From positions 10,982,345-11,046,344 of the forward strand of contig CM073326.1 of NCBI GenBank assembly GCA_037043015.1: a DNA stretch of 64,000 nt, written 5' to 3'. Position 1 is the stretch's first letter. Each line of letters begins with the position of its first letter. The notes beneath the pieces were generated by a model that was not told the DNA's origin, did not search any database, and worked only from the letters and a program-made list of their open reading frames with translations. Position numbers and translations under genes: made by a program. This stretch comes from Bryum argenteum. Its lineage: Eukaryota; Streptophyta; Bryopsida; Bryales; Bryaceae. Of this stretch, positions 1-64,000 are shown piece after piece.

Positions 1-668
1 CAATCGTCTTGCTTTGCTTGCTTTGCTTTGCTTTGCTTTGCTTTCAAGTCGTCGAGGTCGATGCCGTTGCAGCCCTGCAGCTTCAATTGCTCCTTCACTC
101 TGACAATTTACAATTGCCCACAACGCTCTTCCTCCACTGGTAAGACCTCACTCTCACTCTCACGCTCGCATCTCCCTCCTTCCCAAATTGCCCTCAAATC
201 TCTCCGTGTGCCACTCGCACCACTTTCATTGCTCGTGAGGTCAAACCCAGTTTGTTCTCGTTCAGAAATCACAGGAGTAAACGATTAGCCATGGAAATAT
301 TGACGGTTTCAACTGCCTGCTTGATTGAGTCAAGAGAGAGATTAAGTGTTTCGCAAGCAATCCCTTGAAACCCTAATTCGAGAATCAGAATCAGCCTTCT
401 CTGTTCTCAGTCAGATGAAGAAACCCTTGTCTTGCTTCAATTGCTCTGATTTGTGGAAACGAAATTCTGTTCAGCTCGATTTCCACATGTAGCAGCAGTG
501 ATTTCTCTCCACAAGTTGACCTGACTGACTGGCAAGATTTGGGAGTGATGGTCCGTAAGGCTCAATTTACGTAGAGGAGCTTGCGTAGTATCATATTAGT
601 CTCTTTTTTTCCAGTTTACTGCTTGATTGGATGGTGATGGTTTGGGTGTGTGCAGATTAGGGTTTAAG

Positions 669-941
669 ATGGCGACAAACGTATGGCACAATTGGCTGTC
701 TCTGAGATTTTTATCCGGATTTCTGGAGGCAGGGGCGGGCTGGTTCGTGCAAGTGAGGGAGGCGCTTAAGGTCAAGATTCTGGGCTACAACACGATGGGG
801 CACCACCATCACCATCGTGCTAGATCATCATCGTCGTCGTCGTCGTCTCCTCACGTCACGCACAAAATCAAAATGGCCAGTGTGCATATGTCCATGGATG
901 AGGTTTCCAAGACGTACAAAATCACTCCTGTTCGCCGGTAG
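669..941 (+). CDS. small protein of unknown function (about 90 aa)
   Basis: I do not recognise this protein. The first ATG after a likely 3' splice site (TGTGTGCAG ending at 655) opens a 90-codon frame to TAG at 939-941. The N-terminal third (ATNVWHNWLSLRFL..) is rich in Trp, Leu and Phe. It is followed by a run of five His, an eight-Ser run encoded by a TCA/TCG repeat, and a basic tail. A probable 5'-UTR intron runs from a GTAAGA donor at 140 to the acceptor at 655, so the upstream exon would be noncoding. A telo-box (AAACCCTAA, 368-376) lies in that intron. The gene converges on the AGPase gene. The UTR-intron structure is the best sign that it is real; the short length and low-complexity content argue for caution. 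Confidence 0.4.
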   Translation: MATNVWHNWLSLRFLSGFLEAGAGWFVQVREALKVKILGYNTMGHHHHHRARSSSSSSSSPHVTHKIKMASVHMSMDEVSKTYKITPVRR

Positions 942-1020
942 TAGTAGTAGCTGCTACTACCCTCCCCCCCCCAACTCCCCCGACCTTCCTTCCATCTGTG
1001 TATATTCTACTAGTCAATAG

Positions 1021-2178
1021 AAAAAGGTTACCCTATCTAGTACTGTAGTCTAATGTGGTTTGAGTTTTATCGTGTAATCTAGAGTGGGTGTTTTTATTCA
1101 CCAGATTCTCCATCCACCGTATATCTTAGAGTGTGACTACTATCAACAACAGGGTTGTGTGCATGTATTTTACTTCAATGAAAATTTAAGCTTGGCATTC
1201 CTGGCCTTGCCAAAGGTGACTCCTGTGCAGCATTTTGCAGTTCTCTTGTGAATGCATTGACTGATGGAATATAATAAGGTCTATTGCATTGTCTTGACAA
1301 CGTCCTCCAGTCTTCGATATCATTCCATTTCATGCTCTTACTGGTCTCGACATCTGAAGATTCCTACGGAATCATCCTACGGAATCAGTATCGATTATAA
1401 TGCGGCTGAATAGGGAGTTTAGCACAGAAGAAAACATGACTTACATTTAATGGTAGCTCTACCTCGTTTTCATTTTTCGCAGCTTCTGACGTGCGGTCAA
1501 GGTTCATGGTTCAGAGTCAGAAAGTGAAAGAATGTTCTATCATGAGTGCAAGACTACTTACACCCTAAGCATTGTGGTAATTGTACTTAACTTACACCCT
1601 GTCCTTGTGGTAGTTGTACATGATCAATTTCGATAACATCGATAGCGGTGTAAAGGGAACAAAAACAAATTCTCTTGTAGCTACTCTTATTTTGAATCTG
1701 ATTATCACTACATCAACAGAAGAGCGATGTTTCGCAAAAAAAAACGAGCTTGCAACAGATGATAGTGTGACAAGTATAATATGCATTCATAGCATGTAGA
1801 GACTTGAGTTGGAGCAGAGCTTAACTGACCTATCTCGGCAACAATCAGCCGGAGATGGCAGATGATTTCTCAAATATAATACAAGAGTATAATAGAATTT
1901 CGCTCACGCTTTACACTCCGAATTGATGTAGCCATACTATCACTACCTACGCGCTGTACAATAAATTCTGCTGCTCAGAGTAGCGCCGCACAAATGCAGC
2001 GAGGTCCACCAGCTAAAACGAGAACTGCTGTTCTTCTCCAGAGATTGGGATTGAATGAAAGAAAACGAGCCAAAAAACTCGCCTAGTGTAAGCTTAGCTT
2101 CGCTCCCGAGTACTTCGCAGTTTACACCCATCACGGGCTGAGCCGAGAATGAAATTTCGGTGACAAACATTTCACCAT
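1021..2178. other. convergent intergenic region with the 3' UTRs of both neighbours
   Basis: The region holds the probable 3' UTR of the small gene on the plus strand (an ATG-poor, T-rich stretch to about 1200) and the 3' UTR of the AGPase gene on the minus strand (roughly 1950-2178). I see no supportable coding region and no clear repeat between them. Confidence 0.5.
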
Positions 2179-4422
2179 TTAAATCACAGTCCCGTGCTTG
2201 ATCACAGCGTTCTTCAATATTACAGCTATCCCTGAACGAATGTAAAATCCTTCATCTGGTCTTGCAGCTTCAAAGACATTCTGCACATGAAAAAGCAAGA
2301 GTGGGTAAGAACTCCGATCCAAAAGTGGAAGCATACAGAAGTGGATTTGCAGTGAAGAAATGCTTACATCAGTATTGGCGATTACAACGTTGTTGCCAAT
2401 TCGAGCATTCTTGTCAACAATACAGTTCCTGAGCTTCGTATTAGCACCAATGCCGAGCGGCACTTTTCCCTCTTCAAGCAAAGCAGCGGCTTCGGGGTCA
2501 GTCTCGTAGAAATCCGCACCCATAACCATGGCTCGCTTCACATCGCATCCAGATTCCAAACGAGATCGAACTCCGATTATGGAGTTCTCCACTTTGCAGT
2601 CCCGGAGGAAACATCCGTGTGAGATTATAGAATCCTTCACCCTGCACTTCTCGATCTTGGTGGGTGGCAAATACCTTGCCGATGTGTATGTCGGCTTCGC
2701 TGCGTCGTAAAAACTGAACTTCGGAGGCTGCAAATTCACGCACACACTCCATTATCAGCAAAACATTCTTCCCCCGCTTCGGGTAAGATCTGATTACACT
2801 GTCAATAGTAACAATGAATTCTTCGGTATAGAAACGGAGAGGTGTCCGGGATTTAGTACCTGAGATGTAAGAGCCAGATTAGCATCGAAGAAGGACTTGA
2901 TCGTTCCAATATCTTCCCAGTAACCATTGAACAAGTAAGCGTGTACATTAAACTCTTTTGCTGATTGAGGAATGATCTCGCTACCGAAGTCATTCGCCAG
3001 GGGGTACCTCCACCTCAGGAGCTTGGTGAGGACACTTTTCTTAAACACGTAGATTCCCATCGATGCAATGTATGGCTTCTTCTTCGCCTCATCGGGTGAC
3101 AACCCCAACACCGTTGTATCCACTTGCTGCAATCAAGAAGTCAGAAGTTTAATTGAGGAACAATCCGGATCACAAATCATCAGCTTAATTGCTCATCCTG
3201 ATTAGGACAAACTGACACCGGAACTGTGAATCGGCCGTACCATAGACTGCAAGTCATCCCCTTTCGGCTTCTCGTTGAAGTTGTTGATGCGACCCTTCCC
3301 ATCGATTTTCATTAAGCCATAATCGGAAGCTCGAGAATCGTCCATCGGTACACAGGAAACGGTAACATCAGCTCCAGAGTCTTTGTGTTTCTGCAATTTG
3401 CAACAGACGGTGTTAATGAGGGGGTTGATGAAGAATGTTCGTTCATGAGGAATGGGTGGTTGAGTTTTAAGAGAGTGAGTGGAGTTGCGGTTGCTACCTG
3501 TACGAAATCTTCGTAGTCCATGCGGTACAGGTGATCGCCAGACAAGATAATCACGTCTTCAACGTCTTTGTTCTTGGCATCCTCCAGAAGCCACAGGTAC
3601 TGCCGAACCGCGTCGGCGGTGCCTTGGAACCATTCCTGGCCGCCCAACCCAGGCCTCTGTGCAGCCGCCAGAACCTCAACGTAGCCATCGCCGAAGTTGC
3701 AACCATTGCCGAAGTTGTACGTCCGTGCCAAATGACGGTTCAACGAGGTCGAATTGAACTGCGTCAGCACATATATCTTGTTGATGCCGCTGTTGATGCA
3801 GTTGCTCATCGGCACGTCGATCAACCTGTATGCGCCTCCGAGTGGAACCTGGCCGTCAATAAAACCCAAAACCATCAGATCAAGCTCCAAACCCTACTGA
3901 TCACTAATAAAAATCACCGTTCGATTGCACAATGCATGAGGATATGACGAGTCGCTTGCTTACCGCTGGTTTAGCTCGGCGGAGAGTGAGAGGATTAAGA
4001 CGAGTGCCAGCGCCGCCGCCCAAAATAATAGAGAACACTTTCGTCATGTTCACTGGAGACTTCGTGGTCTTCACCTCCCTTTCACGGGTCACTTGACCAT
4101 GCTGAAAAAGCGAAGGATTATACACATGAGTAGCCGTTTACCAAATAGAAAAAGAAAAGGAGAAAGCAGTGAAACTTATCGAGCAATTAGAGAGTTCTGT
4201 GATTACCAGAGTCTCAACGGGTCTTTCAGCCAATACTGCCGAGATCTCCAGACCCCGCTGGGACTTCCTTTCAAGCTTGAGGTTGTTGTTGTTGGCCTTG
4301 AAGCCCAAGGTGCTGCTAAAGGAGCCCGAGGACGCCAGCTTGCTGCTATTTCCCTTAAGAAAGCTGGACCGGTGCAGAGCTCCGGTGGTGCAGTAGCTCG
4401 TGGAGGCAAACATGGTCTCCAT
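2179..4422 (-). CDS. glucose-1-phosphate adenylyltransferase (ADP-glucose pyrophosphorylase) small subunit, plastidic
   Basis: The enzyme makes ADP-glucose from glucose-1-phosphate and ATP, the committed step of starch synthesis in plastids; it works as a heterotetramer with large subunits. Seven exons: 4422-4207, 4101-3964, 3848-3498, 3390-3241, 3126-2860, 2727-2368 and 2280-2179. All introns are GT-AG and all joins are in phase 0, giving 527 aa, the usual length for plant small subunits. Residues 1 to about 60 are Ser-rich with few acids, as in a transit peptide. Visible motifs are the nucleotide-binding GGGAGTRL (about 100-107), GDHLYRMDY with the catalytic Asp, the sugar-phosphate loop FNEKPKG (about 273-279), GYWEDIGT, and the C-terminal left-handed beta-helix ending HGTVI. 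The start was chosen as the first ATG of the transit-peptide exon; a second Met follows at codon 4. No breaks are seen. It corresponds to the Arabidopsis ADG1/APS1 class; the small- rather than large-subunit call rests on overall similarity. Confidence 0.95.
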
Positions 4423-4875
4423 CGTTGCAAAGCAAAGAAACGCAGATCGATCTGCTCAAGCAAAGACCACGACCAATTCAGCACAAGAAAAACCTTCTTG
4501 CCGTGATGTCCTCGACCCAAAAAAACGACCCGATCTCAACTACTCCGGCGATCACCACTGGTCGGGAGTACTCAACAACTACAAAACACCCTCTGCTAAA
4601 AGAAACAGAAGCACCGATTCTCTGATACTGATATACAAGTCTCACAGCACACGAGCAGCGCGTGCAAAGCTTACAATTGGCACTACGCAATGTGGACTAT
4701 TTCCACACGGACCAAGAGGCACACCTTCCGCTTGGTAGCGTGCTTGCTGAGATGAAACTGGCTGCTGCTGCTGCTGCTACAATTGATTGAAGAGACGGGT
4801 TTCGTGGGTGATGAAAGAAGAGTCGTGATTCTATATGAGAGAATGAGAGAAGGAGGAGAGCTTGGTAGACTCGGT
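4423..4875 (-). other. probable 5' UTR of the AGPase small-subunit gene
   Basis: The stretch between the AGPase start codon and the TATA-like box is free of a supportable gene. It contains a short CTG/CAG trinucleotide run at about 4760-4780. The transcription start is inferred from the TATA position only. Confidence 0.4.
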
Positions 4876-4903
4876 TATGCGCCGGTGGGAGCAGTGGGAA
4901 GTG

Positions 4904-4912
4904 CTATAAATA
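4904..4912 (-). promoter_or_regulatory. TATA-like box of the AGPase gene
   Basis: Read on the minus strand the sequence is TATTTATAG, about 480 bp upstream of the AGPase start codon. It would place transcription initiation near 4875. The motif also reads TATAAATA on the plus strand, but no plus-strand gene follows closely. Confidence 0.45.
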
Positions 4913-4920
4913 CAAAAATG

Positions 4921-5490
4921 GCTGCAACAGCAATGCGAGTGTGAGTGTGCAGAATGTAGTTGAGAGGGAAGTGGGTCCATGCAGGCAGGCGAAGAAGCTT
5001 TGGCTACCCTCCAATTTTTACGCAGCACGCCCTGTAATAACGGGCTTAATTGTAAACCGTCCGTCTGTGCGTCCTTTCTATTACCCTGCGTCTTCTCCAT
5101 CGTCCATTCTGCCTGCCTCCGTCAACCCAACTTGCAACCCCCCAGCATTTTCCCCTTTCCCCATTTACTGCCGCACAAGGAAGGGTGAAACTCGCGGTGA
5201 CGCATGCCAACCGGCCCCCCACTCCTGCCCACCCCACCAGGTTGAGTTGCTTGCGTTCCTTTCCTGGCAGGCACTATACGTACCTTGCCCGTGTTTCCTT
5301 CCCCCACCGGATTCACTCAAGAATAACAACATATACTCTTCCCTCGAATTACTGTGTCCCACTCGGCAAAGCAAAGAAAAAATAGAATCACCCGAAATTC
5401 CAACCCCAACAACGAGGATGTTTCTTCCTTTGATCGAGAGAAAGAAAGGGAGACGAAGGACACTTTTAAACCTATAATTTCAAGGTTAGG
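4921..5490. other. AGPase upstream region, pyrimidine/purine-rich, no gene
   Basis: Several frames stay open across this C-rich stretch, but none has a plausible start, splice or domain context. It is best read as upstream promoter sequence of the minus-strand AGPase gene. Confidence 0.4.
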
Positions 5491-5846
5491 GTGAGAATAG
5501 AGTGTTTGTTTGACATATTAGATTCACTCTAGAGTAACAAAATATATTTATGTTCCAAAACGGCATGGGCTTTCAAATTCGTGAGAATAGAGTGTTTGTT
5601 CGACATATCAGATCTCCTTAAGAGTAACAAAATACACTTACCTTCCAAAACGGCATGGGCTTTCAAATTCGTGAGAATAGAGTGTTTGTTTGACGTATCA
5701 GATTCACTCAAGAGTAACAAAATATACTTACCTTCCAAAATGGCATGGGCTTTCAAATTCGTGAGAATAGAGTGTTTGTTTGACGTATCAGATTCACTCA
5801 AGAGTAACAAAATATACTTACCTTCCAAAACATGGGCTTTCAAATT
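5491..5846. repeat. tandem repeat, four copies of a 90-bp unit
   Basis: Units start at 5491, 5581, 5671 and 5761, each opening GTGAGAATAGAGTGTTTGTT and closing GGGCTTTCAAATTC. The first three are exactly 90 bp; the last lacks four bases (CGGCATGGG becomes CATGGG) and ends at 5846. Copies differ by a handful of substitutions, so the array is fairly young. Both strands stay open because 90 is a multiple of three; the resulting repetitive peptide is not taken as a gene. Confidence 0.95.
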
Positions 5847-7600
5847 GTTAGCCTATGTCTTGCTTGGCAAAGACTAAGTTCAAACCTTAAGGAGGATGTT
5901 TCACTCAAGATTGCAGAGAAGATTTTTGAGTTTGAACCTAATGAGGATGTTTTTTTTTTTTTAAATTTAAGGAGAGGAGAAGAAAGTCAAACCGAACATT
6001 TTTGAGATTTGTATGAATGAAGTATTTGTTGTTGACATATCCTTGATGTTCATGGTTGCATGAATAGTGTAGTTGACAAAGTTAGTTCAAAATAGGGTAT
6101 ACAAGCCTATTATTTCCATGCGTGATTTAAGTCATGAAGAAGGGTACTTTGAGAATAAAGTAAGCCATGGTGATGAAAAAATTTATATTGATTTGTTTTT
6201 TATGATATAAGTAATGAACCCAACCTTTTAATGTTTTTGCCCCTTTGAGTTATCATCTAGGCCTAATTCTCCAAAACTGGAAGATTGGTACAAAAACTAA
6301 AAAGGTCAAACTTCCAACTATAAAGATAACGCTCCTAGGTTCTTCATTAGATAGTCCCAATTGTAAATGGCAACATCATAAGCTTTGACGACACAAAACT
6401 TGGTTGATAACTAGGGCGGACAAACATGGTTTTGAGAATTATGAGGCACAAAAATAAGACAGTCCCGTGTAGAGTCAGACATTTTTATTGTTGCATATGG
6501 TAGTACACTTCACGTGGTACAAGTGTAAATTATCTATTCTTATCAAGAGTGGTCAGACAACGTTACTTTGAGACATGAAAGTGTAGTTCTGATCATAAAT
6601 ATTTGCATTTGCATTGACGTTTAAGGTTTAATATTATTATGACGTAGTGAAATTATAAGCAACACAATGAGTGGAAAACCACCCTTTTTCTTTTTCTTTG
6701 TTTACTTTCTTCCTATGCAACTATATATTCCTTGACATACAATTATATATGTTTCAACTTGAGATCAATTACATCCCTCCACACATTAAAATTTAATTCT
6801 CCTCTTCTATCACCAAGATTCATACATCGTTCATAGGTACCCATAAAAGCTCCCAAACTATCTTCAAGGTATTTTTTGATACACCAAGATCTTATTTGAT
6901 ATTTTTCTTCTTTTGGGAGGAGCAACGCCAAAAAGATGTCAGTCACCATTTCTTTTGGTCCATTTGCACTTTCTAGATCTTTACAGTAATGGATGAAAAA
7001 CATCCTTATCAGGGATGAAAATGTCCCTGTCATGGATGAATAGGTAGACAGGTGGCTCTTTCACGGAAAGGGCTATTTCCTTCTCTAGAATTAGTACGAG
7101 CTAATTAGTGTGGTTTAAACCCTAATTCCGAAATTTAAGGTAAGAATGAATAAATTAGTGTGGTTTTGCAGGGCTTTAATTTATTTTTATTTTTTGGGGT
7201 ATCAGGAATTTAAAAAGGTGTGGTATTAACCAAAATAGGGGCCTGGAATAGGCTGCCACCGCCACGTGCATATCCCTACCCTTGTTTTTTGGGCCCCATG
7301 TTCTCCTCTTAGTCAGCCTAATTGTTTCCTTTTCCTAATAGTGTGGTCTCCATGGTATGAAGGAGAGAACATACCTTTGGAAGAGAAGAGACGGAAGAGA
7401 TCAGATTGTAGCCCCCCCATTTTGGTGTGAACTTTCTTCCCCTTTGCGCCCCCCACCCAACATTTTATAGCAAATAATTAATTTGGCATCCAAGAGAAAA
7501 TTCTATCCATGGCGTGTGGGTTCATTCGCAACTTATCATCCACCACTTGCCTCATATAACCATGTTTTGGGCAAGCATTCTTGAGCCGTAAACAAATAGG
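5847..7600. other. AT-rich intergenic region, nothing identifiable
   Basis: There is no convincing coding exon, RNA gene or terminal inverted repeat here. The 96-codon minus-strand frame at 6743-7033 shows no recognisable motif. Confidence 0.4.
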
Positions 7601-7603
7601 ACC

Positions 7604-7700
7604 TTAGGGATGCTTTACATGGGGAGTGGAGGCCATCAAATGAATCTTTATCATGTTCTTTCAATCAAATTTTGAGTATAAATGGTTTTGATTATTAGTG
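7604..7700. repeat. fragment of a GGGATGCTTTACATGGGG-type inverted-repeat element
   Basis: The segment beginning GGGATGCTTTACATGGGGAG and running through GGCCATCAAA and CAAATTTTGAG matches one end of the element in the sixth intron of the Sfi1-like gene (about 51668) and the flank of the foldback at 38.1 kb. The opposite end was not found here. Confidence 0.45.
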
Positions 7701-7950
7701 GACCGTGCGCTTGGAGATTACATTAGAGAAGGGGGTCAATTTGTAGTCATTAGGGCCAATGACAACAAATGTGCCAATTTGAGTTGGGTAGGCAAGGTAG
7801 AATAGATATAAGCCCCCATTTGCTTAGTGAAAAGCAAATTACAACAATATAAAAATCTTGTACTCAACCCTAATCTAATCGTGTAGTGTGGAGTGTGGCA
7901 ACACTACTTATTATGTTGTTTAGTGTAGTAAGTGAGTGTCTTCTTTACAA

Positions 7951-8015
7951 CAAGGGCATATCATCAAGGGTAGGTCAAACAAACACTATATTCACGCCAA
8001 CCCATAAAGGTATGG
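7951..8015. repeat. short dispersed repeat, copy 1
   Basis: The core GGGCATATCATCAAGGGTAG, then GTCAAAC, then TATTCACGCCAACCC recurs near 8495-8578 and 13651-13725. The three copies share about 65-80 bp and differ by scattered substitutions, as expected of an old dispersed repeat. Confidence 0.6.
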
Positions 8016-8120
8016 TTTTCTTCTTCATCTTGAGTCTTTCTTTGTTGTGTTAGCTTCTTGCTTTGCTTTCCAAGTAATTATGATCTTCGCATCCGCCCGG
8101 TCGCATTAGGTGTCGTTGGA

Positions 8121-8123
<3 letters not shown>

Positions 8124-8172
<49 letters not shown>
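8124..8172. repeat. homopolymer run of 49 T
   Basis: An uninterrupted T tract. Similar runs occur at 11715-11744, 13726-13765 and 36516-36541. Confidence 0.9.
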
Positions 8173-8173
<1 letters not shown>

Positions 8174-8494
8174 TAGAGATGCAAGCAACAATCAGTTCAC
8201 AAATTCCTAAGATATTGAATTTCCAAGTAACTATGGCTCCCAAATCACCATAAATTACAAAAATGAACTAATCTTAAATTTATCAGAAAAACAAAGATGA
8301 GCATGGCAACACCGTGAGGGCATGCATACTAGTGTCTGTAAGGAAAAAAATAATAGTCACTATGTAATGAGTAAAATTTTAAGCAATTGACATAAACATA
8401 AACATGCTTCTTGCTGATACCAAGTGAACTACCATGCAATATTAGCTTTCAGACAACCGTTAGCCATGAATATATAACAGTCCTACATCATTGT

Positions 8495-8578
8495 TGTTAT
8501 ATCCCAGGGGCATTTCATCAAGGGTAGGTCGAACGGGCATGTTATTCACGCCAACCCCACAAGGGTTTGGTGTTCTTA
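8495..8578. repeat. short dispersed repeat, copy 2
   Basis: It contains ATCCCAGGGGCAT, TTCATCAAGGGTAGGTCGAAC and TTATTCACGCCAACCCCACA, followed by a T-rich ATTT run. It is a paralogue of the copies at 7951 and 13651. Confidence 0.6.
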
Positions 8579-8579
8579 T

Positions 8580-9650
8580 TTATTTATTTATTTGAATATA
8601 TAACATGTTGTAAGCATCCAAAGATACTTTTGGGTGGTATGACATATGAAAGTCAAGGACAATGTGCAAATTGCTGGGTGAATCCCAAGAAGGAATCCAA
8701 AGAAAAGGAAGCAGCCTAAATAGATTCCATTATTCCACAACAACGTTTATAGCGTTTTTTTGGGTCCATGGAAACCACTCCCCTCCACTTACTCCACCCT
8801 CCCTATGATATTTTCCCTTCCTTTCATGAAAAGAAGTGCCCACACCGTCAACTCTTGCAACTTGAGACTTGATGCTTTCCTCCACTTCACTAAATTTCAA
8901 ATTTTATTTATTTTGGAGCAATAAAGTAAAATTGGGTTGGGTTGAGTTGGGTGGTTCAAGAGAGTTCGGGAAGTTTTTTTGACTTTTACTAGCTAATAAA
9001 CCCGCATTTCCCACACCCACAAATCTCTTCCGGCAATTGCCTTATTTTATACTGAGAATATGAATTTATTATTTGTAATTTTCATCAGTTTTTAGCCAGT
9101 GGTTTCATGAATGGACCGGCAAGTGTGCTAAATCCATCGGCTGATAATACACTAGATATTGGTTCTTCACTATCATTGGGGTGGAAGCACCGCTATAACC
9201 AACAATTTTTGATTTTTTTTTTTTTTTTTTTTGCATGTAAATTTAGAAGATTGGAGAGGAGGTTTTGATTTTGATTCGTGGAAAAAACAATGGAAGTAGT
9301 AGTAATCTTTCTTTCTTTTCTTTTCTTTTCCTTTCATTTATTTTTTTATTTTTTTTCCCATTAATGTTCCACTTATTTTTGGAGAAAAAAAAACTCCATT
9401 ACAAATCTCATTGTATTTGATATTAATCGATGGTTAGAATAGGTTACCTTAGAGTGGTTTTACACACCATGGCCTCTAAGTCCATGCGTAGGTTTCACAT
9501 TGATAAATAATGGTCACAATTACAATCATCATCGAACTTCAACCCTAAAACACACATAAAAGAATTTGTATCGTAAAAATTACCTCGATAATTACCGTGA
9601 CTATGCAAAGATGTGTCACAAACACATAGATGGTTGCAAGTTGAATTAAC
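8580..9650. other. intergenic AT-rich region with simple repeats
   Basis: It holds ATTT repeats near 8578-8595, a T run near 9205-9230 and CTTTT-type runs near 9305-9360. No gene is supportable. Confidence 0.4.
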
Positions 9651-10194
9651 CTTAACCCCTAAAACAGAGCCTTCAAAACCCCATGCGGGTTTTGACCAAT
9701 TAGGCAATTTTGCATCAAGGATTTTTACGAGTTACCCAACAACAAAAGTTTGTTAGGTAAAAAATCAGATTTTTTTTTTTTCTTTCTTTTTGTTTTTTTT
9801 CTTTTTGCAATGATTTTCTGCAGGTGGAGATATTTATTGGTGAAAACCATGAGTTGATGTCACAATCACAATGCAAAGGAAGGGGTGGTGCAGTCACATT
9901 GTGTCATGGAGGGCAGCAACATTTGCCATCAAAAAGGTAATTTGTCACTATTATTGAATGGAACGTCTGTGGCTCTTGTGGCTCTATTTTTTGTCCATTT
10001 TGATATTTTTATGACCCTGAGAGTGAGTGCCATTGCCACCCCACAGGTGTTAGGCACTCAAAATTCCCCACTATATTCATTAATTGTTCCAATCGGACAA
10101 GGTCTTTACAAAAATCCAACCTCAAAATTGTCACCAAATAATGCAACCCTCTCAAGATTTTAAGAATCTTCAGAGGTTGCAAGCATTGCGATAT

Positions 10195-10780
10195 GTAACC
10201 CCTAAACATCCTTCTTCTCTGCCGCTATGCACCCCCTGGGTGAAACAATTTTTATTTTATTATTTATTTATTTCTTAACCCCTAAAGGTCCAAGAAAGCG
10301 GAAATCGCTCTTTGGAATTTCCGCAGGGAGAAAATTCAGCCAACTTTGACCATTATAATCTCAGAATTGGAGAGAAATTAACCGTTCAAATTTGACATTC
10401 GAGAAAAGGGTCAAGTTAACTTCAAGATCCTATGGTTGGATCTTCTAATCAATGCTTAGATTGAGTTTCTTTGCACCTGAAGTAGAAGAAGGTTCTTTTT
10501 GATAATTTAAACAATTTTGTATCAAGGACCTTCAGGGGTTAAATTTTATTTTGAAACTTTCAAGTGCAAGATCTAGCACCCAAGACTATTTTAAATTATT
10601 GTTACAAAAATTAACCGTTGGATGTTTACGAGTTGAGAGATCGTAACATTCAAAGTTTGTCCCCCAAGTGTTTTTGGGCATTGTCAAGATTGTTTTTGAC
10701 ACTTTTGGAGGTTGCCCTTGTAAAATCGGTATACTTTTTGACTTGGGGCCCTTTGAAACTTAAGTAGTGATTTGGTTGTG
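10195..10780. mobile_element. TTAA-family element, long B2 type, interrupted by another element
   Basis: It begins TGTAACCCCTAAACATCC. It then matches the intact B2 element at 14703-15288 on both sides of a 268-bp insertion (10275-10542); shared blocks include ACCGTTGGATGTTTAC, TTTTTGACACTTTTGGAGG and TTGACTTGGGGCCCTTT. The right end is lost or fused to other repeat sequence. Confidence 0.6.
10275..10542. mobile_element. TTAA-flanked inverted-repeat element nested in a B2 element
   Basis: Ends are TTAACCCCTAAAGGTCC and GGACCTTCAGGGGTTAA, near-perfect inverted repeats bounded by TTAA. The interior matches the B1 family, with the block AACTTTGACCATTATAATCTC. It has no coding capacity. In the related uninterrupted B2 copy the equivalent site is a single TTAA at 14811-14814. 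Confidence 0.85.
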
Positions 10781-11713
10781 AGATCCGAGAGGACCGAATG
10801 GGGATCTGATTCAAACCCAAGTTAGTTTCATCCAAAACAGACTTTGGACGAAGAAGATATGGCTTTTCAAACTTTCAACATGTCGCCCTTGTGTTGAATT
10901 TTTGCCACACAAGACATTTCAGGGTAAAAGCCAACCCCTAACATTACAAGAGGTTTGCATAAACTTATGTTCGTTATAAGATATAAATTTAGTAACTCTC
11001 ATGAAGTTTTGCTCATAAAAAAGAGTGAAGATGCAAATGAAAAATAAATTGTTTTTCACTCAAATTGATGGACAATCATAAAAGAAAAACCTTATAATAC
11101 ACTTTGTAGTCCTTGAGATTTATGCATTAATAATCTTGGATCTTTAGGGTTTTAGTTTAGTCTTTTGGATATCAAAGAAAAGAAGTTCTTCTATAATCAT
11201 TGTTGGTTTGATTGTTAAACAAATTACACGTAGACAAATTATACGTAGGGAAATCACATGTTACTTATTTATTAGCTCATGCTTGGTAGTCATGGCCCTC
11301 ACTAACAAGGGCAATTACATTTACTCCGGACCACATAGGACCTTATTTTTCTTCCTAAAAAATTCCAACTTTAGCAAGTGGCAAGTATGGTAGTTGCAAA
11401 ACGTATGGGCCCCATTATTTTATGAAACAAGTGGTCCCAAAAATGTTATGTGATTGTGCATTGGTTTATGGAGCACATATGCTCCTGTGCTATTATTTCC
11501 TACTGATAAGCAGTGCCATTTATCAAACTTACTCCAAAGTTTGACTTTAATTGGCACCTCATTGATTGCACAATTGCCAGGAAAAAGTTCTAATTCATCA
11601 CTATTCTCTAATTGCCTATGGTAGGTGGCTCAAAACCCACATAGCACCCTAACCCGCTCATGGGCTAGTTCAAGTCAAGAGATACTTTATAGATTCTAGT
11701 TATAAATTTCAAT

Positions 11714-11749
<36 letters not shown>

Positions 11750-12827
11750 CGTAATTTGTCAAAATTTGAGATTTTGGGAAATTTTCAAAAAATTATTCTC
11801 AGAATCACAAATTCATAAAGACACCTAACCACCATTCACCTTTTTCAAATTCAAAATTTATCATTCCATAATATTTAGTTTGCCAATTTGCACATCTAAG
11901 GCAAATTGTGGCCCCCCCCCCCTATAGAAAACAAATTTAGCTTTCGCTTTATGAACATTGGGGAATTCTAAGTTTTTGCATGCGCCTACTCAACTAACTT
12001 ACCTACATGGAAAAGAATATGAGCAAAATATCTGGGGTAACAATCATCAACTTGCCCTTTGCACCATTGAGAACAAACATCATGTGCAAAACTATTGCTG
12101 CAACTTTGAACGTTACTATCTCTTAAATGATAAACATCCAACGCTCAATTTATCCTAAAATCAGGGTTTGGTACAAGATCTTACAGTTGGAAGTAAAAAA
12201 ATAAGTTTCAAAAAAAAAATTACATACTCCGGAGAGTCCATAAAGGTTGAAAATTGCAGTTTTGAGGTTTCAAGCTCCTAAAAACACAAGGAAATTCAGG
12301 GGTTAAGTACAACGAAGTACACAAATTTTAGTGCAAAACACAATCATGAACGAACTTACATCATTTGAAGCCCATGCTATTGGAACTTGCTCTTAAAACT
12401 TCCGGTACACAAACAAGTTGCATCAAGAACTATAATACCAAGTTGTTGCCATGTGGCCGCAAGAAGTGTGCCGACATGAATTCATGGCAATTTTACCACC
12501 TCGAGTACGTAGGTAGGAAGGTCGCGCCCTTGCTTCCACATGTATGTATGGAGATAGAACCAACATTGTTGTGGCCTCACCACATGAAACTCATGATCCA
12601 ACTTACAGGTACATGATCTCCAGTACACTACTACAAGCGGCAAAACTCAATATTAAAATTAAATTTGCCGAAAACAACAATAACATCTCCATTAGAGAAA
12701 AAAACTCTCATTACGGTATTAATATCCTCGCAAAGAAACCTCTAGTTAATGGACACAAAAAATGACGAGAATAAGCCACTAGAACTCTATAAGCATGTAA
12801 CATTGAAACATGAAACTATCGTTTAGC
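10781..12827. repeat. degenerate TTAA-family repeat sequence, no gene
   Basis: Segments match repeats elsewhere in the window: the block around 11980-12110 (CTACATGGAAAA followed by AACAATCATCAACTTGCCCTT) recurs near 18985-19045 and, more weakly, near 22210. A terminal AGGGGTTAAG lies near 12300-12307. Short open frames are not supported by any domain. Confidence 0.5.
11715..11744. repeat. homopolymer run of 30 T
   Basis: An uninterrupted T tract inside repeat-derived, gene-free sequence. Confidence 0.9.
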
Positions 12828-13068
12828 TTAACCCCTAACTTTCCTTGAAACGGGTTTTGCAGGAGAAAAACTCAGCCAACTTTGACCATTATAATCTCAC
12901 AAATGAAGAAGAATGAACCGTTCAAATTTGGTATGTGAGAAGATTGTCAAGTGAACTTTAGGATCGTACGGTTGGATCTTTTAAATAATGCTCAGATTGA
13001 GATTTTTTGAGCTTAATCTAAAGGAAGGTCAAATTTTGTGACTTAAACCGGCGGAAGTTTAGGGGTTA
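12828..13068. mobile_element. TTAA-flanked element, B1 family
   Basis: It starts TTAACCCCTAACTTTCCTTG and ends GTTTAGGGGTTAC (one base off TTAA), 241 bp. The interior matches the copies at 13929-14195, 26868-28067 and 29256-29524, including the GAACCGTTCAAATTTGGTAT and AAGGAAGGTCAAATTTTGTG blocks. It is noncoding. Confidence 0.8.
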
Positions 13069-13650
13069 CCTTAATTTACATGTACATCAGCTGTGATTGA
13101 TTTTTTAAGCCAATTAGTGTAGGCAAATACATACATGATTATGGAGGGCTAAGGTCACTTCCTTGTGACGGACAGGTGGGATGGCATCGGCATGGCACCT
13201 GTAGTATATTTGACGATTGTTCCCGAGCATCCGATATTTTGGTTCCCGAGTAAAAGTACGACCAGACATGCAGAGAACAAGGACATATTCACATCATAAT
13301 AAAAGAAATATTGGTCTTAGCCATGTCCACCTGGCCTACGAGATTGGTGCAGATCAGCTAAGTTGGGGCGGGACGACGGGTACCATGGCAATCACGCACC
13401 CCCGCACCTGTAATTCTATCTCGGCCCTTTAGAACCATTTTCATCGCACGACATCTGGACTCCCGTGGTTTTGGTCAAGATTAAACTGCCATTGCTCGGA
13501 CGGGACCGTTACACTATGTGGAGGTTTGGTTTATCGACAACGTGTCACTCTTCCCCCAAAATGTTATCCGGTGGGCGAACTCGTTCAAAGTGCCATAATT
13601 ATACAACAATATTATTGCACATAGAGTTTGTGAACTCGTATAGAGTTTCA

Positions 13651-13723
13651 TTGTCGTTATGTCCCATGGGCATATCATCAAAGGTATGTCAAACATGCAT
13701 TTTATTCACGCCAGACCTACATG

Positions 13724-13765
<42 letters not shown>
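13651..13765. repeat. short dispersed repeat copy 3 with a 40-nt T run
   Basis: The core GGGCATATCATCAAAGGTAT to TTATTCACGCCAGACC is followed directly by 40 T (13726-13765). Homologous to the copies at 7951 and 8495. A T-tailed retroposon and a plain T-tract expansion are both possible. Confidence 0.6.
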
Positions 13766-13834
13766 CATTGTCAGTTTATTGGTATGGAAGTGGTAAAATG
13801 CGGATTAGTAGCTCATCATCACCCTAAGAATCGT

Positions 13835-14409
13835 TTGACCCCTAAAGACCCTTGGTGCAAAATTACCTGAATTACAAAATTTGACCTTCCTTTAGATTAA
13901 GCTCAAAAAATCTCAATCTAAGCATTATTTAACCCCTAAATTTCCTTGTTGCAGAACGGTCTAAGTCACAAAATGTGATCTTCCTTCAGATTAAGCTAAA
14001 AAAATCTCATCTAAGCACTATTTAAAAGATTCAATCGTAAGATCTCAAAGTTCACTTGACATTCTTCTCACATACCAAATTTGAACCGTTCACTCTTCCT
14101 CATTTGTGAGATTTTAGTTGTCAAAGTTGACAGAGTTTTTCTCCTACGGGAACCTCCAAAACCCGTCTTGGGTTTTAAGGAAAGTTAGGGGTTAAAAGAT
14201 TCAACCGTAAGATCTCAAAGTTCACTTCACATTTTTCACACATACCAAATTTGGACCGTTCATTCTTCCTCATTTGTGAGATTATAATGGTCAAAGTACT
14301 AGATCCTACGATTAAATACTCAAAAGTTAAAAATATTGCACCTTGCAATAACCGAGGGATGTTTTGAGGCTTTCTGGCAGTTTTGAGGCCTTACGACATT
14401 AGGGGTTAA
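13835..14409. mobile_element. outer B1-like TTAA element containing a nested copy of its own family
   Basis: Its left end reads TTGACCCCTAAAGACCC (TTAA degraded to TTGA) and its right end ATTAGGGGTTAA. Sequences flanking the inner insertion (CTAAGCATTAT and AAGATTCAACCGTAAGATCTC) are contiguous in related copies. The segment right of about 14300 differs from standard B1, so the right boundary may be a fusion. Confidence 0.6.
13929..14195. mobile_element. TTAA-flanked element, B1 family, nested in a relative
   Basis: The element is 267 bp with ends TTAACCCCTAAATTTCC and GGAAAGTTAGGGGTTAA. It is inserted at a TTAA of the outer copy. The inner copy itself still carries the same site empty at 14022-14025 (CACTAT-TTAA-AAGATTCAA). 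Confidence 0.9.
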
Positions 14410-14607
14410 GAGGGACTAGTGCTCCCCATATTATTTTCTCTTTTTTAAGAACATCACTTAGTATACTAGCGATGAAATGTGGTGTAGCTACACTCATTTG
14501 TACGAGTGTGATTGATTTAGGAATTTGGGAAGTTATAGATTATAATAAGCCTTTGTCTCTCATTGTGGTAATGTCATTCTAAAAAACTAATCAGAACAAT
14601 ATTTTTA

Positions 14608-14686
14608 TTAACCCCTAAAGGCCCAAGCAAGCCAAAACGGCTTGATCTTCAATGTAATTTGGTAACCTTGGGCCTTTAGGGGTTAA
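14608..14686. mobile_element. 79-bp miniature TTAA element
   Basis: It has perfect 20-bp terminal inverted repeats, TTAACCCCTAAAGGCCCAAG at the left and its exact complement at the right. Only about 40 bp lie between them, so it is among the shortest elements of this group in the window. Confidence 0.85.
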
Positions 14687-14702
14687 TGATTCAAGTTTTT
14701 GA

Positions 14703-15288
14703 TTAACCCCTAAAGATCCTTGGGTGTTTTTGGGAGCTTAAAACCTCAAAACTCCAATTCTCTACCTCTATGCACTTCAAGGGGTGCGAAACAATTTTTT
14801 TATTCTTTTCTTAACTTCCAACCGTAAGATCTTGTACCTAAGCCAATTTTCAGTATCTGATATAAAAATTGACCGTTGGATGTTTACCATTTGAGAGATT
14901 ATAACATCCAAAGTTTGTCTACGAAGTTTTTTTGGGCATTGTTGAGATTATTTTTGACACTTTTGGAGGCTGCCCTTGTAAAATTGGTACACTTTTTGAC
15001 TTGGGGCCCTTTGGAACTTAAGTAGTGATTTGGTCATGAACATATTTCCAGAAAAAAAATTCAAAAAAATACTAAATTTAAACTGCCCCAGTTCGGCTCG
15101 CAAACCAAGAATTGTTGTAGAAGACTCAAAAATTGGAATTTGGCTTTGTAAATTTTACCACATACACTTTGCAGTATAGGGAGCACCCATTAAAAAATTT
15201 AGGCAAAAATATTACTTTTAACCTATTCATCTAAGCTGCCCAAAATAGCAAAAGCCCGATTTGGTCCTCTTGGATCTTTAGGGGTTAA
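14703..15288. mobile_element. TTAA-flanked element, B2 family, intact ends
   Basis: The element is 586 bp with ends TTAACCCCTAAAGATCC and GGATCTTTAGGGGTTAA, perfect 17-bp inverted repeats. Paralogues lie at 10195-10780 (interrupted) and 60182-61075. It has no coding capacity. Confidence 0.88.
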
Positions 15289-15398
15289 TGTTACAATAGC
15301 CTTGATTTCAGTTTTGAACTTTGAGAGTATATTTCTCCTAGAGTATAAGGATTGTGGAACACAAATCAATGGTCTTGTTGGAAAGGTATGAGAGAATA

Positions 15399-15760
15399 TC
15401 CCTTAAACACTTAAGGTGACCTGAGGGGTCATATTCCAACTCCTCTGTAGCTCTCAATGCACTCAACTTTTCACTTATATTTTGATGTCAAACTAGTCAC
15501 CTTCTTCTGATGCATTCAAAACCTGAAATTTTAGAATTCAAATCACAATTTGTATGAGTGATTTTGTGCTTTAAAAGGATTGTGGTAGGTAGGTTGGGGT
15601 TGTACATAACCTTGTAGGAGGTTGCAAGCTCATCATTGATTGGATCATTCATGATGCCCAAGTTCAAAAAGTGCACTATCCATGATGCCCAATTTCAAAA
15701 GATGTTGTGATCCAATTTTGGGCTGCCCGTTTCAGGCACCTTCGGTGTTTAAGGGTTAAT
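15399..15760. mobile_element. TTAA-type MITE, family A copy 1
   Basis: The left end CCCTTAAACACTTAAGG lacks its TTAA; the right end is GTGTTTAAGGGTTAA. The interior is the family-A body with GTAGCTCTCAATGCACTCAAC, GGTAGGTTGGGGTTGTAC and the CATGATGCCCAAGTTC repeat. About 360 bp. Confidence 0.8.
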
Positions 15761-16599
15761 CCCTGAACATCTTTGGGGTATTTTAGCCAAACCTCATTTT
15801 TTAAAAAGTGTCATAGATGAAGGTGAACATAAGCTAATTAGATCTCAACCATAAAAACTTCTTGTTGTAGATTTTGGGGACAATATAGCTCCAACAATAA
15901 AATAAGCATAAATAAATAACCTCAACCGTAAGTACAAAAGAACGTCAAGATAAAGTCAGTGATAGGAGTTTAGTTGTAAGGTGACCTGCTCGTAAATCGT
16001 CCAAATTCGAGAATCCTTGACTATTTTTGGCATGGTACTAATTTGCAAAGTACCAAGGAGGGTGTCCCTCAAGTATGAGAATTTCTTGATACACACACAA
16101 TTTTATAAAAGTAGATGAGTAGAAGCTAATGAAAACTGTACACCCTAGATTCCACCCAAAATCTAGCTTACAAGTACATTGGGAATCGTAGATGAAAAGA
16201 AGGAATCTTCTTCTTGGTTGAATAAGCTATTGTGGGATTTTTCGGTGTTGTGTGGGTTTCGAGCAAGTTACCTTATACCACATGTGACAATGATTCAAAC
16301 GGTGTTGGTACCTAATGGGGAAACATGCTGGTTTTCGCAAGCATTCCTTAGTTTGACCTTGTAACACACAAGAGCCGGTGAATAATCACAGCCACAGGAG
16401 TGCTTGGTGTAATAGCAGCCAATGGACACATAAACTTTACGAAGCGCCACACATGGGAACTGTCTTGGGGACAACAACAACAACGACAACATCAACATAT
16501 TTTCATGGGTATTAAAATTAAAATTTTTTTTAAAAAAGAAAAGAAAAAAAGCACTGAAGTGTTGACTGGGAGGGGGGATCGAGATGCTGCATCAAATAT

Positions 16600-16970
16600 T
16601 TAACCTTAAAAGGTCCTTCCACTCCTCAATGGGCAGCCCGAAATTGGATCTCAGCATCTTTTGCACTTGGGCAACATGAATAGTGCACTTTTTGAACTTG
16701 GGCAGCATGAATGAACCAATCAATGATGAGTTTGCAACCTCCTACAAGGTTTTGTGCAATCTCAACCTACCTACCACTATCCTTTCAAAGCACAAATCAC
16801 TCATACAAATTGCGATTTGAATTGTAGGATTTCACTTTGTAGATGCATCACAAAAAGGTGACCATAATGATATAAAAAAATAAGTGAAAAATTGAGAATC
16901 AAAAGAGCTAGAGGCAAGATTCTGTTGGAAAACAGCCGAGGGGCTGACAGGCGCCTGCAAGGGTTCATAA
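16600..16970. mobile_element. TTAA-type MITE, family A copy 2, degraded
   Basis: The body is clearly family A (GGGCAGCCCGAAATTGGATC, then AATGATGAGTTTGCAACCTC). Both ends are degraded: TTAACCTTAAAAGG at the left and AGGGTTCATAA at the right. Confidence 0.75.
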
Positions 16971-18400
16971 GACGAAGGAAGGGAATGGGGGAACGAGGAT
17001 GGTAAGGAAGGGTGGGTGACAGTATGGGGCATGGGGCGATGCAAGTTGGCAAAGGGAATGGAAGGAGAGGGGGAGGAGCGAAGAGCATCAAATGGCATGG
17101 GCATGGCTCTAACTCCTCCGTGGGGGGACCGGGACCGGGTCCGGGCCCGTTCAGCGGCCCCTCCCTCAAGGTGCCCTGTACACCTCTCGTTTGCAAGTTT
17201 CTCTTTGCCTCCACTCATCACCACACTTCCAACATGTGAATAGAAGAATCTTGTCTTTTTTACTGTTTCAACATGCACGGCTTGTTATCAAGATGCCATC
17301 ATCAATCATAGTTTTTATTCTTTAGGAGCTTCTATTCATCAAATCAAGTGTTTGCATTGTTTGCGAGCTCGTAGATTCTTCTTCTCCCGCACATGCATTT
17401 ATTATAAGGCATGCATCATCATCGTTGAAATATGCTTGGAATATATGAGTTTTTTTGTTGTTACAACTTGTTTCCCTATTGGATGGTTGCTTGCTTGCTT
17501 GCTCAATTTCAATATAAGGGAGAATGCAACGGAGGTCTAGTGTGATGATAGCAGTCTGTTTTTTTTTTTTGTAAGAGATTTGATTTTTGAGTCAAAGTGA
17601 AGGATTGAAAATTGCTTGTTTGTAGATAAAAACACAAATTTGCTACCATCGCTACAACTCTACCAAGGGCAGCTGAGATTGTCGAATTAGTTCAAAGGAA
17701 CAAGGACTACGGATGGTTATTTATAGATTCCACTGCACAAGAGTTGTTAATTAGTGTTATAAACGGCAAACCGTAACACTAAATGTCACATGTCACCATA
17801 GTGGTACCACTGTAATTGTCAAACCATAACACTAAATGTGAGAGCATGCACACTTTTCTTGCAAGTGGAAGAATTTATTGAAAGTGGTGCAATTGGTGGC
17901 TTGAAGAAAAAGACAAGTTGCAAACGTACATTTTTTTTTACTCTAGCAATTGTAATGACCCCGCGAGATTCTCCCATGTGGTGCCTACGTGCTCATGAGA
18001 TGACTACTGTAGTTTTCATGAGAATAACATACATACATACATACTGCAAGAATAAAGAATATAGTGTGGTCTCTAATATAGTGTGTATATAAGGGATACT
18101 ACCTGGAAAAAGAGGGTCATGGCTGGGCACAGATCCCAATGTGCAAGAAGAAGACGAAGAATCAGTTATATTAGTTTCTCATGTACTGTAACAAAGTCAA
18201 GGAAGACTATTAATAGTCAAATACCGGTGTTTTTCATGTTTTTTGGTTCATTGTGCAAAAAGCAGCCTACTCCGCAATTCAAAAGGCTCGTGGTGCCATT
18301 AACCCACCAATCGGCCTCAATATAAAGTGAGTAATAGTTCTCTACGAGCAAGAAGAAAACTTCTTCAAAATGGAAACGTCCGTAGTGTCGGAAAAGCGAC
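16971..18400. other. intergenic region with a GC-rich purine/pyrimidine patch
   Basis: A patch near 17010-17170 is purine-rich and then GC-rich (GGGACCGGGACCGGGTCCGG). Overlapping frames stay open on both strands but encode only Gly/Pro low complexity. Nothing else is identifiable. Confidence 0.4.
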
Positions 18401-20542
18401 ATCATAGATGAAGGGCAGGGCAGAAACTTTGATGAGCCATAACTTCTTCATCCGGACTTTGTTTTGGACGAAAGCACTTGGGTTGGGTCACAAGTTGAGT
18501 CTAGTTTGAGTGGTAAAGATTTCAAATCCATACGATAAAGTATAAATTTGAGGTTTCAAGTCAAAGCAGTTTAAATTTAGCTTTTTTGAAGTATTCTTTT
18601 TTTGGAGATATGTTCATTACCAAGTTACTATTCAAATACCAAAGTGTCCGAAGTCAAAAAGTTCACCAATTTTACAAGGGCAACCTCCAAAATTTTCAAA
18701 AGCAATCTTCACAAATTCTAGTAATCTTACAATTTTTTCTTTCAAAAATTGCCAAATTTAAAGATTTTAGATTTTTTTCGAGATTTTTTTTCTTCTCAAA
18801 ATTTACATACTCATAAAGACACCTACTCACTGTCCAAATTTTTCTCAAACTAAATATATCATATGTGGTGCTTGTTTTACTATATTGTTGTTTTTAGACA
18901 TTTTTTCATAAAATAATGCACATGAAGGTCAAAAATGTGGAATGAGTCTCTAAAATTTTGCATGAGTGTACCCAACTTGATTACCTACATGGAAAAAATG
19001 AGGGGAAAATGATTGGAGTAACAATCATCAAGTTGCCCTTGGCGCCAATGCCTCTTAGACAGCAGCAAAAAAAAGTGTTGAACAAACTTTGATCATTACG
19101 ATCTCACAACTGACAAACATCCACTGGTTGAAATATTTACTAGTCCTTTGTATACAAGTTAGGTACAAGATCTTACGGTTCAAAGTCTAAAAATAGGAAC
19201 AAAACGTTTATCCATTTCCCCATTTCCCAACAAAGGCGAAATATGGCGGTTTTTGGTTCTCAAGGTCGAGGAAACGCTTAGTATTTTAGGGGTTAAATGT
19301 AATACATATTCCACTAAAGTGTTGATTTCATACCTTATTTTGGAAGATAATTTGTATGGAGGTGCAAAAAGTGGAATAAGTCTCTAAAATTCTGCATGGG
19401 CGTACTAAACTCCGTTGTCCTCATAGAATAAATATGAGTAAAATGTTTCGGTAACATCATCAAGTTCTCCTTTGCATACGTTAGACTATAATTTTTGAAT
19501 AATTCTCCAAAAAAAAAACTCGTGTCAACTTTGAACGTTATAATCTCACAAATCCATGGTCAAGATCCAACTGCAAAAATTTTACATCGTGGTTGTGATA
19601 GAGCTAGGTTTGAGATCCTACAATTGAAAGTAAGAAACAACACTAACTGTTTTGACCACACCTCAAGTTCAACTAGGTGATAAAAACTTGTAGATTTTGG
19701 TTTGAACTCCTAAATGATTTGATTCACTTGTAGTAAAAAGAACAGACACTCAAAAAACATGTCATAGATGAAAACAAGGATAAGTTTTTCAAATCTCAAC
19801 CGTACAATCTTGTAATAGACATATTGTACATTATGTGAGTCATGAGGACTCATATATTGCAAAATCGAAATCGTAACGTATTATTACTCAAAAAACATCA
19901 CAAAATCTCAACAATCAATTGGAGATGCTACTAATAGACTTACTCCAATGAAAAATGACCAACTATAAAGATGTTTACCTTTATCTCAATAACACCTTCA
20001 TCCAAGAAAAATTCATCACAAAAATTTATTGACTCAAATAATAGCTTTGCGATGTTGAAAATTGCCTCAAAATTTAAAAAGGAAAATAGCCTAAAACTAG
20101 ACCACTTGCATTGAAATGCATGCAATGTGTTCCTCACACCTTGGATGGAATCAAGGTTTCTAGTACTATAACTAGAGTCATATTAGAGTCCAACCCAACA
20201 AAAGAAATTGAAATCCAATGGTGGATGAAGGAGAAACAACTTCTCAATAAAACATGTATTTCCTATAATAAATTCAATATAAACATCATTCCAAATCCAA
20301 CACCTGAATCAATCGAATGACAAATATTCCAACTACAAAGTTATTGGACTTTCATGTTGAAATCATAATTATGCAAAAAGAACCATGAAAAACAAAATTG
20401 AGTTATACATAATTGGCTTGCAATGCTATAACATGACCCATGTTTGAAAAACCCAAAAACAAGAGCTTCCTTCACTAACATGTTTTGCCATAAATTTATA
20501 CTTTCTAGATTGGATCTGCAATTTTCACCACACAAGCTAAGC
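18401..20542. repeat. composite of degenerate TTAA-family long repeats
   Basis: Blocks recur elsewhere in the window. The GAGCCATAACTTCTTCATCC segment (about 18430) matches 21270 and 43075; the CTACATGGAAAAAATGAGG segment (about 18985) matches 12005. A right end TTTTAGGGGTTAAATG lies at about 19277-19292. No gene is supportable. Confidence 0.5.
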
Positions 20543-20912
20543 TTAACCCTTAAACGTCAGACTATACGGATTTGGGCAGCCTAGTATTGGATCACAACAT
20601 CTTTTGAACTTGGGCATCATGAATAGTGCACTTTTTGAACTTGGGCATCATGAATGGACCAATCAATGATGAGCTTGCAACCTCCTACAAGGTTATGTAC
20701 AACCCCAACTTACCTACCACAATCCTTTCAAAGTACAAAATCGCTCATACAAATTGTGATTTGAATTCTAAAATTTCACTTTTTGAATGCATCACAAGAA
20801 GGTGACCAATTTGACATCAAAATAAAAGTGAAAAGTTGAGTACATTGAGAGCTACATAGGAGATTCTGTTGGAATATGATCCCTCGGGTCACCGCAGGCG
20901 TTTAAGGGTTAA
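20543..20912. mobile_element. TTAA-type MITE, family A copy 3
   Basis: The element is 370 bp with ends TTAACCCTTAAACGTC and GGCGTTTAAGGGTTAA, carrying the full family-A body. It is inserted in long-family repeat sequence that continues on the right as TTTGGAACCTAATCC. Confidence 0.9.
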
Positions 20913-21213
20913 TTTGGAACCTAATCCAAGTGATTTCATCCAAAACACGCTCTAGATGAAGAATTTATGGCTCTTCAAAGTTGTTGCTTATCATCCAAAA
21001 TGTTGTTTTTCTACAATCAACACGTTTAGAGGTTAAAGGTACAAAACTGGCTTGAATTGGCACCTATTCACTATTCAAAATTTTACTGCAACAAATAATA
21101 TTGACATGATTCATGTTTTATTATATTGTTATTTTCATACTTCTTTCTAGAAGGTTAATATGCATGAAGGTTCAAAAAGCATTTCGAGCCTTTAAAATTT
21201 TGCATGAACATAC

Positions 21214-22184
21214 TTAACCCTTAAACGCCCACGATGTTGAGAAACGACATTTTGGATGTACATCAGAAACTTTGAAGAGCCATATCTTCTTCATCCAAGG
21301 TCCGTTTTGGATGAAATCACTTGGGTTAGGTTCCAAATCAGGTCTAGTTTGTGTTGCAAGTCCATACAATAAAGTATGAATTAATGGAATGCACTTTAGT
21401 GAAGACAACTCTTGTTTTTGGGTTTCCAAGCATAAGGCATGTATTACCATTGCAAGCCAATTATGCGAAATTGAAAATAGTTTTTCATGATTTTTTTTTC
21501 ATGGTCATGATCTTAAGCTGATTCTTAACAACTTTGTAGTGAGAAGTTTTTTGATCCAAATGATTTTGCTATTGGATTTGCAATGATGTTTTGTCAACAG
21601 AAAAAGTGAGAAAATGGATGATATTTGAGGAGCTATATCTCCCTCATCCACCGTTGGATTTCAACTTAATTTTTTGGGATGGCCTCCAATTAGAGTCTAG
21701 TCTAAGTGGTAGAAACCTTAACAAGATCGAAGATGTTTTGAAGATAAGGCATGAAATTGAATGCAAAGGGTCTAGTTTTGGACTATTTTTCCTTTGTAAA
21801 ATGTTCGGTAGTGTTTATCATTGCATGGCTTTTATTTGAGCCAAGAAATTTTTTTGATGAATTTTTGTTGGGTAGAGGACTTATTAAGATGAAGGTGAAC
21901 ATCTTTCTAGTTGGTGATTTTTTCATTGCAATAGGTATATTGGTAGCATTTCCACCTCAAAGTGAAAATGATGAAATTTTGCAGTTTGTTTTTGATATTA
22001 ATATGTTATGATCTCCCGATTTATAAGGCCTCATGACTCAAATTTTGGTCCACATGATCTTCGATAAGTCTATTACAAGTTTGTACAGTTGAGATCTTGA
22101 TAGCTTCTCTTGATTTTCATCTATGACGATTTCTATGGAACTGTGCTTTCCTGCTAAAAATAGGCTCGGGCGTTTAGGGGTTAA
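21214..22184. mobile_element. TTAA-flanked long element (family L)
   Basis: The element is 971 bp with ends TTAACCCTTAAACGCCC and GGGCGTTTAGGGGTTAA. The ends match family A but the interior is different: it includes TGAAGAGCCATATCTTCTTC and TTGGATTTCAACTTAATTTT. The interior is homologous to 43025-44343 and, loosely, to about 48050-48700. Two frames of 82-86 codons (21591-21839 and 21751-22011) overlap; neither shows a motif I recognise. It carries an empty TTAA (21718-21721) at the place where the 43-kb relative has a family-A insertion. Confidence 0.8.
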
Positions 22185-24186
22185 ATTAGTAGTTTACATA
22201 GAAAATTTATGACCAAAATGTTTGGGGGTAGCAATCTTCAAATCTCCCTTTGCACCATGGAGACAATGCCTACCAAGCAATGTCCAAAAACTCTTGGATG
22301 TTTGGATGTTGTTGGAAAGATTGGATGTTATGATCTTGAAAAAGATAAACATCCAATGGTCAAATTTTTATGAGCGGCCTAAAATAGGCTTCGATACAAA
22401 ATCGTACAACTATAATTAATTTGGTGTACACTCCTAGGAGTGCATAGAGGTTGAAAATCGCACTTATAAGGTTTCAAGCTTCCAACATACAAGGAGATGT
22501 AGAGATTAACTGCATGTATTTTTACCTATAAAAATCTCCATTCCACTTCCTTTAGTTCATTATTATTATATTTAAAACCAAATCAAAATAATATTAGATA
22601 AACTGACTTTTTTTTACATAATTACTCTCGACAATACAACTGAGGGCCATGTCACAGGGGAGGCAAGGGAGAGCAAGGGCAACCTGCAATTGGTTGATGC
22701 CGGACCGGATTACTACACGGAAGGTCGTTTTAGCAAAGGCAAGATGACCGAGCATGAAAGTGCACCTCATGAAACTACCAAGAATTCGGGATTGAAAATT
22801 CTTACCTCCACCCTCCGTTGTGCTACCTCTAGCACATCAATAGTGACCTCTTATAGAATCAGAGCAGTGCCATGTATGTGGCTAACCACCTCCACACAAG
22901 CTGACCTGGTTCAGAGCCTGCCCAACCTGCAGTGTCAGCCAGAGAGTCGGGAGCCTTGTTTGGCGTGTGAGGAACCCGAGCTTACACACTATCCTTGCAA
23001 CCCGGTGAAGAGGGTTGAGGTCTCCTAAAATTTAGCACACCATAACTCAAAGCTATCCCGTGCCTTCACTCACATTCTAGTGTCCCCATTAACCAATAGG
23101 AGAGGTACACGTGGCAAAAATTTTATTGGCATAAACTAATTTCTATTATGATTACTTATGTACGTGCCCTGCCTTCCGGCGTAGGGTGGGGTATCGATGC
23201 CTGCCCAAGCGAGCTTGCGACGCAGCCATGCTCTGAGGGAAGTCGTAGGAATCCCCGGACCCGGTGATCATTATCTCTTGCCTCCCGTGTGGCTTCCACC
23301 TTAGTGTAAAATTACTGACACTGAAACAATCCCAGGGTAAAGAAGGTGAGTAAAATGTTTACAGCGGCAGGCAAGGGGAGCCGCCATTCGAGTCCCCATT
23401 CTAGGCACCTGACAATGTACAGCACAAATCATCAACATTCAATTATAGAAGAGGGCAGGCAGGCCTCGATCGGAGTCATCGGACTGAGAAGGTCCAAGTT
23501 TGGTGCAGAGGCTCAGACACTTGCAGTGTACTCAGAAGTTGCAGAATGGCTGTCAGCAACGATCTCCGTTTTCTTTATCTTTTGGACACAAATAAAGCCG
23601 GTTGCCGCAGCACCGGTAAAGTGCAGTCTAAAGATCTTCTTCAGAAGCAAGCGCTTGCAGAGGTTAGAAAAGCATATAGTAAAAAGTCCAGCCCAGCGCC
23701 AGCGCCAGCAAGGAAGTTAGAATATATCATGTGTCAGTGGTTGCTGCCCGATTTATATCATTCGTTTTGCGAGATTAGCATGCCGATCGATCGAGGCCTC
23801 CACTTCTCTTCCCCACTTTCTATTTCTATTCTCTCCTTTGCTTTGATTCAATCTGATTCACGTAACATTCACATGATCACCTACGTTTTGCTATGCTTAG
23901 TGGTTTTACAAATTAAGCTCCTCCCATGTGACGCGTTCGTCATCCTCCATCACCTCTATTTTGTACAATCCTTCCTTTCAGTTTGGGTCTCTTTCTTTAA
24001 TGTAAGGGCCGCTTCACACTATGGCTGTTCAAGTCAAGAGGCCGTGTGGGATTGAGAGCCCGAACTTCATTGAGAAATTTACTGAAAATAGCCAATAAAA
24101 TTGGAGTATAATTGGAACATAGTGTGAAATCTCCAAAGGCCAAGTCCAAAGTCCAAACCCATACCATTTGTTTGGCTTCAATGTAC
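22185..24186. other. repeat remnant, then a GC-richer anonymous segment
   Basis: About 22200-22510 is long-family repeat. From about 22620 to 23720 the base composition is clearly more GC-rich than the surroundings. Frames of 112, 124 and 169 codons occur at 22690-23028, 23346-23720 and 23546-24055, but overlap in different frames without a recognised domain. It could be retroelement or captured gene debris; I cannot assign it. Confidence 0.4.
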
Positions 24187-24555
24187 TTAACCCTTAAACG
24201 TCTGAGCGGCCTCGAGGGGGCCGATTCCAACAGAATCTTCTGTGTAGCACTCAATGTACTCAACTTTTCACTTATATTTTGATGTCAAACTGGTCATCTT
24301 CTTCTGATGCATTCAAAAAGTGAAATTTTAGAATTCAAATAACAATTTGTATGAGTGATTTTGTGCTTCGAAAGGATTGTGGTAGGTAGGTTGGGGTTGT
24401 ACAATACTTGTAGGAGGTTGCAAGCTCATCATTGATTGGATCATTCATGATGCCCAAGTTCAAAAAGTGCACTATTCATGGTTCCCAAGTCCAAAAGATG
24501 TTGTGATCCAAAACTGGGCTGCCCAAATCCGTATAGCCTGACGTTTAAGGGTTAA
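24187..24555. mobile_element. TTAA-type MITE, family A copy 4
   Basis: The element is 369 bp with ends TTAACCCTTAAACGTC and GACGTTTAAGGGTTAA and a complete body, in opposite orientation to copy 3. Confidence 0.9.
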
Positions 24556-25371
24556 TGAGTTCATCCAAATTCTGAAATTTTCCACTTACGTTTTCTGACG
24601 GCGATTCTAGAAGGGAGCACATTCTTGTGTTTCCTTTGATTTTTATGGTCATGAAGTATGTCGCTGTGGGCGGGCATTTTGACATTAGAGTTTTTCAACA
24701 AAATGTCAAAATGATGATGACGGGAATTTTTCATTACACAAGGATGGAGGGTGAATTATCAAAGGAGATGCTGGCATTATCAAAGATACGGTGGTTTTTT
24801 TGACGAGACGCTTTTGAGGTCATTTTTAGATAGTGATTTTCGGAAATGCATGAGGGTGAGTAAGCTATAGAAGTCTATAGCTTATCAATATAACAATCAA
24901 ATTGATAATCTACCCTTTGTAGCAGCTTATTAATTTTTCTCAATTTTTTTTATTATCAAATGTGTGCTAGTTTCTGCCATCTTTTCGAAGATATCAAATT
25001 GAACAATTGTAAAAGTGATGCTTACCTTTTGATGTTGGTATTGTGATGGTTTTCATTATTTGTGCATCGTCATTTTCTTTATGTTGAATTGGTTTGAGAT
25101 CTTTATTTGTGGTAGTAGCTGACACATGCTTCATCACTTGTCCGGCTTGGTAATACCACTAATCTAGAGCCTCATAGAATTTGCCCTCTTGTCAGTTGTT
25201 ACCAGAAATTTCCATTGTCGAGATGGTCTTGAATTTCTTATGGCATACCACAACCGTGCGCTTGAATTTTTGTAGCATGACAACCATCCTAGCTTGAAGC
25301 TTTACCCATGTATCAATTCCTACAACCAAAAGAGCCAATTATTTTGAAAGGTGAGTAGAAGTATCATAGAA
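24556..25371. other. AT-rich intergenic sequence, nothing identifiable
   Basis: No gene, inverted-repeat ends or RNA were found. Short frames only. Confidence 0.4.
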
Positions 25372-25590
25372 GAAAAAAATTAAAAAATTAAAAAATTAAA
25401 AAATTAAAAAATTAAAAAATTAAAAAATTAAAAAATTAAAAAATTAAAAAATTAAAAAATTAAAAAATTAAAAAATTAAAAAATTAAAAAATTAAAAAAT
25501 TAAAAAATTAAAAAATTAAAAAATTAAAAAATTAAAAAATTAAAAAATTAAAAAATTAAAAAATTAAAAAATTAAAAAATTAAAAAATTA
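25372..25590. repeat. microsatellite array of the 8-mer AAAAAATT, about 27 copies
   Basis: The array is nearly perfect for over 200 bp. It ends in a short palindromic T8/A9 tract (25588-25612). It is entirely A and T. Confidence 0.95.
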
Positions 25591-25612
25591 ATTTTTTTTA
25601 AAAAAAAAATTA

Positions 25613-26867
25613 AAATAAAATTGCAGCACATGCATGGATCCTCAAAGAAGGACTATGATTGCTACAAATGGAAGAGAAATGTGGATTGCATCTCCAATGA
25701 GAAGTAGGTGGGGAATGGATATCTCCTCATTGTATTAGAGGAGACTAGAGTTCAAATCTCTACGACCGCATTTTCTTGCAAGTGGCTTTGAGGAAAAAGG
25801 GGGCCTGGGGGCCAAACGCGCGGTGCAAAAGCCTTTAGGCCCCAAATTGGCACCAATCCTCATCACAATTATTATCTTAATTTTGATAAATAGGGCAAAA
25901 AACTTGTACTTTTTTTATGTCGTTCCTTACAAATTTGTGCTCTATCTCCCCTTTGAGGGCAATGAGTTGTAGTACCTCCAAATCTTCCCACTTTTGATTT
26001 GCCACTTCTTTTTCTCCTTCAACGTTTACTCCCGTTTTTGGAGCCTTCGGAGTCTTTTGCTTGGGAGGAGCTCTCCTTTTGAAAGACCCTACGATCTCAC
26101 AATCTACTTCTCCTTAAACAACCCTCTCTTCTATCCTTTGAACATCCCTTGAGCTTCTAATCTTCTCATCATAATTTGAGCTAAGTAGGCCTAAAATGCT
26201 CCATAAGAATTTGGGGCCAAAAATTTTATATTCTCCACTAAATGTGGTTGGCTACAATAGTAAGGGCTTTGAGAAAATGTTCTAGCTCTCCTATGCCTTA
26301 AAGTGATTGAGAGAACCAGAGTGTGAGGAAGAAGGAGCATTCCACTTTATTCTTTGTCCAAGGCATTTTTTCGATCTAACTGCCAAGATCTTGTAAAAGT
26401 TTTGGATTTTTTTATTAATAAAATCTAACTTCCTCTAGACCAAAGTTTAGATCTCGCAAAATGCACACTCAAACAAATGTCAAGAGGCCGTCGCCTTGGT
26501 CAAACTATTTGATCTCCTCTATAATTATTTATAAATTCTCGAAGTGGGACTTGTAGGTTTTCCTAAACTAGCGCATACTAAATCTTCATAGTGAAGACAA
26601 TGAAAAGCAACCTTTTCATTGTACCTTTTGTGAAATTCACCCAATGAGCCATTATTAGTATTTGACTAGCCTATAAAATGTTACCTTTTCCTTGAAGAAA
26701 ATTGGGTTGTGATTGGTTGAAAGTGAGATTCTTAGAATGTATTGTTAGGAAAGTGATATGTTTCGATTAAACCGTGTAAACCGACCTTTACTTCGACGAC
26801 CCGTAATGTTAAGTTACATTACATAAGTCCTTGCAATAAGAAGTTGAATAACAACATGAGATAAAGC
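25613..26867. other. intergenic region, nothing identifiable
   Basis: Mixed AT-rich sequence without a supportable exon or inverted-repeat ends. It lies between the 8-mer array and the next TTAA element. Confidence 0.35.
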
Positions 26868-28067
26868 TTAACCCCTAACTTCCCTTAACCCTTTCATGAC
26901 CACTCCTATTTTGGAAGTCGAGGTTTTTTGAGGTGTCTGGATATATTTTGGAGTGCATCAAACAAATGAAGGGTCAAAATTAAGATCCGACCGTATAAAT
27001 GTGTAGTGAACTTCATATATATGCTAGTGGCCAAACATGGGTCACATCTACCGTATGAACTAGAGTATTATGATGTTCCAAGTCAAGTGTAGTACATAGC
27101 GTATTCATGACCTCGAAGCTTTTTACTAGAATTAGAGACCAGAATATCCAGATTTGGGCAAAATACATGGGGTCAATATTGTAAAGAGTTTGAAGATCTA
27201 TCCAACAACACCATGAGCGTGCATTTCGAGCATTTATGAAACTGAAATTGCGAAAAGAGACCAAGAACCCAGTTCCTTGTATATGGTAGCGTACGAGAAA
27301 TACATGGGATATCGTAGCAAATATGGCCAGATTGAAAAATCAAACATGGTCACATTCATCAAACGCCGAGCCTTGACGTAGAATCAGTGTGCAAACAACA
27401 TGTGGTTGATTCTTTTTGGGGAGGATTTTAGATTGTACAAACGTATACGCTTTGATAGACGGTGTTGGGTTGCCAAAAGAAATCAACTCTTCTTTTGTCA
27501 ACGGAGCCAATTGAGTAGTACCCCCCATGTTCCCCTGTTCCCAAGGGACCCTTAGAATTGGTGTCATGTGTCCTCGACAGCCGTATTTCCTGAATCTTTC
27601 TCACTTCTTTCCAGACTAGCAACCATATCTCATACTCATCACCATGTATAGACAACTCTACCAGGCGGAGTACGATTCCAAATGCATCGTTGTTTTGTGT
27701 AGTAGATCCAACACACACTCCTCTTCCGGCGTTGTTCTCTAACATTTTGCTATTTCTACACAAATTCTACTCAATCATGGAATAACCACACTTCAGCGAC
27801 CAGATTTGGTTGATTGGTCATGAAAGGGTTAAAACCCGAAATTGGTTTTGGAGGAGAAAAACTCAGCTAACTTTGACCATTATAATTTCACAAATGAGGA
27901 AGAATGAACGGTTCAAATTTGGTATGTGAGAAGAGTGTCAAGTGAGCTTTGAGATCTTACGGTTGAATCTTTCAAATAATGCTTAGATTGAGATTTTTGA
28001 GCTTAATCTAAAGGAAGGTCAAATTTTGTGACTTAGACCGTTTTGCAACAAGGAAATTGAGAGGTAA
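26868..28067. mobile_element. B1-family TTAA element split by a 948-bp insertion
   Basis: It starts TTAACCCCTAACTTCCC. It resumes after the insertion as AACCCGAAATTGGTTTTGGAGG, and ends GGAAATTGAGAGGTAA (degraded terminus). The two halves together reproduce the B1 body seen at 12828 and 13929. Confidence 0.8.
26885..27832. mobile_element. 948-bp TTAA-flanked element with CCCTTTCATGACCA ends
   Basis: Ends are TTAACCCTTTCATGACCA and its inverted complement TGGTCATGAAAGGGTTAA, each bounded by TTAA. It sits at a TTAA inside a B1 element; the uninterrupted B1 copy has TCC-TTAA-AACCC at that spot (14171-14179, minus strand). The interior is unrelated to families A, B or L. On the minus strand one frame is open at 27763-27428. 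A second, shifted frame is open at about 27567-27013 with a single stop at 27340. No transposase motif is recognisable. Confidence 0.9.
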
Positions 28068-28514
28068 TTAATACTAATGTCATTTTACAAGAAGAGGTGA
28101 ATGTACTAGTGATGATGGGTTTCTGACAAATCTCAATTATGATAGTCTAGTTGGTATGTAGATTTGTTGGAACCCCAAAAAAGCAGCTATGTATAGTAAA
28201 AGAGAGAACATGGAGGCGAGTGCACAACACCACTTCGCCATATGCTGTAAATTGTCCGCTTTGAGTTGTTCCCTACCACTATTAATGCACAGCATTTAAT
28301 GGAGTTTTCTTTCTTTTTTGATATTTTGATCCAATGCAATGCAATTGATGGAGTTTAGTCAGCATGAGAGATTCTGATTCTGCTATTTCTAGGGCAACCT
28401 GGAGGTTCACATTAAGCTTCGATGCTAAAATGAGCAACCTCCGCGCAGGATTTTATTTTATTGCCTCCAAACAAACTATGAGAAAATGAAAATGGCTTCA
28501 GTGTAACTTAACCC
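28068..28514. other. intergenic spacer, nothing identifiable
   Basis: AT-rich sequence between TTAA elements; no gene or repeat boundary is seen. Confidence 0.35.
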
Positions 28515-28860
28515 TTAACCCTTAAACGCCCAAGGGGTCTCAAACGGGCAGCCCAGAATTGGATCACGGCATCTTTTGGACTTGGGCATCATGAATAGTG
28601 CACTTTTTGAACTTGGGCACCATGAATGATCCAATCAATGATGAGCTTGCAACCTCCTACAAGGTTATGTACAACCCCAACCTACCTACCATAACCCTTT
28701 CAAAGCACATAATCACTCATACAAATTGTGATTTGAATTCTAAAATTTCACTTTTTGAATGCATCAGAAGAAGGTGACCAGTTTGACATTAAAATATGAG
28801 TGAAAAGTTGAGTACATTGAGAGCTACAGAGGAGATTCTGTTGGAAATGGCCCCCTCGGG
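28515..28860. mobile_element. TTAA-type MITE, family A copy 5a, right end missing
   Basis: The left end is an extended TTAACCC-TTAACCC-TTAAACG (counting from 28508). The body is complete up to CCCCTCGGG, where copy 5b begins in opposite orientation. Confidence 0.85.
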
Positions 28861-29223
28861 TTAAACGCCCAAGCAAGCCCGAGGGGCTTGATTCCAACAG
28901 AATCTGCTCTGTAGCTCTCACTGTAATCAACTTTTCACTCATATTTTGATGTCAAAGTGGTCACCCTCTTCTGATGCATTGAAAAAGTGAGATTTTAGAA
29001 TTCAAATCACAATTTGTATGAGTGATTATGTGCTTTGAAAGGATTATGGTAGGCAGGTTGGGGTGGTACATAACCTTGTAGGAGGTTGCAAGCTCATCAT
29101 TGATTGGTTCATTCACAATGCCCAAGTTCAAAAAGTGCACTATTCATGATGCCCAAGTCCAAAAGATGTTGTGATCCAATTTTGGGCTGCCCATTTCAGA
29201 CCCCAAGGGCGTTTAAGGGTTAA
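28861..29223. mobile_element. TTAA-type MITE, family A copy 5b, inverted relative to 5a
   Basis: It begins at the inner TTAA of the terminus (TTAAACGCCC, missing TTAACCC). It ends GGGCGTTTAAGGGTTAA. With 5a it makes an inverted repeat of about 709 bp. Confidence 0.85.
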
Positions 29224-29248
29224 TTCTAGACAAGGCAATGCGGTGATA

Positions 29249-29880
29249 TTAACCCTTAACTCCTAAATTTCCTTGTTGCAAAACGGTCCAAGTTGCAAAA
29301 TTTGACCTTTCTTTAGATTAAGTTTCAAAAAATCTCAATCTAAGCATTATTTTCAAAATTCAACCGTAAGATCTCACAGTTCACTTGACGTTATTCTCAC
29401 ATTCCAGATTTGAACCGTTCATTCTTTCTCGTTTGTGAGATTATAATAGTCAAAGTTGGTTGAGTTTTTCTTCTGCAGGAACCTCTACAAGCCGTTTCGG
29501 GTTTTAAGGAAAGTTAGGGGTTAAACGCCCATGGGTCTGAAACGGGCGGCCATCACAACATTTTTTGTACTCGGGCATCATGTATAGTGCACTTTTGAAA
29601 CTTGGGCATTTTGAATGAACTTGATGAGCTTGCAACCTCTTACCAAGTTATGTTCAACCCCAACCTACCTACAGTACCAAAGCAATCTTTTCAAAGCACA
29701 CAATCACTTTTACAAATTGTGATTTGAATTGTATGGTTTCACTTTTTGAATCCATGTGAAGAAGGTGACTGGCCATTTTGACATGAAAATATAGGTGGAA
29801 TGTTGAGTACAATGAGAGCAATGGAGCAAATTCTGTTAGGAAAAAAGCCCCTTGGGCTTGCTTGGGCATTTAAGGGTTAA
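29249..29880. mobile_element. TTAA-type MITE, family A copy 6, split by a B1 element within its terminus
   Basis: The first seven bases TTAACCC (29249-29255) are separated from TTAAACGCCC (29521 onward) by a B1 element. The right end is GGGCATTTAAGGGTTAA. The body is diverged but complete. Confidence 0.85.
29256..29524. mobile_element. TTAA-flanked element, B1 family, inserted in a family-A terminus
   Basis: The element is 269 bp with ends TTAACTCCTAAATTTCC and GGAAAGTTAGGGGTTAA. It occupies the inner TTAA of the family-A terminal repeat TTAACCCTTAAACG. Confidence 0.9.
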
Positions 29881-30350
29881 GAGTTTTACATTACACTAGT
29901 ACAGAGGTGGTCCTTCCATACATGAGAACTATACCCACAATATATGCAAGGCTTGCGATGCTCCACCTCTATGGGTATATACATATGACTATCCAAAACA
30001 AAGTGTAAGTTAAAACCCCCTTTTCGAACCCTAAACTTGGGATGTGGTAAGTCGCTTAGAAATTGCTCAAATTTCAAATTGGCAAGCTCATTGTGAAGTT
30101 GCAGAGGGAATTATATGCAGGGATTGAACGAGTTGGAATCAATATTGAATTGGATATGACGTTTGGAAGGGGATGTACCCAATACCACTTAATGTAGGAT
30201 GTACACCATCATTACACTGAGATTTGAAGTTGGAAGCCATAATGTACCTCCTGCTGCTTGGATACGTCTAGTGAGTGGTTTGTGGTAGTGTGTGAGTTTT
30301 CAGGCACCTCCTACTACCATATAATTTCATAGTTTAGAGAGCAATTTAAT

Positions 30351-30720
30351 TTAACCCTTAAACGCCCATGGGGTCTGCAACGGGCAGCCCAAAATTGGAT
30401 CACAGCATCTTTTGGACTTGGGCATCATGAATAGTGCACTTTTTGAACTTGGGCATCATGAATAGGCCAATCAATGATGAGCTTGCAACCTCCTACAAGG
30501 TTATGTACCACCCCAACCTACCTACCACAATCCTTTCAAAGCACAAAATCATTCATACAAATTGTGATTTGAATTGTGAAATTTCACTTTTTGAATGCAT
30601 CAGAAGAAGGTGACCAGTTTGACATCAAAATATGAGTGAAATGTTGAGTACAGTGAGAGCTACAGGGAAGATTCTGTTGGAATCATGCCCCTCGGGCTTG
30701 CTTGGGCGTTTAAGGGTTAA
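30351..30720. mobile_element. TTAA-type MITE, family A copy 7, reference-quality copy
   Basis: The element is 370 bp with perfect 17-bp inverted ends, TTAACCCTTAAACGCCC and GGGCGTTTAAGGGTTAA. The body contains an internal direct repeat (CTTGGGCATCATGAATAG, twice). It is noncoding. Confidence 0.93.
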
Positions 30721-31114
30721 GGGATATTAATTTATGGTATTTCTATGCTACATTCTTACTCGAGTATAATCTCATGAATTCCATTCCATGGGTGTTGTCC
30801 AACACTATTTACTACAACTACTATTTTCCATACATGCTGAGGAGCATTTTTTTAAGTCAACCTGAGCACCCTCGTGTGTTGATGAAGTGAGGAAGTTCAT
30901 TAATGTACATAAGTTCATAATGGTTCGCATGCTTTGCTCTTAATCCAAACTCTGCAGTCAAACTCAATCTATGAAAACACTATCTTTATTTTTTACTTCT
31001 TTCTTGAACCCAAAGGTTTTATTTTATATTATATTATAATTTTATTTTTACCCAAAGGTGTGCAGTGAGCTGTGTTCTCATTTATATATATATATATATA
31101 ATAGAATTGGATGA

Positions 31115-31225
31115 TCCTTCCTACCCACCAACTTACCAACCTACCAACATACAAACCTACCAACCTACTAACATACAAACATACGAACCTACCAACCTAC
31201 GAACTTACCAACCTACGAACTTACC
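31115..31225. repeat. degenerate CCAACCTA-type tandem repeat
   Basis: Repeated units of CCAACCTA/CCAACATA/CAAACCTA span about 110 bp, preceded by a (TA)n run. One frame reads through as a Thr/Pro-rich peptide, a product of the repeat rather than a gene. Confidence 0.85.
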
Positions 31226-31723
31226 AACCTATCTTCTTTTATGTATGAAAATTTAAAATAATATTGTTTTTTTTTAAAATTTTTTTTAAAAAAAAAGAGA
31301 GAAAAAAAACGCGAGCATATATAAAAATAGTTAACATAACACTGTTTGAGAAAATAGTAGACACGGGATACTTTTTTGAAAGTACCATATGAAGAGCTTC
31401 TCCGTCAAGACGACGGGGACCTTCCTAGTAAGTAAATAAATGAAAATAAAAATCACTTGGTGAGGCTTTGAAGCGTGTGCTATTATTTCACATCTATTTA
31501 ATCTCATCAATAAAATAACACATATTTCATGTTTGGATAAGCGTAACAAGATTCTAACATGCGGAGGACCAAACACATTTCTAAAATTAACACACCGATC
31601 ACCAAACAACTACACCTCCCAACATCTCTACCTCTTTTGTGTGCACATGAGGTGTGTGAAATGAGTTATGTACTATGTTATAGCATCATGTTTATGGAGT
31701 AAGTGTAATTTACAACTATGACC

Positions 31724-32123
31724 TTAACCCTTAAACGCCCAGCTATACGGATTTGGGCAGCCCAGTATTGGATCACAACATCTTTTGCACTTGGGCATCA
31801 TGAATAGTGCACTTTTTGAACTTGGGCATCATGAATAGTGCACTTTTTGAACTTGGGCATCTTGAATGATCCAATCAATGATGAGCTTGCAACCTCCTAC
31901 TAGTATTGTACAACCCCAACCTACCTACCACAATCCTTTCAAAGCACAAAATCACTCATACAAATTGTGATTTGAATTCTAAAATTTCACTTTTTGAATG
32001 CATCAAAAGAAGGTGACCAGTTTGACATCAAAATATAACTGAAAAGTTGAGCACATTGAAAACTACAGAGGAGATTCTGTTGGGATATGACCCCTCGGGT
32101 CACCTTAGGCGTTTAAGGGTTAA
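31724..32123. mobile_element. TTAA-type MITE, family A copy 8a, with an expanded internal repeat
   Basis: The element is 400 bp. Ends are TTAACCCTTAAACGCCC and GGCGTTTAAGGGTTAA. The extra 30 bp is one more copy of the GAATAGTGCACTTTTTGAAC / TTGGGCATCAT unit. Its right TTAA is also the left TTAA of copy 8b. Confidence 0.92.
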
Positions 32124-32488
32124 CCCTTAAACGTCAGGCTATACGGATTTGGGCAGCCCAGTATTGGATTACAGCATCTTTTGGACTCGGGCATCATGAA
32201 TAGTGCACTTTTTGAACTTGGGCATCTTGAATGATCCAATCAATGATGAGCTTGCAACCTCCTACAAGTATTGTACAACCCCAACCTACCTACCACAATC
32301 CTTTCAAAGCACAAAATCACTCATACAAATTGTGATTTGAATTCTAAAATTTCACTTTTTGAATGCATCAGAAGAAGGTGACCAGTTTGACATCAAAATA
32401 AAAGTAACAAGTTGAGTACATTGAGAGCTACAAAGAAGATTCTGTTGGAATATGACCCCTCGGGTCACCTTAGACGTTTAAGGGTTAA
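32120..32488. mobile_element. TTAA-type MITE, family A copy 8b, abutting 8a
   Basis: The element is 369 bp with ends TTAACCCTTAAACGTC and GACGTTTAAGGGTTAA. It lies in the same orientation as 8a and shares a single TTAA with it. Confidence 0.92.
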
Positions 32489-33195
32489 GGTGTCTTTTTT
32501 CACTTGGGACAATATTTCATATACCACCTTCTTCTCCCTTTGCTTGAGGTCATTTTGGACAATTACCTCTCGACTTTGACTTCGGAAGATATGTCTATGT
32601 CTTGTTCGAGCAAAGAGTCATGAATTTATGCTTTGTAGTTCATGGGTCCAGTCCATGTTTGGTATTGAGAAGATACTGTTCTCAACTTTGAATATTTAAG
32701 AGGAATAATATATTCTCTTATTTATTCCAATATGTATGTCATTAAGTTCCTCTCATTTGAACTAATTATCAAAATGTCTCTTTTATGTTCATTCACTAGT
32801 TACAAGGTCACTCACTCCTCAAATGCTTGGTCATACGTTTGTCTACCTCACGCGAGGTAGACCAAATTGTACCATTTCCGATTACGAGACATTTTTTTTT
32901 TCCAATTTAAGAACTAAGACTATCCGATAATAAATTATCAAAGTTGGTTGTTTAATATGTACAATATAGTGTGACTGCCAAAACTAAGTACAAGGACATT
33001 ATATTGAAATTAAACAAACAAATTAAGAAAATTGGATGCATCAAAAATGAAACCATAATTTGCATAGGATTATCATTGCAATTAGTCATACTTCCATGGA
33101 ATTGAGGCCTATTACACACAAGTATGCACGTACAGACAAAAACAAAGTAAAATTCAATTTAATACTCAGTTTTGCTCATACAAGCTAGAATAAAG
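32489..33195. other. intergenic region flanking a transposase relic
   Basis: There is no gene. A perfect short hairpin, GTCTACCTC-ACG-CGAGGTAGAC reading, lies near 32839-32861. It was not matched to a second copy and so is not called a transposon end. Confidence 0.4.
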
Positions 33196-34261
33196 CTAAA
33201 AATCTATCCACTTACCCTTAGCAGCTATATCAGCTGCAGTGCGCTTAGACATGCTCTTATACAAGTTCTGATACTGGTTTGGAGTAATTGGAGGCCAACG
33301 ATCCACGGCACACTTTCACAATTCTAACATTCCTTTGAGATGTCTCTCATATTGGTTTAGTCGGCGTTTTAAAGTTGCCCACAAGTGTTCGATTGGATTC
33401 AAGTCTGGAGATTGCGCCGGCTACTTCAAAACCAAATATTCTTGCAAATTCAGCCAAAGGCGGACACTAGCGAATGTAAATTTCGGGTCATTATTACGTT
33501 AAAAAATCAAAGTGGCATGATCCAAAACGTATGCACAGAGCGTATGAATCAACTTTTGCTCTAAAATTTCTCTATACATGTACCGATCAATTCTTCCCTT
33601 AATCCTACGCATCATAGTAGGGCCACTTGAAGTCATGTAACCCCACATCATCACTCTGCCACTTCCAAACTTGATAGTTTATTGCATCATTCCCGCACTT
33701 CTACTCTTTTGATCACGAAACCAACACCAATTCCGACCATCAAAGCAAAATTGGTTGATTTTTTGTTTCATCGGAGAATACTACACGATCCTAATCATTA
33801 TCAGTCCAATGACAATGACGTCTAGCAGATTCTAATTGTCGCTTAATTTGAAGAAGTGTAAGCTCTTGTTTCTTTTGCTATATTTTACATTTCAAACTTG
33901 CTTTTCGTAACACTCTTCTCAAGCTACCATCCCTCAAACCAACATGAAGCTCTTTCCTGAAGTAATTTCCAACTTTGTGTGCAATTTCTAAGCCACCCAC
34001 CGTGATTGCTATGATACAAGCTCTATTTCGACACAAGCTCTATGATCAATTGCAGTGTACATTCCTAGCCTACCACCAAAACTTTGACTAACATCACTCA
34101 CTTCACTTAAAATATTGCTTCCAAAATTTTGCAACCTAACTTTGGAATACCTATAATTCTCTAGCAACATTTCTCGTACTCTCACCCCTCTTCAAATTCT
34201 CTAAAGTAGCTTCTTCTAATTGCTTACTCCCAACAACAAAGAGAGATCTTAATGAAACCAT
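33196..34261 (-). pseudogene. Tc1/mariner-type transposase relic 1
   Basis: Read on the minus strand, the N-terminal part (from ATG at 34261) resembles a helix-turn-helix with LEEATLENLKRGESTRNVAREL. A middle block KVGNYFRKELHVGLRDGSLR is followed by FGSGRVMMWG. The C-terminal block has AQSPDLNPIEHLWATLKRRL and ends AADIAAKGKW before TAG at 33198-33196. Several stop codons (one just before PAQSPDLN, one after GMLEL) and frameshifts break it. In the second catalytic motif the expected DND reads NND, so the catalytic Asp is lost. No terminal inverted repeats were identified. Family knowledge: DDE transposases of the Tc1 group cut and paste at TA. Confidence 0.85.
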
Positions 34262-35142
34262 TTTACTTAATTAGCACACATGATGACACTGAATAAATGT
34301 GAAGGCCAAGAACAAGCTCACCCAAAAAATTAGACCCAAAAAAGACCACTTGTACACGTCAAATTTGTAGCATTCATTGCTTAATCCAAGTGTTAATATA
34401 TGTGAGTTTTGGAACTAATGTACTTTGATCTGGATCTTTCTTGAATTATCTTGCATTGCTGAACTTGTAATTTGGTAGCCACATCATTTACATACATGTA
34501 TACTTGAGCCATCAACTGAAGTTCTATTGAAGTGATCTCATCATTGTATGACGGATGTCCTCACAAGAAACAGGTGTAGAATATCCATCAACTCGTGTCT
34601 GACCAAATGCTTCAATCAATGAGCTCTAAAATGCAAAAAGAACCCTGGAGGGAGTCCGAAACAACACATGAAGAACATGTAACAACAACAAGAGATGGTT
34701 ACTGATGGCACACAAACTGAAGACACTCAACTATGTCAGAAGGATAGCAAGCAAATATTGACAGATTTGGTAGAGGAAATTATACTATATCATGCTACTG
34801 CAGTGAAGGAATATGCTTGTAAGCAATAGCAAATACGGGAATATAATGATGTACCTGTTCACATCTTTCCAAATTAACTACGACAAACGCAAAGAAGAAG
34901 ACATCTGCTTTCCCAATCATACGCAGGCTCTGATCACAAGCATGGAATCTAAGTATAACAATTAAATGGAACACTTCAATCCAAATAGTACAATGACTAC
35001 CCTCACTTCATTATTTAACAATGCTACACCGTCTGGGATCATTACGTAAACTAAATGTCTCTGAACATACCTGACAGACCAGGCAAGTATAAAACCGTGA
35101 GCAATTTCAACCAGATGAAACAAACATCCGCTTGAGATTCTT
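34262..35142. other. spacer and probable 3' UTR of the YjbQ-like gene
   Basis: No coding exon is supportable. The part adjacent to 35142 is expected to be 3' UTR of the minus-strand gene; the rest is anonymous. Confidence 0.4.
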
Positions 35143-36515
35143 TCACACTCCAGTCATAGTTATAACCACCTTCCGTGCAGAGGCATGATCGCGGTGTTCA
35201 CATAACCAGATCCCCTGCAACAAGTCCAAGCGTGAAGTATTAGAAATTGCATCATAGCACTAACAGTTGATTATCATCAACGACTGAAAGTTACCTGCCA
35301 AGTTCCTAAATTGAGTCGACCATCGGTGATTGGAATTCTACACAATGAAGAACGAAACACAATATTCAGAAGTTGATTGATCCTTCCAAGGAAAGCTTAA
35401 AGCACAGAACCGAAAATTTGCCTAATACAGGAGATTATACAGTAAGATGTTAAAAAGAAAAAAATCACATGCTGTATTCTCTGAAGGAGGATAGCTTTCG
35501 AAATGATATCCAAGCCTGAAAATTTCATATTCAACTATTTTCTTGGATCTGAAATTAGTGTCCAAATTCGGACTTCCTTCCACATTGCACAAGTTCTTGA
35601 ACGACTCTAGTGAACTATGATTCCAACGAGTCAGAAATTTAATTAACAGTATGGTCATTGAAATTACCATCAAAAAGTGCACACTTGTTTCCAAACGAAG
35701 AATGTACTACGAAGAACTTGGCTTAAGTTGAACTAAGATAAAATACCGCCATAGAGCTATATGAATGAGAAGGAACATACGTGAGTGTGCAACCAAACAT
35801 GGATGACTTAATATGTGCTGGCATATCGTCAGGTCCTGCATAATTACAAGGAGCCATAATCGTTGAAAATAACTCTTCTCACAAAAAGAGCAAGAACCGT
35901 GCATTGCCGTCTATGAGATCCCTCATCAGAGAATGCACCACACAGACAGAATATCTCTAACAAGCAAATGAATGACTCATAAACTCTGATTCATCTCAGA
36001 AACTTACCTTCTATTGTATGCTTCCAAGGTGCTTTCCGCCCCTACAGGAAAACATGAACATCAGATGAAAACGTCATCATAGAGGAAGACTCCAAGCAGA
36101 TGATGAAAACTCATCTACAAGTGATGATAACACGAACTCCTTGAAAGATGAAGCTACGCTATCCATACAACAAAAGCTTCGTGAAGCTTGGTCTCATATC
36201 TAGAGACTGCATGGTAAGATGTAAATTTACCTCAGGTACCGTTCCATTGAGCCAAGTTTCGACATCATCCAGAACATCGCTGTCATAGTTTTCGTTTATT
36301 GTAAGCGACGCACTTGTGTGCTGCACTGTTTTCAGCAACCACACCATCCACGTTATGGAATGGGAATACTCTGTAGTAAGGTGCTCAATAATGGCTCCAT
36401 TTTCAGCACGGAAAATCTATAGGGATGTTACCAGGGCAAGCAATTTTCGTGCATGAGGAAAATCAGTAGAAAGGTAAAGCAAGTGGAATCATCATTTCTA
36501 GACTCTTGTACAATG

Positions 36516-36546
<31 letters not shown>

Positions 36547-37210
36547 CGGATATGTAGGTGTTTCTAAAATGGTGCTCTTAAGTGACACCCCATAATGTTT
36601 GCGTACTGTTGTAAGGGGAAGCTATTATGTACTCAGAAGACTACAGCTCCGTTGTGGGAGCTGCACCATTCTAGACCACTTGTACTATAAGCATTCTCAA
36701 ACTTAATAAAAACTTCTAAGTTGCATGCCGTCACAGGAATCGGACGATACCATGAAGCAATCTAGCAGCCCCAAGTATTTAGATGCTATAATAACAGCCA
36801 GAAAGTTGAGTACTTACAAAAGAAGTGAGCAAGACCACATTGAAAATGAGCAAGATCAGGCTCCACATCTTTCAGAATCTGTCAACAACTAAACATTCCC
36901 GTTACGTTCTGCAAACACTCATAGGCTAACAATAAATATCAAGTGCACTGCTTCGAAATGAAAGTGAGAGAGGTTTAATTGGGCACTCAGAAAGTTTAGA
37001 GAATGCGAGTACCACACTTGGTGAAAGGAAGTACCGGAAAACAAATGACATCAAGCAAGAAGAGTATTGAGATATTCTTACAGTGGGTGTAACAAGATGG
37101 CAACCACGCTTAACAGAAGGAAGAGTGACTGTTTTCTGTGCCCACTTCGGCACCTTCGCCGCATCTCCACCAACAAAACTTGATGATGACTTCCTACTCT
37201 TACCCTCCAT
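35143..37210 (-). CDS. YjbQ/UPF0047 family protein
   Basis: Seven exons: 37210-37082, 36878-36818, 36325-36231, 36041-36008, 35835-35781, 35337-35295 and 35214-35143. All introns are GT-AG and phases match, giving 162 aa. The family core of about 140 aa is complete: QKTVTLPSVKRGCHLVTP, GLAHFFLQHTSASLTINEN (His about 66), GPDDMPAHIKSSMFGCTL, ITDGRLNLGTWQGIWLCEHR, and the end KVVITMTGV. The conserved His, Asp and Glu residues form the metal/anion-binding pocket known from family structures. The E. coli member YjbQ has been reported to have weak thiamine-phosphate synthase activity; the role in plants is not established. No transit peptide is evident, so a cytosolic location is inferred. Telo-box-like AAACCCTAA motifs lie upstream at 37577 and 37784. 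Confidence 0.92.
36516..36541. repeat. T run inside intron 2 of the YjbQ-like gene, followed by a dispersed repeat
   Basis: The run is 26 T. Sequence from 36549 to about 36680 (TTTCTAAAATGGTGC, AAGCTATTATGTAC, then GAGCTGCACCATTCTAGAC) is homologous to 40550-40695. Confidence 0.7.
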
Positions 37211-38075
37211 CTATTCCAGCCCAAGCAACAACACCAGAACCATCAACAACAAGGAGTACAAGTCAAAGCAAAGGCCTCAAAATGGAAAGAAACAACCTGT
37301 GCAACTAAGGGCAAGAAAAACAGGTATTATATAGTCATGACATCTAATGACATATTTGAGATGTAATCTGAATGAAAGCCATGCATCTGATTCTCCCTCT
37401 GTAAAGTCAACACTACATAATCTAAAGGCAGAAGGCATGTAAGGTGTCTTCTCAACTACAGCATGATGGATTTCAAAGTAGAATTCAAAATTTTCCAGAA
37501 ATAGCATTGGAGGATTACGAGATCACAGGGGATGGCGATGGTACACGGAGTGCCATCAGAACAGATTGACAACCAAAAACCCTAATCACTTCAGTGACAG
37601 CACTCATACTCTTGAATCATCACTGCCTCAAGTTATTATTAAAACCATAACAATCTTCAGAATCCTCTAAAGGCGATGTTGATATGTCCGCGCAAGCGAT
37701 CCAATCGTAGTGTAAACAACTGTATTCATCAAAAAAAAGTCGTCGGAACACACGTTTGCGAACCTCAGTGTTTGCACCCTTAAACCCTAAACAGCTCCAA
37801 TTCGACAATATCTTTGGAGTTGGTTACCTTCAACAACTCGAATCTGCGTAAACTCGATACCCAAGAAGAGATTTCAGATCACTCAGCTCCGCACAAGACC
37901 CGCGGAAAAGCTCAAAGGGAATGTCGATTTGTGGGAAATTCTTACAGAGCAACACTCCGTTTGTCAAAGTGGGAGTGCAAGGCACCATTCATACCGTAAT
38001 TGATGGGTCGAAGGAATGATGTGGTGGTCTTGCCCAGGTTTTGCCGGTCATCAATTGCCTGTACAAGTGGCTTTC
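37211..38075. other. upstream region of the YjbQ-like gene
   Basis: It contains two telo-box-like motifs and no supportable exon. Short frames on both strands (for example 37277-37507 and 37814-37999) lack domain or splice support. Confidence 0.4.
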
Positions 38076-38236
38076 TTGTGGAACTACACTTGGGATGGTG
38101 CATGGGGCCGAAGGAGGGCAAACAATTCTCTCAATGTGATTGGTTCAATACTTGTAGTTCAAAAAATCACATTGGGAGGATGTTTGCTCTTCATCGGCCC
38201 CATGTACAGCTTGACTCCCCATTTAAAGCATCCCTT
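38076..38236. mobile_element. foldback / inverted-repeat MITE
   Basis: Two arms of about 45 bp, opening TGCATGGGGCCGAAGGAG and closing as the near-complement CATCGGCCCCATGTAC, flank a loop of about 20 bp. The 3' flank (CCCCATTTAAAGCATCCC) is the complement of the GGGATGCTTTACATGGGG end seen at 7604 and 51668, which links it to that family. Confidence 0.7.
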
Positions 38237-39079
38237 ATGGAACATATACTAATGCATACGTCTCTTTACTCTTTAGTAAAAAATTTGTAAATGTAGTGAA
38301 GTGAAGAAATTGTAAAGTTGGTATATGAAATCCGGTAAGAAAGAGGTACTAGTAAACCAAAGTGATTAGATATAGAGATCTCAACCCTTAAAAATGTTTG
38401 GTACAAAACTTTTCATTCATCTCTGTATATATAAAATATGATCAGTTGTCCGGCAACCCGAGCGATAGGTCCCAGAATTGGCCTACACAAGATGCAAAGT
38501 TTGAAGAATCTTGGTAAGTGGTATTTTATTGTTAATAAGAGTTGATTATATCAAATTAACACATCAAGAAGACGAGTCAACACAAAATGAGAAACATGGA
38601 ATCAAGAGTGGTGAACTAGGGAACGGGAAAACAATGGAACCAAAAACAAAGGGACGGGGAACCAAACCTCTGATAGTACGTGTGATCTACAATGTCTTGT
38701 AAAAGTGAGTCAAAGTTGTAGACACAGAACTTCGGGATGCAATTTCTACCAACTCATGAAATGGAATCAAAGTTTTCTAGAATTGTAAAGATAGATTATG
38801 GAGTTCACTACTATTTATTAAGTTTATGTGTACACATACATGAATTATAATTAGACCAAATTGTCGAAATATAAGCACATGCTATGACTTAGTTTATGCC
38901 ATTAGAGACTCGTGAGCCAAGACATGCCAAAAATGTATTAAACTTATGGGCCCAAATTGGCTTGGGTATATTGAATTGCATTGTTGTATTGTTAATTCAA
39001 AGCTTCATACACTTTCAAAGTATATTTTGATTAGACACCATGGTGTACTTAGAGGCGCTTTCTACAAATCTTGATGATT
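38237..39079. other. intergenic region, nothing identifiable
   Basis: AT-rich sequence; the left flank of the second Tc1 relic may be included. No gene is seen. Confidence 0.35.
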
Positions 39080-40040
39080 TCATTTTAGTGAAGTTGCAAG
39101 CCAATAGGTCCTAAAGATATGTAGCAAGGTAATTAAAGGTGTCTCAAAAACATGTTGGAAGAGATTGTATGATATTCTTGTTAGTAGTGGTAGTAGACTA
39201 CAAGCATCGACAGATATACAAAAGAATGCATATATAAGAGTTGTCACGTCATGAAGGTTTGAAACTAGGACACATGCTACCAAGTATATTGGAGAGGAAT
39301 GTCAAGTTAGTGTAAGTGTGATATAGTGAGAAGGGATTTACGTATAAGGAGGTTAAAATTAAAAGTGAAGCAAAAGAAACCGGAATTGAACGGGACGCAC
39401 ATCAAGGAACGACTTAGGAGTTATAAATACTAGACTATTGATGATTGGAATTATATCATCTTCTCTCACGATACAAAGGTAAATCGGTTTTGCTAAGATG
39501 GTCGTAGTTGGTGTTGGATTCGCAATGAGCAATCTTTCTATTCAAAATAAGTGAAAAAAACTGTAAAGTTTGGTGGTGATTCAATGATGTTGTGGGGTTG
39601 TAGGACATTTCAAGGCCCAAGCATGTTTTGTAGAATTGAAGGAAGAATGGATCAACATTAGCACAAATAAATCTTGCTAAGAGTTTTTGTGTACAGCGTG
39701 ATGGCATATGATCTTGATCCTTCAAATTGATTTTCCACCATGACAATGATTCCGAACATACAACAAAAAGTGTTTGCCAATGGCTAAAATAAAAAAAGCT
39801 TGAAGTTCTTAAGTGGCTTGCGCATTCTCTTGACCTATATCCAATTGAGCATCTTTGGGCAAGACTAAAACATCGACTTAACTAGTATGAAATTGCTCCG
39901 TAAGGAATTTTAGAATTATGGGAACGTATTGAAGAGTGTTGGGCTTCCATTAAAGTAAAAGAGTACAAGAGGTTGTAAGAAAGTAAGCCACGACGAATCC
40001 AAGTTTATTAGCAACAAAAGGCAAGTGGAGAAAATACTAA
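39080..40040 (+). pseudogene. Tc1/mariner-type transposase relic 2
   Basis: On the plus strand the reading shows CWIRNEQSFYSK, VKFGGDSMMLWGCRTFQGP and FHHDNDSEHTTKSVCQWLK, then LDLYPIEHLWARLKHRLN. The catalytic Asp of DND and Glu of PIE are 34 residues apart, the DD34E spacing of Tc1 transposases. Stop codons (after SVCQWLK, after KHRLN and elsewhere) make it inactive. The end resembles the usual Tc1 C-terminus (SKPRRIQV). It is in opposite orientation to the 33-34 kb relic and too different to be a recent duplicate. Ends were not found. Confidence 0.85.
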
Positions 40041-41453
40041 ATTATTTCTTTGATTCAAGATGCAATATTGAGTCAAGAAACACTTTCTTTTTAACGTAAA
40101 TTTACTTGTACATATAAAAACAAAGGCCTTTCTTCTACCTTGAATTTGTAGCACACTAAAATTACTATCTTGTACAATTTGTGATTTGTGAAAATCTATT
40201 ACCAAATTTCTTAAATTAGTATTTAAATTTTGATTTACAAGAACTTCACTCGGGTTTGCTAAACAAAGTATGTATGGTCTTGTTACTAGACATCACAGAT
40301 ATAGAAACCTTTGACGAATTTGCTTTGTTGTCACATATCAACCTCAACCATGCAAACTTTTAGGAGGGAAGTTGACGTGAATGATAATTCATATGGATTA
40401 ATCTAGGAGTAAGGGAGAGTGCTCAAAAATGGCTCAAAATTCAGATTTCCCAATCTGTAATAAAGATAACACTGGAAGTAATTTTCATGCATGGAACAGA
40501 AAGTGAAATGACAGTCATTGTACATTCATGAATTTTTGAAGGTGGTCACATATTATTTCTAAAATAGTGCCCTAATTCTGCACCCTAAATGTTTGCTAGT
40601 ACATAGTACATACTACTGATGAGTGAAGAAGCTATTATGTACCTCTGTGTCAAGAAGCCCAGTGCTCCATTACAAGAGCCACTTCAGACAAGTACTTGGT
40701 TTCAAATGTCTCCTACAATTTTCATACAACCCAAGATGTGGGTATGCGAAGTACTGAAGTGGGCATCCGAAGTACTGAAGTGGCTCACCGAGTGACCGAT
40801 CACGAATAAGCAGTTACTAGTTCGAGCAGCTGGTGTGGGTCGAAGTAACACACGAGAAGTTGGTACTACGCTTTCCTTACGGAATGTGCATGTGCAAAAT
40901 CGATTGAACGTTCACGATATGATCATCCAACATTTAACTTTACTCACTATACAACTTCGTTCGAATCTTCCCCCGAGTAAACTGCTGAACATAACTGGTC
41001 ATTCGTTAGCAGCCCCGCAAGGCAATTGAAGTATATGACTGTTAATACGAGGTATTTCAGTTGACCTAGTCCATTTCTGACGCGTACTTTTTTTAGTTTT
41101 TAATACGTATTAACTACTAAGTGGTCAGTGCAAGGTACGAGTAACATCCTTTCAACTGCGGGCCTGCATCGAATCAGCAAGTGAGGCCTCGCCAAACAGA
41201 ATCCTGTAAGAGTTCCTAAGTATCCATGTCTCATGGTGGTTATTCCTGTAGAGAAATCGTATAAATGAAAGTTGAAAAAGTACCATTCTCTCTATCGAGA
41301 AGTTCAAAATGCAGCCTTCTGGACGCTCTTTCCATCGCAAGACCAAAGCATTGATTGACAAAAATAGCAACAGAAGAAACGCATGTTCATTAAATGTTCT
41401 CAGACATCAACCCATGGCCACTTGACTCACTAAAATCACAAAACTGTGGTCGT
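40041..41453. other. intergenic region with one dispersed-repeat copy and the eL6 3' UTR
   Basis: About 40550-40695 is homologous to the repeat at 36549-36680. The part close to 41453 should be 3' UTR of eL6. A short tandem duplication (GGTATGCGAAGTACTGAAGTGG/GGCATCCGAAGTACTGAAGTGG pattern) lies near 40741-40784. Confidence 0.5.
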
Positions 41454-42638
41454 CTAAAACACAAGCTCATGTGGCTTGACACCAGACTTCAAGCTGAACC
41501 TGGCATTCAAGTAGGTTCTCATCTCTGGGACTGCTTCGATCAGAGGGATCAGCTTAGCGTCAATTGCCTTCTGATCCTCCTTCTTCTCAGCCGACAGAGT
41601 CACCTCCTCCTTATCTTTCTCAGCTTCGAAAAACTCGGACTCTCCCTTCTTCTTCTTCGTTACTTCCCTCTTGAAGTAGGAGTCGGCGTACTTAGCAACA
41701 TCGACAGATGAGATATCAATCTTCGTTGATGTCGCAATCACGTAAGCCTGGTTCACTCTCCTCAAGGGCACACCATTCACCTTAAATGGTCCTGCAACAC
41801 AAAAGCCAACAATCCAGCATTACATAGACAGACCTGGTATCGACACAGTAAGATGAGCGCCCCAATGTGTAAAGTTTCCCACATACTAAAAGAGATTCAC
41901 AGAAAAAGTGAAATTTTCTATACCAGAAAAATCACAGACTCTAAGTCATCATATCCGATGGACAACCAAAAGACAAGGCAGCGTATGAAAACCTAAACTG
42001 TTGCATAAACCCTAAGGGAGAAGATCACATACCGGTAACCAGCAGAAGACCAGATTCCAACTGCTTCAAGAATACAACACGCTTGCCCTTGAAGTGACCA
42101 GCCAACAGAATCAGGACAGTTCCTGGAGTGATGCTTGACCTGCACATCCCGCATGATAAGAAATTTAAGCTAGTGCAGCACATCAGAAACGAACCTCACA
42201 CCATTATCACCTAAAAACGGTAAAAGATGGTGACATACACACCCCGAGTGATAGCAATTTTAAACTAGTACAACACATCAAAACGAAAATCACACCATTG
42301 TCAGCTAGAAACGATAAAAGAAAGTGCGCCTCAAGGAAATGCTCGGAACCCTAAATTGAAAACCCTAAAAGGATGGCGTACCTAAGCTTGGGCGCGTTGA
42401 TGACCTTGTTCTTGTGCAGGGGCTTCTTGATATCATCAGCGGGGTAGAACTTGGGAGCACGGGCAGCGGGGGTCTCAGCGACAGCAGCCTTCTGGTGAGT
42501 GGGGAAGGAACCACCATTCTTGGCCTTGATGGCCCACAAGCCACGCTTGTGGTAGGTCTGGGACCTGCCGCGGCGTCCGATTCCTCGCACGAGCTCCGAG
42601 CTCTTGCTCTTGCTCGCTTGCACTGCCTTGGGGGCCAT
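41454..42638 (-). CDS. RPL6: 60S ribosomal protein eL6 (RPL6)
   Basis: A structural protein of the cytosolic large ribosomal subunit. Three exons: 42638-42382, 42139-42033 and 41791-41454. GT-AG introns and matching phases give 233 aa, the usual plant eL6 length. The lysine-rich N-terminus ([19 protein letters not shown]) is followed by the KOW/SH3-like core [20 protein letters not shown] and [20 protein letters not shown]. Next come the conserved [12 protein letters not shown] and a charged stretch rich in Lys/Glu; the C-terminus is [19 protein letters not shown]. The start is the only ATG in the first exon that fits the family. A telo-box upstream and others inside introns 1 and 2 fit the regulation of plant ribosomal protein genes. 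No defects are seen. Confidence 0.96.
42140..42340. repeat. degenerate tandem duplication inside eL6 intron 1
   Basis: Two copies of about 95 bp share GATA.GAA.TTTAA.CTAGT, CACATCA.AACGAA and TCACACCATT.TCA blocks. They fill most of the intron. Confidence 0.6.
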
Positions 42639-42746
42639 CGCGGATAGAGAACAGATCGTAGACACGCAGCTCGGCTCCGAGCGAGGGGCGTCGAGGACAA
42701 AGAGGGCTTCCTGAATGCAGCTCCGCAGCCTTCATGCCTGAGCGCC

Positions 42747-42755
42747 AAACCCTAA
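42747..42755. promoter_or_regulatory. telo-box upstream of eL6
   Basis: AAACCCTAA lies about 110 bp upstream of the eL6 start codon. Telo-boxes are typical of plant ribosomal-protein promoters. Further AAACCCTAAA-like motifs lie at about 42358-42368 (intron 1) and 42007-42015 (intron 2). Confidence 0.6.
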
Positions 42756-43024
42756 TACCCTGACGAATGAGAAACTCCTTTTATTGGATGAATCTCGTCG
42801 ACATCCTCTGCTTCCATGGCAACCATCATACTCTGAAATTGCAATCAAAATTAGAAATATGCTATGCATGTGATCATCTTTAAGTTTTTTTTTTTAAGTT
42901 TTGAAGTTTCCTAATGCAATTTATAATCAAAAGGCTATAGATTCTAACTTGGAGAGATTATTACCGAAATTAGATACAATTTCAAACTTCAAGCGTTAAG
43001 TGATATAAAAATAAGTAAGGGTGT

Positions 43025-44343
43025 TTGACCCAATGTCGTTTTTCTACATTTTGGATGTCATTTGAAACTTTGAAGAGCCATGAAGTTTTCATCTGGAGAT
43101 CATTTCTGACAAGATCACTTGAATTGGGTCCCAAATCAAGTCTAGTCAGTGTGGTAAAAAATGTAGACCCATACACTGAAGTTTGAATTGATGGCATGCA
43201 TTTTAGTGAAGGCAACTTCTGATTTTGGGTTTTCAAACATGTGGCATATTTGTACCATTGCAAGCCATGGAATTAAAAATTGATTTTCATGAACTTTTTT
43301 GCATATGTATGTATGATCTTGAGATGAATACTAAAAACTTTGTAGTTGGAAGATTTTTTATCCAAATGTTTTTCGTATTGGATTTGGAGTGAAGTTTCTA
43401 CAATGAAAGAAGTAAGAATGGATGATTTTTAAGGAGCTAGATCTCCTTCATCCAACATTAGATTTCAACTTTGCTTTCTGAGGTGTCTTCCAATCATAGT
43501 CTAGTTTTAGTGGTAGATATCTTAACCCTTAAACGCCCAAGCAAGCCCGAGGGGCTTAATTCCAACGGAATCTCCTCCGTAGCTCTCGCTGTACTCAACT
43601 TTTCACTTATATTTTGATGTCAAACTGGTCACCTTCTTGTGATACATTCAAAATGTGAAATTATACAATTCAAATCACAATTTGTATGAGTGACTTTGTA
43701 CTTTGAAAGGATTGTGGTAGGTAGGTTGGGGTGGTACATAACCTTGTAGGAGGTTGCAAGCTCATCATTGATTGGTTCATTCATGATGCCCAAGTTCAAA
43801 AAGTGCACTATTCATGATGCCCAAGTCCAAAAGATGTTGTGATCCAATTTTGGGCTGCCCATTTCAGACCCCATGGGCGTTTAAGGGTTAATCTAAATGA
43901 ATGAGTGTATTGAAGTTAGGACATGGATTTCAATGCAAAGGGTTTCGTTTTGGACTACTATTCCTTTGTAAATTTTGGGGCAATTTTCACCAATGAAAGG
44001 CTACTATTTGACTCGAGATAGTTCTCAACAAATGTTTTTGATACAAAAGTGATTTTGAGATAAAGATAAAGATAAGCAACTTTCTAGTTTGTGATCTTTT
44101 TGCTTGGTAGTATTTTTACTTCAAAGTGAAAATGATGGAATTCTGTGGCTTGTTTTGCAAACAAATATGAACTTGCAATCTATGAGGTCTCATGAGTCAA
44201 GTTTTGGTCTAAATCACCTACAATAAGTCTATTATAAGTTTGTACGGTTGGGATATAAACTGCTTGCTTTCTTTTTCATCAAGAATGGTTTTCTTGCAAA
44301 TGTGTTTTTGGCCAATAATAACCCAAGGACATATAGGGGTTGA
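43025..44343. mobile_element. long TTAA-family element (family L), interrupted
   Basis: The interior is homologous to 21214-22184. Ends are degraded to TTGACCCAATG and TATAGGGGTTGA. A family-A element (43522-43891) splits it. Confidence 0.7.
43522..43891. mobile_element. TTAA-type MITE, family A copy 9, nested in family L
   Basis: The element is 370 bp with ends TTAACCCTTAAACGCCC and GGGCGTTTAAGGGTTAA. The host flanks GGTAGATATC-TTAA and TTAA-TCTAAATGAATG match the empty site at 21718-21721 in the related element. Confidence 0.93.
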
Positions 44344-47094
44344 ACGTTCCTCATAATTTATTTTTTTGTACAAAGCTAAAGATATCTCTCAGAAAAATTT
44401 AAGATTTTTAACTTATAATATTAAGACTTTCAAATCAGTTCACCAATTTATATAATTAAGTTTGTTAAAATTTTAGAATCAATATTATGAGTTCATATTA
44501 ATACATAAATTCTATGAAGAAAATTGGTAATTCATACTTACGAAGGTCATATCATAAGAATGATCGTATTGATTATCATAAATAACCATATCCTATCATG
44601 AAGCACGATGTTTTATTCAAAATTTGTTTCTATATATCAAGACACTTCCAATATGGTCACATTCATCAAAATTTATGAGTTTTGAAACATTTGTCCATGT
44701 GCAATTTTACATCTTTAATTGCACTTTCAACAAAACCTCTGATAATCAAAGATGTTCACGATGTTCAAAAACAATTTACCTTCATTTTATGAACCAAGAG
44801 TGTTTCAAATCCACAATCTGTGGTGAATTAAAGTGACAACTAAAAAAAAAATCTTGAGTTCAACTGGCCAAAAAGTAATATAAGATTGGTCTAGCAAGGG
44901 TCAAGTCAATGATTATGAATGTTATATATATACTAGTTTATTTATTATTCATTATTTATTCTTTTCCAACAAGCCAACTTGTAATCATAATATATCATTA
45001 GAATCACATAGTTAGAATTTAAATGGTAACCATTGTATTTGGTAGTGTACTCAAAGACCTAAAGCACATAATATCATGGTGGATAAAAAATGGTTGATGT
45101 AGGCGGATGGTCAAATTGTATATTGTCCCATGATTGATTCTGTAGAATTTGAAGATTGATATGATTTTTGTGTGATAGAATTTTATCTAGAGTCCCTTGG
45201 TTCAAAAATTTAGCTACAAGATATAAATAATTTTGAGTTTTTGCTTTGAGGTCAAATTGCCCATGTATTAACTTTGTATTCTTATACAAAGTGCCATTTT
45301 TGATCCAAAAAAAATCTTGTCACTAATTTGAGCAATTTGATGGATTTAAAAAAAATACAGTTTATTTTTTACTTTCTTTGCATCAATTTATTACATGTCA
45401 TGTCACAAATTATCTCTTGTGAACTATAACTCATACATTATATATGAACATCTGGAGTAAACTCAATGATTTAGGATTTGGGAACAAGGCCAAAGATGGT
45501 TTGAGAGCATCAAAGGATATATCTATAATACATGGGAGAGTAATAGCTCGAAGATTGTATGTAAATAATTAAAATAGGCTCAAGTCGTATTAAAAACAAT
45601 CACTTCTATACATATATAAAGAGAAAGAAAAATTAGACCTAAATAAAGGACAATTCATTGAAAAAATCATCCATGAACAAGGTAATCAAGTTGTTGGTTG
45701 TATACAAAATAGGGGTAAGTATGGTTAGGACAAAGGCTACATGATATACACTATCTTAACCGCTATCTTCCCCCTCTTCAACCATATCAGTTGCTTTGCA
45801 TTAATTTTTTGTTCCTCAATGTAAGTCTTTGATGACTTGAAAGTTGACTAGATATACCAATTTGTAATATATTGATGTTAGAATAGAAACTAATTCAACA
45901 TGACATAAATAACTTGAAAGATGAGAAAGAAGATTGCGAATAGAAGTTGCGAGGTCTATTAGAATGTGTACAATTCAACATAAAATTCAACATATTTTCT
46001 CACTCTATAAGTGAATTATAATACAAAAAGATGCAATCTTGATCAGGAGTAATAGTTATTGAAGCAACTGCGTGTAAATATGTAAACGAGGATTGTTGTT
46101 CTCAAGAATTAATTTTAGGGTTTATGGTTGCGAGAGGCATCCAAGTGTTTTATACTCTCTTTCATTTTAGAAATTACTAAAAATGGAAGAGACCTCATTT
46201 GTACATAGTTGAGACTGACTACAAAATTATGAGGTAAATAAAAAAAACTATTCAATTAACTTTCAATAATTCCTATCTAGCATCATATACAACAAACTTA
46301 GGGAGATGTGGAATTTGCTAGTTTGACTGCTTATTGAGATCTTCAGATGTTACAAAAATGGTTGTTTAGAAGTTTTAAGAAAATTTCTGGAACTAATTGC
46401 TTACAATACCATATATGGTGCTTTTGTTTTCATTTCCTATAGCTCTTGTATGAATCCTTTTAGGAATTTTTATATATCATATGTGATCTCAACATATGTG
46501 GTTTATCATAACGAAATTAAATTACCGTCCATAATAGTCCCAAGTAGAAAATGAATAAGTTATAAGTTTCTGGATATGATACTCAAGCTTGGAACTCGTA
46601 GAATTACACAACTTATTAGTCTTATTCTGAAATTTACTATGATTGTTGTGATATCTTTGATATCTTAGCAAAGTAACAATTGACCAAAAAAATGATACAA
46701 GAATGTTGTGATACAAGAATCAATGAAGTTTATTATCAGAAAAGAAAAAATTCATAACCAAATATAATATTGAAATGATTCCAGAATTGTTGTTTTTTTA
46801 TATGAAAGAATTTAACATAAATCAAGTGTCAATTTTATAATCTATAGGACATTGCCGAAATGAGAAGTTGTATTTAGCAATCTGACCCATGTACCTAAAT
46901 TTTGTATATTATGCTCACTAATAGGTATAGTTGCATCTTAAGAAGTATTCACTTGTATATTCTAAATAAATTAGAAAATTATTACATTTCTACATTAGGT
47001 TTGACAACGTAGACATATTTTTTTGAGAGGAAAAGTAAACAAATGGAGGTGCCAATAAACACCAACTAGAAGTGAACCTTTTAAGACCAACTTA
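44344..47094. other. AT-rich intergenic region upstream of the Sfi1-like gene
   Basis: No supportable exon or inverted repeat. The part close to 47094 should contain promoter and 5' UTR of the downstream gene; an in-frame stop at 47056 supports the start at 47095. Confidence 0.4.
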
Positions 47095-50000
47095 ATGGTG
47101 AGCTCATCTGGAATTAGTCGACCAAGCTCATCGCCTTCAAGGCCCCAACTTAATAACGTATTCAAGAATGGTTCTAGCACAAATCATGGTGGAAATGTGA
47201 ATACAAGTAGTAGTAGTGGCGGAATGAATAACAAAAGTGTGGTCTTTAATAACAAGATGTCCACTGATCCTTGTTCGCCTACAACTAGTAGTATGCCTTT
47301 ATCTCAAGTGCGAGGAGGTGCAACAGCCATGAGTTCAGGAGGCTCATTGGCATTAAGAGGTGGTGGTGTTGGTGTTGGACCACGATTGCGAGCAGAGGGC
47401 TTGATGGTACCGCCGGCATCAGATGCCGCTACATTAAGACGACAAGTTGCAGCATTGCAAATTGACTTGGAAGCTCATATAGATGGAGAGCAACGACTTC
47501 AAAGCATCAACCATGAGCTGCGTGAAAGGTTGAATGAAGTAAATCTCTCTCTTTTCTTTGACTTTGATAAAAATGTTTTTTTTTTTTTTTTTTTAAATTA
47601 CTAAAAGCTTACGAATGTAAGCACTAAGAATACATCTGGATTTAAGAATATGAATAATTGTACTTGCAAATGATGTATAAGCTTTTTGATTGAGGTTTCA
47701 AGAAGTTGATTTAGTATGAAAATATATGTGGATTTCTTTAGTTGGTTATTTTTGCAGTGATACAATATTGTTATCTAACTACATAACTATGCCATGAAAA
47801 CCAAGTATCACAATCTTAGGTTACTTAACTAGCAACAAACGATTATAATAATATCATTTAGAAATTTAACATAAATTTAATAGGGAGCACTCAATAAGCA
47901 TCCTAAATGCATTTTACAAGTTGGATTTTCTAAACTTGTAACTTATGATCTTCTAGTTTCTCTAACATGCACTAATCAATTTAAATTTGTGCTATTAATT
48001 CCTCCACATATGTCAAAATTTAACATCTTGGAAGAAATGGTGAAACTATAAGGAGCAATAGCTTTTTCAACTCATGTCTGTTTTTGATAGAGTTTGTTGG
48101 GTTGGATCCCACATCAAGTTTAGATTTTTTTTACTATAACTCTATCAATCCAAGACAATTTGAGGTACAAGAGTATTTTTCTCCAAGTAGCTTTTGTTTT
48201 GTTTTAGAACATGAGGCATATTTTACCATTAGAAGCTATATATCTCAATAAAAAAAGTTGGTATCTCATGTTTTCTTTGGTATAAGTAAGATTCTAGGAT
48301 CAATTTCAATATTTTTTGAGATAAAGGTTTATTTGGTATTGGATTTGCAGTGAGACTTATATACTGAAAACGAAAATAACACATGGATGTTGAGGATTTG
48401 TTTTATTAAGTTTCTCCTTCCTCCATTTGCTGATTTTCAACCTTATCTCTTTCTTTGGACTCCCATTTGAATCTAGTATTGTGGGAGAGATCTTTACTCA
48501 ATCCAAGACATGATGAAGATATGGTATTCATTTTAGTGCAAGGGGTATAGTTTCAAAAAAAATCTCATTTGTAAAATTTGGGGTTGTTCTCATTATTTCA
48601 ATATTATCAAATTGAGCTAAACATAAATTAATGATTTATCCTTGCGTAAGGGTATAATTGAGATAAACATTTGTTATTGTAGTGGGTTTGTTTGAAGCAT
48701 TTTTTCTCTAGAGTGAAAATGATGAAATTCTAATTTTTCCAAATATGATCTACACCATGCAAAAGCATAATTCTAAGAAAAGGTTTGCATGTTGTTATAA
48801 TTGCAAACTTTAAATTTATCAAAACCATATAACTTTGATAATTTCCTTTGTCTAGAAAACCTTCGATTAATGAGCCATCTTGAAAGTTAGATATAACAAT
48901 TACTTATATCCACCTCGTTCAACTCTTTGTAAGATTTGATAAAAAGTATCTTTCCAGTAATCGTTCAAAAAGTTTGATAATTTTTTTTTTCTCAGAATTT
49001 TGCTTTTCTTACAAAGTAAATATAGTGACCCTATATAAGAAACAACCACTTTCATTAGAATGGATCTACAGTTTAGAAGATTTGTATAAACATTCAAGTT
49101 TACTTTTCCTATGAGTGCGAAGATGTTCAACTATATTAAGACTCCTTATTTCAAAAGAATTTTACATAGTTGTATTAGTAATTTATGTCTTTTATAATAG
49201 AACTTAACAACTTCATGCTAGTCATGAAATCTTAATGAAAAAGTTTTCTTGTTGCTTGATACTAATTCAGGAGAGTGCCTTTTGGGTATGAAAATCACTT
49301 ACTTATAATATGTGTCCTCTATTTACATACTTCATATTTAAGAGATTCTCCATAAAATATTCTGTGAAAAGACTTCCAATTCAACATAGATGATACTTAG
49401 AAGTAAAAGTCCCAACAAAATGAATAAAAAATGAAAAGCCCACAAACTTTAACTTGATACAATTTTGCATTTGATAGTTTGATGTCATACCTAACGAGAG
49501 CTAATTGCTAATTCTTTTTTTGTGCTTTGTTGTACAGGTTAGAATTATATATGAAACAAAATCATGAAAATGTAGAAAGAGCTGAGACTGAACTCAACAC
49601 TCTACATGAAGACATGGAACAAACCTTAGAGCTTCAGCGGCGTTTAGCCCAAAGGTCTCTTATTCTAGAAAAAACTCTCACAACTAAAACCATTGTGCAA
49701 AATTGTTCATATATGGGTTTCAATCAAGTATAATGTACTTATGTCACTCAATAAACAACTCCTGTACACAATCTCTACAATGTTTGTAGTTGGATAAACT
49801 CATAAAGTGGTACTTTAACGATAGATTCTCATAATATGGAATGTATGATAATAAAGAAGCTTATAATCACACACAATGAATATTATTCTCATATCCTCAA
49901 CACATATATTATAATATTAAATAGAAACTTAATGTAATTGATGTATGGAATACTTCCAAACAGAGCTCAAGCGTTAGAAAGAGAAAAAAAAGATATGGAA

Positions 50001-53000
50001 ACTATGATGTCAAAGGCTGCTAATTCATATGAACAAGAGCGATCAGCCTTGAACAGTCGTATAAATTCTATGAATGCTCAATTACAAGCAAAAGAAGAAT
50101 CCGAAGCAAAAGTTGCATTTCTTGAGGTTTTCAACATACAATATAATTTTGATCACTTTTTAAACATCCTCATATCAGTGTAGTGTTGTCCTGTTAGACA
50201 AAATTCCTATTCATTTGTCCGACACAATTTAGATGAGATGTGATACATTAAAGACGTTTCAGATGTACATCTCATCTAAATTGTGTTTAACAAATGAATA
50301 GGAACTTTGTCTGATAAGACAACCTACCTCATATGATAGTAACATCTGTACTTAAAAACTAAATTAGTTAATTCACTATACAAACCTAAGTTGTACCATA
50401 AAAATTGCATCAGTGAGATGGTTTCTACAGTAATTTCAAACATGCATGCAGACAGAATTAACAAATGCCACAAACTTAAAAGACAAATTAGAAGAAAGAC
50501 TCCAAATTATCACAGAAGAAGCCAAATTACTTAAAGTAAAACAAGAAGAATATAGTAAACAAATGCGCTTGCTTTTTGAGAAGGTACTAATGGCCAATCA
50601 TGTGCATTTTTAAAGTTTAGTATATACGTGTGATTATGTAAAGATATGTATATAGAAAAAAAAATTAAGTTTATTAATGAAGGTTCAATAAGTCATACTT
50701 GTTGAGGTAAAGAATCTAAATTACCTTAAGCTACTAAGTTCAAGCAACCATATCTTATATTTTACTCATCTGTATTGATTCAACAGGATGAAACTGAACA
50801 AAAAATAACTAAATTGGCTAATTCCTCTAAGTTGCGACGTTACTATAGTAAACTGAAAGAAGGTATTAGAGATCAATGTATTGAAAGGGCAAATATGTTA
50901 AGAGCCTTGAAACATTCTAACTTGAAGATAATGAAGTTTGGTTGGCGTATCTTCCATATGGCAGTAGGACGGTCAATTTTAATCAAAAGAAGGATTGCAG
51001 GTTACAATGAGGTACTATAGTCATGAATTTGTAAATTTTAATCCAAGTGAATTTGAATTAAAATATATATCTCATTAAATATTCTACACTTAAAATGGAC
51101 AATGATTGATTGCAGCAAATACTTGGAGAATGTTATGGTGTTTGGGTTAAATACGTGCAAGTTGCTCAAATGCGGAAAATAAATCTTGCAAAAAAAGTTA
51201 CAAAAAGAATTAGATGCATTATACTTGCGTGGGAAACTTACGCACATGCAGCACGTGTAAATCCTAGAAAATATCAAATTGCATTTCAACATTATAGTAA
51301 TACCATGAGAAATAAAAGTGTTAATGCATGGAGAAATACTATAAAGGGATGGAAGTTGAGTGATGAAGATGAAAAGGCGCTCTCTACATTGGCAACGAAT
51401 CATTTTGTGAATATCCAAAAAAAAAAAACCTTTAGCATATGGAAGGAGTGGTTAAAATATGTTGTTCGCCCAAGGAAAAGAAAATTGTTAAATGTACAAG
51501 CACACATCAATAAAGTCACAATGAAACAAGCAATGTCAGCATGGCAATGTATAATTCGAATCCAATGGATGATGCGACTCAAAATGGATGAAGCGGTAAA
51601 ATATGAAAAAAAGTGGATATGTATTCGAACCATGCTAAGGTATCCATTAGTCACAATTGATCACCTCGTAAGGGACGCTTTACATGGGAAGTCAAGGCCA
51701 TCAAACCTCCAAGCTCTTTCACCCAAATTTTGAGCTCTAATATTTCAACCTGTCACTTCAGGACACATTAGAAAATTGATATAGTAGGGACCAATTTTGC
51801 AATGTGTAAAGTCTTTGAGTTTTATTAAGATAACACTCTTATATCCAAACCAAAAAATAGACCTAAGGTCATGTACTACCCTTCTCTTATTGTAGCTCCC
51901 AGTTTCTAGAGCCTGGGTTGTGTTGTAATTTTTCCTCCATTGGTTATCATTTATTTACTAATCATTATGATTCTTTTTAAAAAGGAATCTGCCTTGACTC
52001 TTGATGTAAGGCTCTTTTCATCAAATTTAGGAACATAGACCAATTACATGAGAGGATTTTGCCCTCCATTTGCTCTCATGATTGACTTCAATCCCCATGT
52101 AAAGCAACTTGAAGATTGAAATAAAAATCTTGCCAAATCCCCATCACATCTTAATTATTCTATATTATATATATGTATTTGAATTAAATAAGTATTACAT
52201 ATAAGTGGTGAAGTATTTGTGACTTCATTATTTACATACATTTATAAGAATACCGCAACATAATTTAGCGAAAGAGGTTTTTTTTGTTAAATCTAGAAAA
52301 ATACAAAATATTGATTATGCATGTGGATTGTATGCATCCTATAGATTTAAAGATGCACTTAAAAACATTGATGCTGAAAGAAAGCTCAAAGTACAAGCAA
52401 CAAGGTTTCAAAGAATGAAACAATATAAATTAGTTGTAAAAAGTTGGCATAATTTGGCACGACAAAAACAACATTATAGGATTTTTCAACAAGTTGCATT
52501 GCGACATTATGCAAGCTTCCTTACTAAGAAGGTACTTACATATCTAATTTTCCTATGTGCAAAACAACTTTTATTCGTTGAACCCATTAGTCTATAGGTA
52601 GAAATGAGTTGAACATGTGGGTGCATACTTCCAAGCTTATATGCTGAAGTATAAAAGGCATACACATTTATAATAGATATAAATTGTGACAACCTCGTAA
52701 TTTATTATTATCTCATTGAATAAATCTATCAGTGTAAGAAAAAACCTTAAACCAAGATTAACCTTGACTTTTAAAAATGTAGATGTTTAGATTGTGGATC
52801 AATGCTATCAGCATTACTAAGACAGAACGAAAAGCAGTTCGAGAAGTAAATCAATGTTTAATGAGAGCAGCCATGATATTTTGGCGAGATCATCACTTCT
52901 ACCACTTGCTTAAGTAAAAATAATCTAAACCAATGAATGTTAGAAAGATATTGATATATTTGATGTTGTTTTTAGATGATTTTCTTACTAACATCATTCT

Positions 53001-56000
53001 CAAAGTAAATATTTATCATGTAAAACACATAGCAATAAGGAAAATACCTCTAATTTCTTGAATAGGAACAAGAAGACAAAAAAGGCAATGGTATTTAGAA
53101 AACGAAGAGATCTACAGGTATTGATATTTCAAATGTGATATGAATAATTTATGAGTTTTATACCTCCAATCTTGTTTTGTTGAGGTGTGCTAAAATACAG
53201 AAGTACTAATTGAATTACATCACAAAGAAAATAATCACGAAATTTTTTTATAAATTATATATTTGCACTAAAATGTAGGTAGCAAAGAAATGTTTGAATG
53301 AATGGTGGGAACTAATGGCTTGGAAAAGGAGAGCTAATCAACTCGATTCTTTATTGGGGCAACGATTACGTCGAACCCTTTTACAAAATAGCTTACACAA
53401 TTGGATGTATGCAACTTTTGATGGCCTCTTAGTTGCAAATGCAAAATTTCAAGATGACTTAATACAAGCTCAAGTACAAATGTTTATTCAATCACTTGTT
53501 CTCATTATATGTAGCATTATGTTCCTATTCAAGTCACTTATAATTTCACTATGTATTCTAATCCTTGTACATCGTTCAACACTATTATAAAATATTCATG
53601 AATTTTACTTTACTATTTAATTAATTTATTATTGTTATCATTAGATAATATACACATGCATGATTTTTGAACTAAAAATATCGTGTATATACAAAACTTG
53701 TAAATCCTAAACATTTGATAGTCTATAGAGTCATCATCTTTTATCTTTGTAGGTATATTAGAATATAGTTGTAGTGTATTTTGTTATTTTATTCTGATAT
53801 ATGCAAATGAAGGTGTATAATTTCAGTCTCAATGCAAAGAGCAAAAGAATCAAGTTTCTACGGTGGACGTGGAAAATCTACAACTCATTGATCGCTTACA
53901 TAATATGTCATCTGAAATAGCATATCTAAAAACAAGCGTAAATGAAAGGTCACAAGAGATGAGTGAACTTCATAGAGCTTTAGAAGATGCAGCCATGGTC
54001 GAAAGTTCTATGCGAGATGAGATTGAACATCAACATTCTCGTATAGAAGACTTACAAAATGATAACATTACTTTACAGGTAAATTTTAAATATACTTTTA
54101 TTATATCCAGAGTATTATTGTATAACATCTATATTATACAATTATTGCATTTAGTTATTTAACCATGAGCATATTGTGATTCTTATAAATTCCTCTTAAA
54201 GGTCAAAATCCAATATATATTATATGATCTTGAATTTAAGATGAAAAATCTAATATGATCGTGCAGAAAAGAATCCAAACAAAGAATGTAGAGGATACAG
54301 CTGGCGAAGTGCATCATACACTTGAACTTCAAAATTTAGAACAAAACTTACAGCAACTGCGGATCCAACTTGCTGAACGAACTTCTCAACTAGATTCTTA
54401 TGAAAAGGTCCAAATAAACTTTTAGTGTTGGTTATCTTGAATTATACTAAATCGCATGATAAACATCTATATTAAGTGCAAACCAACATATATTCAAAGA
54501 TAAAGCTTTAATTTGAGAAACTATAAAAATTCATTCTATTAAATAAATTTTTTGCAATCTTGATTATTTAGGCACTAAAAGAGACAGCTGAAAGATTAGA
54601 AGGGGCATCTGATGAATCACAAGAAAAATTAACAAGTGCATTTGAAATTGCTGGTTCCTTACGAAAATTATTAGAGGATCGCGAACACCAGTACGCTAGT
54701 CTTGAAGGAACTTCTCGGGTATTCCATCTAAGACACTTTTATGTAGAGATGTATTTCTCCATGTCTTGTGGCTACGAATAAGGAAAAAAGTGGATCAAAC
54801 AAACACAAGCCAATTCCTTCTAGAAACCAAAACCTTTCTTGTTTTTGACTTACAAGAAATTTGATTCTCTTCATTATTGCAATTTATATATTAGTTGGCT
54901 TGAGTAAATTAAGAATATTTCTAGTACCATCAAAATCATTCAAAGGTTTTATTATCAGTATTTATGTACTGTATTCGACAATCATGAAATTGTTGCAGAG
55001 GCGAGAACTAGAATTGGGAGAAGTACAAAGGAAACTAGCTTCAGCAAACTGTACGTTATGTGAGACGGTAGAAGCTCGCGATTCACGAATTGAAGAACTA
55101 GAAAATATACTTGCTCAAAAACAAGGAGAAGTATGTCATATCTTCTATTATTGTTATTTTTTTGATAGCACATACTAGAATAAGGTAGTGCTTTTGTACT
55201 TAAGTTTAATCATGTTATCTATCTATTTACCATAGTGGAATGATAACAAAACACAATATTTGAATAGATTGCTGACTCACAAGCACAACTTCAAGACTTA
55301 GAAGTAGCATTGGATGCAAAAGAAAGCCATGTTCGGAAATTGGAATATGAAATTCGATTGATGTCTGGTAAAAATTTCTTTTATAATTTATCTTTTACAA
55401 AATATATGGAGTCAAAATTGTATTCTTATATTCAAACCAAAACCTTTCTAAGCTTCAAACTTCAAGTCAAGCATGATACTTACGAATCAACTTTATCTTG
55501 GATTCATTCTAGAGCCCCATATGGTGAAAGCATCTAAATTTGTATCAAGTTTGAGCTCGTATGCACCAACACCTACACCTACAAGAACAAAAATAGGATC
55601 TCTTTCTCAAGGTCCTCCACAACAATTTCATCAGCAAAGTTCAATGCAACAACAAAATTCCATATCCGCACCACATAGTCCTAGTAGGAAGCAATTGCCA
55701 ATAAGTTTACGTGGACGTCCAAGTGTGGTAAATGGATCGCCAAGGTTGCAATCAATACAAGTACAGGAATCTTTGCGGGATACATATGCTCAAACCAAAC
55801 AAGCTTTGCAAAGTTCCACCGGAGGTCCTACTGACACCAATGGAATGAAATATAGATCTTCAATTTCAGGTGAGTTTCAATCTCTATAATTAATGAAATT
55901 GTCTAAAATAAATAAAATGAGATATCTTTGAAGATTTTTTTGCCTCAGCAACAAGGTTTGAAATGGTTAGCCAATCTAATATGTCGTTCATCATGTTAAT

Positions 56001-57021
56001 CAATCCATATGTATCTACCTAGCAAATGTGATGATTGAGGTGTATATTTTGATATATTTTATGTTTCAATGTCTTAATTTAGTATCATCTTTGAATCACT
56101 CAAAAACTTAAAGAACATACTCATAATACATACTTGGTGGAATACTTTTAATAACCTGATGACTTTGTATTGTGAAGATACCCAATCACCACGAGATCCA
56201 TCAGGATCAACAAGTAGAGTGTTACATTCATCAATATCGGGGGTGCAAATGTTAGATTCATGTGTGCCCATTGATAGCCCATCAACAAGATGCCCTTCTA
56301 TACCTATAGAATGTGTGCCAATAGGAGGTGATACCAATGACGATCAAAATCCACCAGTTGTTTATTTTCAAAGACAAGATAATTCTCAACAAGACTGGGA
56401 AACTTCTTTTGCTTTAGTATCAACAACAAGACCAACATCAATTGTTGGAGGCTCCGACCAAGAAATGGCCCAAGAAGGAGACCCTTTGAGTAGAAGTGAT
56501 GGTTCAATAGTGCGCATTTCAGATGATCAAAGTGCTGTTGATAGTTTGCATTTTGAGATTCAGCGACTGCAAGCAAGAATAATGAGCCGATTGCGCGAAC
56601 CTACAACTCCAGGGTCTATAGTTCAAGGATCATCACAGGTTAGTAGGTCCTTTACGCAGATTTATCGACTCTTTCTTTATTAAATAATCATGTAGTAAAC
56701 ATGATCCACCTCAATTAATTTAATCATACATTCGACAATCTTAATGCAATAAACATCCTAAAAATAATGCTAATGTAAATCATCAAGTACCACTTCTCTG
56801 AATGTTTTTTGGCTTATAGTATAGATATGATGGACATGGTTTTTTCATAATCTAGAAAATTGGTGTATCTACTAATGTTTAAGATAAGAATTTTATGTAG
56901 AGTCTTAACTTATAAAATATATATTTGATATGTGTAGGAGAGGTTGGTAGATGGAAGTGATCAAAGGCCAACAAATGGTGATCCTACCACTTCAGATTCA
57001 AGAACTTCACCGAGATATTAA
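47095..57021 (+). CDS. Sfi1-like centrin-binding coiled-coil protein, 1277 aa
   Basis: Eighteen exons: 47095-47528, 49538-49654, 49964-50126, 50452-50583, 50787-51011, 51116-51639, 52345-52531, 52783-52913, 53066-53117, 53279-53473, 53827-54078, 54267-54407, 54572-54718, 54999-55130, 55268-55367, 55513-55869, 56178-56638 and 56938-57021. The phases join without a stop (3834 nt). Residues 1-110 are Ser/Asn/Gly-rich and disordered; about 115-300 form a coiled coil. Residues 300-720 carry spaced Trp repeats of Sfi1 type (GWRIFHMAV, AWETYAHAA, AWRNTIKGW, IWKEWLKYV, AWQCIIRIQ, SWHNLARQK, LWINAISIT, FWRDHHFYH, EWWELMAWK). Residues 720-975 are a second coiled coil; 980-1277 are Ser/Pro/Gln-rich. Sfi1 repeats bind centrin at spindle poles and basal bodies, so a centriole, blepharoplast or microtubule-organising role is inferred. 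The exon 1 and 2 donors (GTTGAA, GTCTCT) are weak but are the ones that keep frame. Confidence 0.8.
50180..50327. mobile_element. hairpin-forming inverted repeat in intron 3 of the Sfi1-like gene
   Basis: Two arms of about 62 bp (GTTGTC..GACAAA..TTCCTATTCATTTGT..ACACAATTTAGATGAGATGT) pair with only a few mismatches around a short loop. It is most likely a small MITE; a hairpin RNA source is possible. Confidence 0.75.
51668..52110. mobile_element. inverted-repeat element in intron 6 of the Sfi1-like gene
   Basis: The left end GGGACGCTTTACATGGGAAG and the right end CAATCCCCATGTAAAGCAAC are imperfect inverted repeats. The left end is related to 7604 and 38.2 kb. The reading frame of exon 6 runs into it by chance before stopping, which made exon 6 look longer than it is. 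Confidence 0.6.
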
Positions 57022-57678
57022 TTTTGTGAAGAGTTATGATGTATCATATAAATTTCAAGAAGAGGTAAAGGTTGTAGGCTTATGTTGGCAATCTAATTAC
57101 AACATGTTGCATTATGGAGGCTTTATCCTAGTAGTATATAATATCTTAGAATATTGGCAAAAACATTTCAAAAATGGTTTGCTTCTCAAGTAAGGATTTA
57201 CTCCAATTTTCTCCTATTTGCTGTAAATTTAGCATACATTGATTCAATGCTTCTCTTCTTGTAGTCTTGGTGTAATACAAAATTCTGCCAATGGGTGGTA
57301 TAATTGATACCATGTGAAATTCATTTTCAAGTTGACATATAACACTTTTAAAGTAGAGGCATCTCTAGAAGTAGTATGTATTTTTGTACTGAGTTCTATG
57401 CAAGAAACTAAAATGAGTTGACAATTTTGAAACTTCTTCTAAGTTTTTACTCCAAGATATGGGATTTGTTTCAAATTTGTACAACAAGTCTACATACATC
57501 TACCATAGCCCTGAACATTACTAAATGTGCATGGTTGATATGACACATACTAATATCTTTGTTGGTCAATGTCATTGAAGTATGACTACTTATTCTTCAG
57601 AATATTGCATATGAGCATTCTTTTTAGCTTCTTATGCACCAGTGTTATGAATAGTAAGATATAAAAGGATGTATACAT
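57022..57678. other. 3' UTR and downstream spacer of the Sfi1-like gene
   Basis: No further exon is seen. An open frame continues over 56951-57193 in another phase; it is a shadow of the last exon and UTR. Confidence 0.45.
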
Positions 57679-57958
57679 GTACCGTACCACCATAGCAGGT
57701 TCGATCATAAATAATTCTATTTTTAAAAAAACAATTTTCTTTAGAGATTACAAGCGAAGAAGAACGAAAAGTTGGGAAATTACAATATTTCCAAAAACGG
57801 CTATATTGTGACTAAAGGGTATCCAAAAGTTGGGAAATTATATAAAAAACAAAAGAATGAATTTCAGAAAAATCTATTTTTGGCAGACGAACCTTATTTA
57901 AAAATATAAAATAAAGATTCGTTCCTTGAAGACCGAACTTGCTATGGTGTTATGGTAT
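57679..57958. mobile_element. 280-bp inverted-repeat MITE
   Basis: The left end GTACCGTACCACCATAGCAG and the complement of the right end, ATACCATAACACCATAGCAA, match over about 28 bp (including GTTCGRTC). The interior is AT-rich and noncoding, and contains two copies of AAAAGTTGGGAAATTA. Confidence 0.75.
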
Positions 57959-58936
57959 ATAAAAGATTGAAATGAGGGTAACATTTTAGATTATCATCTA
58001 AAAGAATCTAGTTCATATTTAGTAAAATTAAATATTTTGAGCTTGAAATTACTTGATTGTAACTCATTATATTTTTATCTCTTTTGAAAGAAGTGCTTTT
58101 TTGAAAGATGAAGAGATCACTCATTGGTTAATCAAGGATGTTTAATATGGGCATAATGACCAAATTGTTAAAACTTTTGTAAAAAAGGTGACTTGTTGCA
58201 CTGTCTAATTAAAAAATGTAAAGAATATCTTTTAGGCCAATATAATTATGGCTTCATATTAGCTCCTAAATTTGTGCAATATTATCATTAGTCTCATTTA
58301 AAAGTAGGAAGAAACATAATTATTCCTTTCTGATGATGAAGAGTATTATTGAGTTTCTGTTTATTAAGAGGAAAAAATTACATGGGCATATCATCCTTTT
58401 AAAGCCTTTGAGGGCTCCTATATATTAAAATTCATCTATCATTCACTATAGTTGAAGCATGTCCAATAAACCTGCAATTGGGTAATGCAAGTGCAATTGC
58501 AACCAAAGAGCGCCCGAACAAGTCCAACCCCCCCCCCTCGCCTTCTTCAACTTAATGTTGAGGCTGGACGTAAAGAAAGGCCACTCCGCTACCAAAAGGA
58601 ACGCCTTTCTAGCCCCCTAAAGTAACCCCACCTTACTCTACTTACAACCCCAAACAATGCAAGCAACTTCCATGCTCTCTCACACTTCAACTCCCGCTCT
58701 CTCACACTTCAACTCCCGCTCTCTCACATAACAATCATAAGACCTCTGTGTCAGATGAATGTTGGAGCACCACTCTACTTTCGAATCCATGTCGTGTAAA
58801 GCAACACCAAAACTTGTTGCTAAAGAATCAGGAATCCATTTGTGCCTATAGAATTACTCTTAAACAATTGTTACATATTGGTAGCATGGGGCTTCGTATT
58901 CATAACATTTTTATTTTTTTATTTTTTTCCTACTTT
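57959..58936. other. intergenic region with a 22-bp tandem triplet
   Basis: CTCTCTCACACTTCAACTCC-type units repeat three times at about 58674-58730. No gene is supportable. Confidence 0.5.
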
Positions 58937-59822
58937 AACCCCCTAATGTCGAAAAGAGCGCAAAACATGTCGTTTGGGGTCTAGTGAGCCCCTTATTTAC
59001 TATTTTTAGCTCGTGTGAAATTGAAACATTTTGCAAGTTATAGAGTTTTCCCAAAGCTTTCCGAGAAGTCATTTCATGCTTCAAAATTCCTCATACTTTA
59101 GGAAATACTTACGATTAAAGTTTAAAAAGACTGTTTGAAATCTGCCCAAAACAACCAAAACTACGGTATATGCTCGTTTATCCTCAAAATCTGCCCAAAA
59201 TAAATAAGATTGCATGAACTTCAAAAATTTACCAAAAATTGAGATTTTTACTTTTTTTCAAGTTTGATTTTTTGTACTTGGAAATAAGATTTTAAGGCAT
59301 GATCTCACTGTTTGGATCTATCATTCAATCATTCTTCACATGCCATTTTTATTATCAAAGAGAGGCCTTTGAAGTTGAATTTCAACATATCTCCATGTGA
59401 AAATTCTAGCATTTCTTTACATTTTATAGGTCGCATGAGGGTAAACATTGCATAGACATGTTCATCATTCACTTGGGAACAAGAATTTGAAGAGCCAGTG
59501 TTCAAATTTACTCTTGGAATTGGTTTTTTGGGCTTACAAAAAAATTCAAACCCATTTTGCAACAAGGGAAAAAACTACTTTTTTTCAACTTTGAATGTTA
59601 TGATCTCACAGTTGGGAAGAAGTTTGAACATAAGTTTTGGTACACACATACATGGACAAGTTAGGTATACCATCTTACCATTACATACCTGATATCACGT
59701 CAAAAGTTGAAGCTTTTCAACTTGCATTGAGAGAGGGTGGTTTTGAGGAGTTTTGACAATTTTGGGGGCTTTCAACCTTAGGGAATAACTGCCATGGGGC
59801 TTTCGACCTTAGGGGATAACTG
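58937..59822. mobile_element. long TTAA-family element (family M copy 1)
   Basis: It starts TTTAACCCCCTAATGTCG and ends in two tandem GGGGCTTTC-ACCTTAGGG units (59759-59822). The interior is homologous to 61180-61973 (blocks CATGCTTCAAAATT.CTCATA, CAAATCTGCCCAAAAC, ATCTCACAGTTGG). No motif is recognised in any frame. Confidence 0.6.
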
Positions 59823-60181
59823 CCACAGTTTTAGCGTGGTCTACACAAACTCCACGCATGCTTTATGTGCTAATTTTAGATGCTAAGCACATATTCCCCA
59901 TGTAAAACGTCCCTTACAACCCCTACGTGTCCGGGACGCCTCCCATGCATATACTCAGGATCACACTTAATGTTCCTTGTAAATTTTCAATCAAAATGTC
60001 CATAGAACAAATCTTGTAAGGAAGTATGCCAAAGTACGTATTAATCTTCTAAATTAACCTCGCTACTTTTGTATATATACTGCCTCATCAATCTTTATGA
60101 CACTTTATGACTGCAATACAACAATTCGAGTCATTGTGGACAATTTGCACAAGACAATTTTCTTTTAGTGTCATCAAGTAC

Positions 60182-61075
60182 TTAACCCCCTAAATCTCCT
60201 TGTGGTTTTCAGAGCTTGAAACCTCAAAACTATGATTATCAACCTCCCAAGGGTGTGTACCAAAAGACACTACTCTTTTTTGATCTTCAACCGTAAGATC
60301 TTGTACCTAAGCATATATATAGTTAATATTCCAACGGATGTTTATTATTTGCAAGATTGTAACATCCAAAGATTGTGCATAAAAGAATTGGACATCGCTC
60401 ATGAGGCATCGTCTCCATGGTGCAATAGAGGAGTTGACGATTGTGACCCCAAACATGATGGGCTTATTATTTTCCATATAGATAATCAAGTTGGTTACAT
60501 CCATGCAAAATTTTAGAGACTCATTCCTCATTTTGTGACATTCATGGAAACTGTGTACTAGCAGAACTAGTAAACTAGTAAAGCATCCATCACGTTAGAT
60601 ACATTTGGTTTTGGAAAAAAGTGAACAATGATAAAGTGCTTTTATAGTTAAATTTTTGAGTAATTTTTTTTTGAAAAATTCCAAAATTTTTAATTTTGAC
60701 AAATATTGAAATGAATATTCAAATATTAACAAAATTTATGAAGATTATTTTTGGAATTTTTTGAGGCTCCCCTTGTAGAATTGGTAAACTTTTTGTCTGA
60801 GGTCCCTTTGAGATTTGAGTTGTGATTTGGTTATGAAAAAATTTCAAAAAATGAAGTAAACTCAACAAAGCTAAATAAAATTGCCCCATCTTTGCTCGCA
60901 CTTAAGAAAGATCTAAAATTTAGAATTTGGATTTGCAAATTTTACCACATACACTTTGTGGTGTAGGAAAAATCAAATAAAAATTTTATTCAAAAAATAA
61001 TATTTCTAATCCTAGAGCCAAGGTTACCCAAATTGGAAAATATAGTTATGGTCTTCAAGGATGATTAGGGATTAA
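60182..61075. mobile_element. long TTAA-family element (B2 copy 3)
   Basis: It starts TTAACCCCCTAAATCTCC and ends GATTAGGGATTAA. Interior blocks match 14703-15288 in the same order (CAACCGTAAGATCTTGTACC, CATCCAAAG, CTTGTAGAATTGGTAAAC). An extra segment (about 60370-60520) is the reverse complement of the CCATGGAGACAATGCC-type long repeat at 22250. Confidence 0.65.
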
Positions 61076-61179
61076 GCTAAGATGCTCAAAAAGCACATTG
61101 GACCAAAAACCATACATCTAGGGCATTGAAGCATGAGGTACATTAGAGCCTCTAGCTTAATGCATCATTTTTGTACTTT

Positions 61180-61973
61180 TTAACCCCTAAAGTTTTAGAA
61201 GGCCGAAATATGGCCGTTCTGACTTTGTTCATTCTCAGACTTACTATAGTTAGCTTGTGTGAAGTTTAAACCTTTGGCGGATGGTAGAGTTATCTCATAT
61301 CTTTCCAACAAGACCATTCATGCTTCAAAATTACTCATACTTTAGGAGACATTAACCCTCAAAGTTTGAAAACATTGTTAGGGCATGTTCAAATCTGCCC
61401 AAAACTGCTCTATATACTCACAATTTCTAAAAAATTGCCTACAAAGAATTAGATTGGAGTAACTTCAAAAGTCACTAAAAATTTAATTCTTACTTTTTTT
61501 CAACTTTGATTTTTAGATTGTGTAAAGAAAGTACCAAGCCATCTTCTCACTGTTGGATATTCTATATGGTGATTCCTGACATGTCTTTTTTACCATCAGA
61601 AATAGGCCTTTGTATTTGCATTTTAACATACCTCTATGTGAAAAATCAAGCTTTTCTTTAGGTTTCATAAGTTGCATGAGAGTAAAAATTTTATGAACAT
61701 GTACCGAACTTGCCCAGGAACAAGACCCCAATATCATGTTTACTTCTAAAATGGTTTTTTTAGGCTCCAAAGCACTCATTTCCCTTTTGACAACAAGGCA
61801 ATAAAACTTTTTTTGCAACTTTGAACATTATGATCTCACAGATGGTGAAGTTTAGTAGTATATGATCATGTACAAGCTAGGTACTAGATCCTATGGTTAC
61901 AATTTTCAAAATACATTACAAAATGAAAAATCTTGGCTTGCATTGTAAATAAGTAGCTTTGAGGGTAAAGTGA
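61180..61973. mobile_element. long TTAA-family element (family M copy 2), right end lost
   Basis: It starts TTAACCCCTAAAGTTTTAG. Homologous to 58937-59822. It stops where the CACTA-like element begins. Confidence 0.55.
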
Positions 61974-62960
61974 TCACTACAAGAAAAAGATATATCTTGT
62001 TACAACAATTAAGACATGGTTGGATGTTATAAGAAACATGTGTCATGTTTTCTTTGATGTCACGTAAATCCGTTATTTTTGATGTCTCCCAAAACGTCAT
62101 ATTTTAATTTTTTTAATTTATTATAATAATAATAATTATTTATTTTTTAAATGTCAAAAAGAATATGGTCTTCCGATGTTAATGGATGTCATGCACTCAA
62201 TTTTGTGCATATTAGGATGTTAATTATGACATTTGAAGAAACATTTGCATGTACTTTCTAACGTTATCATAAACCCGGCTTAAGGTACGTTCCCACTTGG
62301 CCTTAGAGGTGGTGTTAGAAGGTGGTCTTATCTCCTTACAGGAGTGTGTGTCCACACCTACATTCTTTAGTAATTACCAATCCTACATGGATGCCCACAT
62401 GGCACACTCTAAAACTTGGAGGACAAAAAAATATTAGCTAGTATTTGGGAAGACAAAAGATAGTTGAGCATTAGTAGGCAAGTGTTAAGGAAGCACCACA
62501 ATTAGAAATATTCTCAAGTTTTGAAGACTTAAGAGTGGTCTTAGTTAATGGGGCCTTTGAGGAGCCATTATGTAATTGAGGCTACTTTTCAAGACACTTT
62601 TCCAAGCCTCATTGATGAGGCCTTCCCTAAGAATAAGGAATTTCCCCAAAATTGAGGAGGTCTTAAGTTTTAATGTATGCTCTTATCAAAGGCCAGGTGG
62701 GAAGGGGCCTTTAGTTACAACAAACATTATTGCTGACATACAAAAAAAATTGTGCGTATCACGATGTTTACTATGACATTAGAAGAAACATCTTCATGTT
62801 GTTTGTGACGTCATTATAGACGAGGGTTAGTTACGATTAACATCTCCATTGACATATAGAAAATGAAGTTCATCACATGAATATGTTGGAAATAATGTCC
62901 CCTGTGACATCTCAAAAATCAAACCCATGACACATTTTTTTTGTAATAATGCTTGTTGAA
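61974..62960. mobile_element. CACTA (EnSpm)-like nonautonomous element
   Basis: The left end CACTACAAGAAAAAG is the classic CACTA terminus. The subterminal region repeats short motifs such as GATGTTA/TGACATT and GAAGAAACATNTNCATG on both sides. A degraded right end TTTTTTTTGTAATAATG lies near 62937-62960. A MITE is nested inside (62284-62711). No transposase coding is seen. Left end confident, right end tentative. Confidence 0.65.
62284..62711. mobile_element. inverted-repeat MITE nested in the CACTA-like element
   Basis: The left end GGTACGTTCCCACTTGGCC and the right end GGCCAGGTGGGAAGGGGCC are imperfect inverted repeats about 430 bp apart. The interior has inverted TTAGAGGTGG/CCTCATTGA-type AT-rich sequence and no coding capacity. 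Confidence 0.6.
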
Positions 62961-64000
62961 GTAGAAAGTCAAAACAAAATACACTAAGCATGTTTTATTT
63001 CGACGTGATGTTGCAAATCTACTATGAATACTAGGATTTTTAACAAATCTAAGATACCATAAAACAATGGCACCTTGCATAATTGTTAATTTTATGAGAG
63101 AAAAAAAAATGGAACCAAATAGGGCCAATTTCTAATTTTCTATGTCAATATGTCTATACTAACACTAGAGCCACACCGCACGACATGAAATGCATGGTGG
63201 TCCCTTCTTGCTAAGTGTCCAAAGAGGCTTAAATGGCCTAATAGCTGCAAAGGTCGTAGTCATCTTACAACTTACGAGGTCCTAATGCTTCGACCACCTC
63301 CTGCATAATAGTTTGCCACTGGTACATCTTTTGCCACGTCGCTAGCCATCTCAATAGCATTTGGAAGTTCTTCAAATCGTTATATTCATTCTCCGCCACA
63401 TGTGGTTGCACAATCAATGACATCCACGTAAACAAGCTCCTTCTCCTTTGCAACATTCGATGTTACTTGAAATCGTCATTGCATTTGTTCACAACTCACT
63501 CGATGCTGTAATCGCCAAGAACGTTGTCAAGAGAGCAAGAGTTGCTTTGAAAAATCGCAAGGATTCCCAACTCCTCCTAATAGAAACTAGGAAGTATCAA
63601 AAGAGACAAAATTATCAAAATGAAAACCACTAGTCGTGGTGAAGGTGCGAGGTTGTAGTTTCTCAACAAGGAAGTTGCGAACTACCTCTTACTATACACA
63701 CCAGTTTTTTCATTTGAGGAAATAGACACACAAATTCAAAGGTTTACTCACATATAACTCCAAATCGCCTCTTCAAAACATCTTCAACATTAAAAAGGAA
63801 CTCTTCTCATAACATCTCACACACCTCTCTTTGTCTTCCCAAAGATCCACTTCTTATGTCTTCCCAAAGATGCACTTTCTCATTTATTCTCCTAAGCTAG
63901 CATTTTCCCCTTTTGTCTTCCCAAACTATCACTTTTATCTTTGTTCTCCCAAACTCCCTCATAACTCTTAACCAAAAGTAACCCTTCAAATCTTATTCCT
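62961..64000. other. intergenic end of the window, possible gene debris
   Basis: The minus-strand frame 63456-63265 and its neighbours read like worn coding sequence, but no family is recognised. A CTTCCCAAAGAT/CTTCCCAAA repeat pattern lies near 63834-63950. Nothing else is supportable. Confidence 0.35.

Follow-up and report, generated by a model that had tools for sequence, protein, structure and literature searches.

The stretch of DNA analysed here (the window, 64,000 nucleotides in full) raises the question of which transposons gave rise to its many short inverted-repeat elements bordered by TTAA. The piggyBac transposons, proposed as the source, are best known from animals and are among the most used gene-delivery transposons; Sola3 likewise duplicates TTAA. 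The plant host named in the original prediction proved to be a moss, from a window gene that is 97% identical to Ceratodon purpureus. We are nearly certain that the window elements belong to piggyBac-superfamily cut-and-paste transposons of moss, which include coding copies as well as MITE derivatives.

By manual reading of the interval 9651-32488, we observed 12 elements whose two termini match and are each bordered by an exact TTAA, and about 10 further copies or single ends that were decayed or truncated and kept TTAA on one side or neither. The predicted number of at least 20 elements therefore stands if decayed copies are counted, while TTAA at both outer edges holds for 12 only. The 11 predicted copies of family A were recovered at ≥80% identity to the copy A3 (A3 included) over the whole window; 10 of them lie in the interval and the 11th (43522-43891) outside it. 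The elements are as follows.

10275..10542, plus strand: B1 MITE, 268 bp, exact TTAA on each side; ends resemble those of the coding elements L046/L049.
12828-13069 and 16627-16930: other decayed or truncated copies or single ends, TTAA on one side or neither.
13929..14195, minus strand: uninterrupted B2 MITE, 267 bp, exact TTAA on each side; an empty site for M.
14608..14686, plus strand: 79-bp element with TTAACCCCTAAAGGCCCAAG at both boundaries, exact TTAA on each side.
14703..15288, plus strand: B3, 586 bp, non-coding, exact TTAA on each side; ends match L046 and L049.
15441..15759, minus strand: family A copy by identity to A3, one end decayed.
20543..20912, plus strand: family A MITE, 370 bp, TTAA on both sides.
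21214..22184, plus strand: X1, 971 bp, first nucleotides A-like, exact TTAA on each side.
24187..24555, minus strand: family A MITE, 369 bp, TTAA on both sides.
26868..28065, plus strand: B2 copy split by M, TTAA kept on at most one side.
26885..27832, plus strand: M, 948 bp, inside B2 at TTAA, exact TTAA on each side; its removal restores B2 at the junction.
28515..28860, plus strand: family A copy, right end truncated, 92.8% identical to A3 over 348 columns; TTAACCC is duplicated at its start (28508-28515).
28861..29223, minus strand: family A copy without TTAACCC at the 28861 end, 93.4% identical to A3.
29256..29524, minus strand: uninterrupted B2 MITE (left end TTAACTCC), exact TTAA on each side; second empty site for M.
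29521..29880, plus strand: family A copy, left end without CCCTTAA, 80% identical to A3.
30351..30720, plus strand: family A MITE A3, 370 bp, TTAA on both sides; ends match the coding element L039 beyond the TIR.
31724..32123, plus strand: family A MITE, 400 bp, exact TTAA on each side, one TTAA in common with the next copy.
32120..32488, plus strand: family A MITE, 369 bp, exact TTAA on each side.
43522..43891, minus strand: family A MITE A6, 370 bp, outside the interval.

Between about 9,000 and 33,000 (24 kb), 38 termini differ by at most one mismatch from TTAACCCCTAA or TTAACCCTTAA, as against 0–2 in five mononucleotide shuffles. Both main terminus types are hugely over-represented genome-wide: in the 259-Mb assembly we observed the TTAACCCTTAAACG terminus at 5,945 places versus 4 for the reversed control, and the TTAACCCCTAA terminus at 17,696 places versus 317 for the control. 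M-type ends number 269 across the genome. In this moss, piggyBac has multiplied to thousands of copies, and the short repeats are mostly its non-coding passengers. With five moss transposases plus an N-terminal domain as queries, tblastn of the window (E ≤ 1e-3) returned no transposase fragment, in agreement with the earlier statement that none is visible there.

If TTAA belonged to the element or to a conserved end, no target duplication would be involved, and the finding that 3,775 of the 4,219 CCCTTAAACGCC ends lie directly after TTAA would be obtained likewise. However, the intact B2 repeat has a single TTAA whereas two surround M, and excision of M in silico gave back an intact B2. Alternative flanks were also paired: 13 family-A elements had matched TTAT or ATAA on the two sides (pairs matched by eye from the listed places), no discordant facing pair occurred in two full lists, and L050 likewise had matched alternative flanks. 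Among eight L049-type copies, six were flanked by TTAA/TTAA, one by TTAT/TTAT and one was unresolved. Because removal of M restores the host repeat and the TTAT/ATAA flanks of family A are matched, we concluded that TTAA is a true target duplication. The empty site and the matched alternative flanks contradict a fixed TTAA, the probability of which we consider negligible. End frequency would not have served here; TTAT (35 ends) and ATAA (43 ends) were not clearly above other one-base variants (TAAA, TCAA and TGAA, together 100), so that a preference for TTAT from frequency alone was rejected and only flank pairing is informative on the use of TTAT/ATAA.

The check suggested by the original prediction, a search of long copies with the same termini, was carried out. 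Long copies with family-A ends (L039, L040 and L044) or with CCCCTAAA ends (L046 and L049) hold a DDE_Tnp_1_7 transposase gene, and CCCTTAAACG or CCCCTAAA stands at both ends of the long copies as short terminal inverted repeats starting with CCC. In L039 (5.2 kb), an 897-aa ORF lies between the two ends, and its product covers the whole Pfam DDE_Tnp_1_7 profile (E 1.4e-82). The A ends of L044 enclose 5,049 bp that include a PF13843 match, the B ends of L049 enclose 5,701 bp with a frame of 831 codons, and those of L046 enclose 4,940 bp, where the transposase frame is broken by stops. The PF13843 cut-off was exceeded at all 116 scored places (from 776 first-look candidates). We take D572, D651, D764 and D767 of the L039 protein (P0001) to occupy the positions of the piggyBac catalytic aspartates; they align with aspartates of PDB 6x67, the piggyBac structure that L039 matches with E 2e-29 (E 7.7e-24 for piggyBat, 9c0f). 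Of 31 transposase cores scanned by pattern, 21 showed all three motifs, and in the other 10 the scan missed one. In a tree, the moss transposases were separate from 13 sampled animal proteins.

It could be argued that the elements belong to Sola3 or to another TTAA-using superfamily and that the piggyBac genes are merely unrelated neighbours, as M, B2 and X1 are without a proven piggyBac partner. But the transposase is enclosed by these very ends: homology between L049 and L050 stops at the ends, and L039 and L040 agree in both their ends but not in the outer flanks, with the transposase within. This contradicts such an origin for both family A and the L046/L049 type of B, and leaves it highly improbable. 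The assignment to piggyBac is upheld by the transposase in the long copies together with the TTAA target duplication and its TTAT/ATAA minority. The ends have been mapped for a minority of transposase lineages, because at 17 of the 30 first-fetched transposase loci neither outer side carried a TTAACC(C/T) end over ∼1.5 kb.

We scored the link between short and coding elements beyond TTAA plus 10 nt (the first 14 nt), each end separately, against 300 shuffles. None of the shuffles scored as high at either end for A3 with L039 or for B3 with L046/L049, and A6 was also clearly linked to a coding element at both ends. These three, A3, A6 and B3, have both ends in common with a coding element and are devoid of coding sequence. 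The link of B1 to L046/L049 was graded good (1/300 and 3/300 shuffles as high), and that of the 79-bp element was observed at one end (left 0/300, right 53/300). For B2, X1 (86/300 and 46/300) and M, subterminal similarity to coding elements was not clearly above shuffles and no coding partners were found, and these families are tentatively placed in piggyBac by their termini only. The fetched long M copies, L047 and L048, contained no coding partner and no frame above 246 codons; they hold nested repeats, including a B1 copy in L047 and X1-like pieces in L048. L065 was also tried as a partner of M, and we make no claim for it (36/1,000 shuffles as high at the right end, 817/1,000 at the left).

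Coding elements of 4.9–5.7 kb, ending in TTAA-CCCTTAAACG or TTAA-CCCCTAAA, hold the gene of a DDE transposase that has the aspartates of piggyBac; most loci examined also have an additional helical domain at the N-terminus. This transposase would bind the ends, cut the element out at TTAA and insert it into another TTAA, which would then be duplicated, TTAT being used in a small minority. The short window copies would be non-coding MITEs, still equipped with both ends and mobilised in trans by transposases of the coding elements. The coding copies may be functional, and such cross-mobilisation is plausible.

The termini of Trichoplusia ni piggyBac start with CCC, as in moss. This system (PDB 6x67/6x68) also has the DDE_Tnp_1_7 core, the aligned aspartates and the TTAA target in common with moss. 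However, the moss element has roughly double the length of the T. ni one (2,472 bp), its L039 frame has 897 residues versus 594 with a sequence match of 105 bits only, and the extra N-terminal domain is peculiar to moss in this comparison. With piggyBat (9c0f), both the core and the cysteine-rich C-terminus of L039 align, to residue 895 of 897; no such C-terminal domain was found in the 831-codon frame of L049. In Pokey/mPok of Daphnia (PMC3849761), a piggyBac-superfamily group with coding elements and MITEs, duplications are TTAA in 88.13%, TTAT in 5.93%, ATAA in 5.09% and CTAA in 0.85%; the TTAA majority resembles that of moss, where TTAT/ATAA flanks are matched, whereas Pokey belongs to a crustacean and has a site in rDNA.

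The 5.7-kb copies L049 and L050 differ by 2 mismatches and 6 gap bases over 5,695 columns, and the 91-aa N-terminal segment of L049 was 100% identical at 58 of 150 scored places. The near-identity of L049 and L050 therefore points to recent transposition: piggyBac appears to have moved very recently in moss, and may be active at present.

A conserved N-terminal helical domain was observed at most transposase loci examined. No known family could be assigned to it; its profile retrieved no piggyBac or piggyBat chain from the PDB at E ≤ 5. Does this segment belong to the transposase, or is it a gene in its own right within the element? In L065, L066 and L067, it shares one uninterrupted frame of 1,056–1,290 codons with the catalytic domain. 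In L039, L040, L042 and L044, it stops at a GT whose position all four have in common; the sequence there is canonical in the first three (GTGAGT/GTGAGC) and GTGATT in L044. A separate gene would suit L046 and L012, where tandem stops close the segment and are followed within a few bases by an ATG in a different frame, from which reading can pass across a GT-AG intron to the frame of the transposase; yet both also permit an in-frame phase-0 GT-AG intron between segment and transposase. The segment was also absent from 151 fetched transposase homologues, many of them short or partial (272 records searched, the others being 120 glucose-1-phosphate adenylyltransferases and P0001). In L049, of the B lineage, canonical splicing yields a different start, unlike L046 and L012. 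We consider a separate gene unlikely; the N-terminal exon may be spliced to the catalytic exon, less surely so in the B lineage.

Our literature search, with most subscription journals outside its coverage, returned no description of piggyBac in moss, and in the parts of the sources available the published record on plant piggyBac is thin. A paper with a seemingly relevant title (PMC10619864) was rejected; of two occurrences of the term, one reads 'piggybacking'. One review on plants includes PiggyBac in its class II superfamilies with reference to a general classification (PMC10794571), another has six TIR superfamilies and apparently does not use the word piggyBac (PMC9033089), a MITE survey of 207 genomes has five superfamilies and one special group (PMC12550479), and a beetle paper gives red algae as the plant example (PMC12732532). 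Some papers, as excerpted, name plants as piggyBac hosts in general terms. For the fern Ceratopteris, 1,230 fragments (122 kb) bear the label PiggyBac in a repeat table, in a passage without a coding element (PMC6890710), whereas moss has coding elements.

A moss population of such density and recent activity would broaden the range of natural piggyBac hosts. It would also supply a transposase adapted to plants, with what may be a new binding domain, and account for MITEs of a kind without a category in such surveys. We give even chances to the broader proposal that mosses, and perhaps plants more widely, have their own old and diversified piggyBac clade, with a new N-terminal helical domain and thousands of MITEs, still jumping, and overlooked or mislabelled by annotation with five TIR superfamilies. 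A parallel is offered by PpTc1/PpTc2 of the moss Physcomitrium, which, according to the available text (PMC4054914), are Tc1-like and so of a different superfamily, but also represent a transposon group previously unreported from plants and amplified in a moss.

We counted the termini of these TTAA-flanked inverted-repeat elements at 38 places in a 24-kb stretch of the window (about 9,000-33,000), compared with 0–2 in five shuffles. The assembly to which the window belongs (as C6:10982345-11046344) comprises 25 contigs and 258.8 Mb. Across this genome we counted TTAACCCTTAAACG 2,991 + 2,954 times, against 1 + 3 for its reversed control, TTAACCCCTAA 8,758 + 8,938 times (control, 160 + 157) and TTAACCCTTTCATGACCA, the M-type end, 138 + 131 times (control, 0); these counts are lower bounds, because exact matches miss decayed copies. 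The termini noted in the original prediction are far commoner than chance both in the window and in the genome.

The elements had been suspected to be piggyBac or Sola3, with no transposase visible in the window. A genome search with the piggyBac transposase profile, PF13843 (DDE_Tnp_1_7), gave 776 candidates, and all 116 that were scored (116/116) were above the cut-off. A long copy, L039 (201-5399), is bounded on each side by TTAACCCTTAAACG and encodes 897 aa in one frame on the minus strand of the element. The only Pfam domain of this protein is DDE_Tnp_1_7 (E 1.4e-82), and in PDB it matched piggyBac and piggyBat, with no other match at E <= 0.001. L040 (201-5150) is 97.75% identical to L039 across 4.5 kb, with the same ends and different outer flanks. 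The equivalent coding elements of the CCCCTAAA type are L049 (144-5844) and L046 (2249-7188). Long copies with the same termini carry a piggyBac transposase. We also noted a short tandem repeat in the interval that separates the transposase frame from the closer of the two ends (L039 583-818, L040 385-468). It differs between these otherwise near-identical copies, with a step of 21 bp in L039 and about 33 bp in L040.

Next, the ends of the short families were compared with those of the coding elements, omitting the first 14 nt (24 ends, 300 mononucleotide shuffles each). The family A copies A3 (30351-30720) and A6 (43522-43891) matched L039 at both ends, although the two ends of L039 differ from each other; B3 likewise matched L046 and L049 at both ends, with 0/300 shuffles as high in each case. 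Shuffles scored as high in 1/300 and 3/300 for the two ends of B1, 0/300 and 53/300 for the 79-bp element, 5/300 to 56/300 for the remaining A copies, 18/300 and 18/300 for B2, 28/300 and 99/300 for M, and 86/300 and 46/300 for X1. We take B3 to be a MITE derived from the coding elements and, since identity among most A copies is about 90%, we take all of family A the same way. For B2, X1 and M the placement is by termini and target site only. An 80-bp element at C8:17682443-17682522, with family A ends and matched TTAT flanks, is barely more than two inverted repeats and resembles the 79-bp B element of the window.

The predicted TTAA duplication was borne out by an empty site and by matched flanks. 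M, a 948-bp element (26885-27832), lies inside a B2 copy (26868-28065). Excising M and one TTAA in silico gave a gapless junction with two B2 copies that have no insertion (13929 and 29256) and contain one TTAA at the matching site. Among eight L049-type copies, six were flanked by TTAA at each end and one by TTAT at each end; for the eighth (on C3) the stretch read did not contain a recognised right end. TTAA precedes 3,775/4,219 family A ends; 35 ends follow TTAT and 43 follow ATAA. In the complete lists of the latter two, we observed 13 facing pairs at element length, so each of these elements has the same 4-mer on both sides, and no discordant facing pairs within 6 kb. One of the 13 (C6:5515089-5519938, 4,850 bp) encloses matches to both the transposase and the N-terminal segment. 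Pokey of Daphnia has the same TTAT/ATAA minority target sites (PMC3849761).

Family A ends, as at 28508-28521, 28857-28870 and 29518-29530 in the window, have a second TTAA inside the first, at an offset of seven bases (TTAA-CCC-TTAAACG). One TTAACCC is in surplus at 28508, and it is missing at 28861 and 29521, which suggests either that the two TTAAs slipped against each other or that the inner one was used. Adjoining elements can also have one TTAA in common, as seen for two A elements at 32120-32123 and for a short B-type copy and a coding A element at L044 493-496, as if one had inserted in the edge target duplication of the other.

Upstream of the transposase, on the same strand, we observed a segment that is conserved over roughly 90-110 aa; our reading is that it belongs to the transposase as its N-terminal domain. 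Two match lists, each with 150 scored places (from 440 and 326 candidates), were compared by hand with the top 30 transposase loci, and 21 of these loci had a match in the same orientation, upstream by no more than 6 kb. The profile added L027, and L026 and L034 matched weakly; the segment was not found by either approach at six of the 30 (L011, L015, L017, L021, L029, L035). In L065, L066 and L067 a single open frame spans both this segment and the catalytic domain. Four A-lineage elements were checked, and in each the segment stops at a GT in the corresponding position; three have the canonical GTGAGT/GTGAGC, and L044 has GTGATT. Ka/Ks was 0.11-0.32 in 8/11 pairs, with Ks near saturation in most of these eight; in the other three, Ks was beyond estimate. 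AlphaFold2 on ten sequences gave a helical domain (mean pLDDT 81.6, pTM 0.76), and neither sequence search nor structure search found a named family for it. Our guess is that it binds DNA or a partner.

A transposase tree was built from 70 rows: 24 moss sequences (from 31, after removal of 7 that were nearly identical to others) and 46 homologues taken from a list of 151, of which 13 come from named animals and 33 have no host name. One branch (support 100/99) set all moss rows and 20 unnamed-host rows apart from all 13 animals, and the moss rows fell into several old lineages. The unnamed-host rows may be plant-derived. We speak of an old plant piggyBac clade as suggested, because the tree is midpoint-rooted, three animal rows have very long branches, and the named hosts other than moss are all animals, with no fungus, protist or red alga among them.

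In the portions consulted, a land-plant review gives six TIR superfamilies for plants without the word piggyBac (PMC9033089), and a MITE survey that covers 207 plant genomes, including four from bryophytes, gives five superfamilies and one special group without the word TTAA (PMC12550479). Also as consulted in part, another plant review includes PiggyBac among class II superfamilies (PMC10794571), a fern assembly has 122 kb labelled PiggyBac (PMC6890710), and insect and ciliate papers mention piggyBac-like elements from plants (PMC10140906, PMC12732532, PMC8086355), one of them giving red algae as the plant host. Because these place piggyBac in plants, we rate the superfamily as already known, here in a host group (moss) for which the literature searched gave no description, together with a conserved domain for which our searches gave no match to a known family.

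Between L049 and its copy on another contig, L050, we counted 2 mismatches and 6 gap bases across 5,695 columns, the alignment being confined to the element, and the 91-aa N-terminal segment of L049 was 100% identical at 58/150 scored places. Judged from this identity, the L049-type amplification is a very recent burst.

The elements are strongly depleted on C1 (G000), the largest contig (44.09 Mb, 17.0% of bases). It has 67/3,775 TTAACCCTTAAACGCC ends, against about 643 expected from length, 4/269 M ends, 5/116 scored transposase places and 0/58 identical L049 N-terminal segments. C1 may be a candidate sex chromosome or gene-poor.

The window also contains a long A+T simple-repeat array (25380-25590) and a host gene:

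near 2179-4043, minus strand: gene for the large subunit of ADP-glucose pyrophosphorylase, exons read

The host is placed among the mosses, probably closer to Ceratodon, by a 432-aa query from these exons, which gave 97% identity with Ceratodon purpureus and 91% with Physcomitrium patens.
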